Shown here piece by piece: positions 1-64,000 of a DNA stretch of 64,000 nt (positions are counted from its first letter, which is position 1; each line of letters opens with the position of its first letter). The notes under the pieces are model-generated. The model worked only from the letters and a program-made list of their open reading frames with translations, did not search any database and was not told where the DNA came from. Source of the DNA: Sipunculus nudus (Eukaryota; Annelida; Sipuncula; Golfingiida; Sipunculidae); NCBI GenBank assembly GCA_026874595.1, contig CM049306.1:18531019-18595018 (forward strand), given 5' to 3'. The position numbers and the translations under genes are program-made.

Positions 1-2580
1 GGTAGTCGACAAGCGACTACGTGTATCCGCCTAAATCAGAGTGGAACGGGTGAAGTGAGGCATGGATTGAGTGGCAAGGGGAAATAGAGTGTTGCATATT
101 AGCATGGATGTCTGCAGCCAAATTGTGTATGTAGGTTGCCCCCCCCCCCCCCCCACCACAAAATCCAGAAAGCCGTCCAAGTTGTATACATATGCAAAAT
201 TTAAGGCAGATAAGTCAAACAACTACATGTATATGAGTGATTTTAGCCCGTGGCAGACAAACAGATGGACGCTGAGCAAAAATGGTTGCAGGTGACGCCA
301 CCAGTTTTGCGTATGACAAAGAGCTATGTGAGAACTATACACATGCAAAACTTTGGCCCAATAAGTCAAACGGTTCCCAAGATATGAGCTTGGATGTCTG
401 CTGCATAAACTAGAATGCAGGTGGCGCCACCTGTCATAAAATCAAGAGAGTTGTCGGGGATGTATAGACCTGCAAAATTTTAGGCAGATATGTCAAACCA
501 CTGCCGAGATATGAGTGATTTTATCCCATGGCAGACAAACAGACAAGAGCTGTGCAAAAATGGCTGCAGGTGGCGCCACCATTTTTTGTGTATGTTATAA
601 AGCTCTCCAAGGGCTACATTTGTGCAAAAAAATTTTCCTGATCGGTCAAACGGTGCCCGAGATATGAGCTTGGATGTCTGCAGCGTAAACGTGAATGTAG
701 GTGGCGCCACCTGTCATAAAATCAGAAAAGCTATCCAGGATGTATACGCATGCCGAATTTCAGGTGAATTAGTCAAGTCACTGCAGAGATATGAGTGATT
801 TTAACCCAAGGCAGACGAACAGATGGACACTGTGCAAACATGGTTGCAGGTGGCGCCACCATTTTTTGTGTATGTTATAAAGCTCTCCAAGGGCTACATG
901 TGTGCAAAAAAATTTTCCTGATCGGTCAAACGGTTCCCGAGATATGAGGTTGGATGTCTGCAGCGTAAACGTGAATGTAGGTGGCGCCACCTGTCATAAA
1001 ATCAGAAAAGCTATCCAGGATGTATACGCATGCCGAATTTCAGGTGAATTAGTCTAGTCACTGCAGAGATTTGAGTAATTTTAACCCAAGGCAGACGAAC
1101 AGATGGACACTGTGCAAACATGGTTGCAGGAGGCGCCACCATTTTTTGTGTATGTTATAAAGCCCTCCAAGGGCTACATTTGTGCAAAAAAATTCCTGAT
1201 CGGTCAAACGGTTCCCGAGATATGAGCTTGGATGTCTGCAGCGTTAACGTGAATGTAGGTGGCGCCACCTGTCATAAAATCAGAAAAGCTATCCAGGATG
1301 TATACGCATGCCGAATTTCAGGTGAATTAGTCAAGTCACTGCAGAGATATGAGTGATTTTAACCCAAGGCAGACGAACAGATGGACACTGTGCAAACATG
1401 GTTGCAGGTGGCGCCACCATTTTTTGTGTATGTTATAAAGCTCCCCAAGGGCTACATTTGTGCAAAAAAAATTTCCTGATCGGTCAAACGGTTCCCGAGA
1501 TATGAGCTTGGATGTCTACAGCGTAAACGTGAATGTAGGTGGCGCCACCTGTCATAAAATCAGAAAAGCTATCCAGGATGTATACGCATGCCGAATTTCA
1601 GGTGAATTAGTCAAGTCACTGCAGAGATTTGAGTAATTTTAACCCAAGGCAGACGAACAGATGGACACTGTGCAAACATGGTTGCAGGAGGCGCCACCAT
1701 TTTTTGTGTATGTTATAAAGCCCTCCAAGGGCTACATTTGTGCAAAAAAAAATTTCCTGATCGGTCAAACGGTTCCCGAGATATGAGCTTGGATGTCTGC
1801 AGCGTAAACGTGAATGTAGGTGGCGCCACCTGTCATTAAATCAGAAAAGCTATCCAGGATGTATAAGCATGCCGAATTTCAGGTGAATTAGTCAAGTCAC
1901 TGCAGAGATATGAGTGATTTTAACCCAAGGCAGACGAACAGATGGACACTGTGCAAACATGGTTGCAGGTGGCGCCACCATTTTTTGTGTATGTTATAAA
2001 GCTCTCCAAGGGCTACATTTGTGCAAAAAAAATTTCCTGATCGGTCCAACGGTTCCCGAGATATGGGCTTGGATGTCTGCAGCGTAAACGTGGATGTAGG
2101 TGGCGCCACCTGTCATAAAATCAGAAAAGCTATCCAGGATGTTTACGCATGCCGAATTTCAGGTGAATTAGTCTAGTCACTGCAGAGATATGAGTGATTT
2201 TAACCCAAGGCAGATGAACAGATGGACACTGTGCAAACATGGTTGCAGGTGGCGCCACCATTTTTTGTGTATGTTATAAAGCTCATCAAGGGCTACATTT
2301 GTGCAAAAAACTTTCCTGATCGGTCAAACGGTTCCCGAGATATGTGGGTTTATGTGTGGAAACAGACGCACAAACGGACGCAGAGCGCAGAGGAAAGCTC
2401 AGAGGTCAAAACAAAATCGGGGCGCAGCAGTTCACATGTGACCCGAACATAATCCCGGGTTTCGTAAAATTCCGCCAAGCGGTTACGGAGGAGTTCTCCG
2501 GACACCTACGCGGCGGCGGCGGCGGCGTGCAGCTGAAAACATAGTATCCGCAAAACTCTGTTTTGGCGGATACAATAATA
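1..2580. repeat. Tandem array of ~280-bp units within a hairpin-ended element
   Basis: From about 280 to 2345 a unit of roughly 280 bp recurs about seven to eight times (for example the stretch after GGTGGCGCCACC near 569, 848, 1407, 1967 and 2248). Each unit carries two copies of the 12-bp perfect palindrome GGTGGCGCCACC or a one-base variant, about 131-149 bp apart. The array is flanked by inverted sequences: GTATCCGCC near 23-31 and its complement GGCGGATAC near 2565-2573. The right end is itself a hairpin (2544-2573), and 2-20 forms another (GTAGTCG/CGACTAC). The layout resembles a non-autonomous rolling-circle (Helentron-type) element or a TIR element carrying a satellite. The left boundary may lie outside the window. 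No coding sequence is supported here. Confidence 0.75.
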
Positions 2581-3563
2581 CGTCACACGCTGTAACGCAC
2601 ACACAGTGTGCATGTCAGGTTTCTTTGTTTGAAAAAAAAAATTGTTTGCAGCCGTGATCAGCATTTAATTCACGTATCTCCGTCAACCTACTTTTTCAAT
2701 AGTTATAACTTGATGATTGCGCTGTTGGTCTGTTTGTTCACACGCTGTCCACGAAACCTTTACTTAAAGGGGTCTATTCCGTTTTCTGACGTCTCTTAAC
2801 TAAAGATATTCCCTTGAACCTTTAATAAAAACAAACCAGAAAACGTCGATCCACCGCGCATAGGCTGTTCGTTTTCTTTACATCCACGTGTTTATAACAT
2901 TTGGGTAGCTCCGGCGGCAAGTAAGACGAACCATAGCGTTTTGCAACCAGTTACAACCTTTTAAATTCATCAGATAGGAAACCAACCACCTTAGGTTACA
3001 TGTTTTTTTCTGTTTGTCAACATTGGATCATTACCGTGTATACTAACAGCTTATATATAAACAAACTGATTCATCCGTCACAGAACTGTTATAAGATTTT
3101 ATGTTAACAGGAATAACCTACAGTTCATTAAAATGGACGCAGATTAAGCCAGGTTTCACATAAATGCTACAAAAAGGTAGATGAATGATTATCTTTAATT
3201 TAAATGAAAAAATTTGAACGAGCGAGCGGTAGATCACGAAGATGTTGATTTTTTTTCTCGCAGATCGCTTAAATGTGCGGGGGGGGGGGGGGGCGGTATA
3301 TCCTGGCGTTGGGTGAAGTATACACTCTGTTACTGCTCTCTAGTTGTTAAATTATATATATATAATTTATTATAATTTATCATTTTATTTTCATAGTGAA
3401 GGTTCCATTAACAGGTTATAGCCTCAAGGTTCTCACAACTAGTACGTCAGGCCAACGCTAACCCATGTTTGTACTGGACTATTGCCAATCCTTGCATTTA
3501 CACCAGCATGTAGCGGTGGGGGGAATATGACTCAGTGTTCATGTTTAGTTTTTGTAATTTCAG
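2581..3563. other. Non-coding stretch, probable intron or upstream flank of the Rolling stone-like gene
   Basis: I see no convincing exon. There is a G-run at about 3279-3293, AT-rich sequence and a short palindromic TTATATATATATAA tract near 3352. If the Rolling stone-like gene is intact, its earlier exons lie left of this stretch or outside the window, so part of this is intron. Confidence 0.4.
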
Positions 3564-4379
3564 TGGACCTGGCCTCCTATTGTGTGCCTTATTTACCGGG
3601 TGCTGACTGCTGTCTACATGGTAACGTGGCTGATATTATCATCAACAATATTGTATGAGGACATTCACAACTTCCCACCGTCAGTGTGGCTCACGCACTG
3701 GAGTCTCGTGGTTTTATGCTGCCATCTGGTGTTAGCTGCTGTAACTACCTTGCAACATTCCCGGTCCTACCCGTCATTATTTGCTTGGACACGTCCGATC
3801 ATGTACAACAACCGTGTACACGACGAACATGCGACAGGTGAAGCAAAAATACCATGGTATATAAAAATAGACTGGGTTTTCTTCAACGTCGGCGCGGCAG
3901 CTGCTCCTATCATTACAACTGTGTACTTCGCATTTCTCTTTCCAGATGTCGCTGCACGCAAGAACCTGACGTATCCAAAAGCTGCAGATTTTCACGTGCA
4001 TGCCATGAACCTGATTATAGTTTTATTCGAACTCGCAATGTCTGCAATTCCTGTTCGTATATTTCATTTCATCTATCCAACCCTGTACGCTTTGATATAT
4101 GGCGTGTTTTCTCTTATTTATTGGGCTATTGACAATAATAACGTACTTTACGGGAAAATTGTCAACTGGAACAAACCAGAAATGGCGGTGGGTGTGGCCC
4201 TGGTGATAGCATTTGTTGTATTTCCACTTTCGCATATAATAGTGTTTATTTTATATAAAGTCAGGATGTTTGTTTTCAGAAAAATATATAGGGGAAATGC
4301 AATAAATATCCTGCCCGTTATGCAGTCTGGTAAGACGGACAAAATTGCAATTGACTACCAAGAAACAAGTAAATTATAG
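3564..4379 (+). CDS. Rolling stone-like multipass membrane protein, 3'-terminal coding exon
   Basis: A frame of about 271 codons is open from a good acceptor (tttgtaatttcag, ending 3563) to TAG at 4377-4379. It starts WTWPPIVCLIYRVL and has about six hydrophobic segments. Recognisable family features are the YRxxxAxYxxxW start, WLTHWSL, the HxHAMNxIIVxFELxxSxIPVRI block, YPTLYALIYGVFSxIYWA and the NWxKPxxA block near the C terminus. Drosophila Rolling stone is a plasma-membrane protein linked to myoblast fusion; the function of molluscan homologues is unknown. The N-terminal segment, usually ending in a SQW-type motif, is absent, so this is the last exon of a longer gene. I chose the acceptor rather than an internal GTG or ATG because the homology runs back to the AG. 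AATAAA at 4996-5001 is a plausible poly(A) signal. Confidence 0.8.
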   Translation, partial: WTWPPIVCLIYRVLTAVYMVTWLILSSTILYEDIHNFPPSVWLTHWSLVVLCCHLVLAAVTTLQHSRSYPSLFAWTRPIMYNNRVHDEHATGEAKIPWYIKIDWVFFNVGAAAAPIITTVYFAFLFPDVAARKNLTYPKAADFHVHAMNLIIVLFELAMSAIPVRIFHFIYPTLYALIYGVFSLIYWAIDNNNVLYGKIVNWNKPEMAVGVALVIAFVVFPLSHIIVFILYKVRMFVFRKIYRGNAINILPVMQSGKTDKIAIDYQETSKL

Positions 4380-4995
4380 CATCACCACGAGAGGATCATG
4401 TATACTGTATTACCTCCCTTATCCGAACAGGTCAGGGGACAAATAATATGTTCAGATAATGGATCTTTCTCCTAGGGGTTTGTCTCAGGGAATGAAAGAA
4501 ATATCTTTACTATTTTTTTACTTTTTTTATCGACCCCTTCTCCAAAAATACTTTACAAATCAACTATATATCAATTAATATATAAACGTTTTAGAGTGTA
4601 TCATATGGGAAATACGTATTGTATTTGGAATGTATGGAACGTATTGTATATGTTGCGCGCCGTCTTTATAATATCCCCAAAATTTCCTACCAATAATTTC
4701 CTGAGTTCTGCATATATATGAATATATAACTGAGATGTGTTTTATTTAATTTGCTCAACACAGATGCTGATGTTTCACGGTCGTTATTGTATTATTTAGC
4801 CATTCTTAATTCACATTTCCACAATTAATCTGGTCATTTTAATATGGGTTAGCTGACGACCACATATGTTGAATCTTTTGCCTTGCTTGATGAAATTTTG
4901 AAAAATAATTATGCTTGCGATCTCTATTTTAGTTCATTCGTGTTCTCTTTGTTATTTATATATAAATCTAATCTCCAATACGACAACTGGCATAA

Positions 4996-5001
4996 AATAA
5001 A
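4996..5001 (+). terminator. Candidate poly(A) signal of the Rolling stone-like gene
   Basis: This is the first clear AATAAA on the + strand downstream of the stop at 4379, about 0.6 kb away. It fits a 3' UTR but is unproven. Confidence 0.35.
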
Positions 5002-6340
5002 GGTGTTTAGCTCAATCATCCCACACCGTCAGTAAATGTTCTGATTTTTATTTAGAATAAACTTCTATTCATACACAATAAATATTTGTTGAATAGAATG
5101 GTTTTAATCAGATATACAGGCGATGTCATGCATGTAATGTGAGGACACACTGTTTTGGTGCGTGCGTTCGAGTGTAATGGTAAGATGAGTGTGGATGGAT
5201 GCGTGGCTGTCATCAGATTAAAAAAAATTGCATCCTGGATGCACAAACGCTTTGAGCTTATTCATTGACTCTCCCTTTGCAGGTGTATGTGTGTCTGAAT
5301 GCAGCGCTTAACAAAGCATCACATTACGCAACTCCCTTTGCCGCCTTCAGACGTTCTGAGTAAAAGTAAGAACACAGTTTCTGTGATAAAATCTCCAGAA
5401 AGGACACTGCACATCAGGGATCACGCTGGAGCAAATCCTGTAAGGTGCGGGGCGTTTTTAAGCAATTTTCCACACTATATCTCTTGAAACACTTGGTTTT
5501 GTAATCTTTAAATAAAAACTTAATTTCTTGATTACCATTTTATGTCGATTCAAAAGAAATTTAATTACCCTTGAATCACTTTCTAAGTGCCCCCTCCCCT
5601 CCCCGAGCCCCCCGGTTATAATATAGGATGGACCAGACTTTGATGTCTATGTTGTAAAGGTCCTCTACTTGTAAACAGAACTTCATATCCGGAATGTGAC
5701 GTCACTACCAAACAGTACACGTGAGCTGCTCATCTATACAACCTCATCTTTCGCCCCCCCCCCCCCCCAATGCAAATTTCGTGAAGAAGACACATATGGA
5801 ATATTTTACAGTCCCTTCCTTCATCTAAATATAGAAAATTTATATAGCCCGTGTTATATATGGTCGTATATACTCATATGTCATTCTGTTGCATTATTTA
5901 TGAAATAATGCACGACGAATAATACCATACATCTCGTATCATATATTCATATTACATTATACGTTCTATAGGGCCTTAGTTTGGATTTTACTGGAGAGCA
6001 ACAGTTTCAATACAGTACATACAGGACCGTTACATATACAGGGACTAAGGGCACAGTACCTTCAAGAGCCCCACACCTTGGCACGAACAAAATTAAAAAT
6101 ACTTAAGGAGTCATGAGTTATGATATAATGATTTATACATTTGTTTTTTATTGAAGTCTGATATTTGATTGAATTTTTTTTTACATTTTGATTGAAAATC
6201 GCCTTTCCGGATTTTGTCATATTACTTGAATAGAATCTTGAAGGATGTAAAAACATGCATTTTATCTCAATCATTTAACAAAAAAGAAAATATGAGGCAG
6301 GGCAGTATCACACGCTTCCTCTCATAAAATATTTTTGTGT
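5002..6340. other. Intergenic, no gene seen
   Basis: AT-rich DNA with a C-run at about 5754-5768 and scattered short frames that lack homology or splice context. Nothing here is supported as a gene. Confidence 0.5.
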
Positions 6341-6499
6341 TTTCCAGGCCCGGTGACCACTGGAGCCTGCAGAGCAGAGCGCTAACCTTTGGGGGGGGGG
6401 GATCGTGTTAAATCCCTCCGCGTCGGCTGAGATTCAGACTCACGATCTCCCGGCTTTGAGTCCTGTGCTCTAACCCGGAGCCACACAAGCCGGTCCGAC
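6340..6499 (-). repeat. tRNA-derived SINE-like fragment
   Basis: Read on the minus strand, TGGCTCCGGGTTAGAGC (6467-6483) resembles a tRNA A box with D-loop. GAGTCTGAATCTC (6429-6441) resembles a B box at normal tRNA spacing, with an anticodon-arm-like stretch between. The acceptor stem is not convincing, so a tRNA-derived SINE or tRNA pseudogene is likelier than a functional tRNA. A second A-box-like piece (GGTTAGCGCTCTGCTC, minus strand, near 6371-6386) follows a G-run. Confidence 0.45.
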
Positions 6500-6651
6500 G
6501 AATATCTTGAGTAAACATGTGCAGTACAGGATCTAGTCTGCCGAAGATTGATAATTTTCTGAAACAATGCTACAAGTGTTGATGTCGCTACATTGTGTAC
6601 TCCACTGTTTGATAAAATCGGAAACAGGTCTCGCATCAAATGTTATCTGGG

Positions 6652-6660
6652 TATATAAAG
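6652..6660 (+). promoter_or_regulatory. TATA box of syncollin-like gene A
   Basis: TATATAAAG lies about 175 bp upstream of the chosen ATG at 6828 and would set transcription start near 6680-6690. An in-frame ATG at 6708 would then be the first ATG in an unspliced leader. Confidence 0.55.
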
Positions 6661-6827
6661 TCTTGTTTTTCGGCTCAAACTAGAACCTTATCTTAGACAC
6701 GTTTTTTATGCTGATCATAAAAAAATGCTTGGTCTGGCTAACATCCAGGCATTCCCATTCAGGTTCTAGCTCTTCTAGGTTATTAAGCAACCTTGCGAAC
6801 CTACTGCTGCCAAAAAAACCCGCAGGT

Positions 6828-7026
6828 ATGACGACGATCCAAATTGTCTTCGGAGTTTTCTGTCTGTACGGTAGCTACGTGGGCGCCACCTGTCCCGGGA
6901 GCCTGAACGAGCTCCCTGGAGGCAGTTTTTGTGCTCGCCTGTACGAGCACAGCAGTTCTGATTTGTCCAAGTCGTGCGGAGGAAGACAGCACGATCTGTA
7001 CCATGGACAGGAAGTCAATCTGCCGG
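6828..7026 (+). CDS. Syncollin-like secreted protein A, exon 1
   Basis: First coding exon of a 141-aa protein encoded by 6828-7026 plus 7692-7918. Residues 1-21 form a signal peptide (hydrophobic IQIVFGVFCLYG). The mature part begins with CPGSLNELP, then FCARLYEHSSSD, KSCGG and a linker ending LP. The donor CCGG|GTAACT splits a glycine codon in phase 1. Vertebrate syncollin has the same order of CP, CAKLY and CGG segments and is a luminal zymogen-granule protein, so a secreted or granule protein is the likely role; lumenal calcium binding is my inference. I chose ATG 6828 because it places the signal peptide at the N terminus, as in the paralogues. ATG 6708 is in frame and would add 40 residues, burying it, unless a 5' UTR intron ending at the CAG just before 6827 is removed. 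Confidence 0.82.
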
Positions 7027-7554
7027 GTAACTCCTTATACTTACACTGAATTAGTGCTAATGTATGTTCAAAATTGGGCTGTAACTATGCGTTATCTCAC
7101 GATACAATACGTATCGCGATACTTCAGGTTCATTCGATCCTGATACGATGACCGTAAACGGCTTACTATACACATGAGTAGTATATCAGACACAGCTGTA
7201 CTTGACACAATGTGTGTGTGTGGGGGGGGGGATCCCCTTTTAGCATATTTCATCTAACTGGTTTCCTTATTCTGAGTGCTATTTACCAATAATATGCCGT
7301 TATTCGATCCAAAACGCCTTGATATTATTTTTCAAGCAACTCGTAGCAACATGCGTCCACTGCTTTCTTTTTATTGGTACCAGTTGAAGCATACGAAATG
7401 TTTAAAAAGTAATATTTTGATCTAATAACGGTATATTGTGGGTAAATAGCCACTAAAAATTAGTGGCCCCCGCCCGCCTTCCATACACACTGTGTCAAGT
7501 GTGTATGAAATCAGAGTTTAATTCATTGGTCTTCTTTGTTCATATATCTTCTTT

Positions 7555-7556
<2 letters not shown>

Positions 7557-7630
<74 letters not shown>
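7557..7630. repeat. (TA)n microsatellite in the intron of gene A
   Basis: Pure TA dinucleotide for about 74 bp, ending about 60 bp before the exon 2 acceptor. The long IYIYIY frame read through it is not a protein. Confidence 0.95.
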
Positions 7631-7631
<1 letters not shown>

Positions 7632-7691
7632 GTGTGTCCCAATTGATATTTTGTTGTATTCGGTCATTTTACTTTTGTTCATATTTTTCAG

Positions 7692-7918
7692 GGTTATTCA
7701 ACGACATGACGTCATCCCTTGTGGTCCAGTATCCCTGCGTCCTGACTGTGTGGGAACACTCCGGATACAAGGGTCACACCACTCGCTTCAATCCCGGCAT
7801 ACAGCGTCACCTAGCGGATATTACACGAGGTGGCTGGGGATGGGCTAACTGGAATGACGTCATCAGTTCTATCAAATGTGACTGCAGTGGAACTGGCCAG
7901 GTCCGCGGGAAAAAATAA
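7692..7918 (+). CDS. Syncollin-like secreted protein A, exon 2
   Basis: The acceptor is ATTTTTCAG|GG. The exon completes the split glycine and gives LFNDMTSS, LVVQYPCVLTVWEHSGYKG, an RFNPG segment, a WGWANWNDVISS clamp and the closing CDCSG, ending in a basic GKK tail. Both NDxxSS motifs are present, so both candidate calcium sites of the beta-gamma-crystallin-like fold are kept. The intron is 665 bp and contains a pure (TA)n tract. AATAAA at 7948-7953 lies 30 bp after the stop. A near copy of this exon with a large deletion sits at 37820 (pseudogene D). Confidence 0.85.
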
Positions 7919-7947
7919 TGCACCACAAATAACCAGATTTGGTCAGT

Positions 7948-7953
7948 AATAAA
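7948..7953 (+). terminator. Poly(A) signal of gene A
   Basis: AATAAA lies 30 bp after the stop codon of gene A. In the D pseudogene copy the equivalent site reads CATAAA. Confidence 0.6.
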
Positions 7954-8100
7954 ACCATAATATGTTTACATATAAGATATGGTTCTTCTGCTTCTCTATA
8001 AATTCGATGAAATCAAAGAAATTTTCAAAATACGATGTTTTTTTTCGCTAATAAATTTCTCTATGAAGTTTCGTTTGTTCATGCGTATGTCTTATATATT

Positions 8101-8104
8101 ACAG

Positions 8105-8173
<69 letters not shown>

Positions 8174-8190
8174 TATATATATTGAAGGTA
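8101..8190. repeat. (CT)n / (TA)n microsatellite
   Basis: A CT run is followed by interrupted TA tracts. The matching CT/TA tract occurs in the duplicate at about 38057-38140. Confidence 0.9.
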
Positions 8191-8690
8191 GAGTTACCCT
8201 CCGCTGTAAAGTGCTCACCACATTCACCTGATGATCGGGTCGCATCCCGTAAAACAGACTATTGTGAATTTACAGTGTTGTTTTTCTTCAGAGTTATATA
8301 TATGTATGTATATACATGTATATATAAATATGCACACTTAGTAGATGTATTTATATATCATACTAGTATTTATTTGAGCAGTTGTTCCTGAACGGTCGAA
8401 AAAACGGTGAAACCTGATCACATCTAGTTCTGTTTGTTTTCACAGCGATCGTTTAACCGATTCCTGCTAGGTGTATTCTTGAAACTATCTTACAGGATTA
8501 ATTTTTAAACGACCCTGGATGCGTTAAGTACGTTTCAACCAAAACTGATATTCCTCCCTTAACACTTGTTGTGCTTCCCTGTCAGAGCATAAGTTCTTTC
8601 AAACAAAGGGTCCTAGACATTAGTAATATTTTCCAGGTAACTATACTTTGTACACGGACATATTAATAGATTAATTCAACAGATTTTTTT

Positions 8691-9240
8691 AAAGCGAACC
8701 TGTGAGCTTATGCGATGGTGCGGCGTCGTCCGTCGTGCGTCAGTGCGTCGTGTGTCGCCTGTACGTTAACCCATACTATCTCGAAAACGGCAGGAGCTAG
8801 CATCACCAAAGTTTATGCAAAAATCAGTCATCTAAAAAATATACTGGATTTTGATTATTTTTTGGCTATCTGCATTTACTTAGATTTTATATGGAAAAAG
8901 CTTAAAAAACCTTTAAAAATCTTCTTCTCCGAAACCGTCCAGCAAAATTGTCCAATATTTCAGAGATTAAATTCAGATACAATGTTTCTCAAGTTTTTTC
9001 GAATGGTTCCTGATCGGTGATTTTTGGCCGAGTTACAGGAAGATGAACTTAGTCAACTGTCAAAAAAGGATATTAAAATTTCAGTCTCAGAAGCTGAGCT
9101 ATCGTGGAGCTATCATCACCAAATTTTATGCCAATGTTGGTCACATGAGTCATACCTGAAATTGAGGTATTGGTGGCGCCACCTGCATCGGCCTTTTTTG
9201 TTTATAATTTAGTCAAGTGCCATAACGGCCAATTTTAGCT
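8691..9240. repeat. Interspersed repeat fragment
   Basis: This segment starts where homology with the D locus stops. It opens with GTGCGGCGTCGTCCGTCGTGCG-like sequence and the AACCCATACTATCTCGAAAACGG block, a type seen in dispersed mollusc repeats. It ends with the palindrome GGTGGCGCCACC (near 9173), shared with the 5' array and with 30211. No coding capacity is supported. Confidence 0.4.
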
Positions 9241-11379
9241 CAGTGGCTACAAAGATCTTCACCTCAAAAACCATTAGGCCAAATTCTTAAATCTCACACA
9301 TTAATTATCCTCAGATGTTGATAATTCAAGTTTGTTCAAATGGTTTTGGTTCAGTGCTTTTTGGCTGAGTTAAGGGAGGCTGAACTTAGCCAGTTTGTTG
9401 TATCTTCCTACATCAGTTAAAATCCTGCAAAATTTTTTTTTCGACCGACACCACTGAAGCCAATTTGTTTAATATTTTACAAGAATAATCCCCACAATAA
9501 TTCTTATAATGATTGTCTTTACTGGTTCCATATGAATGATTTTTGGCTGAATTATGGAGATTGAATTGAGTCATTTTACCATATATTTAAGCTGTGTGAT
9601 GCTGTTACATCTAGCCTGGCACCAGTTTATCAGAATCTATTACATCATACCACTAGACATTTAGATTTCAGGTTATCTGGGGTTAATATTGACAATAATG
9701 TTTTTAAAAGCTTTCAAATAAATAATAGATTTATGATTTAAATTATTAATTATAACGGGCAATGTTACAATCATGCCTATTCAGCTCTCTATGGCTATAT
9801 AAAGACGGCTGTACATGGATTATAAATGATTGGAATCCTTACTCAACTTAATTCAAGAATTTGCCATCAATGAGAGATACCTGTATTATAATTTTGCATT
9901 CACTATGCATCTATAATATCTCGCGCACGTGCGAAATTCCCAATCAAGAAGGAGAAGCATGAAAGAAGAAACACAGTACAAACATATAGTGGAAGCTTGA
10001 AAATTCTTGATCGGTGAAGTGGCGCGGGTGACGTGCGGGCTATGTTTATGTTTTACTTCACGGATGGAAGCTTGGGTGAGGGTGTAAGCAAACGGTTTTA
10101 CGAATAAAATATAGTTTTAAACACGTGGTTGTTCAGGGGATTATGTTTATTTAATAGATGTAGGAATTGGCCCGTTTAACGTTGTCAATTAAGCATTGAA
10201 TGGTTCGTACAGTGCCAACGGGGACTTCAAGCCAATTATTGTTTTTTTTTCTGTGAAATTTTAATTCAAGATTTTGAGATATTAATTCCTTATAGTCACC
10301 ATTTAAGATATCACATTGATCAGCCCTTTTATAGTCACCATTTAAGATATCACGTGGATCATTTCGACCTACATTCAGAGGTTTGCTTCTTGAGGTACCT
10401 AGAAGATGCCTGGATCTGGGAAAACACTGCCCAGAAGATGGAATATTGAAATTTGCTCAAACAGAACAACATATATACGTCCAAAGAGTTAACTTCTGCT
10501 GGTATAACACCCATTTATATTTCTCCAAGCTCTCTTGTCCGGCTGTTTAAAAAAGATCAGATCAGACTATGCAATACCTCAAATTTCTTCATATACATAA
10601 CATTTGCGACACAAAAGGAATATTCAGTTGGTAGTATAATTTTGATTGCTGGTATAAATACACCGTACACGGTGACACCGTGATTCCGCAGTCCTTACAT
10701 GGTATACACTTTACTGTAACGTTTATAAATTCATACATTTTTATATAAAATGTTAACCACTTAAATAATAGATAATAAACCAGCCCATTATCTGATGATT
10801 AAAGAGTAATTTCTTGAAAAACAACCTGTATACTCCGTGAATACTCAGGCGCATCCTAATATGTTTGGAGCTGCACAAAGAATATTATATATGTAAAATG
10901 ACAAAATTTGCTTAACATCGAAACAATTATCCACAGTTACATTTGAATGACAGTAAATGAGCCAATTTTAACATCATTATGCAACATTCACACCCTCATC
11001 ATAATAGGACATTCACACCTACGCTGATTATATCATAATTTGATAATCTTCTATGATGGGCAAAATGTGACAAGCGTGTGAACGTCCTATGAGCAGTGTG
11101 TTAATATCCTATGAGCTGTTTATATCCTATACGCTCTTGTATAATCTGTATTGTACCAGTTGAATAACGTGAAGAGTACAAGAGTTTGACTCCGAGTAAT
11201 GCAAACCTCTTTCACTCATCATTTAAATGGTTTGCCCAAAACCATAATAAACCAGCCCATTACCTGATGATTAAAGAGTAATTTATTTAGCGTTTATCTA
11301 CTACGTTATAAAGAGTAGCCACTCAGTTACGGGAAATCTCAAGTATGCATACTGATGCGTAGCTAGTCGTATGTGTACG

Positions 11380-11451
<72 letters not shown>

Positions 11452-12180
11452 TTCCAAATGCCTATGTTGTTCGTAACAGATGTTCGGTGGTTCCTTGTAA
11501 TTCGTAGAAACTATTGTAGCTCCTACGACAAAAACTGCAGGTTTGTTGTGACGAACTCGTAATAGGTACGTAATGCTTCTTGACTGATTCGAAGCATCAT
11601 TGTCGGACTTCTTTGGTGCTAATTCCCAGTGATGTCATCAGCGCCGAATCGCACGGACTTTCGTAACCTACGATATCTTTCCTGTTCGTAAATCATCGGA
11701 AGATCAATTAGAGGAAGATGAAACGCCCTTTAATAATATAACCAAATAAAAGGTCCTAAGGTCCGAAAAAAGGGATGGAGTGGGAGGCAGGCCTCAAATA
11801 TTGGTCTGAAACCCCTTAAAAAACTGAGTTGGGGCGGACCTCCAGGACCCCACTTGGATCCGTTTCTGCTACTAACGAGGTATGCATATTCCCATTTTTT
11901 TCTCTAGAAACAGCTTTTTTTTCACTTTGAAACATAAGTTTAATTCATCGCTCATATCTTCCTTGGATCAATCAATCCTTTTTACGTCTAACAATAATGA
12001 TATATTAAACCAGTCATAGATCTTCGAAAATCTGAATGCCCCCCTCGTCCCATTCCGATTCGCAGATGTTAACATCATCACTCACCTGGCCTTCAAGTAA
12101 ATATACCGATGTATGAATTTCTTGCCACGATTACGACGCTGCAAAATATATGTGAAAATATTTTTACATATCTTATTGAA
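9241..12180. other. Intergenic, no gene seen; small direct repeats
   Basis: Two local direct repeats stand out. ATAGTCACCATTTAAGATAT occurs near 10294 and 10333. A ~45-bp stretch containing AAACCAGCCCATTA-CTGATG occurs near 10777 and 11249. A (TA)n tract spans about 11385-11449. No gene is supported. Confidence 0.5.
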
Positions 12181-12189
12181 ACAATACGC

Positions 12190-12480
12190 TCTTAGGTAGA
12201 AAGGTTCTTAATGGAACTTCTTGGGTTTCTTAAGCTTGTCCCAATAGCAGGACCCGTACGGGTTTAAGGTGCCCTTTTAAAGAACCCTATGGATGTTTCT
12301 TTGAAGCGTTCTTGAAGGTTCTTTAAAGAACCTTTGCATTACAGTCATTACAGTCATAGGTTTCTTAAGGTTTTTTAAACGTTTCATTTGGGGTTCTTTG
12401 TAGGGATATCAAGGGTTCTTTATAGGGTTCGTCAATGGTTCATTTTGGTTCTTAACAATGATGCATTGGGTTCTTTTTGT
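12190..12480. repeat. Degenerate GGTTCTTT / AAAGAACC repeat cluster
   Basis: GGTTCTT and its complement AAAGAACC recur about every 20-30 bp in both orientations, including the self-complementary GGTTCTTTAAAGAACC. This resembles the interior of a MITE or a decayed short satellite. Its limits are approximate. Confidence 0.55.
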
Positions 12481-13959
12481 ATTTTTTCATGTGTATCAGG
12501 TGGTTTTCTATTAGTTCTTGAAGTTTCCATAAAATACAGCAAATTACAACGTAACACGTGGAAAGTATTCTGATAAAGGGTCTTTGTTCGGTTAGTTTCT
12601 GAAGAAAGCAAAGACAACGTATATCAAAATATTTATTTAAACAAAATGCAACTAAATGTCTTTATGTTTCCTAATACGTGAAATAAGCATTGCATCATCA
12701 AAGTACTCTTTAAAATGAGAGTCACTTAAAACAAGTAAAGGGGATATAAAATCCGGGACTGATTTAAAATTATTGAATCAGTTAACCGTCAATCAATTCC
12801 CGTCTGTGAAAAAATGCAAACTTGTAACAGTAAGTATAGTATGTTTAATATAAATATAGTTCACACATCGTATGTTGATGTGAATTATCACAATATGCAT
12901 ATAAAAAACAATACCAGTATGAGAGAGAAAATGAGAGAAAGGAATTTTATTTTGCAGGTGTTCTCTGAGATTAGTAATATAATAATTATACTAACATGTA
13001 TAACTGTAGACTGGCCCAGTCAATGAAATGGCTCTGACAGAGATATCAAACAGCTATCACTATGTGTCGCACTTAGTGTCGGTACTGCTACCACGCGGCA
13101 ATTTACATAACTACTTACCATTCTCTTACCCTCTTATTTCATCTGATAAGAGCTAGAACTGAGTTACATCGCGTCTATCGATACATGGATCACGTTTCAT
13201 TTGAAGCATTTTAGCAGTAAACATCAATACACTAAAGCCCAGGCAGGGCTAGTATAACTGTGATTCGACAGCACTTTAAATTGGCTTTAACTTCATCAAT
13301 GTTTTTTCTTCGGTTGAGCTTCTACAAGTTTGTTCTTAAGATTGTGATGTATAATGAACAGAAATTTTTAGTACACACAGGCTTTGATGTGTTTACTCTG
13401 ATTGAAGCTCAGCAGCATACTACAGCATGAACAAGCAGCAACGTATTTGACATAGATTGATAGCTTTCAATGTTGTCTATCAACAGGGGGTCACTTTCAG
13501 CCATTCACTGAAGGGTATGGTATGACTGACCTTTGGACGGTAGTCTCAGCTGGACACACCAGAACATACTAGGATTTGTTGCCTCTGTCACTTTTATGAT
13601 GAGGCTTGCATAATGGTTAGAATGGTCAATAGAACATGTAGGCTAGTGAATTACTAAACTGTTTCGGTATATGTTATCAATTTCCATGGTACAGTGCAAC
13701 AGCAACTGTACTAAATAACTTGGTCAATCCTTACAAGGATTTATCCGTTTATTACTATGCTATATTTTTTGTGGTTAATCTGTTATCAATCACAGTTTAT
13801 TCATATTCATATATATTTGCTAAGATCTGTTGTCTGTAGTAACGGTGAAACATGAAAAAAATATCACCAGTACATCTTTAATTTGATAACAAACTAGAAT
13901 CTGTAGTCAGGGCGTATAGACCCTCACCAGAATCACCTTTAATATCAGTAATGTGTTCA

Positions 13960-14830
13960 CGTGTATCCGTTTCATGTGTGAACACTGTCATGCTTCATAA
14001 CACGAGTTCACCTTGCGAGTGACAGAACAAATAAATACGAATGGGTGGCTTCCACACGGGGACAAAGGAATAGTCCTTTGTCATAATGGTTTATAAGAAA
14101 ATATATATCTTGGTGATTTTTATTACCTCCAAAATGAAATGGACTTTTGATATGTCTATACCCTAACCCTCTACAAAATATTCAAGAAAACATTTTTCAG
14201 GAGGCGACCTTTAATCCCCACAGAACCCCATTTCCATTATATCGCCTGTTAAGGAACTTTGCTATTTCAGAAAGAAGTACAGATTTTAAATTCAAGCGCG
14301 GAACACATGTCCACATGAATCTTTTAATAGGGAGCACTTTTCCGTTGAGTGGGCACAAAGAGCTGAGACCCATTACACGATCACCGTTTTATAGGTTTAC
14401 AGGTATGTTGATTTTTATACATTCAGAAATATCTTTCTATGATAATCATGGTTTTAATAGTTCTGCCGATTTACCGGTTGTTTGAAAAAAAAGTTTTTTT
14501 TTTCAAAAGGAAGCCCTGGGTGGGGGATTGCACACACTTCTAAGGGTCCTCAATCTCTTATGGACTTTGAAACCCCAGCCAGAATCTACTAATCAGTCAT
14601 ACGTGCACGTTTCATGTAGAACATTGTCATGGTTCAGAAACACGGATTCACTAGGCGAGTGGCAGAACAACTGCATACGAATGGGCGGCTTCTACTCGGG
14701 GACAAAGGAATAGCCCCTTATAATTATTCCTTTGTGGAATTGTCACTATGGAACCAAAGAAAAATATATTATGGTGATTCCGATAACTTCTAAAAATGTA
14801 ATGGATTATGGATGCAGTTTTACTGTACCC
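13960..14830. repeat. Local direct duplication, two copies about 0.64 kb apart
   Basis: The block from about 13965 to 14130 recurs at about 14600-14780: ATACGAATGGG-GGCTTC, GGGGACAAAGGAATAG and the following ATATAT-TTGGTGAT. The spacer is unique. No coding sequence is supported; a repeat or old insertion is likely. Confidence 0.6.
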
Positions 14831-14834
14831 CACT

Positions 14835-15500
14835 GCAAATTTTCAGAAAAATCTGTATATAACATTTTGCGTTATTTTGCTGAAAGACAATGCAACGATT
14901 CAAGGCTAAAATGGTTTCTTTGCTAAATGCTTTCATTGACATATATCGATCTGTTTTCTTTTTATCTAGGAGACCTGTCAATTTTGTATCAGACCTGCTT
15001 ATTCCATGAAATTTACAGTACTTAAACCAAAAATTTAATACTGTTAGAATAAATTTTTCTGGGCCTATCTTTCACATTGGCAACTTTACGTTTCGCGTAC
15101 AAGATACTTCAACGACAAATGCATGTGTATACAAATAACGCATGTGTCTGTTAACATGCCTTAGACTTAACCCTCAAATAACTACACTGAAAAAACATCG
15201 TGTTTCACTATGTCGCCTGAGCTTCAACTAATATAAAGCATCTTTCATGTAATTTACGGTAGAATTCTTCTGTATACAAGCTTTATATCGTTGATATTTC
15301 ACAAGCAATGAAGCTGTCGGACCTATATGTTGTTTATCAAAAAAAAAAAAAAAAAAAATCCTCACTTAAAAATTCGTACGCCCTGTTAATGCCTCTCTTT
15401 CCAAAATTTATTTTTTTGTGTGATTTCTGGAATAGAATAATTTAACTTACTATGTTGATATATGGGGGTCGGGGTTCCTGGAGAATTCTAGCAAAAGTAA
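14835..15500. other. Intergenic, no gene seen
   Basis: AT-rich, with a poly-A run at about 15340-15358. Nothing is supported as a gene. Confidence 0.5.
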
Positions 15501-15509
15501 TCTTTATAT

Positions 15510-16405
15510 TGTCACGGAACCTAACATCAACATATCATGTAGTCGTGACGAGCATTAATTTGGTTATGGAGATCAAACAAAATCAGATTCTGCAACACTA
15601 GGCAGCGTGAAATGTGTAGGGGAATGAATAAAGAAGTCAGTGGGTTTTTTGTTAACAAATAACCATAATTTATTCTTAAAACAATCCTTACATTACAATA
15701 CACTAAATCAATACAATTATACAGAATAACAGCAGTACAACAGTAAATCAATACAAGTATATAAATAAAGTGTACAGTACCTGGATACCACCACTGTCAC
15801 AGCGACAAAAAGTCCTTTATAACGTACAACCCAGATGAACAGTTTACATAAATCTTCTCAGAGAATAACAGTCCAGTTCATTCACAAAATCAATCCGTTG
15901 TAATCCCAAAGTGAAGTTCTTGTTATAATCCGGAAAGCAAACTGAAGACAATATAAGATCCGTCACAAATTTAGAAGAAAATCTATAAGTGCCGCACATA
16001 TCGGAAAAGGTCCACAACTGACTTACACGCTTCTGTGTCCGCTGGAATTTTTTTTCCTCTCTCTCCCGGCTCTAAAACACAGCCCCTTATTTATAAGTTC
16101 CCATCTCAAGTCGAGAACTTTCCATTTCTCGAACAATCGAAAGAACCCAATATACACACATTACAGGAAACATCTAGATAAACGAATGCTTTGTTTCTAT
16201 ATATCAGGGTTCACACGTGGGCCGGCGCGGCTCGGCCGGGCGAGATATCCCTAGACTAGCATGCCCGTTGTGTTTTCATGTGGGCCGCACCCGGCCAGCT
16301 AGAACAAGGAACGCTGTAGCATAGCAACCCCAGGGCTTGAGCCAAACACAGCGCACAATATAAGAGACATGTCAACAGCTCATAATAAAACAGACATATG
16401 TAACA
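15510..16405 (-). mobile_element. Solo LTR of an LTR retrotransposon, copy 1
   Basis: An 896-bp unit begins TGTCACGG and ends TGTAACA on the + strand, flanked by the 4-bp direct repeat ATAT (15506-15509 and 16406-16409). It matches 41601-42426 over most of its length. Read on the minus strand it has LTR structure: TG...CA ends, a TATAAATAAG box (complement near 16084-16095) and an AATAAA signal (complement near 15668). No gag or pol sequence adjoins it, so it is a solo LTR left by LTR-LTR recombination. The 4-bp duplication fits Ty3-type integration, which is an inference. Confidence 0.8.
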
Positions 16406-17020
16406 ATATAATTTAAATGAAACACAGACAAAAGTTCCTGCAAAAACCTTAGGATCAAAATATGTGTCGTTTAATTCCTATCAGCTCATTACAAAAATAT
16501 GCATCAGACTGTGGAAATTAATCATTTTATTAAGCAAAAGGTGAACAAGCACAGCCAGGATAAGCCAAGGAAAACGAAAGTTTACTCTGCTTTCATACAT
16601 GTGCTATACATAAGGCTTATATATAAAGATTTATAGATAGAAAAATTAGGAAAAAGTACCCATTTTCTTGTATAGAGTGGCGTATACCCATGATTTCAAA
16701 ATTCAACCTGTCACGTCCAGGTTTAAGTGTAAAATGGCAGTCTCAATGAGCGGTTTTGAAGAACTGAACGAAATAAACCTGCCGGGGTTCGATGAGAGGA
16801 TGCGACACGAGAATACTTCTGTCACAGCGTCCAGGCGAGAAACCATCTGCCGATGCCAGGGAACGTGTTCTAGAGCAAAATAACTCTTTTTTTTGTGTAC
16901 CACGCCCAAATGCTCAACGTATACTAGGATACACATCTTGTAACTTTTTTTTCAGGCCCAGTGCTATGAACAGAAGCGGTGACACGTACACACACCCAAA
17001 AAAAACTCCCACACACCCAC

Positions 17021-17021
<1 letters not shown>

Positions 17022-17085
<64 letters not shown>
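17022..17085. repeat. (TA)n microsatellite
   Basis: Interrupted TA dinucleotide tract following an ACACACCC-rich stretch. The F copy at 48100 is much shorter. Confidence 0.9.
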
Positions 17086-17088
<3 letters not shown>

Positions 17089-17482
17089 TATTGAACGGGT
17101 TTAGATATTGCTTTTGATGGCCTTTCATTATCTGCACAGTTTGATACTTTTGAACTTTTCCATACTCATTTATATTTTCAATAAATTTATTAATAATAGT
17201 GGGTAAACCGTCATAGTAGCGTAAATATTATTCTTTCACACAAAAAAATGTATTTTGGACCAAGGTTATATGTTAAAAGCTTTATGTAAACCCGTTTCAT
17301 ATCATATTGAAAGTATCTGTTCGTGTATACGAACAAGGATGTTTTTTTATGTAAATAATCATGCATTTTGATGCAAGGATATAATTCCATTCATCATACG
17401 TAGGTTGTAGTTTGTGTATTTAATTAAAGTATCATAAAAACACTTTCATTTGACCGTAGAGAACAAACGTTTATACGCTGAC

Positions 17483-17577
17483 GGTACCGGAATAAGCTGG
17501 TTCTTTCTATTTTGAGTGAGTATATTAAATAAACAGTGATAGTCAGTGTGGACACATTTGAGCGGGGAGCTGCAGGC
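17483..17577 (+). promoter_or_regulatory. Conserved core promoter and leader of gene B
   Basis: GGTACCGGAATAAGCTGGT (17483) lies 95 bp before the ATG. It is followed by TATTAAATAAAC and the leader GACACATTTGAGCGGGG. The same three elements occur at nearly the same spacing before genes C (95 bp), E (94 bp) and F (91 bp). The fixed spacing suggests a core promoter with a weak TATA-like element about 55 bp upstream of the ATG. Confidence 0.6.
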
Positions 17578-17773
17578 ATGAAGACTACCCTGGTATTGCT
17601 GGTTCTGCTGGTGATAGGCGGGGACAACGTGAGTGGGCAGTGCCCCAGTACGGCCGGCCATCTACCATCCTATGTCTGTGCCCGTCTGTACGAGCACTAC
17701 GGGTTGACACTAGCGACATCATGCGGTGGATCGTATCAGGACATCGGCAACAATGTCCAGAAAAACCTCCCAA
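17578..17773 (+). CDS. Syncollin-like secreted protein B, exon 1
   Basis: First exon of a 139-aa protein (17578-17773 plus 22239-22462). The signal peptide is KTTLVLLVLLVIGG, followed by QCPSTAGHLPSY, VCARLYEHYG, SCGG and a linker ending NLP. The donor CTCCCAA|GTAAGA is in phase 1, identical in position to all paralogues. The ATG follows the conserved leader TTTGAGCGGGGA-CTGCAG. Compared with E and H it lacks the short GKRL insertion before CARLY. The 4.5 kb intron carries an 85-bp satellite remnant and two datable insertions. A secreted, granule-type role is inferred from syncollin. Confidence 0.8.
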
Positions 17774-17962
17774 GTAAGACAATTCATAAGTATAACATAT
17801 GTATAGAAGTAGAATATACGTTTGACGAAAGTAACTGAAAAGAAATTTCCAGAAACCCTTAACACGTCATTTATGCAATGATAATCAGTAGCTGAAAATA
17901 AACTGTCAAATAATTGTAATATAAAGAGTAGCCCTAACAGCAAAAGTTCAGTAATAGTTATT

Positions 17963-18020
<58 letters not shown>
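17963..18020. repeat. (TA)n microsatellite in the intron of gene B
   Basis: TA dinucleotide tract, shared with a shorter one at about 49093-49137 in gene F. Confidence 0.9.
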
Positions 18021-18022
<2 letters not shown>

Positions 18023-18299
18023 TATTCAATATATTTACTTTTCCTGTTTTATTGAATTGGTGGCTCCAATCAAGACATCTTCGTCGGTAAACAGAATGAT
18101 GTCCCAGGTAGGACTAATAGTCGGGTTGTTGAAGGGTTCGACATGGAAAAATAGTAGTATGTTGATCTTGGGGTCATTCGATGCGCCAAAGTCTGTAGAA
18201 TGACATATCCAGAATCCGCTAAAATGCACTTCGAGGGGGAAACATTTTAGAGCTGTTTTAAATTTTAAAACAAAAAAAAACATAGAAAATCCTTATTTC

Positions 18300-18900
18300 C
18301 TGATATCGGAAGCTCACATTAATGTACATATAGCACATTATAGTCACTTGGAGAAGTGTACACGGTTTATCGACGCCACAAGATTGGTCTTTTGGTATTT
18401 ATTTTTCAATTTAAATTTAAATTAAAAATAAGAAAATACATGCATATTCAAATTTGAAAGTTAAGCCAGTAAAACATCTACTCTTCTTAATTTTGCCCCT
18501 TTAGAAGCATTTATCCATACAGCTTCTATGTTTTAATTTAATATAAATGAAATTTTTAAATATGGGTATATTTAATATATTCTTCTTCTGTTTAACCCAG
18601 CCAGCAATGTTTTAAATATGAATTTATCAACTAAACTGACTAAAAGACAGGTTCTTGAAGACTGAGACTTATCTTTATGCGTATAACGCCGGATGGGGTT
18701 GACACTTGACAGCTGTCCGTTTCTTTGGCGCCCTAACGGCTGTTAGACGAGGTGATGATTCAAGACAGAACACCCACAGGACTGATATAGTGTTGTTAAG
18801 ACCGCATGTCACATGTTACGATGTAAGCATTATCACGGGGGACAGTACAGGGGATGGTGGTATAACCCCCCCCCCCCCACACACACACACACACACACTA
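18300..18900. repeat. Intronic repeat present in three copies, one inverted
   Basis: This stretch, from GATATCGGAAGCTCACATTA to the C-run and CA tract, matches 49395-49770 in the F intron in direct orientation. It also matches the reverse complement of 35500-36070. Shared marks are CCACAAGATTGGTCT, the TTTTGCCCC-TTA-AAGCATTTA block, and GCTGT-AGACGAGGTGAT. A transposable element or a third, inverted remnant of a B-type gene would explain it. Confidence 0.7.
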
Positions 18901-18944
18901 ATTGTCAATGTAATCATCTCCCTGCTATTCGGTGATTTGTTTTA

Positions 18945-19495
18945 TATATTGGAAACCATTAAAGAGATCCCAAACAATAAACTGTGTTGTGAGCGACCTG
19001 TGAAACCAATCTTGTATTTGTATAGACAATGTACCAAATAATACTAAAGAGATCTTGCATTTACATACACTAAGCACCACTACTATTAAAGAGATCCAAA
19101 CCAAAAAACTGTAATGTGAGCGACCTGTAAAATAAGATCCTGTATTTAAATACACCAAGCACCAACACTATTAAAGATATCCTAACCAATAAGATGTGTT
19201 GCGAGCGTCCTGTGAAACACATCTTGTATTTGTATAGACAATGCACCAAATAATATTAAAGAGATCACAAGCAATAAACTGTGTTGTGAGGGACCTGTGT
19301 AACAGATCTTGTATTTGTAAGGACTTAAGCACCAACACTATTAAAGATATACCAGCCCTAAAAAAACTGTGTTGTGAGGGACCTGTTAAACAAGATATTG
19401 TATTTGTAAGGACTTTAGCACTAACACTGTTAAAGAGATCCACAAAAACAAAATGTGTTGCGAGCGACCTGTGAAACAGATCTTGTATGCGTCCC
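18945..19495. repeat. 85-bp satellite, short array (about six units)
   Basis: Units contain TTGTGAGCGACCTGTGAAAC and ATCTTGTATTTGTA with ACCAAATAATA or CACCAACACTATTAAAGA endings. The paralogous place in the F intron holds a roughly 48-unit array. Confidence 0.9.
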
Positions 19496-19677
19496 AATTT
19501 TATTCATTATTACACTTAATTTAAGACCGGCCTGTTCATTCATTTAGCTCAGTTATCCTTCATCCATGTCTTCATTTTACATTGGAGAATCTGAGGACAA
19601 AATCCACGGAGATATCAGGCGCGGATCGAGGATTTTCATAATTGGTAAATAAACATTTCTAGTGTGCGTCTGTTCCC

Positions 19678-20904
19678 TACGGTGGCTCGTATAGGACATG
19701 CACAAAATTATTTTTATCTCGTTCCCACGAGATAGTATCTCGTTCCCACGCGTTAGTATCTCGTGGCCACGCGATAATTATCTCGTTCCCTCGCGTTAGT
19801 ATCTCGTGGCCACGCGATAATTATCTCGTTCCCACGCGTTTGTATCTTGTGGCCACGCAATAATTATCTCGTTCCCATGCGATAGTATCTCGTGGCCACG
19901 CGATAATTATCGCGTGGGAACGAGATAAATGTAGATAGACAATACAGTAAGACCTACATCTTAAATCCCTAAGGCATGTTTCTCTACACTGGATGAAGAC
20001 TATGGTCAATTATTTGCATGAATTTGGAGCGGGCTTGATATGCTGAGACCTGTATTGATGCAACCGGGTCTCATACAACACTCATGGGCCATGTTTGTTC
20101 AGGGAATGTGTGAGCGGAGAAAGGGGGTGGGGTGGGGGTAGTTCGGGTAAAATATGTGTTATAATAAATTTTCATAATATGAATTACATAACTGAAGTAT
20201 TATTGTGGAAAGAAAGAAGGGAAGGGGAAGGATGAGCAAATTTCTCACAAAAAGGTCTCCTTAAAAAGTTAGGGGGGGGGGGGAAGCAGGGAGACATGCC
20301 CCCCCCCCCAAGTCATAATGAAGTGGCATGGCTGAGACCTTTTGTTGTAAGCGTCTCCCTTGAGACATAACACAAACCGACATGTTGTTTACCCTGCTCG
20401 GTATACCCGAAATTATATAACCCTTACCCTACCCCAAAAAATAAGATTTTCTGGGAAGGTAAAATACAAACAAGTGTTTCAGTTTAATTCATTTATTTGG
20501 TACACAGGGGTTTATATCACCCTTACCCTTAAACAAACTCAATACAGTTTTCCATGAACAAATAAAAATGGGCTAGTTGAACCAACGCAATGAAACGTTG
20601 AACCAACGCAATGAAAACTGCTGACATTTACCTCGAAGCATTCGGGGCAAACGCACATACAACGAAATACTTACAAACAATTTAAGCTACATTAACGCTC
20701 GACATATAACAGACCACACACTTTCTTGTCCAAATGGGGGCTTTAGCTAGCATGGCATACTAACGCGTGGCCACGCGATACTAACGCGTGGTAACGAGAT
20801 AATTATCGCGTGGGAACGAGATACTATCGCGTTGGAACGAGGTAATTATCGCGTGGGAACGAGATAAAAAATAATTTTGTGCATGTCCTATACGAACCAT
20901 CGTA
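19678..20904. mobile_element. Non-autonomous DNA transposon with TIRs and 6-bp target duplication
   Basis: A 1227-bp insert is flanked by GTTCCC on both sides (19672-19677 and 20905-20910). The F-locus copy has a single GTTCCC at about 54245, so it is the empty site. The ends are inverted: TACGGTGGCTCGTATAGG at the left and the complement of TACGATGGTTCGTATAGG at the right, followed by CACAAAATTATTTTT in both. Inside the ends lie subterminal repeats of ATCTCGTTCCCACGCG and ATCTCGTGGCCACGCGATAA in both orientations. No transposase is visible. Confidence 0.85.
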
Positions 20905-21162
20905 GTTCCCCTCCCAACCCCTCCAGTAAAGTAAACGTGATTTCCTGGTATTAGATTTTAATCTTATTGATTCACATCTACGGACAGATATTTCATATTA
21001 ACTAAATCGAGGCACTTCGCGTGCTTCTACTAGTGGCGTTCGGTAGTCTGTGGACGTGGAAGAAACCAGAGGACCCAGAGAAAACCACTGTCTTTAGACG
21101 GACCACTAGAGCCTGAGTCACAAGCTGAGAGAGTCGAGCTTGTTACCACCCCACTTTTCAGG

Positions 21163-21860
21163 TACGCTCTTTACACAGCGCTTTACCTATAGGGCTACTA
21201 CCTATATTGTAAGGCGCTGTTTGTTATGACCTCGTATCCTGAATTGCAACACCAGAGGGGAGCATTGTATTTTTGTCCAATCAGATGAGACCTTGTGCTG
21301 GAAGACAAAGCCAAGCGAGGAATACACAGAGCCAATCATATTCATTTCTTTTTGAGTGACAGCTCATCCCCCAGCGTAACCGTCTGAAAAGGCCACAGGC
21401 TCAGAGAGAATTGCCCCTGACGTGGTTTGCTTAGGGCCTTGGGCACATAGGATGCTCGGCCGGTGAGCTGTAATTCAAACGAAACGTAACAACAAAGGCT
21501 GCGTGCACACCTCGCTTGCTGGTTTCAGTTCTGCAGACAACAGATACATGGCTACGCTAACACAGTCATAATGTCATAATCGAATCGGTCGATGATGCGA
21601 GAATGCAGAGGGAGCAATTTAAATTCGACCGGAAACTCAATAAGCGGCGCTTGAAGTGCAGCAATGGGCGGAGCCAGGATGCCTGTCGAGTGTTTGTTTA
21701 TTGGCATCTGATTGGCTGCTTGTCACATCATACGCACGTTTATTTCAGTGGAAAACGAACCGCCATCTGGTGTCTAAATATATCATAAACGGTCAAAGCT
21801 GGCAGCGTGAAAATCGGTTGTTTCTTTAGAAGCGCAAGATTTCCGCTGCCTCGGGAGCGT
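21163..21860. mobile_element. 698-bp insertion with 10-bp target duplication
   Basis: ACTTTTCAGG occurs at 21153-21162 and again at 21861-21870. The paralogous F locus (about 54490-54500) has it once with no insert between. The insert ends are only weakly inverted (ACGCTC / GAGCGT). A 9-11 bp duplication fits a Mutator-like element; the family call is inference. It contains CCAATCAGA and CCAATCAT stretches and no coding region. Confidence 0.75.
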
Positions 21861-22238
21861 ACTTTTCAGGCCCCTGTTATCGTATTTCATGATTTGGATG
21901 AAGACTGTTAACTGAGTATGAAATGTATGGAAATTCTTATCAATTTGAAAAATGAGATACTGTAAAGAATTGGTGGTCACGTCCTCCCACATCTCCCCCC
22001 CCCCCTTACACCCGCCTCCCCCTCCCACCCACGGAGATGGACGATAGAATCTCTGCGATGAGGTGAAATCTTCCGGACGTAAGATGAACTGTGTAACGCC
22101 TGTATGCCGACTAAGTTTACTGTAGTAAAAAAAAAGAATAGTCTCTTTGAGGTCTATAGTATAAATTATAATTTTATATTTATTAAAGTATAAACTGATT
22201 GATAAATTTCTATAAATCTAATTCATTTTGTGATTCAG

Positions 22239-22462
22239 GTCACTTAAATGACCAGACATCTTCAATTGGTGTTCGTTCGGGGTGTAAGCTTACCGCGTAT
22301 GAGCACACAGGATATCATGGTGACAGCGTCAGATTCGGACCAGGAATCCATTACAACATCCCCTCAAGCTGGAATGACAGAATCAGCTCAGTGAAGTGTC
22401 TTTGTGGGTCCATTCATGATGAACTGAAGGGGAAAAGGGGACAACAGGGATATATTTTCTGA
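22239..22462 (+). CDS. Syncollin-like secreted protein B, exon 2
   Basis: The acceptor is TGTGATTCAG|GT. It reads HLNDQTSSIGVRSGC, KLTAYEHTGYHGDS, RFGPGIHYNIPSS, WNDRISSVKCLCG and a basic tail (KGKRGQQ). This is the clearest beta-gamma-crystallin-like Greek key of the set (YEH-GY-G, F-PG, WNDRISS). The first clamp has LND where paralogues have FND. AATAAA at 22814-22819 is a plausible poly(A) signal and is shared with F. Confidence 0.8.
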
Positions 22463-24077
22463 CTTCTCATTCTCGACATACACGGACTGTTGAAACAAAC
22501 TCTTATCTGTCAACCCCTAGCTGTGTCCGTTTGTACCTGTACTATAATGCACATTCTACTCCAAACCAATCGTATCAACTGAAAAACACCTGCCATTTGA
22601 ATGTCATTTTTCCATACAACATCTTATCACCTTCGAGCAGAGCAAAGATGAAAAATTGAACAATGTGAGCGTAAGGGTTTTCGCACATATTCAGATTTTG
22701 GCCCTTTACATATAATGAGATAATACTCTATAAAGAATACCACGATATACGTGCATGTATATTATCTAAATCACACACACCTAACGAGACCCGTTGTATA
22801 CTGCTTTCTCTTTAATAAAACTCATACACGGTTGTAATGTGATATGTCAGGTGTCTGTAAAGGGAGTTATGTATAAAAGGTTTATTCATTTATTCCTGAT
22901 AATGCTCAAACAACTCCAGTCTTCTCCGCTGGTCATCCTGGAACGTCTGCCGCCACCCCCCATCCCATCCGCATTGCTGCCCTTATCACCAATCACCTAT
23001 CACCTGCCACTTCCTCTCTATTTAATCTTAACACCATGACACAGCCGCCCTCTTCTCCTCTAGTTTACTATATCCTCGAGACAAAGCTGCCCTCTATCTG
23101 TCTAGTTAAGTGACACAGCTTAGTTAATTTTAACCCTAGTGACATAGCTGCCCTCTTCCCCTCTAGTTAAGCACAACCCAACTGAACCAACTGTGATCTT
23201 CTCCTCTAGTTAACCATGACCCCAGTGACACAGCTGTCCTATTCTCTTATGGGTAACTATAACCCCGGTGACACAGCTGCCCTCTTCCAGTATAGTTAAC
23301 CTTACCCCCGGTGATACAGGTGCCCTCTTCCCGTAAAGATTATATTAACCCTCTCCCCTTCTTGTTAAAGTTATAACCCCTGTGACACGGTATCCTTCTT
23401 GCGGATTTATTAGACAATCTAAAGTTTTGCGACTTACTCCAACCCTGTTCTTCCACTATTGAGTGTCAGGAGCGGATCCGGGGGGGGGGGGGGGGAGGGT
23501 TCCCGGAGTCCCTTTTTCATCCACCGCAAAATTGTTAAGGGTTTCAGACAAAATTTTGTGGCCTGGATTCCCCCTTTTCCTAAATCCTGGATCCGCCCCT
23601 CTGAGTCTTTCATTATTTGTATATATACAGATTTCATCGAATATCAGTGGATATTTTATCACCAGCAGTCATTTAGGAAGCACTTCTTCAGTTACTTGCA
23701 TTGAAAGTGAAAGGATAATAGTTGCATATTCTATAAACTTCTTGTTGCCAACCATGGAGAAGACCGCGTTATTCATTCTACTTATCTTTAATACACTTTG
23801 TGAGCAGCCTGTGATATAAAAACACGCGAGTGCATGCAGCATTGTGTACCCCTCAGTGAGATAAAAATCATGATGAAAAGACCAACGGGTTTGGAGAACG
23901 CTGAATGCAACAACAGTGTGTGATCATAATAGGAAATAATGCAAATACGACTTCCTAACAGGATTTATATACAAATCGTCAAAACAGTTTTACTGCGAAG
24001 GGGTTAAAGGTAAAGAGCAACTCGGGCACAGTGGTTCAACAAGTTCGGTTATTTCAGTGCGGGCCAAATTCGTGACT
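22463..24077. other. 3' flank of B and spacer with minisatellite
   Basis: From about 23030 to 23420 a degenerate ~40-bp unit (AACCCCAGTGACACAGCTGCC, CTCTTCCCCTCTAG) recurs, as at 55725-55985 and 58270-58570. A small element with inverted ends GAGCGGATCC / GGATCCGCCCC lies at about 23468-23600 and looks like a hAT-type MITE. No gene is supported. Confidence 0.6.
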
Positions 24078-25034
24078 ATGAAGTTCACCACGGTTTTCGT
24101 TGTTCTCATTGTCTTTGTGAGCGGTGTTAACGCCCTCTGTCGATGCCCTACCTGCAACTACCGAGTGACACCGCTTGTGTGCGGTTCTGTATGAACATAG
24201 CAGCAGCGACTGGACAAAGTTGTGTGGAGGCCAAAGTCATTACCTGGCTGATGGTGATGACAAGACGCTCGTCGGTATGTATAATAATTATCAATAATAT
24301 GTATTTTTGATTTTCACTCCATTTCCCGAATATTTACTTAACACCTGTTCGATTATGTTTTTTACATATGTGATGATAAAGACATATATGACGCCAGTGT
24401 ACTGCTACAGGAAACTAATTATCAGTAATAGTCCTAGACCTCATAAGTTTTATCAGTGATCAGCATAATCATATTTTATATTCTATATCACATGGGTCCG
24501 CGTTCATATGTAAGAAACACTTTTCTATTATGTTTGTTTTTTTTATATTTTTATCACACATGCACATCTAATGCGCATGTTCAATAAATTGTCCAAGTGC
24601 TTTAAAATGTATAATATAAAATAAAATATGATAAATTATACACATCATATCCAGATTGTTTGCAAATACATCAAATCCCATTAATGATATGATAGACATT
24701 AATCTCATAACATTGAAATAAATTAAGCGCCATATAAACAGAGGTTTACACTGAACATCTGGTAACTTTTCTAGGTTTTTTCAACGACTTGACGTCATCG
24801 ATAGCGGTGAAGTCACAGTGCGAGCTGATAGTCTGGGAGCACGGTAACAAGAATGGGGACACGCATCCCTTCGGACCTGGCGTTCACTCTCACCTGCCTA
24901 ACTGGAACAGAACTACTGGGGAACTACGAATTGGAATGACGTCATATCCTACGTCTACTGCACCTGTAAAGGAGCTTCTAAAGAAATACGAAATGGAAAA
25001 TAAAAACCAACGTGGACTAATTCCACACACATGA
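24078..25034 (+). pseudogene. Syncollin-like pseudogene G1 (broken copy of G2)
   Basis: Both exons (24078-24274 and from 24775) align closely with the intact gene at 58906-59696, including donor GTCG|GTATGT and acceptor TTTTCTAG. Exon 1 has lost 11 bp just after the signal peptide, between two CGCCC repeats. This removes the first CP motif and shifts the frame into a TGA within about 20 codons. Exon 2 has a separate 1-bp loss in the stretch AACTGGAACAGAAC, before the second calcium clamp, so WNDVIS is read out of frame. Two independent lesions make a functional product unlikely. Exon 2 upstream of the lesion is nearly identical to G2, so decay is recent. Confidence 0.88.
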
Positions 25035-25942
25035 CTAAGATTTTACGTTCTTTAAGGGCTCCTGACACATTCTGAACTAACTCATATAATGAAACATATC
25101 CGGATATTGTACAATTAAGTTATTAAGTCTTCAGCTGGAATAAATTGTCTTACGTTTTCACTTTACCATTGTGTAATAATACGCTATAAGGCACAGTGAT
25201 TTAGAGATAAAGGACGCGGTACGGTACCTTTGAATAAGAAAAAGGGAAAAGAGACAAGGGGCTTCACCACACGATGGTATGACAGGCGAACATGAACATT
25301 TTAAAATGAAATGGGAACAGGGGGACATTATTGAATACTCTGGGAATATAGAACAGGAAATAGTAATAAATTAAGAGGGAATGTAGGACAGGGAAAGTCG
25401 TTAAATTAAGTGGAAATGTAGGGCAGGGAAACCTGGTAAAATGATGTGGAAATTAATGTAGGACCATATAACAAAGTTAAATGGAGCAAATTAAATGAAT
25501 TGGGAACACATGAAAGGGAGAAATGGTTGAATAGGTACGTGGAAAAGGGAAAATCGCCAACAAAACCTCGTTTAGGGAAATGCGCAGGTTGGCCATTGAA
25601 TATCGTTAGAAGAATGAAAATAATATACCTATATCATCTTATAAATTCACTCGACCCCTAAATTCACCTACACGGTCCTATACACATATCCCCACACGCA
25701 CCATCGCCTACTCACACCATCACATACACAAAATCACACGCTGACACGCATGTATACTTATTTCTTATTAACAACAACCTGTTCTACATAGGTATGTGTA
25801 AACACTTATATTGGGCACGGGATCCTGTAAAATATTCCCTTTTTCCATTATTCCATTCTTTTTTTATGACTTAAAATGAAAACGATACCAAAGTCTTCAA
25901 AGTTTCCTTTTCTCACCTATTGTGTGTTTCTCTCTCTGTGTG

Positions 25943-25983
<41 letters not shown>

Positions 25984-26560
25984 AAAAAAGAGGGAGAGAT
26001 CCTGGTTTCTGAACTACATATCTTCAGATTAACAATAACATTTCTCTAAAAAGGGCCTATACATTTTTCGGTAATTAGGGTTAAACGTAACTGAGTGTGA
26101 CTCAGGGTTACTGAGCGTGAGCATTTCCAACACGATGGCAGCCATGAAGATATAGCAAGTAAGATTTAAGGTCAAAGGTCATATCTTATATAAGTCCATA
26201 ATATTGTATGTGACTGGTTATATATAAAATGGAGAGCACAACAGCTACAATATGAGTAAGCAATATTTGTAACGGCACCGACATTGTTTTTTTTTTTTTT
26301 TTACAAATATGAGCATTAATTTTGCTTCACAGGTCATGGGTCACTTCATATTGGCAACAGGCACTCTTGATCTCCGGATGTTTACTTGGAGATTTGCCAA
26401 ATTATCCGTTTATCAGAAAACCACTTTCGCGCTGCACGCTACTGAAAACTGAATATTAGCTTGTTTATATCTCAAAATCCGCTTTCCGAATCAGAGGACC
26501 CCTCGATGCACTTGGAAAAAAACTGCATTTGTAGTTGATTGATCCTCGTCAAATCAGACA
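25035..26560. other. Spacer between G1 and H1, part of the large duplication
   Basis: From about 25310 to 25460 a degenerate repeat of 50-60 bp (GGAAATGTAGG-CAGGGAAA) recurs, matched at 59990-60160. GT and GA microsatellites lie at 25937-25985. Homology with 59760-61489 is continuous. No gene is seen. Confidence 0.6.
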
Positions 26561-26640
26561 GTGAATTATTGTTGCCGTCCTGGCGGTTTTCAGTGTGTGT
26601 GGAGGCTACGTAAGCGCCGCCTGTCCGTCAAAAGTCAGTA
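26561..26640 (+). pseudogene. Fragment H1 of syncollin-like exon 1
   Basis: GCCGTCCTGGCGGTT and GGAGGCTACGTAAGCGCCGC correspond to the signal-peptide codons of gene H (61490). Upstream homology covers several hundred bases. The start codon position reads GTG instead of ATG, 9 bp after it are missing, and similarity stops shortly after CCGTCAAA, just after the first CP codons. It is a truncated, non-functional copy. Confidence 0.8.
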
Positions 26641-29200
26641 CCGGTTTTAGAAATTCGAAAACGGGGGGGGGGGGGGGTGTAATATACCGGGTTAGCGATT
26701 GATTGGTATAAAGCAATATTTATACATATATATAAATATATTTATTAATAATTACTATATATGTATTAATAATTACTATATACGTAACATATTTTCAGCC
26801 TAAGAAAAATAAATATAAATATTTTTCCTTTATCATTTTCATGTATTCGATTAAATCTAAAACCATGTCCATTAGGTAAGTTAATAACAGGTACACGGGG
26901 GAGGGTATGGGAGGGGGTGTTGCCTCCCCATATTAAGAAAATTTTCAAATATGTAATCTAAAGTTGACAATTTTAGGCACCTTTCACAAAAAATATGAGG
27001 ATTTTCTGTTCCTTAACTACTATTCTCTTTATTGTCATTGCATAACGTAGTCAATCTTCAGAGGGTGGGGGATCACGTGAGGCTGGCTATGATATTTATT
27101 TTTCTTCAAAATTTGAATTTCAAAATTTCACGCTGTTGCCGGGTCTCGGCACCCGGGCAGTCATGCATGAGATAACTGACGCTTGTGGGGGACCCAGTTG
27201 TTGCTGCTATTTTATTTTCGTACGGTTCGGTAGTTTCAGGTATAACACTAACAGTACGAGCAAAACACCGGTAAAACAGGGTTAAATTTACAGTATCTAT
27301 CCCTTTTTGTATTAAGCAATAATGACAATTCTTTGCTGACACAAGGAGGTTACAACAACAAGAAATGACCGATGCATGCATCTGAACAAGGTGCAGCGCA
27401 AGTGTCAAGGACAAGAGAGTCTGTGAACTCAGCCAAATGTTTGGTGAGGCGGGTTTGTTGCGATTGGAAACTTGGAGAGTACATTTTTTAACACATTTGT
27501 ATATACTGTATATCTTTATGTCTTACTTAAACGTTACCTATATAAGAGTCTCGTATTCTTCTATCGTAATGTCATGGTAATCGACCCCCGCTACCGTCCC
27601 ATTGTCTACAGCTATATGTTCATACAGACGGGCACAGAGAAGTTTTCCGTGTACGTAATTTGGCAAGGGGTCCAGCAGTGGCGGATCCAGACCCCCCCCC
27701 CCGGTTGAGTTGTAACAACTCTCATTTTATTAATTTCTTTGCCTGTTATTTGTAATTAAATTTTATTTTTTAATATATCTTTTTTTATTCCCTAGCAATT
27801 AAATTATTACTTTTCCACCGTTTCAAACAATCTAACTCATAAGTTCAAGTGAGGATGTTAATGTACAGCCCTGTGATTAGGATAGCATCCAAATGTTTCA
27901 TTATTGAGGGAGGGAGTCTTCCCCTCATTACACTCTGCTTGGTCATAAAATCGAGAACCCCCTCCCCATTGGCCTGTGAGTGAGGCCTGTAGGCAACTAG
28001 AACATATAAATACATTTAAACGATGATATTTTGCAAATTATAAACGTATTTGCATATTTTTACCACATAGATATCAATATGTTACAAACGATTGAATGTT
28101 TAGACTTTCCATTTAAAGTGAGTGTCTTTTTGGTCCAAATGCCCCCCCCCCCCTCATCCCCCCCCCCCCCCCATCCGGTTGTGTAGCCTGTGTATGTTTT
28201 TGGAATTCCTGTCACGTGCCAATCTGTATACTGAGCATCAATTAAAACCACAGTGACTTCCGGTCTGAAATTTATCACTCAGTCAGATCATGATACTTTA
28301 TAGTTTAACATTCAGGTAGCTGGTGGACCAGACAAAACTTGGTTTATCAGCCCTTCCGAGCTGCCTCGTCCGTCATTTAGATGTAATCACATTCAGACCA
28401 GGGTGTCCAGGATGACAAGCTAACCCCGGTACCGGGGGTGGGAGGGGGGGGGGGGGCATTCTTCATAGCTTTGCCAGGAAGGTGTTATGTATTTCCCTTG
28501 GTTGATAAGTTTGTCTGTTAGCAACGACACACAAATGCTTTGAACGGTTTTTGACGAGATTTTGTTAAGGTAATACACAAAGAGCAATTTATTATATTTA
28601 GGTAGTAATATAAATCATGATAATATTTTTTTAATTCAGAAGATAATGTATCATTGTGACGCAGGACGATACTAACGTCTCCGGGTAGAGTCCATCCCAT
28701 TCAAAGGTATTGGGGTAGCAGTTGTTAGGCTACTGATCAGGAGAACCCTTTTACTGTACAGTGATAAACATGACAGTTTTTGAAACATTTTGACCCTTGC
28801 CGGGTACACAGGTGGTGATGCGTATACACACATTTAGATTTCATATTTAATTTAGTCACGTTATACTAATAATCACACAATTTGGCAAATAATGGGACAA
28901 AATACCAACAACTACTACACTGAGCTTTTAAAATAACTAAGATATTATCTTCAAACAGCATATTAGCAGATTTGTTATTATTATTAAAATACACAAAATA
29001 TAATATAATGACAAATCAAGAAAGTTAAAAAATATGTGTTTATCTGAGTGCTTTAAATCCTGAAGCTTGACTATGGTATGTATAATTCTGGACAAGTTCA
29101 AGTTTTGCGTCTAAAGCCTGTTTACTTTGAAGTAATTGAGGCATTATGCAAAGTTCAGTGTTCAGGAGAAAAATCAATGCCGGATACCAAATCAATGTTT
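26641..29200. other. Intergenic, no gene seen
   Basis: Several G/C homopolymers (26665, 27697, 28142-28172, 28440) and AT-rich DNA. A hAT-like terminal motif CAGTGGCGGATCCAG occurs at 27675-27689 next to a C-run. A 102-codon minus-strand frame at 27106-27414 has no recognisable domain. Confidence 0.5.
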
Positions 29201-29204
29201 ACCT

Positions 29205-30918
29205 TTTTATGCCCCCGCCACAAAGTGGCCGGGGCATATAGTTTTACCCATGTCCGTCATTCCGTCATTCCGTCATTCCGAAATCAAACAGTTGTACGGA
29301 CTTTTTTCGCAATGCCTGCAGATATTGGCCTGATTTTTGGTGTGTGGGCAGATAATGACCAGTTACAGATCGAGTTCGCGTTTCGTCCCGGTTGACCTAC
29401 TTTTGACCGTTTTACGGCTCCTAAACTTAGAAAATTTCATAAAAAATAGAAATTTTCATGACAAATACAAATGTACGGACTTTTTTTCGCAATGCCTGCA
29501 GATATTGGTCTGATTTTTGGTGTCTGGGCAGATAATGACCGGTTACAGATCGAGTTTGCGTTTCGTCCCGGTTGACCTACTTTTGACCGTTTTACGGCTC
29601 CTTAACTTAAAAAATTTCATGAAAAATAGAAATTTTCATGACAAATACACATTTACGGACTTTTTTTTCGCAATGCCTGCAGATATTGGCCTGGTTTTTG
29701 GTGTGTGGGCAGATAATGACCAGTTACAGATCGAGTTCGCGTTTCGTCCCGGTTGACCTACTTTTGACCGTTTTACGGCTCCTAAACTTAGAAAATTTCA
29801 TGAAAAATAGAAATTTTCATGACAAATACACATGTACAGCCGTTTTTAGCCCTCAGCTCATAAGCTGATGGGCTATTGTCGTCACCCAAGCTGTCCGTCT
29901 GTCCATCTGTCTGTCCGGTGTCTGTCTGTCCGTCCGTCCGTCCGTCCGTTCCGCGTCTGTTAACTTTTACCTTGTGAGCGGGATATCTCTAAAAGGATTC
30001 ACCGTTGGAATTTTATTTCATCAGTGAAGATGTATATCGATAAAATCTCGGTCAAGTTCGGAGATGGGTGACCTTGACCCATTTTTCTACATTTTAGAGC
30101 TGATTATAGAAAAACTCTCAGAAGTTTATATCTCAGGACCCATTGTGTGGATTTTCACAAAACTTACTATGATGATTGGGACTGATGGTCTGTATGTGCT
30201 GCACAATTTTGGTGGCGCCACCTGCAATTTCTGATTTTTTAATGAAATTTTATCGGATTTTTTCAATTTTGGCCTTTTGTGCAGGATATCTCCAAAGGTA
30301 TTCAACACAGGAACTTCATTTCTTCAGTGCTATTGCATTATATTTACAAAATCTTGGTCAAGTTCAAAGATGGGTGATCTTGACCTACTTTTCAAGGTCA
30401 CAGAGCTTAGTATAGAAAAAATCTTAGGAGCTAATTTCTCAGGAAGCATTTGGTGGATTGTTATGAAACATGGTATATACCTTTCCAATTTAAATTTATA
30501 CATGATTATCAACTTTTACTAATATTCTAGTTTCGCAATGCAATGCTTACAGATACTGGCCTAATGTTTGGTCTGTGGGCGCATAATGACCACTTACAGA
30601 TCGAGTTCGCATTTCGTCCTAGTTAACCTATTTTTCACCATATGACAGATCCTGAACATAGAAAATTTCATGAAAGACAGAAATTTTCATGAAAAATGCA
30701 CATATATGGACTTTTTTTCCCAATGCCTGCAGATACTGGCCTGATTTTTGGTGTGTTGCTTGGTAATGACCCTTTACAGATCGAGTTTGCATTTTGCCCT
30801 TGTTGACCTACTTTTGACCATACAACACTTCCTGAACTTAAACAATTTTACAAAATTTAACAAATGTTTCTAATTTGCCCCAGGCGGGGGCATTCGTGTC
30901 GTTCCGACACATCTAGTT
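29205..30918. mobile_element. Helentron/HINE-like element with central tandem repeats
   Basis: The left end carries a hairpin ATGCCCCCGCCAC-aaa-GTGGCCGGGGCAT (29209-29237). The right end carries GGCGGGGGCATT, then a hairpin GTGTCG-ttc-CGACAC (30896-30910) and CTAG followed by TT (30913-30918). Between them a roughly 180-bp unit starting TACGGACTTTTTT and CGCAATGCCTGCAGATATTGG is repeated three times (29295, 29473, 29653), with degenerate copies after 30530. Terminal hairpin plus CTAG and central tandem repeats are marks of Helitron/Helentron-type non-autonomous elements. No replicase or helicase is encoded. Confidence 0.65.
29845..30529. mobile_element. Second repeat nested in the Helentron-like element
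   Basis: The tandem array is interrupted by a different repeat. It opens with the hairpin AGCCCTCAGCTCATAAGCTGATGGGCT-like stretch and a TCCGTCTGTC-rich tract, and carries its own duplicated block (TCTCGGTCAAGTTCGGAGATGGGTGA near 30045 and a degenerate copy near 30352). GGTGGCGCCACC occurs near 30211. The array resumes after it. Confidence 0.5.
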
Positions 30919-31665
30919 ATTATATATTTTTGTTAAGAAATAACATATGATAAAGAGTTGTGATGATAAAACAGAATTAATTTACTTAAAAGATATAAAG
31001 GCAGAACATAACAAAATAATTTATCAAAATTTTATTTTAATTATTATCTAAGAAACGTCAGAAGGGATGACACACGCTGTGCCCGAGAACCAAACTGTTT
31101 TGGCATAAACGTTGCTTAATATTTCGCAAGACGTTTGTCACTGTATAAATATGGGTAAGGATTTTTATAATATAAATATAAATGTGTACGTGGTGAAAAT
31201 ACCGGACTTGCCTGTTTCTTCTGGTGGGGCATATTATATTCATTTACACACACACACACACACACACACATAATGGGGGAGTAAAAGATGCTGTACTCTC
31301 CACCGTGTTCGTTTCATATCAAACTTTTTGGCCGTGTGTATCTATAAACATGTCTACCCTGTGTTAATATTGGTGTATTTTTTATAGAAAGATTAATCTG
31401 TATTTTCACAGATTGTATACATGGATTTCTTATACATGTAATAAAAATTCTATAAAACCACTTTCATTTGATTTTAAGAACGAAAGTTTTCACGCTGGCG
31501 ATACCGGAATAAGCCGGTTCCTTTCTGATAACGCATTTTGATGCAAAGAATCATTAACATGCATCATGCGTATTGGTTGTAGATTTTATATTAAGATCGT
31601 GTAAATAATAACGTATCATAAAATACTTTCAGTTAAGTATACACAACACAACGTTTATACGCTGA
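30919..31665. other. Upstream region of gene C
   Basis: It contains a CA microsatellite (about 31245-31270). From about 31170 it matches the upstream region of gene E (from about 40780). An extra, diverged copy of the promoter-like block lies at about 31481-31560. Confidence 0.6.
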
Positions 31666-31666
31666 T

Positions 31667-31761
31667 GGTACCGGAATAAACTGGTGCTTTCTGCTTTGAT
31701 TGAGCGTATTACATAAGCAGTTTTAGTCAGTGTGGACACATTTGAGCGGGGACCTGCAGAC
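31667..31761 (+). promoter_or_regulatory. Conserved core promoter and leader of gene C
   Basis: GGTACCGGAATAAACTGGT lies 95 bp before the ATG, followed by GTATTACATAAGC and GACACATTTGAGCGGGG. A second, diverged copy of the same block (GATACCGGAATAAGCCGGT at 31499-31517) lies about 168 bp further upstream. Confidence 0.6.
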
Positions 31762-31957
31762 ATGAAGACCATCCTGGTATTGTTGGTTCTGCTGGTGATA
31801 GACGGGGACAACGTGAGTGGTCAGTGTCCCAGTACGGCCGGCCATCTACCATTCTATGTCTGTGCCCGTCTGTACGAGCACTACGGGTCGACACTAGCGA
31901 CATCATGCGGTGGATGGTATCACGACGTCGGCATCAATGTACAGAGAAACCTCCCAA
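31762..31957 (+). CDS. Syncollin-like secreted protein C, exon 1
   Basis: First exon of a 135-aa protein (31762-31957 plus 32426-32637). It has a leucine-rich signal peptide (KTILVLLVLLVIDG), then QCPSTAGHLPFY, VCARLYEHYGS, SCGGWYHDVG and NLP. The donor CCCAA|GTAAGT is in phase 1. It is very close to exon 1 of B, while exon 2 is closest to E. This mixed affinity suggests exchange between paralogues. The intron is only 468 bp, the shortest of the intact genes. Confidence 0.82.
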
Positions 31958-32425
31958 GTAAGTTTAACATATGTGGGAGTAGAATATACATTGGATTAAA
32001 GTAACAAAATAGAAATTTCCAGTAATCCCTGAATTCGTAATTTCTACAATAGTTATAGTTCAGTAAGAGTTATTGAAAAAATATTGATACGCATTATTTT
32101 AATTTATCATGCTTTGTGGAATATTAGAATGTGGATCGAGGTTAAGTGCAGGTCATTACAACAAAGATACTGCCCCCGCTGATCTTGGTATATGCTTCAA
32201 AATGTCGCTGATAGCCTGTTAGTCCAGGAGTCCAGGATAACATTTTACCCTTACTCAGTGATCTGGTCCAATAGTTATATAGGAAGTGAGATACTTTACC
32301 CGTTATGGCCTAGACTAAACAGGGGGTCCAAAAGGGACTTCGGCAGGTTTTCTGCCAAAAAAAATGGCGTTTCCTCCTGATGTGGCGTATAGCGGAAGGT
32401 ACCAACACTTAAAATGTAATTTCAG

Positions 32426-32637
32426 AACATTTCAACGACGTCACGTCTTCCCTGGTGGTCAGGCATGGCTGCACCTTGGACGCGTGGGAGCATTTCGGTC
32501 ATAGCGGGTCCCATATCACCTACCAAGCAGCTGTCCACCATGACCTGAGAGGCGTATTCTGGTCTACAGGCTGGAATGACGTCATCAGTTCCGTCAGGTG
32601 CAAATGTAATGGACACCGAGACCCACATGGCCGCTAA
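32426..32637 (+). CDS. Syncollin-like secreted protein C, exon 2
   Basis: The acceptor is AATTTCAG|AACATTTC. It reads HFNDVTSS, LVVRHGCTLDAWEHFGHSG, a histidine-rich HHDLRG loop, GWNDVISSVRCKCNG and the tail HRDPHGR. Both calcium-clamp motifs are intact. The loop between them is longer than in E. AATAAA at 32875-32880 may be the poly(A) signal. Confidence 0.82.
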
Positions 32638-33827
32638 TAGAATGCACCAATTCTTTACAATGATCAGAACTTCCTGTATCATTTTAAATCAATAATCTTT
32701 CATTCAGTACATGCTAAGAAAGACTGTCCTTTTTAATCACATGGATTCACGTGAACAAAAATTAATAGATTATCTAATTTTTATCCTTTTAATAAGCATG
32801 ATCGGACTTGCACTAACAACAATATATTAATTTTCGTTGATTTCAGCAAGTATCCTTTTCTATTGAATATTTAAAATAAATCTTGTCATCTGAACCTATA
32901 TTTCTGGTTGTTTTTTTTTCCTGAATGAATAGGATTCCTTATTCACAGAAAGCGCTATATAGGTCTCCTAGAGTGAGAGATTCTATCCCATCCGAGAGAA
33001 CAGTTGTTGTCAAAAACAAGGCCATTCCTTTCAAAGTAGATGTATTCATACGGTTCAATGTCAACTCCTGCACTTTCTCAAGGGACGCCACAAATATATG
33101 ATTTAATTTTTCTTGAAATCTGTTTTGCACGATGTCTCTTAAGTCTAGTTCTGAAGCTTTTCTTAACAACGCATAGCCAGATTACATGTATCCTGGAATT
33201 CGCCGCGTGGACCTTGGACATCTTAATCCTTACCTGTATACCTAACTCGTATTTTCACCACCACATTAAGCTGCGTTATAAAAATGTGGTTCATGAGCCA
33301 TGACTTTCAGCTGCATTTGACATTTTACTAAACGCCATGGTTGGTCCATAAATCAAAATAGGTCAGAGTGACCTAATTTGGAGTTTGCACGAAGAGTTCA
33401 CTAGAGCATGTCTGCATGAAAAGTTTTAACATGACTTCCTGGGTGTTATGGTGAGAATTTGTTCCCTGTCAGACATCAATCTGATAGTCTTCATTTTCAG
33501 CAAAAGTAGGAAGGGCTTACTTTAATTCTGTGTAAAATACCATACAGTAGGTTACGATAAACAGCAAGGGGAAACTAAACATTACACTTCAGCTGACGTC
33601 CGTGACAGGTGGTGCCATCTGTTGCTAAAACCTGCATTCGAATGATTACCAATTTTGGCATGTCATGCATAGCCAGAGTCAGAAGAGGATACCTTTTCAA
33701 AATAAGGCCATGCCTCTTTTACTGATCTTTTGAAGTGGTCCTAATGTAGTTTTTTTTAAATGTGTATTTAGACCCTGAATAGTTATTAATATATTCTGTG
33801 CTTGATTTAATATATTACAGCTTAATC
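32638..33827. other. 3' flank of gene C, no further gene
   Basis: Matches the 3' flank of E; the E copy contains a MITE at 43169-43451 that is absent here. No frame is conserved between the two copies, so no gene is supported. Confidence 0.6.
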
Positions 33828-34700
33828 ATGTTGAGCTGGCCAAATGTTACGAAATGCCAAAAAAACTAGACCTGTTTAACTGTAAAAGTCGCCGAGTTAT
33901 AAGAATATGCATGAAATCTGGTGTTTTCTCGTTTGACGAGATATGGTGCGATGTTTGGCAAGATTTCCAGTTTTTTCATGTCAGGCTTGTCAAATATTAC
34001 AAACTGCCGAAAATTGGACCTGACTAGCTGTAAAAGTCGCCGAGTTATAAGCATTTTCGTGAAATCTCGTTTTTTTCTCGTTTGAAGAGATTTAGTGCGA
34101 AATTTGGCGATACTTCCAGTTTTATCATGTCAAGCCATCCATAAGCTACCCAATGAAGAAAAGCAGATCTTCGTAGCTTAAAAAATGACAAAGATAGAAA
34201 AAGTAGCATGAATATTTTCAAATTATCAAGTTTAAACCCAAACATGCGTAACCATGGTAACGGCAGTTTTGAGTCAGGTACACATCATAAGACGAGACAT
34301 GCAATGACAAATAAAACAAGCTATGATTTAAGTGGCTACGACCATTTGTGACAAAAGTTATCGAGCAAAAACGGTACTGCATACTGTTCAGGACCTTGAC
34401 CTTGACCTTGGGCCGATGTTGACCAAAAAAAAAATTAGGCTTCCAGGGTTGTCAATCAACCCTGTAAGTTTCAAGTCGATTGCTGCAAAATGGTGGCCTG
34501 TAGAGAATCCACAAACAGACACAAAAAAACAGACATACAAATGGACATACGGAACTGACGAACATGCTTGCCGAGATCGAAGACTTCCGGCAAGCAATAA
34601 TAATAATGATAACAATAATAATAATAAAAAAAAAACAAGCTGTCCCCACCAACCGAATTTCTTAGACACTGAAATGCTCTGTCTAAACTAGCTAGAACAT
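33828..34700. repeat. Interspersed repeat with ~150-bp tandem units and an AAT-rich tail
   Basis: CTGTAAAAGTCGCCGAGTTATAAG occurs at about 33881 and 34030 within a repeated block of ~150 bp. Further right come ACCTTGACCTTGACCTTG and a stretch ending CTTCCGGCAAGC followed by (AAT)n-like sequence (34595-34630). A short microsatellite tail of this kind is common for SINE or non-LTR 3' ends. The class is uncertain. Confidence 0.5.
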
Positions 34701-35500
34701 ATGGCTCGAGAAAAAAAATCTGCCAATGGTTCAAGTACATTTATTTTTGTTAACGTTTCTTTACTACTAAGCTACATACAAACACAAGCAAATTGTTCAA
34801 AACAAGGGTTGCAGGTTAAAACCTCTATATACCTGCAGCCACGGCCGCTGCTCGTTTATAATGAAAAGTGCACACCTGTGAAAAGCACGTGACCCCTTCC
34901 TCCTTGAATAGGCCTACTGAATAATGTTATGATGATAAGGCTGGTTTTCCTTAAAAATGAGTTCCAGTTAGTTGTGGCAAAACTTTCAAAACGCCATTTT
35001 TTTCTCGTACTCAGTGATGCACAGCTGGAGATCATTTGACACTGTTTCAATATTAATTGAAGTACCACGGCAAATTGAACTGAACTTCCACGGGTTTAAA
35101 ATAAGAAAAAAAACTCTAAGGAAACTCATCTTGAAAGCTGTTAGCTGCCGCATGACTTTACTTATCTGCAGAGACAGTATATGTGACTGTAACCAGGGAA
35201 GATGTACAAAGTTGTGCTCACTCGGATGTTTGGAAAACTGTTGTTTAAGAGGGGCTGACCGGGTTTAGACCGGTTCGGGCCGGTCCGGTCCACAATTTTG
35301 GGTTGGACCGGACCTGACCGGCAACAAAAATGTTAGACCGCCTATCTCAGGTTTAGATGTATAATATTTCACAGTAAAACTAAGAAAAGGAACAAGTTTC
35401 AATCTAATGATTGATATATTTCATTTCCAAGATAGGCTAATGATTCTTGAATAGCAGAGAAATGATACATTGACAAGCACCCTGCTGAAATGTATGTGTG
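34701..35500. other. Intergenic, no gene seen; ACCGG-rich patch
   Basis: At about 35250-35340 ACCGG and CCGGT recur in both orientations. A cysteine-rich stretch of a frame at 34972-35268 (CDCNQGRCTKLC) has no signal peptide, splice context or paralogue and is not called. Confidence 0.45.
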
Positions 35501-36070
35501 TGTGTGGGGGGGGGGGGGGGAGAGACCTCCCTGATCACCCTCACATCTGAACATGTGGCTTTCGGTCTATAACAACACCCATTTACTCCTGTGGGTGGGT
35601 GTTTTGTCTATATCACTTGAACTATCACCTCGTCTCACAGCCGTACGGCAGCAAGGAAACGAGCATCTGCATGTCAACCCCTGTAGGAGTAGAGTTAATT
35701 GTCACTCTTCAACATCCTGCCTTTTTGTCAGTTTAGTTTATTAAATTCATACTTAGTATAAATTAAAGGATATATTAAATATACCCATATTTAAAATCTA
35801 AATTTAAATTAAATTAAATACACTTTTAAAATTGAAAAAAAATAGAAGCTGAAAAGGTAAATGCTTATAACGGGGCAAAATTATGTAAAGTGGATGTATT
35901 ACTGCCTACAAAACGTCCGAATAATTGTGAATATTTTTTCAAATCTTAATTTAAATGAAAAAATAAATTCCTGGAGACCAATCTTGTGGAGTCGCTAAAG
36001 CGCGTACACATCTCTGAGTGACTATGATGTGACATATGTGCATTAATGAAAAAATGGACTTCTGATATCA
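35500..36070. repeat. Inverted copy of the B/F intronic repeat
   Basis: The reverse complement matches 18300-18900 and 49395-49770, including the G-run/GT tract (C-run/CA in the other copies), AGACGAGGTGAT and CCACAAGATTGGTCT. It lies just upstream of the orphan pseudogene D. Confidence 0.7.
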
Positions 36071-37240
36071 TGTAATAATATATATGTATATATATATATT
36101 CGTGTGTGTGTTTTCGTGTGAGTACTCTGTGTGTGTATCGGGTATTATAGGGCAGACTGCATATATCTGTCAAAGCAGTCCCACAACAGCTCAGCCAGTT
36201 AGTCCGAAATGGGTCACTGCCTTGCCTGGCCTATATTTACCACACTACACATTTTTTCTTTGTTTCATAAGGTTACATAGAAGCGATAGATACAGTAATC
36301 CAAGTGAGGTTTGGAATTATATAGTCACTTATCATATAAGGTTACATGGAAGCGATAGATACAGTTATCCAAGTGATATCAGTTATTTTTATTATTAGTT
36401 AATTAATGACTATGATTACTCAATACAGGGTACAGCATATTTATAAAATTGTATTACATCAGATTATACCATTAACCATAATAAAATATTAATTAGCAAA
36501 TTATGTTTTTAGTTTATTAGATAGCTTATAGCTTTGTATTAATTGTTTAGATTAAACCGTCCTTCCCATGTAATACTTTATTCATAAAGGATGTTTATCA
36601 ATAAAATGTAATAGGTATAATACAGGGATCAAAATCTTGGTAACATAAAAGTATATAATATATATACAGATATGCCAGATATTCCTTCATGATCTATTCT
36701 GCTTTCGAATCTCACTAATCGAATAATATCATTGAAGAATTTAAACAAAAGAATTAATATGATGTCCTGATTCTTTGAAATCTGATCTGCAAGAATCAGG
36801 ACATGAATCTGCCAATTCTTCGGTGGGGGTTGTATGTGTAAATATTAAACGGCAGACAATGTCACTATATTTAAAGGTTTTCTTGAATGAGGGTTGTGGA
36901 TTTACTGAAGATATTCAGTATAGTCCATTGATTACTCATCACCAGTTTGATGTCATGAGGAGGTTGATTATTTTTTGTTGTTGTCATTAATAAATTTCAT
37001 TAAAACTCATCATATGGAAGGAAATATCTATTTTTTTTTTACTGAGAACTAGTGTCTCATATACATTTATTGTCATTATTTATATAGATTTATACATTTG
37101 CAGGAAGTTCCAGCTACAGAGGAGCACCAGGAAACTGATATTTTCCTCAAAAGTTTAAAGGACCCTCCAAACTGCAGCCTGTGATGCAAGTAGAAGATGT
37201 AATTCATATATGTACCTGTTTCCTCTAACAATAACACCCA
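36071..37240. other. Intergenic, no gene seen
   Basis: A direct repeat GGTTACAT-GAAGCGATAGATACAG occurs near 36271 and 36342. No syncollin-like exon 1 was found here that could pair with exon D. Confidence 0.5.
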
Positions 37241-37241
37241 G

Positions 37242-37248
<7 letters not shown>

Positions 37249-37334
<86 letters not shown>
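37249..37334. repeat. (TA)n(GA)n microsatellite at the duplication edge
   Basis: TA then GA dinucleotides. Homology with the intron of gene A begins immediately to the right, so the duplication breakpoint lies at or in this tract. Confidence 0.9.
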
Positions 37335-37337
<3 letters not shown>

Positions 37338-37819
37338 GGGGTCCCCTTTTAGCATCAAACTGGTTTTCCTTATTTTGAGGGCCTGACGGCTATTTACCTG
37401 AAATATGCCGTTATTCGATCCAAAACGCCTTAATATTATTTTTCAAGCATGCATCTCGTAGCATCCTGCTTTTACTGCTTTCTTTTTTATTGGTACCAGT
37501 TGAAGCAGACGAAATGTTTGAAAAGTAATATTTTGATCGTATAACGGTATATTGTGGGTAATTACCCACAAAATAAGAAAACCTAGTTTGATAAACGATA
37601 AAGTATGCTCACGTAAAACGACAGTTGTTTGAGCCCCCCCCCCCCCTTCCATACATACACCCAGTATGTGTCAAGTGTGTGTGATATCAGAGTTTGATTC
37701 ATTGGTCTTCGTTGTTCATTTATCTTCTTTGATATATATATATATATATATAGATATACGCCTGTCCCCATTGATATATTGTTGTATTCGGCCATTTTAC
37801 TTTTGTTTATCTTTATCAG

Positions 37820-38016
37820 GGTTATTCAACGACATGACGTCATCCCTGGTGGTCCAGTATCCCTGCGTCCTGACTGTGTGGGAACACTCCGGATACAAGG
37901 GTCACACCACTCGCATTAATCCCAGCATACAGCATGTGACTGCAGTGGAACCGCCCATGTTCGCGGGGAAAAAAATGTACCGCAAATTACCAGATTTGGT
38001 CAATCATAAACAATAA
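37820..38016 (+). pseudogene. Orphan syncollin-like exon 2, pseudogene D
   Basis: The acceptor TTATCAG|GG and the first ~40 codons are almost identical to exon 2 of gene A: LFNDMTSS, PCVLTVWEHSGYKG. After ATACAGC about 75 bp are missing, so the second clamp (WNDVISS) is lost. The sequence rejoins at ATGTGACTGCAGTGG in another frame and runs to a stop at 38016. There is no exon 1 on its left, because homology to gene A starts inside the intron. It should be non-functional unless it is spliced to a distant exon 1. Confidence 0.85.
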
Positions 38017-38054
38017 TGTATCTTTATTTCTAAGATACATTAATAACAGAATTA

Positions 38055-38056
<2 letters not shown>

Positions 38057-38140
<84 letters not shown>
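38057..38140. repeat. (CT)n(TA)n microsatellite
   Basis: Counterpart of the tract at 8101-8190, with longer CT and TA runs. Confidence 0.9.
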
Positions 38141-38144
<4 letters not shown>

Positions 38145-38512
38145 TTAGTAGATATATTTAATTATTTATATATCATATATATTTAAGTACTTGTTCCTGA
38201 TCGGTCATAAAAACGGTGAAACCTGTCTTCATCTAGTTCTGCTAAAAGTTTGTTTTCACAGCGATCGTTGAACCGATTCGGGCTTCGTGTATTCTCGAAA
38301 CAATCTAACGGGTTTAATTTTTTAACGACCCTGGGTGCATTAAGTCCTTTGAACCAAAACTGATATTTCTCCCTTAACACTTGTTGTGCGTCCCTACCAG
38401 AGCAAAAGTTCTATAAAACACATGCCCTAGACATCAATAATATTTGCCAGGTAACTTCTCAGTACACGGATATTTTGATGGATTAATTCAATAGATTTTT
38501 TTTTATACAGGA

Positions 38513-40780
38513 GACAGTATAATAAGATTGTATATTTTTGTATAGACTACTATAAATCGAAGAAATGTGTGTCTTTGTTAAACTTTATACAGAGTACTAT
38601 TTCGGGTGACTGAAGTCTATATCATAATTAAACTAACGACCAAAACAAATAAACCGAACGTAAAACTAGGTATTCCCATTATTACATGTCATCTCTGTCG
38701 GTCCTTGATTCCGTCTTGTCCCCTACTATCTTCATAGCATTCATTCTGTTGGTATGCTTTCACATACCTTGATTCAGAAACCCGCTCGGTCGACTGTTTT
38801 ATGAATACTTAACAAGCCTTCAAGTGTTCGGGTTGTAATCACAACTGCCAATCAAACCAAATCGAACAAGAACCAAACGATACATTGTCCACACGTTGTC
38901 TGAATAATGTAAAGGGACATGCAGGCTTTTATGGTATTACTTGATAGTTAAGATTCTCGATGCTTTCTCGTCAATACTTAACGTTTAATCGAAACATCGC
39001 ACCAGAAGTCAATGCCTTGTTAATTATTCACGAAACAGAAAAGCGAATGACTGAATCAAGGTCTGGGAAAGCTAAGCCAAGACTTGGTAGTATGAAGATG
39101 CCCTCTACCGCTACTGGCTCAATCGCGGTAAAACTTCTCAACAGCCTTCTGACTGCCTTTGTATCGTATTTTTCAGTCCGCATCAAACCCTGACTGGATC
39201 ATTTCTTGCAACCATTTCTGTCAAGATTTTTCTTGGCATGTATTTTTTGTTTGGAAGATACTAAAACCCGGTCGTCGCAAGTTGGATATAAACACGTACT
39301 AAAAGCCTAGATTTCGCTAGTCGGGTATGGGATTGGTATATAGTTAAAAATGGGACTAAACGGACAGGAGTCTCCATGCGGTTTCCCTTGAAAGTCAGTT
39401 TCTTTGAGGTTTCCCGGAAACCTCCGAAGAAAATCTCCAAGGATATTGTTGTACTAAGCAGTACATTACAGCTTCGATTTGCCTTGGCGTCATGGAATAG
39501 AAGATGTCCCAACTCTGTCAATACTGAACACCAAATGATGGACATTAAGTTCGAGAAGTAACAGCCATATTGTAATTACCACATTGACATTATGTATTGC
39601 CATTATCCCTTTATTCAATAAGGCCTGGGTTTCACTACATAATGACATAATGGTCTTCCTGAACATGCATGTTACAAGAGTAGTGCGCCTCTATCTATGC
39701 GTTGGTCCATGAAAACCATATACGTGAGAGGAATCGTCGGTATTTTTTTATGCGATTGTCCTTATCCGAAGTGACATAAAAATCATACAAAAGCTATATA
39801 AATAACATGGCACTGGTGAAATCTCAACAAAGTAAAGTCATGGGGTCTGCATGTGTCCAATCTCACGACAATGCTGGCATGATCGGAAGTAGGAGTCCTT
39901 GGACTCAAGCGCCATCTCTTCATCTGAGCAGGCATTGTCGGTACCGTAGTCTTCCATGGCGAATTCTTCTTCTTCTTCGGGAAGCTCCTGACTCTGTCGA
40001 CAGGCTTAATGTTCAATACCTTTAATGTAGCCCCCATCAATAATTCTTGTAATGCTTTAAGCATAATTCCATCACTGGCCTCAACGATGGCTTCTGCATC
40101 AACATTTCCGTCATGAACAGTTCCGCCATCTAGGTATGTGGGACGGGGTTAGATGGAGAAGAATATTAGAAATGGGCCATGTTGTATCTCCAGAGCTCCG
40201 ACTGAACGGTAATCGGCGAGCAGCTGGCAATACTGGTGGCCCGGAGCATCGGTGCTGAAACCATATTGACAGTATAAGAATGTCAGTATTGAATGAAAAA
40301 GGGAATTTTAGAAAATACGTCTTTTGGGAAAATAGGACTTTGCAGTTCACATATTTGCGTAATAATTTGTTCTCTTCATCAGATATGTTTTGTTTTACAA
40401 AAGAGTTCTGTGCGGTATCGGTTCTCTCCTGAGATCCTGTAAATACATGCATGAACATTAGATAGGCGATGCTGTTAATGAGAGTAAAATTTTATTGGCT
40501 TTTAGGGTTTATATATGGACATATTAATGACATGTGGCAAACCGAAAAATGTAAAGTGACAATATTTTTTTAATATTTAGTTAAACTCATTTTTTAGTTA
40601 TTGTTCTGCAACCTGTGTTTTATTGGCAACGTTGCCGTCAGTTGTGAAAAAAATTGTTAAGCGAAACGACTTGATAGACGCCGGAAATCTCTCTAATCTG
40701 TACTCTCAACAACACTGATATATTAATGTTGTTCCTATACTTTCATACAATACACGAAAAGTCCTCGCTGAATTCACTTT
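38513..40780. other. Intergenic; weak minus-strand coding-like pieces at 39.80-40.14 kb
   Basis: On the minus strand, 40140 to 39800 contains two protein-like pieces in different frames: an acidic one after CGACAG (PEEEEEFAMEDYG) and one containing TVHDGNVDAEAIVEASDG. They could be a decayed gene or unrecognised exons. I do not recognise the family. The rest shows no gene. Confidence 0.3.
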
Positions 40781-41028
40781 CATTGGCAGTTAAACTGAAA
40801 GTATACGCGGTGATGATACCGAACGTGTCTGGTTCTTGTAGCGGGGCATATTATGTTTATTCACATACACTATATCGCTTCACAGTAAGACATGTCTTTG
40901 TGTAAATGTTTGTGTATTTTGATAGAAAAGATAAATTTATATTTATCATAGCTTATAAATGTGGATTGCATATTAAAATACTATAAATTTTCATTTGTCT
41001 ATTAAGAACGAAAGTTTTCACAATGATG

Positions 41029-41122
41029 GTACCGGAATAAGCTGGTTCTTTCTGTTTAGAGCGAGCTTATTTAATCAGCAGTGATAAACACCGCAGACAC
41101 ATTTGAGCGGGAACCTGCAGAC
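41029..41122 (+). promoter_or_regulatory. Conserved core promoter and leader of gene E
   Basis: GGTACCGGAATAAGCTGGT lies 94 bp before the ATG, followed by CTTATTTAATCAG and GACACATTTGAGCGGG, as in B, C and F. Confidence 0.6.
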
Positions 41123-41333
41123 ATGAAGACCATTCTGGTATTGTTGGTTCTGCTGGTGATAGACCGGGAAATTGTGAGAGGTCAGTGTCCCAGAACGACC
41201 GGTGGTCTACCATCCTATGTCGACGGCAAACGGCTCTGTGCCCGTCTTTACGAGCACTACGGGTCGAATCTAGAGACATCATGCGGTGGATCGTATTACG
41301 ACATCTTCATTGGTGAACAAAAAGATCTCCCAA
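41123..41333 (+). CDS. Syncollin-like secreted protein E, exon 1
   Basis: First exon of a 142-aa protein (41123-41333 plus 42592-42809). Signal peptide KTILVLLVLLVID, then QCPRTTGGLPSYVDGKRLCARLYEHYGS in overlapping order, SCGGSYYDIF and an EQKDLP linker. It keeps the short DGKRL insertion found also in H (YGKRL) but missing from B, C and F. The donor CCCAA|GTAAGA is in phase 1. Its 3' end (IGEQKDLP) closely resembles F, unlike B and C, which suggests exchange of exon ends between E and F. Confidence 0.82.
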
Positions 41334-41600
41334 GTAAGACAATACATAAGTGTAACATATGTGGGAGTATAGCAGGAATTTGTTGATAGTAACATAATAT
41401 ATTTTTTTAAGTAAACCTATGTTAACCCATTTGTAAATTCTGCAATGATTGTCAATAGCAGCGAAAAGTCTATCAATATAAAAGAATAGTACTATTAAGA
41501 GTAATAGCAAGAGATGAGTGATAGTTATTAAAAGGTCAGATTAATTGGTAATTTATTAACTTGCGGATATTATATTTTATATATTAATATATATTATAAT

Positions 41601-42426
41601 TGTTACGGAAAACCTAATATCAACAGATCGCATAGAATTGACGAACATACATTTGGTAATGGAGATTAAAAAATTAGATTCTGTAACACAAGGCAGCGTG
41701 AAATGTCTAGGGGAATGAATAAAGAAGTCAGTGTTTTTTTTGTTAACAAATAAATATAGTTTATTCTTAAAACAACCCTAACATTACAAAACACTATATC
41801 AATACAATTACACAGTACAACAACAGTATAACAGCATATCAATATAATCACACAGCATAATAAACATAGTGTTCAGTACCTGGATACCACCACTGTCACA
41901 GCGATAACATGTCCTTTATAACGTACAACCCAGATGAACAGTTCACACAAATCTTCTCAGGGAATAACAGTCCAGTGTAATCACAAAATCATTCTACTGT
42001 AACCCAAAGTGAAATCCCGGCAGGTATCCGAAAGGCAAACTGAAGATTACATAAAATCCGTTAAAAATTTAGAAGAAAAGCTGTAACTGCCGCAATTATA
42101 GGAAAAGGTCTACTCTTCTGTGTCCGCTGAAATATTCTCTCACCTCTCTCCCTGGCTCTAAAACACAGCCCCCTATTTATAACTTCTCACCCCAAGCCGC
42201 GGACTTTCCACTTCCCGAACAATCCAAAGAATCGAAAATAATAAACAGTACACACGCGTTACAGGAAACATCCAGAACAAGAACGCTGTGTTTGTACATG
42301 TCAGGGTCCATACGTGGGTCGACCCGGCTCGGCTAGACGATGCTGTCACGGCAACGAGCCATGCGTGCTACACGAACCAAATATCAATAACACATGGAAC
42401 ATCTCTGCACATAGACATCTGTAACA
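41601..42426 (-). mobile_element. Solo LTR, copy 2, in the intron of gene E
   Basis: An 826-bp element begins TGTTACGG and ends TGTAACA, flanked by TAAT on both sides (41597-41600, 42427-42430). It is related to 15510-16405 but has a different target duplication, so the two are independent insertions. On the minus strand a TATAAATAG box is complementary to about 42167-42180. Gene C has no insert in its intron. LTR promoter signals point against the direction of gene E. Confidence 0.8.
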
Positions 42427-42591
42427 TAATGCGGATTAGGCTAAGTGCAATCAGTACAAAAAGGACACGGTCAAAGCTAATCATGGCATACCTGTTTCAC
42501 AGTGTCACTGACTGCAAGTATCCAAGATAACGTTTGTCCCTGACTGAATGGTCTGGTCCAACAGTTACCAACATTTTTAATGTAATTTCAG

Positions 42592-42809
42592 TAAATTTCA
42601 ACGACGTCACGTCGTCTCTGGTGGTCAGGCCTCTCTGTTCCTTGGACGTGTGGGAACATTTCGGGCAGAGTGGCTCCCCTACCACTTACCATACAGCTGT
42701 CCACGTAAACATCGGAAACTGGAATGATGTCATCAGTTCCGTCAAATGCAGATGTAACGGACCACCACCAAACCCACACGGCAGAAAATTGAAAGAACCA
42801 ACTCATTGA
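42592..42809 (+). CDS. Syncollin-like secreted protein E, exon 2
   Basis: The acceptor is TAATTTCAG|TA. It reads NFNDVTSS, LVVRPLCSLDVWEHFGQSG, HVNIGNWNDVISSVKCRCNG and a basic tail PHGRKLKEPTH. The second Greek key has a shorter loop than C. Both clamps are intact. AATAAA at 42930-42935 is a plausible poly(A) signal. Confidence 0.82.
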
Positions 42810-43168
42810 TCAGAATTTTATCATTTTAAATCAATAACCTTTAATTTAGCACGTGCTATGAATGATTGTCCTTTTTAACAACATGGAAAAACATGAAAAA
42901 AATTATAAATGTCGCTGTTGAATGCTTAAAATAAAGGTTTCCATCAGTATCTATATCTGTTTTTTTTTCTTTACCTGAGTGAATGGAATTCCTTATTCAC
43001 ATGCTTGAAGCGCATTATAGGTCTGCTAGAGGGAGAAATTTATCCTCATCCGAGAGAACACAGTAACTGTCAAAAACATAGTCATTCGACCGTTTCCAGT
43101 TATATGTCTGAATACGGTTTAATGTTAACTGGTGCCCTGCCACAAATGCACGTGTGTTCATATTACTA

Positions 43169-43451
43169 TAATACCTCTTTCACAGAGCAAACGTTTTCAA
43201 ACCGATTTCTGAAAAGCGGTTTAGCCAAAACATTTTAGTGCGTTCACACGGGCATAAGGCCAAATGTTTTTAAAACGTTTCATAGCATTCAAATGACAGT
43301 TAAGCAAAGCAGATAACACGATTCGCATTAAAAACGTTTTAAAACCACTTCCTGACGGTTTGAAGACGCTTTGCATTGTCGTGTGAACGCTCTAAAACGT
43401 TTTAAAAACAGTTTATAAACGATTAGCGTTTGCCGTGTGAAAGGGGTATTA
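43169..43451. mobile_element. MITE in the 3' flank of gene E
   Basis: A 283-bp unit has inverted ends TAATACCTCTTTCACAGAGC and the complement of TAATACCCCTTTCACACGGC. The flank of gene C lacks it. The interior is rich in AAAACGTTTTAAA-like palindromes. The target duplication is short (TA or TTA), fitting Tc1-like or PIF/Harbinger insertion. Confidence 0.7.
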
Positions 43452-44127
43452 AGCCTACTATACTCTTTCATAAGGGCGCTCTGATATTAGTTAATTTTTT
43501 CTTGAAATTTTTTGTACGATGCACCTGATGAGTAGTTCTACTAGTATTCTACAGCTGTTCTCAACAACGCTGAAGCAGATTACATGTATCCTGGAATCAG
43601 TCGCGTGGACCTTGGATAGCTTTATCCTTCCGTGTATACCAGTAACTTTGTCGTCTTTTCACCACCACCTAAACTGCGCTACATAAAAATGTTGTTCATG
43701 GGCCATGACACTATACCAAACACTATGGTCGGTCCATAACTCAAAGAAGGTCAATGTGGCCTAATGAGGGGTTCGCAAGAAGGGTTTATCAGGAGAAGTC
43801 TGCGTGACTTAATCATGATTTCCTGAGTGTAATGGTTAGAATTTGTTCCCTACTAGGCATCAATTTGACAGTTTTCATTTTCAACAACAATCCGAAGGGC
43901 TTACCTTCACTCTGTGTAAAGCTGTACATCATACAGTAGGTAACCATGAAATACCACAGTGAAAACTGAACATATCATTTAAGCTTACGCCCGGCAATGT
44001 AAGTTCCACCTGAAACTTAAACCTGCATTCTGTATTCCATTGTTGGCATCTCAATAGCTAAGAGTCAGAAAAGGAAAAGGAAACCTTATCAAAATAGGGC
44101 CATGAATCTTTGACTGACCTTTTGCAG

Positions 44128-44434
44128 TCAAGTCCTATTGTATTTTTTCTTACCTGTCCGCAGTCCGTTCGTATAAAGTTCAAACATGGGTGGTGTGACA
44201 TTCAAGATGTTGTAGAAGGATTCTTGATCATCCAGGCGGAATTCCTCCATCAGCTGATGATAATGTCTCACGGCTATTCTCCTGTCAGGTTTCAGCCAGT
44301 TCCTCGCCCAACAGGTTCTTGGTCTTCCCCTTTTTTCTTTCATGTTCTACCATCTCATTGTACACTTGCTCTGCTTCCTACAGAAATTGCATGAGACCAA
44401 CATTCAATATGTTAAGGGCTGCAAAGTTATCCAT
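44128..44434 (-). pseudogene. PIF/Harbinger transposase N-terminal fragment
   Basis: On the minus strand an ATG at 44434 opens a frame with an in-frame TAG after about 18 codons, then EQVYNEMVEHERKK. The frame then shifts to one reading RPRTCWARNWLKPDRR, HYHQLMEEFRLDD, QESFYNILNVTPPMFELY. The W-R-WL...R...Y-L--E---D---F-N-----P--F pattern is the N-terminal part of HARBI1-type transposases. The catalytic DDE part is missing. The piece is truncated, frameshifted and inactive. Confidence 0.65.
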
Positions 44435-47400
44435 CTCGGCAAAAATCTTGAAAATCTTGGTCAGATGTGCACTGCCAGAAATCTCAAGCCTAGATGATGA
44501 ACCAGTATGGAAAATGCCCGTATTTATACCCTTCCTTGTTCATTTGTACTGGAGACAGGATGGACGTAGTAAAAACTGCGTGAGAACGACAGAAACGTTC
44601 TCAAAACGAGTAGAACCTACTCAGAACCTACTGAGTACTTTTAGAACCGTCTTGCCAACACGTTCAGAATTTGTCATTTCATTTTTAACTTACTTGGACG
44701 GAATAACGACGCACTAAGGCCGTGATATGGTCGAGTTTGGTCTGTCTGCTAACGGGATGAAAGAGTAACAAACGGACACGGTGGGTGTGCAAACGTACTG
44801 CCCATTGATGTCCGACCGCACCACGTCGTAACACGTCCATAGTAGGATCGAAGTACAGCAATTCCTTTCGTAGTACGTCTTCCACGTTATACCTACGTTG
44901 TCACTCCGTCTAATCGCAGAACGGATAGGACTGAATTGGCATGTCAAATCCTGGGAGATGGGCCACGGTAAATCCTCTTGTCACTCCAGAACGTGGTCCA
45001 TTGCCGTAGGAAACCGTCGGAAAACGTGACTGATCATGGTTACCTTGACGCTACCATGCCATGAACGTCACGAGAACGAGGGCTTCAATTTCTTCACGTT
45101 CATTCCCGACACTGCCACGTTCTGGCTTGCCGTCGCTGAATCGTGAGTTTCCGCAGAAGAACGTGGTAAGTGAGACCTAGGTATTTATTGGGTATTTAGA
45201 AGTAGCTCGTTTCTAGCTTTTACAGGTGTAGAAAATATGGAGCAAAATTATGGAACTATGAAAAAAAGTTGTTTCTCCCCCCCCCCCCCCTCCAAAAATA
45301 AAATCCACAATTTAGGGAGGATATAACCCTCCCATACACCCAGCCATGCACATGAAAGTTCATTTCACGATGTACGGAATTTTTACTATAGATTATACAA
45401 ATTTAAATTTACCTACCCTACTGTATGTATCTCTCAGTCACGTGCATGTGGCAGTCACGTGTTCACGACAACTCCTACGACTGGTCGTACCACTTGTCTT
45501 GATCGGTCGCGACCACTCGGTAACTGGTCGTAGCCTGTGTCACGACCTATTGTATGACAAGTCGGTACCATTCTGTAACGGCTCGATAGCTCCGATTGCT
45601 ACCGATCACATAAGCCTGCCTACGACCACTCGTAAACTAGTCGTACGACAACATAAGAGTACCAACCATTCTCCAAGACCACTGCCGATTAGTCGTAGTC
45701 CTATTTGGTCGTACGACATTTTCATCAGACAAGCCAGCTACTCGTACGTTACCACGACCACTCGGTAGTTATCGTATGACCCCTCGGAGGTTATCGTACA
45801 ACGAATCGTCTCATTCAACGATCGGTCGGTAGTAATCTTACGAGCAGCCATATGTTCATACAAAATGCAGTCAGACTGGACCCTAAACTTCTCAACGACT
45901 GATTACGAAAGATCGTAAAGCCCAAGTCTCACTTCTCACGTCCTTCTACGGCGTCTCCGATCAGCTACGGCAATCCAGTGTCAGTTGCAATGTCGGGAAT
46001 GAACGTGATGAAATTAAAGCCCGCGTTCTTCTGCGCCCACGTAAAAGCATATCATTGCAGTGACCAACCAGAAGTTCAGACGTCTTTTGGAGCGGAAAAC
46101 TGGCGGCCATAGAACGTGCCCTAACCATGAGGGATGCACAGATACACTGCAGGAGGATGCCGTCATTGGTACGTACCCTTAAACCAAGTTCCCACATTAT
46201 AGTATATTAGCAGTTCACAGCACAGTTAACCGAATTAAGCGAAAACAGTACAAACTGTAAACATTTCATGCAATTTCATAGTAAAAAGAAGGCTAACATG
46301 TACCAGCTTATATGCAAATTCCTTTACGCATTTCAACATGCAAACACCTGAGTGGCAGACTGTCATGTAAAGTAGCCTAAATAGGTTTTTTTCAGGCTCT
46401 AGAGTAGCGGCAGTGAAAAGAAGTAACAGATGAATGAATGACTGAATGAATGAATGACTGATTGAATGAATGAATGAATGAATGAAGGATGTTCATGCAA
46501 GTCGGGATGGGTTGGTGGGGGTTGGAAGAAAATTAACACCTGAGACATTGTGCTATATCTATCGACGATTGTTAAAACACGCTACTTTATGTGTTTACAG
46601 GGAATGAGAAGGAATGGACGCTGCGATCGCTGACAAAGCTGGTGTAGAGCCTCGAAACGCAGTGACGGATGGTGTCAGTGGGGCACATTTATCCGCGGAC
46701 ACGGGGACAAGAGCAAAGCGCCGCCAGGATCCTAATCACTGTGGCCGAGGAATGGGGCGACTCATGAGGAACCAGAAATTCCCCCCGGCAGCATTTCGGA
46801 CCGTGACTCACAGAGCAAAGAAAGCAAAGCTACAAATAAAGTTATCGTGGGACTTACCTCTCAGGTGTGCAGATGAACCCAGGGCTGCGTATGGTGGTGA
46901 TGTCAGGAGATCACCGTGTGCCTGTAGGCTAATCATCGTACGTTGCATAATAACATTGCATATTCAAAGCATGTACAGTTTGATTTAATAAAAATATAAT
47001 TTTTTATAATTATCTGAGTTTCTTTGATCTTGTCATACAGCTCATACAAGAAGAACGGCCTGTAGTTTCGGGTGTCCCGTCCCTGAATCTGATAGTGTCT
47101 CCTTTCTAGGATCGTTTGATGTTGTTCCAGCGTTCGATGAAGGATATTGGTGCACAGCTTGTGATGACAGATGTTACACTTCCATGATCCGACCCGATTC
47201 ATCCTTCTTGGGCAGTTCCCGGAGCTGATTTTCGAACATATACATATGTGGATGTGCATATAAGTAAACAAACATGGCTGCGCCAGTGGCAAGCTTGTGT
47301 ACCACGGCAAGAGAGGAAATATGCAGACAGTGAGGAATAACTGACCTCAGGCCAAACCAGCAAGTCAGTATAGAGACTGTGTTGACAGTTGACGTTTGCA

Positions 47401-47650
47401 TCGTGTGTATTCCAATGGGGTCGGAAAAGTCTGTGCTACCAAATGCTTTCTACCGCACGTCAAAGTGACCGGTACCTCGAAGAACATCCGATTGTACTGA
47501 TGATACCCGCAATGTGATTGGTTAAATATTACGCAGGGGGAATTCCACAGAGACAGCACCGCCTGGTGGCCATATCTGACCGGCAACCGCGGTGTAATGC
47601 AGCGGGTAGTGTAGCGAATAGTTGAGCATAGCGTAACCGCTGCTTATGGA
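44435..47650. other. Intergenic; inverted-motif patches, no gene supported
   Basis: 44550-45180 is rich in ACGTTC/GAACGT motifs, and 45440-45850 in GGTCGTA/TACGACC motifs, in both orientations. A GAAT tetranucleotide repeat lies at 46430-46486. Minus-strand frames at 46933-47310 include WKCNICHHKLC, which looks like a zinc-binding stretch, but no gene structure can be assigned. Confidence 0.4.
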
Positions 47651-48495
47651 GCGTATGCCAGGATAAGCCCAGGAAAACGAAAGTTTACTCTGCTTTCATA
47701 CATGTGCAATATGATATAGCAAAAGCTTTTAAATAAAAATTGATAGATGGAACAATCAGGGCAAAGTACCCAGTATAGACTGGCGCATACCCATATTTCG
47801 AAATTCAACCTGTCACGTCCAGGTTTTAGTGTATGCCATAAAAGGCAGTCTCAATGAGCGGTTCCGAAGCGGTTGCGACACAAACGTACTTCTGTCACAG
47901 CGTGCAGGCGAGAAACCATCTATGCCAGGAAACATGTTCTAGAGCGAAATACCTCTTTTATAACAGGCCCACAATGCTCAACGTATACTAAGATACACAT
48001 CGTTCTATAGTGAATTTTTTTTTAGGCCCGGTTCTGTGAACAGAAGAGTTGACACACACACAAACACACACAAAAACACACACATTTCACACACAAACAC
48101 TCACATATATATTAAACGGGTTAAGATATTGCTTTTGATGGCTCGTCATTATCTTGCACATGATCATCATGCACGGTTTGTTACTTTTAAGCTTTCCATT
48201 GGTATTTGTACTCATTTATATTTTCTATAAATTTATTAATATGGCGGTTAACTTATTCTTTCAAACATTCAAGTACATACACATGTATACTTGATCAAAG
48301 TTATATATTAAAAGCATATCAGATTGAAAGTATTTGATCGTGTATACGAAGGGATATCTTTATGTAAATGATCATGCATTCTGATGCAAGGATATATTTC
48401 CATATGTCATGCGCAGGTTGTAGATCGTTTATATAATAAAAGTATCATAAAAACACTTTCATTTGACTGTAGAGAACAAACGTTTATACGCTGAC

Positions 48496-48586
48496 GGTAC
48501 CGGAATAAGCTGGTGCTTTCTGTTTTGATTGAGCGTATTACATAAGCAGTGATAGTGTGGACACATTTGAGCGGGGACCTGCAGAC
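48496..48586 (+). promoter_or_regulatory. Conserved core promoter and leader of gene F
   Basis: GGTACCGGAATAAGCTGGT lies 91 bp before the ATG, followed by GTATTACATAAGC and GACACATTTGAGCGGGG. Confidence 0.6.
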
Positions 48587-48782
48587 ATGAAGACCATCCC
48601 GGTATTGTTGGTTCTGCTGGTGATAGACGGGGACAACGTGAGTGGTCAGTGTCCCAGTACGGCCGGCCATCTACCATCCTATGTCTGTACCCGTCTGTAC
48701 GAGCACTACGGGTCGTCACTAACGACATCATGCGGTGGATCGTATCAGGACATCTTTATTAATGAACAAAAAGATCTCCCAG
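48587..48782 (+). CDS. Syncollin-like secreted protein F, exon 1
   Basis: First exon of a 134-aa protein (48587-48782 plus 54901-55109). Signal peptide KTIPVLLVLLVIDG, then QCPSTAGHLPSY, VCTRLYEHYGS, SCGGSYQDIF and NEQKDLP. The donor CTCCCAG|GTAAGA is in phase 1. The 5' part matches B, but the last ~45 bases and the start of the intron match E. About 70 bp downstream a B-type exon end with its own donor remains (48850-48894). The exon is thus a mosaic. The intron is 6.1 kb and contains the expanded satellite. In CARLY the alanine is replaced by threonine. Confidence 0.8.
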
Positions 48783-48849
48783 GTAAGACCATTTATAAGT
48801 ATAACATATTTGGGAGTATAGCAGGCATTTGATTAGAGTAACAGAATAG

Positions 48850-48894
48850 AATTCTTCGGAAACATCGGCAGCAATGTCCAGAAAAAACTCCCAA
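48850..48894 (+). other. Leftover B-type exon 1 end, possible 45-nt cryptic exon
   Basis: The stretch after AATAG reads as 45 nt ending CTCCCAA|GTAAGA and resembles the 3' end of exon 1 of B. It is bounded by AG and GT, is phase 1-1 and keeps the frame (FFGNIGSNVQKKLP). It is most simply a scar of unequal exchange with an E-type gene. Use as an optional exon would need a 67-bp intron. Confidence 0.6.
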
Positions 48895-49090
48895 GTAAGA
48901 CAGTTCATAAGTATAACATATGTAGAAGTAGAATATACGTTAGATGAAAGTAACAGAAATTTCCAGAAACCCTTAACACGTCATTTATGCAATGATAATC
49001 AGTAGCAGAAAATAGACCATAAACTGTCAAATAATTGTAATATTAAGAGTAGCCTAACAGCAACAGTTCAGTAATAATTATTTAAATATA

Positions 49091-49092
<2 letters not shown>

Positions 49093-49136
<44 letters not shown>

Positions 49137-49137
49137 G
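49093..49137. repeat. (TA)n microsatellite
   Basis: Short TA tract corresponding to 17963-18020. Confidence 0.85.
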
Positions 49138-49849
49138 AATTAGTAGTCATTATATTAACTTTTCCTGTTTTATGGAATTGGTGGCTCCAATCAAGCCAGT
49201 AAACCGTATGATATCCCAGGTAGGAGGTTGAAGGGTTCGATATGAAAAAATAGTAGTATGTTGATCTTGGGGTCATTCGATGCGCTAAAGTCTGTAGAAT
49301 GACATATCCAGAATCGGCTAAAATGCATTTTGGGGGAAACATTTTAGAGCTGTATTAAATTTTAAAATAAAAATTAAACATAGAAATTACTTATTTCCTG
49401 ATAATGGAAGCTCACATTAATGTACATATAGCACATTATATAGTAACTTGGAGAAGTGTACACGGTTTATTGACGCCACAAGATTGGTCTTTTGGTATTC
49501 ATTTTTCAATTTAGATTTAATTAAATACGAAATTTATGCATATTCAAAATTGATTGTTACGCCGGAAGGGGTTGACACTTCACAGCTGCCCGTTTCCTTG
49601 CCGCCCTAACGGCTGTTAGACGAGGTGATGATTCAAGATAGAACACCCACAGGACTGATATAGTGTTGTTAAGACCGGATGTCACATGTTAAGATGTAAA
49701 CATTATCACGGGGGTCAATACAGGGGATGGGGGTATAACCCCCCTCACACACACACACACACAAACACACACACTTACTACAACAAAGGGGACTTGTCAA
49801 TGTAATCATCTCCCTGCTATTCGGAGATTTGTTTTATATATTGGAACCT

Positions 49850-52800
49850 ATTAAAGAGATCCAAACCAATAAACTATGTTGTGAGCGACCTGTGAAACAG
49901 ATCTTGTATTTGTATAGACAATGTACCAAATAATACTGAAGAGATCCAAACCAAGAAACTATGTTGTGAGCGACCTGTGAAACAGATCTTGTATTTGTAT
50001 AGACAATGTACCAAATAATACTGAAGAGATCCAAACCAATAAACTATGTTGTGAGCGACCTGTGAAACAGATCTTGTATTTGTATAGACAATGTACCAAA
50101 TAATACTGAAGGGATCCAAACCAATAAACTATGTTGTGAGCGACCTGTGAAACAGATCTTGTATTTGTAAAGACAATGTACCAAATAATACTGAAGAGAT
50201 CCAAACCAATAAACTATGTTGTGAGCGACCTGTGAAACAGATCTTGTATTTGTATAGACAATGCACCAAATAATACTGAAGAGATCCAAACCAATAAACT
50301 ATGTTGTGAGCGACCTGTGAAACAGATCTTGTATTTGTATAGACAATGTACCAAATAATACTGAAGAGATCCAAAACAATAAACTATCTTGTGAGCGACC
50401 TGTGAAACAGATCTTGTATTTGTATAGACAATGCACCAAATAATACTGAAGAGATCCAAACCAATAAACTATGTTGTGAGCGACCTGTGAAACAGATCTT
50501 GTATTTGTAAAGACTAAGCACCAACACTATTAAAGATATCCCAACCCAAAACTGTGTTGTGAGGGACCTGTTTAACAAGATCTTGTATTTGTATAGACAA
50601 TGCACCAAATAATACTGAAGAGATCCAAACCAATAAACTATGTTGTGAGCGACCTGTGAAACAGATCTTGTATTTGTATAGACAATGTACCAAATAATAC
50701 TGAAGAGATCCAAACCAATAAACTATGTTGTGAGCGACCTGTGAAACAGATCTTGTATTTGTATAGACAATGCACCAAATAATACTGAAGAGATCCAAAC
50801 CAATAAACTATGTTGTGAGCGACCTGTGAAACAGATCTTGTATTTGTAAAGACTAAGCACCAACACTATTAAAGATATCCCAACCCAAAACTGTGTTGTG
50901 AGGGACCTGTTTAACAAGATCTTGTATTTGTATAGACAATGCACCAAATAATACTGAAGAGATCCAAACCAATAAACTATGTTGTGAGCGACCTGTGAAA
51001 CAGATCTTGTATTTGTATAGACAATGCACCAAATAATACTGAAGAGATACAAACCAATAAACTATGTTGTGAGCGACCTGTGAAACAGATCTTGTATTTG
51101 TAATGACTAAGCACCAACACTATTAAAGATATCCCAACCCAAAACTGTGTTGTGAGCGACCTGTGAAACAGATCTTGTATTTGTATAGACAATGCACCAA
51201 ATAATACTGAAGAGATCCAAACCAATAAACTATGTTGTGAGCGACCTGTGAAACAGATCTTGTATTTGTTAAGACTAAACACCAACACTATTAAAGATAT
51301 CCTAACCCTAAACTGTGTTGTGAGCGACCTGTGAAACAGATCTTGTATTTGTATAGACAATGCACCAAATAATACTGAAGAGATCCAAACCAATAAACTA
51401 TGTTGTGAGCGACCTGTGAAACAGATCTTGTATTTGTATAGACAATGCACCAAATAATACTGAAGAGATCCAAACCAATAAACTATGTTGTGAGCGACCT
51501 GTGAAACAGATCTTGTATTTGTAAAGACTAAGCACCAACACTATTAAAGATATCCCAACCCAAAACTGTGTTGTGAGCGACCTGTGAAACAGATCTTGTA
51601 TTTGTATAGACAATGCACCAAACAATACTGAAGAGATCCAAACCAATAAACTTTGTTGTGAGCGACCTGTGAAACAGATCTTGTATTTGTGAAGACTAAG
51701 CACCAACACTATTAAAGATATCCCAACCCAAAACTGTGTTGTGAGGGACCTGTTTAACAAGATCTTGTATTTGTATAGACAATGCACCAAATAATACTGA
51801 AGAGATCCAAACCAATAAACTATGTTGTGAGCGACCTGTGAAACAGATCTTGTATTTGTAAAGACTAAGCACCAACACTATTAAAGATATCCCAACCCAA
51901 AACTGTGTTGTGAGGGACCTGTTTAACAAGATCTTGTATTTGTATAGACAATGCACCAAATAATACTGAAGAGATCCAAACCAATAAACTATGTTGTGAG
52001 CGACCTGTGAAACAGATCTTGTATTTGTAAAGACTAAGCACCAACACTATTAAAGATATCCCAACCCAAAACTGTGTTGTGAGGAACCTGTTTAACAAGA
52101 TCTTGTATTTGTAAGGACTAAGCACCAACACTTTTAAAGATATCCCAACCAATAAAATGTGCTGCAAGTGACCTGTGAAACAGATCGTGTATTTGTATAG
52201 ACAATGCACCAAATATAACTGAAGAGATCCAAACCAAATAAACTATGTTGTGAGCGACCTGTGAAACAGATCTTGTATTTGTAAAGACTAAGCACCAACA
52301 CTATTAAAGATATCCCAACCCAAAACTGTGTTGTGAGGGACCTGTTTAACAAGATCTTGTATTTGTAAGGACTAAGCACCAACACTATTTAAGATATCCC
52401 AACCGAAAAACTGTGTTGTGAGGGACCTGATTAACAAGATCTTGTATTTGTAAGGACTTAGCACCAACACTATAAAAGAAATCCCAACCAATAAAATGTG
52501 TTGCAAGTGACCTGTGAAACAGATCTTGTATTTGTATAGACAATGCACCAAATAATACTGAAGAGATCCAAACCAATAAACTATGTTGTGAGCGACCTGT
52601 GAAACAGATCTTGTATTTGTAAAGACTAAGCACCAACACTATTAAAGATATCCCAACCCAAAACTGTGTTGTGAGGGACCTGTTTAACAAGATCTTGTAT
52701 TTGAAAGAACTAAGCACCAACACTATTTAAGATATCCAAAACAAAAAACTGTGTTGTGAGGGACCTGTTTAACAAGATCTTGTATTTGTAAGGACTAAGC

Positions 52801-53935
52801 ACCAACACTATTAAAGATATCCCAACCCAAAATTGTGTTGAGAGGGACCTGTGTAACAGATCTTGTATTTGTTAAGACTAACCACCAACAATATTAAAGA
52901 TATCCCAAGCCAAAAACTGTGTTGTGAGGAACCTGTTAAACAAGATATTGTATTTGTAAGGACTAAGCACCAACACTATTAAAGATATCCGAACCCAAAA
53001 ACTGTGTTGTGAGGGACCTGTTCAACAAGATCTTGTATTTGAAAGGACTAAGCAGCAACACTATTAAAGATATCCCAACCCAAAAACTGTGTTGTGAGCG
53101 ACCTGTGTAACAGATCTTGTATTTGTTAAGACTAAGCACCAACACTATTAAAGATATCCCAACCCAAAACTGTGTTGTGAGGGACCTGTTTAACAAGATC
53201 TTGTATTTGTAAGGACTAAGCACCAACACTATTTAAGATATCCCAACCCAAAACTGTGTTGTGAGGGACCTGTTTAACAAGATCTTGTATTTGTAAGGAC
53301 TAAGCACCAACACTATTAAAGATATCCGAACCCAAAATTGTGTTGAGAGGGACCTGTGTAACAGATCTTGTATTTGTTAAGACTAAGCACCAACACTATT
53401 AAAGATATCCCAACCCAAAAACTGTGTTGTGAGGGACCTGTTAAACAAGATATTGTATTTGTAAGGACTAAGCACCAACACTATTAAAGATATCCGAACC
53501 CAAAAACTGTGTTGTGAGGGACCTGTTTAACAAGATCTTGTATTTGTAAGGACTAAGCACCAACACTATTAAAGATATCCCAACCCAAAAACTGTGTTGT
53601 GAGCGACTTGTGTAACAAGATCTTGTATTTGTAAGGACTAAGCACCAACACTATTAAAGATATCCCAACCCAAGAACTGTGTTGTGAGGGACCTGTGAAA
53701 CAAGATCTTGTATTTGTTAAGACTAAGCACCAACACTATTAAAGATATCCCAACCCAAGAACTGTGTTGTGAGGGACCTGTGAAACAAGATCTTGTATTT
53801 GTAAGGACTAAGCACCAACACTGTTAAAGAGATCCACCCCAAAAAAAAACTGTGTTGCGAGCGACCTGTGAAACAGATCTTGTACTTGTATAGACAATGC
53901 ACGAAAAGAGATCCCAACCAATTAAATGTTTTGTG
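49850..53935. repeat. 85-bp satellite, expanded array of about 48 units
   Basis: Two unit types are seen. Type 1 has GAGATCCAAACCAATAAAC, GTGAGCGACCTG and ACCAAATAATACTGAA. Type 2 has GATATCCCAACCCAAAACTG, GAGGGACCTGTTTAAC and AGCACCAACACTATTAAA. Type 1 is pure at the left (49850-50500), types 1 and 2 alternate in the middle, and type 2 dominates the right (52400-53900). All minus-strand frames of 60-158 codons here (repeated SIIWCIVYTNTRSV and similar) come from this repeat and are not genes. Confidence 0.95.
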
Positions 53936-54900
53936 AGCTCTCGGTCAGACATCAGACACCCCAACTTTATCCTGTTAAGCGAGCCTGATCACAGATCTAA
54001 TAGAAATAAACCCTTTTACATTTATATATATTTTGCAAAATTCAGCAGAACGCCGTGACTAATGCGTCCCAATTTTATTTATTATAACACTGAATTTTAG
54101 ACCGGCCTGTTCATTCATTTAGCTCAGTTATCCTTCATCCATGTTTTCATTTTGCATTGGAGAATGTCAGGACAAATCACGGAGATATCAGGCGCGGATC
54201 AAGGATTTTCAGAGGTGGTAAATAAACATGTCTAGTGTGCGTCTGTTCCCCTCCCACCCCTTCCAGTAAAGTAAACGTGATTTCCTGGTATTAGATTTTA
54301 ATCTTATTAATTCACATCTACGGACAGATATTTCATATTAACTAAAACGAGGCACTTCGCGTGTTCTAATAGTGGCGTTTGGTAGTCTGTGGAGGTGGAA
54401 GAAACCAGAGGACCCAGAGAAAACCACTGTCTTTAGACGGACCACTAGAACCTGAGTCACAAGCGGAGAGAGTCGAGCTTGTTACCACCCCACTTTTCAG
54501 GCCCCTGTTATCGTATTTCATGATTTGCTTGAAGACTGTTAACTGAGTATGAAATGTATGGAAATTCTTATCAATTTGAAAAATGAGAAACTGTAAAGAA
54601 CTGGTGGCCACGACCTCCCACATCTTCTCCTACCCCCCCCCCCCCCCCCCCCCCCCCCCTTTACACCCGCCTCCCTCACCCACCCACGGAGATGGATGAC
54701 AGGATATGATCTCCGCGATGAGGTGACATCTACCGGATGTAAGAGGTACTTGGTAACGGCTGTATGCCAACTTAGTTTACTGTGGTAAAATAAAGAATAG
54801 TCTCTTTGAAGCCTATAGTATAACTTATAATTTTAGGTTTATTGAAGTATAAACTGTTTTATAAAATTTCCATAAATCTTATTTGATTTTATGATTGCAG
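53936..54900. other. Rest of the F intron
   Basis: Unique sequence matching 19500-19677, 20905-21152 and 21871-22238 of the B intron, with neither insertion. A C-run of about 27 bases lies near 54633-54659. Confidence 0.7.
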
Positions 54901-55109
54901 GTCACTTCAATGACCAGACATCTTCAATTGGAGTCCGTTCGGGCTGTGAGCTTACCGCGTATGAGCACAAAGGATATCATGGTGACAGCGTCAGGTTCGG
55001 ACCAGGAATCCATTACAACATCCCCATAAGCTGGAATGACAGAATCAGCTCAGTGGAGTGCCTTTGTGGGTTCAATGCTAAACCGAAGGGGAAAAGGAGA
55101 CAACATTGA
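54901..55109 (+). CDS. Syncollin-like secreted protein F, exon 2
   Basis: The acceptor is ATGATTGCAG|GT. It reads HFNDQTSSIGVRSGC, ELTAYEHKGYHGDS, RFGPGIHYNIPIS, WNDRISSVECLCG and a basic tail KGKRRQH. It is nearly identical to exon 2 of B but has FND in the first clamp and ends five codons earlier. AATAAA at 55485-55490 matches that of B. Confidence 0.83.
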
Positions 55110-55999
55110 TAATCTTTCTGACTTCTCACTCTTGACATACAAACATTGACATTGAAACAAACTCTTATCTGTCAACCCCTAGCTGTGTCCGTTTGTACCT
55201 GTACTATAATGCTCATTCTACTCCAAACCAATCGCAAACTCTGTGTCAACTGAAAAACACCTGCCATTTGAATGTCATTTTTCCATACAACATCTTATCA
55301 CTTTCGAGCAGAGCAAAGAAGAAAAACTGAACAATGTGAGCGTTAGGGTTTTCGCACATATTCAGATTTTGGCCCTTTACATATAATGAGATAATACTCT
55401 ATAAAGAATACCACGATATACGTGCATGTATATTACCTAAATCACACACACCTAACGAGACCCGTTGTACACTGCTTTCTCTTTAATAAAACTCATACAT
55501 GGCATCAGTTGTAATGTGATGTGTCAGGTGTCTGTAAATGGAGTTATGTATAAAAGGTTTATTCATTTATTCCTGATAATGCTAAAACAACTCCAGTCTT
55601 CTCCGCTGGTCATCCTGGAACATCTGCCCCCTGCCCCCCCCCCCCCCCCCCCCCCATCCCATCCGAATATCTGCCCTTATCACCAATCACCTATCACCTG
55701 CCACTTCCTCTCTATTTAATCTTAACACCATGACACAGCTACCCTCTTCTCCTCTAGTTTACTATATCCTCGAGACAAAGCTGCCCTCTATCCCTCTAGT
55801 TAAGTGACACAGCTTCCCTCTTCCCCTAAATTAGGTTTAACCCCGAGACAAAGCTGCCATCTCCCTCTCTAGTGAAGTGACACAGCTGCCCTTTTCCCCT
55901 CTAATTAAACCTAACCATATGACACAACTGCTCGATTTCCCTTATATTAATCTTCACCCAAGTGACCAATGCAGCTGCCCTAGGCCCTATTCCCCTTAA
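55110..55999. other. 3' flank of F with minisatellite
   Basis: Matches 22463-23100. A C-run lies at about 55633-55656, and the ~40-bp GTGACACAGCTGCCCT minisatellite begins at about 55725. Confidence 0.65.
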
Positions 56000-56203
56000 C
56001 AGGCCCGTAGGCTGACTGCTGAGTGGAAGGGTTCGTTTTCACTGATGGTGGAACCTTTATAAATATATATAAGAACATATATATAGAAGAACATGCACCT
56101 AACATAAAAGCAAAACATTATATATTTCTCAATGTGTGTGCATTTAGTATATTCTCCCGTACAGAACTGTAATAGACTACCCCCATATCAACCCTATGTG
56201 TGC

Positions 56204-56256
<53 letters not shown>

Positions 56257-58265
56257 CATGTTTGTGTAAATATTTGTATATATATGTATGTATATATATA
56301 TAGGTGTATATGTACGTATATAAATGTATAAATATGTATATATATATATATATATATATATGGATGTGTGTGTGTGTGTGTGTATTTCATGGAAAAACAT
56401 AAGGAGTACCAGTATTCCTCAATAGTCAGTAAGTATATTCTCCTGTACAGGACTAATAGACTACCTTATAGTTGCTTTGTTGAGCCCTAGCATTTTTTCT
56501 CTAACAGCTGCCAGGGCAACCTTCTTGTCGTCGGATGCCAACGTGCCATTTTTGCCTTTTGCTTTCCTGGATGCCCGCGTAGTCATGTCGGCAGTACTAG
56601 CCCTTTAAATGTGCTATTGTTTTTGTAAAGGTATGTTTCCATGTGCGCGTATATGCGTGAAAAAATAGATGTGTTCCCATGTGCGCGTATATGCTTATAT
56701 GCGTGAACTGGCAGACGTACAGTGGATCGAGCAGGCTTCCACAAAAAGATGCTGAAGTGACGTCTTTATACACCGAATCCCCGAGTTCGTGCAGACCCTA
56801 TGCGCGAAAATCGCTCCTGTGGCGATTTTGCCGCAAATACGCTGACGGACACATAAAAATATCCTGGTTACAAACACATTTGAGTGATTTTTCACGCATA
56901 TAATTGTTCATGGGAACCCCCGGCCCTTAAGTCAATATCAATGTAATCTAGAAGAAAGAAGTAAATCGAATGAAATTTTCCTTTGATGTGTAAAATGAAC
57001 CACCTGTGTGTAATTTGGACAACCGGTCCATATTACAATATAGGGCCTGGTCCATATTACGCACAGCAAGTCGATATGCAGATTTTGACCCTGACCTTAT
57101 TTACATATTATCACCCAAAATCAAATCGGCCAGTTCTAGGCCCATGTAATAAAGCTGTGTAATGTTGGGACAAGATGAGATCTTCATTGAATAAAATGCA
57201 GTCAAAATACTTTGATATTTATATGCATCGAAAATAAGAACACACTATGAAATTAACATCTTCAGGTTGAATATTCGCCAAAACTTGCACCTAGCTTTCC
57301 TGCACTGTAGTTGGATGCTTCAAAATGATCAATGCTACAGTGACGAACTTGCCTCGTTCTGGTACTTTTTTCCAAATATGTATATTTCGGGTGTTTCAAA
57401 TTACATAGTGGTCCAAATAAAACGGATTTCCCCTAATAGGTTTTGAATGCAACCTGGTTTAGTTTAATTTTTCAAAGGAACATAGCACAGTGATCTAGTT
57501 TCCGGTTTGGTAGAACTTCTGTACATCTGTATGTAAAATTTCAAATCCGTAGGTAACGATGTAAATACATGCTAAAAAAATGCTAATAGGAAGACTATAG
57601 ACAGTGGATCATCGCCATATAGTCTCCTGAACCAACGAAGCAATATGCAAGGCCCTTTTATTTTACAACACCAACATATATTATAAAACATAAGCTCATT
57701 TATAAATCTCTATATGATATATTTTAACTTTTTGTTTGGTTTCTTCCTTTATTTGTTATTTTAATGGAATCAAGCTGGGTTTGGTCCCTTGGCCTGTATG
57801 TCCTCCGTGCGTGCTCTATTGACAAAATGGGCTTAGTTACATCCGTTGGGCCGGGAACAAGAGGTTGCTACTGCCCTCTTTGCATGATAGGGGCAATCAA
57901 CAATTTTCTCTTTAACCCCTCTCACTCGGCAACTCACATCCAGTTCTAGACTATAATAAAAAACAAGCAGTGAAAGGGCTATTTAAAGCTTGTTTCAGAG
58001 GTGAAATTAAACATTTTGAACTGTACTTGCTATATACAACCCTGACAGAGCTAAATAAAGAGGCCACTATAAACAATATTTATACAGAAATACATGTATA
58101 GTCTCTCCCTGTGAGGACCTGCATAAAACCGGACAGATGGGGTTTAACATAAAGTTCTGTATAATTTTCCTAGATTATAGCATATCTTAATTCGTCAAGT
58201 GGAACTCAGATGCTCAGCGGGGGGGGGGGGGGGGGGGGGGGGGTTCGTCCCAGCCTACGGGCCTG
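56000..58265. mobile_element. 2.27-kb insertion with inverted ends in the minisatellite
   Basis: The ends are inverted: CAGGCCCGTAGGCTG at 56000 and its complement CAGCCTACGGGCCTG at 58251-58265. CCTTAA flanks both sides (55994-55999, 58266-58271). The first duplication block lacks it, though the surrounding minisatellite makes the exact empty site uncertain. It holds TA/TATG tracts (56208-56370), a repeated GTGCGCGTATATGCGTGAA-type stretch (near 56645 and 56682) and a G-run of about 25 near its right end. No transposase is seen. Confidence 0.7.
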
Positions 58266-58811
58266 CCTTAAGTTAATTTTAACCCCAGTGACTTGGCTGC
58301 CCTGTTCCCCTCTAGTTAAGCACAACCCAAGTGAACCAACTGCCATCTTCTCCTCTAGTTCACCATAACCCCAGTGACACAGCTGCCCTCTTTTTCTATT
58401 GGTAACTATAACCCCAGTGACACAGCTGCCCTCTTTTCCTATGGGTAACTATAACCCCGGTGACACAGCTGGCCTTTTCCAGTATAGTTAACCTTACCCC
58501 GGTGACACAGCTGTCATTTTCTTCGAAAGATTATTTCAACTTAAAATTATAACCCCTGTGACACAGTATCCTTCTTGCGGATTTACAACCGTGTTCGTCC
58601 ACTATTGAGTCCGAAGCGGATCTACAAACTACTTATTTATCTCACTGCTTTAATACACTGGGATATAAAAATACACGAGTGAATGCAACATTATGTACCC
58701 CTCAGTGAGATAAAATCAATGATGGAAAGACCAACGGGTTTGGAGGACGCTGTAGAAGCAACAGTGTGTCATCACAATAGGAAATAAAGCAAATTCGATT
58801 TCCTAACAGGA

Positions 58812-58819
58812 TTTATATA
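58812..58819 (+). promoter_or_regulatory. TATA-like element of gene G2
   Basis: TTTATATA lies about 90 bp before the ATG and is conserved in pseudogene G1 (GGATTTATATACA near 23960). The promoter differs from the GGTACCGG type of B, C, E and F. Confidence 0.5.
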
Positions 58820-58905
58820 CTAATAAAACAGAAAAAGGTAAAGAGCAACTCAGGCACTGTGGTTCAGCAGGTTGGATTACTTTAGTCCGGGCAAAATTCG
58901 TGACT

Positions 58906-59113
58906 ATGAAGTTCACCACGGTTTTCGTTGTTCTCATTGTCTTTGTGAGCGGTGTTAACGCCCGCTGCCCGCCCTCTGTCGATGCCCTACCTGCAACCAC
59001 CGAGGGACACCGCTTGTGTGCGGTTCTGTATGAACATAGCAGCAGCGACTGGACAAAGTCGTGTGGAGGCCAAAGTCATTACCTGGCTGATGGTGATGAC
59101 AAGACGCTCGTCG
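58906..59113 (+). CDS. Syncollin-like secreted protein G2, exon 1
   Basis: First exon of a 143-aa protein (58906-59113 plus 59473-59696). Signal peptide KFTTVFVVLIVFVSG, then ARCPPSVDALP, a GHRLCAVLYEHSSSDW segment, KSCGG, and a linker rich in acidic residues ending TLVG. The donor GTCG|GTATGT is in phase 1. CAV replaces CAR in the conserved CARLY motif. The intron is 359 bp with a TA tract. Its twin G1 at 24078 is a pseudogene, so this is the only working G-type copy in the window. Confidence 0.82.
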
Positions 59114-59162
59114 GTATGTATAATAATTATTAATAATATGTATTATTGGTATTATTGGTATT

Positions 59163-59166
<4 letters not shown>

Positions 59167-59202
<36 letters not shown>
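59167..59202. repeat. (TA)n microsatellite in the G2 intron
   Basis: Short TA tract not present at the same length in the G1 pseudogene. Confidence 0.85.
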
Positions 59203-59205
<3 letters not shown>

Positions 59206-59472
59206 GGTCAACGTTCATATGTAAGTCCGACACATTTCTATTATGTTTTTTATTATCACACACTACTATTGCTCATGTTCAATAAATTGTTCAAATGCTA
59301 TAAAATGTATAATATAATATAATATATAATAAATTATACACATCATATCCAGATTGTTTGCAAATACATCAAATCATAGAAATGATATGACTGACATTAA
59401 CACCATAACACTGGAATAAATTAAGCAACATAATAACAGAGGTTTACACTGAACATCTAGTAACTTTTCCAG

Positions 59473-59696
59473 GTTTTTTCAACGACTTGACGTCATCGAT
59501 AGCGGTGAAGTCACAGTGCGAGCTGATAGTCTGGGAGCACGGTAACAAGAATGGGGACACGCATCCCTTCGGACCTGGCGTTCACTCTCACCTGCCTAAC
59601 TGGAAACGAAACTACTGGGGAACTACGAATTGGAATGACGTCATATCCTACGTCTACTGCACCTGTAAAGGAGCTTCTAAAGAAATACGAAATTGA
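59473..59696 (+). CDS. Syncollin-like secreted protein G2, exon 2
   Basis: The acceptor is ACTTTTCCAG|GT. It reads FFNDLTSSIAVKSQC, ELIVWEHGNKNGDT, PFGPGVHSHLPNW, NWNDVISYVYCTCKG and ends SKEIRN. The second clamp ends SY instead of SS, so its last ligand residue differs from the other members. The two TGACGTCA octamers of this exon are also present in G1. Confidence 0.82.
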
Positions 59697-61489
59697 AAAA
59701 AATAAAAACCAATATGGACATATATTCCACACAAATGACTTAACGTTTACGTTCTTTACGGGCTTCTAACACATTTTGAACTGACTCAGATTATGACATT
59801 TACTTAGAGATTGTTAAAACAAACAGGATGCAACCTTCAGTTGGAATAACTTGTCTTACGTTCTTTCTTTACCATTGTGTAATATTACTCTATAAGGCAG
59901 AGGGAGTAGGGGATAAAGTACCATTGAAGAAAAAAGGGTAAAATGCCAAGGGCTTCACCACACGATCGTATGACAGGGGAACATGGACATCGTAAAATGA
60001 AATGGGAACAGGGGAATGTCGTTGAAAATCATTAAATATGGGACAGAGAATATTATTAAATTAAGTGGGCATGTAGAACAGGAAAATTGTTGAATTAAGT
60101 GGAAATGTTGGGCAGAAAAACCTAGTCTAATGAAATGGGAATTTATGTAGGACCATAGAACAACTTTAAATTGGAAACGTGGATCCTCCCTATGAAAGAG
60201 GAACACATAGAAGGGGAACATGGTTATAAACAGGTACACGGAGAAGGGAAAAATCGCCAGGAAATGCGCACGTAGGACAGAGGAATATCGTTAGATAAAT
60301 GAAGTATTACAGGGAAACTTGATCTTAAGAAGTATGTATTTGGAAACGTCAAATAAAGTGGGAATATCAATTAAAGGTTCAATATTGGAACGTGGGCAAA
60401 GACTGCTTTGTTAGATTGTAAAAACATTACAAGGATGCAATAGGGATAATTTTTTTTGTAATCGGTTACATGAAAGCCGACAGTTATAATAAGTCGCCTA
60501 AATATATATGTAAAGCTTTGTAAATAAAATAAATGCTCTGTGTTATCTCATTTAATTATTTATGATATGATAAGGGGAGCTGGATGTTAGATCTAGAAAG
60601 TTATAATCTTCCGTGTAAATACCTGTGTAAGTTTGAACAATATTCATGTTTGAGCGAGGCATCATGGTAAAGCCTTCTTATAATATATGGCAGACACAGC
60701 GTGCAAAGATAAACCTCTATTAAACCCTGTGGCTGAATCGTTATGAAAACAAGTGAAATGGCCCCGGTCCTGTTTTTCAGGTACGTGCTCCAAAACATTC
60801 AGGAAAATAATATCTACTATAATACCTACTTATCAAATCTTATCAAAGCTATTTTATATAGGTATGTGTAAACATTTGTTTTCGACATGGGATCCTGTAA
60901 AATTATTTCATTTTTTTGTCATTATTTCATTTTTTTTTTTCATTATGACTTAAAATGAAAACGATACCAAAAGTCTTCAAAGTTTCCTTTTCCCATATAT
61001 ATCTTGTGTTTGTGGGTGTGTGCGGGTGTGTGTGTGTGTGCATGAGAGAGACAGACGGAGTGAGAGAGAGAGATGTTTTGGTTTCTGGTCACATATTAAA
61101 AATGTCCATAGATATGCCCTTGACGGGCTCCGTATAATAGCGAGCACAACAACTACAACATGAGTAATCAAAATCATATACCGACTGGTTTGATAAAAGC
61201 ACCGACAATGGTCTTTTTTATACAAATATGAGTATTTACAGTCACGGGTCATTGGTCACTTGGTACTGAATGCAGGGAAATGGGGAGGACTTATCGCTCA
61301 TGATCTGCGGCTGTTTACTTGTAACTTAGCCAAATTATCCGTTATATCAGGAAAACACTCCCGCTACATGCTACTACAAACCGGGTAAGCTTGTGTATAT
61401 CTTGAAATCCGCTGTCCAAATCTGAGGACCACTCAGTGCACTTGGAAAACACTGCATCGGTAGTTGATTGATCCTCGTCAAATCAGACC
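59697..61489. other. Spacer between G2 and H
   Basis: Matches 25035-26560. It holds degenerate GGAAATGT-GG-CAG repeats (59990-60160), GT/GA tracts (61013-61072) and no gene. Confidence 0.6.
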
Positions 61490-61706
61490 ATGAATTATAC
61501 TATGATTGTAGCCGTCCTGGTGGTTCTCGGGGATTGTGGAGGCTACGTAGGCGCCGCCTGTCCGTCAAACCTTGATGCACTGCCAAAATACGTGTATGGA
61601 AAACGTCTCTGTGCCCGTCTGTATGAACATAGCAGTAGAGAATGGGGACGTTCATGCGGAGGTCGATATCACGATATTATGATAGATCAGCACGGGACTC
61701 TAATAG
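61490..61706 (+). CDS. Syncollin-like secreted protein H, exon 1 (partial gene)
   Basis: An ATG at 61490 begins MNYTMIVAVLVVLGDCGG (the second ATG at 61502 is an alternative start), then CPSNLDALPKYVYGKRLCAR, RLYEHSSREW, SCGGRYHDIM and GTLIG. The donor ATAG|GTAACG is in phase 1, as in all family members. No exon with FND-TSS was found between here and the end of the window, so exon 2 lies beyond 64000 or is lost. Reading through the donor gives a stop at 61813, which I do not take as the real end. A truncated copy of this exon is H1 at 26561. Confidence 0.75.
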
Positions 61707-62459
61707 GTAACGTTGAATTAAGTCATACAGAGATATACAAAATATACAAGTGTGTTCATAATTGTACTGTCCAAGCTTCCGATCCCGACAAGCCCGCCTC
61801 ACCAAACATTTGACTGAGGTCCTTAAATGTTCTGGTCTCTGTCTCTCTCTCTCTCTCTCTCTCAATTAAACTATTACAAAGTGTTACTGTTTGATTTCAG
61901 TACTATTTTGAGGAGGATAGTTTATTTAAGAAAGAAAGAGTCGTTGAAACAACAACTGCAGTCCGTTGTTCATGCAGATAAGGATGCATGCACGGGTCAT
62001 TTCTTGTTCTCGTTACCTCTTTGTGTAAGCAAAGAATTTTCATTTTTGCTTATATATTATGTTGAAGCCTGTTTTACCGATGTTTTGCCCTTACGTTAGT
62101 TATGTTCGTATTTGTACAGTAACACACGTGCAAAACCTAATTGTTATATTTAATACACGGGGCACTGTTACTTGAGTGGAATAGATACCACATGAATAAT
62201 ATTCACATGGTCATCACCGTGTATACAATACAAGGAAGCGGCACTACATGGAAGATCACCTTACATGTAACGCTAGCCGAACTGCCGGGGAGGCAGAATT
62301 TTGTATAATGTTATTGATTATGTTCCGAGAAATATGTCCCAAACTATATTTATTAGTAAAATATGTGATCCTTCTGAACCCCTTATTAAAATAAACAAGA
62401 AATCAGCCACCATCTAAACATCACAGCCTACGTACAAACTTGAGTACCCTCGCCCAATA

Positions 62460-62525
<66 letters not shown>

Positions 62526-64000
62526 ATGTTGCATGAAGTATAATAAAACAAATATAAAATTTAGTACGTAAAATTCCATTTGTTTTCTTGAAGAATATTA
62601 TATATAAAGGTACCATAAACCTGCTTTGATATATACAGATTTCCCGGTTTCTCGGCATCAAACTGAATAGCTTTGTACAGTGACGACTTTTTTTCACCAA
62701 AATTAAAACTGATTGTCCTCTATTAATTTTAAAAACTAACTAGGCAATTTTTTTGGCATAATTAGAAGTTTGTTGGGGGAAATTTTGAATCCATCCTTCT
62801 GACTGTACAGTGTCATCTTCACAAAAACAATACCCTCACCCCCCCCCCCCCCGGAATATATAATATATCAACCGAGGAAACTGAGGAAGTCACACTGCGC
62901 ATAAAATCGCTACCCTAATCTAAGATGAGTTAGCATGCAACCACAAAAATGATTCGTACTGCAATTTTGGCCAGAAAGAGTTGTATCTCACTGTTGTATA
63001 AATGTCTCATCTGTACTGTAATCAAACGATAATCAAATCTAATGTATTCAGCAGTCAGGAGATATATTACTTTTTGTTTTATAAGTTTTATCCATATATA
63101 TTTTCTATGGCTTTTATTCCTCTATGTATTTCTCTGTTCCTTTTCTATTTATCTGATGGGGATACATCATGACTACCGCTTTCTATTGAATCCTTCCCTG
63201 GAGATGTTATGAAGAAATGTTGGTGAAATATCGCGTGGGGTATATGAAGCATACAAGGAACAGCATTCTAAGTTTTAAAACTGATCTGGATAAAGATATA
63301 TGCTTTTGTTCAAATGATCTTTTCATGAGTTTTCACTAGTATACGCGGCCACCTTTATTCGGGCCGCAGAGCATAAGTTTGATGCAACTAAGAACTTGGA
63401 GTACAGTGGCTCACATCCCTCTATGAGCTCGCATGGGTGTATTTTATTCACACCAGTGGCGTATAAAGTTTTTTTCATTTGAGAGTATGATTGGCGCTGT
63501 TGCGCCAGTACTCGCGTTTGCGGGAACAGGGGCAGATCCCCCTCAGAAGCTGGTAGGTTTTTTTTTCCAAAGTGAATTGGTGCAATTTGATGAATACTTA
63601 TAGTGAAATTTAGATTAAAATGAACATACGAGTTACCATTGAATATGACATATTTGTAGGATAATGAAATTATATTTTAGAGCATTTATTTACTAACCTC
63701 ATTTTCATACTTTTAAATACATTTGCTCAAATACGAACCGTAAGCTTCTAGTGCTTTTTTTTTCTTTTTTTTTCTTATCACCACTGGCATAAACATGGCT
63801 TCATAAAGTTTGAAATATTGAAAAGCAGCAAAGAATAAGGTAGTAGCTACAGAAATTTCATAATGCCACATGTTGGCTATGAAAACTAAAGGTGGCAAGG
63901 CTATAATACTCTCCAGCTGGACACGTAATTTATATGATCATCAAATCAGTTGAATTGCTTGCAACCCAGCAAAATTGTTCATTTGAAACTTGGAAGGTGA
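61707..64000. other. Intron or intergenic sequence after H exon 1
   Basis: (CT)n at about 61841-61863, (TA)n at about 62468-62517, a C-run near 62839-62852, and AT-rich DNA. I looked for the expected exon 2 and did not find it. Confidence 0.6.

What the first reader, a model, noticed from the sequence alone, without database searches (positions are those of the whole stretch)
6828..61706. Tandem cluster of syncollin-like genes in an invertebrate
Six intact genes (A, B, C, E, F, G2), one partial gene (H) and three broken copies share one architecture: signal peptide, CP, CARLYEH, SCGG | FND-TSS, C-L-VWEH, WND-ISS, C-C, with a phase-1 intron always at the bar. Length and cysteine order match vertebrate syncollin, which I know as an exocrine granule protein, reported also to bind bacterial peptidoglycan. 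I know of no described clustered family of this kind. Expansion with divergence of the loops would fit a digestive or defence secretion.
Basis: partly seen in the sequence, partly recalled or inferred. Interest (0 to 1): 0.85.

Follow-up and report, generated by a model that had tools for sequence, protein, structure and literature searches.

The report
Syncollin-like calcium-crystallin gene cluster
An unnamed, probably invertebrate genome carries a large family of secreted proteins related to syncollin, a vertebrate pancreas-granule protein, and their sequences suggest that syncollin belongs with the calcium-binding relatives of eye-lens crystallins.

Summary
The cluster is real: six intact two-exon genes, exon 1 of a seventh (its exon 2 lies about 2 kb past the window) and three broken copies, with GT-AG phase-1 introns. 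All seven spliced proteins pass Pfam's Syncollin cut-off. (1) Kinship to beta-gamma crystallins: profile searches of solved structures hit crystallins in 16 of 17 and 17 of 17 rows, each weakly; 2 of 6 bacterial crystallin-like proteins scanned pass the Syncollin cut-off; 31 of 49 proteins carry both Ca2+ motifs against a shuffled mean of 0.01. (2) A large family: 57 Syncollin matches in the 1.43-Gb genome; 42 of the 53 outside the cluster are uninterrupted single frames with a hydrophobic leader. (3) Exon mosaics: B and C share exon 1 (93% identity) but not exon 2 (51%). I read them as secreted, disulfide-stapled, Ca2+-binding Greek-key proteins of a defence or digestive secretion. That function is inferred; fold and expression could not be tested.

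The parts
6828..7026 (+). gene A exon 1 (signal peptide, CP, CARLYEH, SCGG)
   Evidence: PF15138 79.3 bits for the spliced protein
7692..7918 (+). gene A exon 2 (NDMTSS, VWEH, NDVISS, CxC, stop)
17578..17773 (+). gene B exon 1
18059..18114 (+). exon-1 3' remnant in B's intron (E/F-like)
22239..22462 (+). gene B exon 2 (NDQTSS, NDRISS)
   Evidence: PF15138 43.6 bits
24078..24274 (+). broken copy D exon 1 (frame-shifted, in-frame stop), counterpart of G2
24775..25006 (+). broken copy D exon 2 (frame-shifted)
26565..26639 (+). broken copy H', first part of exon 1
27541..27660 (-). broken copy H', rest of exon 1, inverted
   Evidence: inverted match 27425-27665 to 61821-61581
31762..31957 (+). gene C exon 1
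32426..32637 (+). gene C exon 2 (NDVTSS, NDVISS)
   Evidence: PF15138 47.0 bits
37820..37973 (+). broken copy A', exon 2 only
   Evidence: 7227-7805 matches 37336-37933
41123..41333 (+). gene E exon 1
42592..42809 (+). gene E exon 2 (NDVTSS, NDVISS)
   Evidence: PF15138 61.4 bits
48587..48782 (+). gene F exon 1
48862..48896 (+). second, truncated exon-1 3' end left in F's intron (B-like)
54901..55109 (+). gene F exon 2 (NDQTSS, NDRISS)
   Evidence: PF15138 41.0 bits
58906..59113 (+). gene G2 exon 1
59473..59696 (+). gene G2 exon 2 (NDLTSS; second site NDVISY, off consensus)
   Evidence: PF15138 79.2 bits
61490..61706 (+). gene H exon 1; exon 2 starts at window-equivalent 65976, outside the window (its second site NDVITF is off consensus)
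   Evidence: spliced protein PF15138 69.4 bits

Best explanation
These are secreted single-domain proteins of the syncollin family, which I place in the beta-gamma crystallin superfamily. Supported by sequence: a signal peptide (by eye and by hydrophobicity) is followed by one domain of two Greek keys; the intron cuts the first key just before its Ca2+ motif; six cysteines are kept; each key carries an N/D-N/D-X-X-S/T-S motif in most members. Inferred: the cysteines form three disulfides; Ca2+, in the granule or outside the cell, locks the fold; variable loops and changeable surface charge bind microbial or dietary surface glycans, for example peptidoglycan, in a digestive or mucosal secretion. 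Tandem duplication, segmental duplication and exon-1 exchange diversify the binding surface. My probability is about 0.9 for family and superfamily, 0.75 for real Ca2+ binding, 0.45 for the glycan-binding defence or digestive role; the single figure below is for the whole statement.
For: Syncollin: 6 of 6 spliced proteins and H pass the PF15138 cut-off; 42 of 42 single-exon relatives match it at E<=0.01, though they were found with that model. Crystallin kinship: PDB profile searches give beta-gamma crystallins in 16 of 17 rows at E<=10 and, with the 42-member profile, 17 of 17 at E<=1. 2kp5, 3hzb, 3i9h, 2bv2 and 3hz2 are named as such crystallins in PMC8639718 (passages); for spherulin 3a, 1yhp and 5z6d/5z6e the fold is recalled. 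hhalign against nine bacterial domains gives 98.9% and 99.5%. Bacterial L001 and L002 pass the Syncollin cut-off (54.8 and 77.2 bits, summed over 2 and 4 stretches) together with Crystall, Crystall_3 and I36; L001 has cysteines at four of the six positions (partly by eye). Ca2+ motifs, strict consensus from PMC8639718: 34 of 49 first sites, 45 of 49 second sites, both in 31 of 49, against a shuffled mean of 0.01 and maximum of 1; in the seven window proteins 7 of 7 first and 5 of 7 second sites. Whole-gene constraint: omega 0.13-0.64 in 27 of 28 hand-picked pairs, the other undefined. Expansion: 57 matches, a lower bound. Net charge of mature proteins -4 to +20.
Against: No fold prediction and no expression or binding data. 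Single PDB rows are weak: one of 17 reaches E<=0.001 and none of 17, and several rows are variants of one protein (clostrillin). No window protein reaches the cut-off of a crystallin model (best 22.3 bits against 27.3 for Crystall_3, 22.2 against 25 for Crystall). Of six bacterial proteins scanned, four do not pass the Syncollin cut-off (two score 19.0 and 21.7, two give no match), L004 was not scanned, and all were fetched with the window profile, so the hhalign figures are not independent. 15 of 49 first sites are off the strict consensus, 14 of them by a final Ala; L059 is off at both. The 49 include near-copies. Exon 1 of C, E and F has dN/dS near 1 (C-F 1.04, E-F 1.10, C-E 0.93), which may be relaxed constraint rather than diversifying selection; neither was tested. 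Signal peptides rest on hydrophobicity only.
Confidence: 0.55

Rival explanations
1. Granule packaging: like vertebrate syncollin (recalled literature), the proteins act inside exocrine granules, condensing cargo or acting at the granule membrane in a Ca2+-sensitive way.
Against: A packaging role needs one or a few genes, not some 49 diverging ones on eight or more contigs. The human branch is long, so its place is unsure.
Confidence: 0.25
2. Secreted protease inhibitors of the I36 kind, which share this fold (recalled), used against microbial or dietary proteases.
For: Inhibitor_I36 matches at E<=0.01 in 17 of 42 relatives, and below cut-off in A, B, F and H.
Against: All window I36 scores lie under the 21.1-bit cut-off (best 16.8, 17.5 for H); I36 also hits the bacterial crystallin proteins, so it may mark the fold only.
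Confidence: 0.1
3. Ca2+-binding matrix proteins of a shell or other mineralised tissue.
For: Leader peptides and Ca2+ motifs; a different crystallin protein, with an ETX_MTX2 domain, is listed in a mussel shell proteome (PMC6641155, passages).
Against: The organism is not shown to have a shell; many members are basic (up to +20), whereas acidic proteins are typical of shell matrix (recalled).
Confidence: 0.1

Closest known systems
Syncollin (SYCN; Pfam PF15138)
   Same: Leader peptide, one domain, cysteine order, CA-L-Y and C-L-VW motifs, and an RRG stretch in many relatives (human sequence recalled).
   Different: Ca2+ sites mostly canonical here and degenerate in the recalled human sequence; a large multigene family; a phase-1 intron in the window clade.
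Microbial and tunicate beta-gamma crystallins (Hahellin 2kp5, clostrillin 3so1, M-crystallin 3hz2, Ciona 2bv2, spherulin 3a 1hdf)
   Same: Greek-key signature and Ca2+ motif.
   Different: Six kept cysteines, an N-terminal CP extension and in most members a longer loop before the second site.
Bacterial cysteine-bearing beta-gamma crystallins (L001, Thiofilum flexile)
   Same: C-x-x-Y-E-H, WND--S, C-x-L, WND--S, CxC in each of two domains; whole protein passes the Syncollin cut-off.
   Different: Two domains in one protein; lacks the first and third cysteine.
Peptidase inhibitor family I36
   Same: Weak profile hits.
   Different: All window scores under the cut-off.

Membership tests
Syncollin (PF15138) | score above the curated cut-off (32.8 bits) | tested here: met
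   6 of 6 window proteins and H, 41.0-79.3 bits; 54 of 57 genome matches over the cut-off
Syncollin (PF15138) | cysteine order and near-full-length domain | tested here: met
   six cysteines in 49 of 49, but the first two were required by the script that chose the 42, and excluded loci L042, L043 and L049 have lost a cysteine; 39 of 57 genome matches start at profile position 1 or 2 and reach 111-112; the human comparison uses a recalled sequence
Syncollin (PF15138) | signal peptide | tested here: met
   hydrophobic leader by script in 42 of 53 other loci; in the seven window genes by eye only
Syncollin (PF15138) | exocrine granule location and Ca2+-sensitive syntaxin binding (recalled) | not testable with these tools
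   no expression or binding data
beta-gamma crystallin superfamily | sequence kinship to solved members | tested here: met
   16 of 17 and 17 of 17 PDB rows, individually weak; hhalign 98.9-99.5% to bacterial domains that were found with the window profile
beta-gamma crystallin superfamily | Ca2+ motif N/D-N/D-X-X-S/T-S in each Greek key | tested here: met
   both in 31 of 49, second in 45 of 49, first in 34 of 49
Pfam Crystall (PF00030) and Crystall_3 (PF08964) | score over the curated cut-off | tested here: not met
   best 22.2 of 25 bits (Crystall) and 22.3 of 27.3 (Crystall_3) among window proteins; I claim superfamily kinship, not membership of these two families
beta-gamma crystallin superfamily | double Greek-key fold | not testable with these tools
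   structure prediction switched off
Inhibitor_I36 | score above cut-off (21.1 bits) | tested here: not met
   best 16.8 bits; H 17.5 bits

The most novel reading that the evidence does not exclude
Vertebrate syncollin is a remnant of an animal family of secreted Ca2+-binding beta-gamma crystallins that works as a diversified microbe- or food-binding arsenal in invertebrates. Vertebrate syncollin lost its Ca2+ sites in parallel with lens crystallins. In the window clade an intron inside the first Greek key lets half-domains be exchanged between neighbours.
Probability: 0.3. Interest if true: 0.78.

Novelty: new variant of a known kind. Interest (0 to 1): 0.58.

Why it matters
Syncollin has Ca2+-related and bacteria-related activities in print (recalled), but the open library searched here states no superfamily for it: a search for 'syncollin' with 'crystallin' found one paper, on another topic by its listing. 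Placing it among Ca2+-binding crystallins gives a predicted fold, two predicted metal sites and a set of relatives with intact sites to test. It also shows a large expansion of a secreted protein with exon mosaics, in one genome.

Tried and rejected
Nulls and rejected ideas. Relatives in viral contigs: 24 stretches matched a pattern, none confirmed. tRNA and Rfam: nothing in the window. Pfam on ten ORFs outside the cluster, of 409 open frames listed (cluster frames included): only a rolling-stone (Rost) protein over its cut-off. Taxon by haemocyanin and ELH families: no match, not informative. Canonical crystallin (PF00030) in the genome: one partial match, so the expansion is of the syncollin type. 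Two-exon copies elsewhere: the E exon-2 search gave 28 places, 8 in the cluster and 20 on loci already held, so none was seen elsewhere at that sensitivity; the exon-1 search did not complete. A link to vdg3 (abundant, multicopy digestive-gland transcript of mussels; passages of PMC5549309 and PMC4203926) could not be tested because no sequence was at hand. Alternative donor in F: the frame beyond the first donor soon meets a stop, so a second working exon-1 end was rejected. Papers: searches for syncollin with crystallin, mollus-, invertebrate and 'gene families' found 1, 0, 0 and 2 papers, none on this topic by listing; of the 64 papers that hold 'syncollin' I saw the listing of 40. A wider search listed papers without the word. 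Absence from print is claimed for this library and these searches only.

Rows dropped: of 53 genome loci outside the cluster, 11 were left out of the 49-protein counts (interrupted, truncated or without a Met before the leader: L024, L032, L035, L040, L042, L043, L049, L052, L056, L060, L061). The script also required the first two cysteines. B, C and F of the window are not among the 57 matches. L003 was left out of alignments A2 and A3; L006 entered A2 only; L004 was aligned (A3) but not scanned with Pfam. The 28 pairs were picked by hand.
Full report
Observation. The cluster is present at the stated coordinates. Motif scanning, reading of both exon sets and splicing by script give six intact genes A, B, C, E, F and G2, exon 1 of H, and three broken copies. 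The introns of the intact genes are GT-AG, phase 1, and fall a few residues before the first ND--SS motif. H is completed by an exon 2 at window-equivalent 65976, beyond the end of the window, so the cluster has seven intact genes. A tblastn sweep of the window found no further complete exon.

Family. All six proteins pass the Pfam Syncollin cut-off (41.0 to 79.3 bits against 32.8), and so does H (69.4 bits).

Superfamily. Weak Crystall, Crystall_3 and I36 matches in the same scan led further. A profile of the six proteins against PDB sequences gave 17 rows at E<=10; 16 are beta-gamma crystallins and one is a viral capsid protein; the best E is 0.00097. A profile of 42 relatives gave 17 rows at E<=1, all beta-gamma crystallins, best E 0.0014. 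Single rows are therefore weak, and several are variants of clostrillin; what counts is that the hits are of one kind. For 2kp5, 3hzb, 3i9h, 2bv2 and 3hz2 the kind is stated in PMC8639718 (passages); for spherulin 3a, 5z6d/5z6e and 1yhp it is recalled. A scan of bacterial genomes gave 74 pattern matches and seven confirmed relatives. I scanned six of them with Pfam: L001 (Thiofilum) and L002 (an Acidobacteriaceae bin) pass the Syncollin cut-off by whole-protein scores summed over two and four stretches, and pass crystallin cut-offs too; L003 and L006 score 19.0 and 21.7, under the cut-off; L005 and L007 give no Syncollin match. L001 has cysteines at four of the six positions. Profile comparison with nine bacterial domains gave 98.9% and 99.5% probability, though these were fetched with the window profile. 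No window protein passes a crystallin model's own cut-off, so the claim is kinship at superfamily level.

Calcium sites. The microbial crystallin consensus is N/D-N/D-X1-X2-S/T-S (PMC8639718, passages). Among 49 intact proteins (42 single-frame plus seven of the window) 34 have it strictly in the first Greek key, 45 in the second and 31 in both; in the window it is 7 of 7 and 5 of 7. Shuffling each protein 200 times gave a mean of 0.01 and a maximum of 1 protein with two motifs. In the recalled human sequence the two places read ANTASS and SNAISA, which do not fit. The same paper says that lens crystallins have lowered Ca2+ affinity, so a parallel loss in vertebrate syncollin is a reasonable but untested inference.

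Genome. The window lies in a 1.43-Gb assembly. PF15138 has 57 matches there, 54 over cut-off, a lower bound, and rings in none of 14 control genomes. Four of the 57 belong to the window cluster (A, E, G2, H); B, C and F fell below that search. I fetched the other 53. 42 are uninterrupted single frames with a hydrophobic leader before the first cysteine; 11 are interrupted, truncated or lack a clear start. Introns in untranslated parts are not excluded. They form several clusters, for example at C1:20.43-20.49 Mb, C1:54.95-55.06 Mb, C4:54.28-54.35 Mb and C12:7.12-7.22 Mb. In contrast PF00030 has one partial match. All six cysteines are present in 49 of 49; the first two were required for inclusion, and three excluded loci, L042, L043 and L049, have lost a cysteine. 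31 well-filled columns have low entropy; they include the cysteines, Greek-key glycines and aromatics and the ND--SS residues, while the loops vary. Two members, L009 and L022, end in hydrophobic tails that suggest membrane anchoring (inference).

History. A tree of 52 sequences puts the seven window genes together with modest support (82/74) and the recalled human sequence beside them (93/92, on a long branch). Self-comparison of the window shows a segmental duplication: A-B-D-H' corresponds to A'-F-G2-H. Exons tell different stories: exon 1 of B, C, E and F is 82-93% identical, whereas exon 2 falls into a B/F type (91%) and a C/E type (78%) that are 46-52% identical to each other. Remnants of a second exon-1 end lie behind exon 1 in F and B. 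Exon-1 exchange or gene conversion across the intron is the simplest reading. Whole-gene omega in 27 of 28 hand-picked pairs is 0.13-0.64, the other being undefined, so the genes are under constraint overall. Exon 1 taken alone has dN/dS near 1 in C-F (1.04), E-F (1.10) and C-E (0.93), and 0.45-0.60 in B-C, B-E and B-F (ratios); with so few sites this may be relaxed constraint, noise or diversification.

Mechanism. Supported by sequence: leader peptide (heuristic), single domain, six kept cysteines, crystallin kinship, Ca2+ consensus, expansion, overall constraint. Inferred: Ca2+ binding, disulfide pairing (the first and third cysteine, both absent in L001, may pair), and a glycan- or microbe-binding role in a digestive or mucosal secretion. 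The charge range (-4 to +20) and loop variation suit a set of binders with different targets. Rivals are granule packaging, protease inhibition and mineral matrix.

Limits. Structure prediction is off. No transcript data are at hand. Literature was searched only in the open library.

Verdict. A correct observation with a correct family name, enlarged here to a large, Ca2+-motif-bearing branch of the crystallin superfamily with exon mosaics. New variant of a known kind; function still to be shown.

Noticed in passing
window 3558-4376 (+): A 273-aa open frame matches Pfam Rost (Protein rolling stone), 51.9 bits against 26.8; the only hit over a cut-off among the ten ORFs scanned outside the cluster.
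   Followed up: partly
window 49848-53902 and 19046-19488: An 85-bp tandem repeat fills the introns of F (about 48 copies) and B (about 5 copies); the array length differs greatly between the two duplicates.
   Followed up: partly
window 231-2344: 280-bp tandem repeat, 7.6 copies at 93%.
   Followed up: no
window 26177-27665: An inversion broke the H' copy inside exon 1, leaving its parts on opposite strands.
   Followed up: yes
L009:1393-1911 (-) and L022:1387-1902 (-): Syncollin-like proteins with C-terminal hydrophobic tails, suggesting GPI-anchored or membrane-bound forms.
   Followed up: no
L001:2845-3507 (+): Bacterial protein of two cysteine-bearing crystallin domains that passes Syncollin, I36, Crystall and Crystall_3 cut-offs at once; these Pfam families overlap here.
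   Followed up: partly
L003:2998-4062 (+): Bacterial protein joining crystallin domains to an ETX_MTX2/aerolysin-like part; described only.
   Followed up: no
L059:1591-2019 (+), G000:C2:23191583-23191873: Most divergent member: off the Ca2+ consensus at both sites but all six cysteines kept.
   Followed up: no
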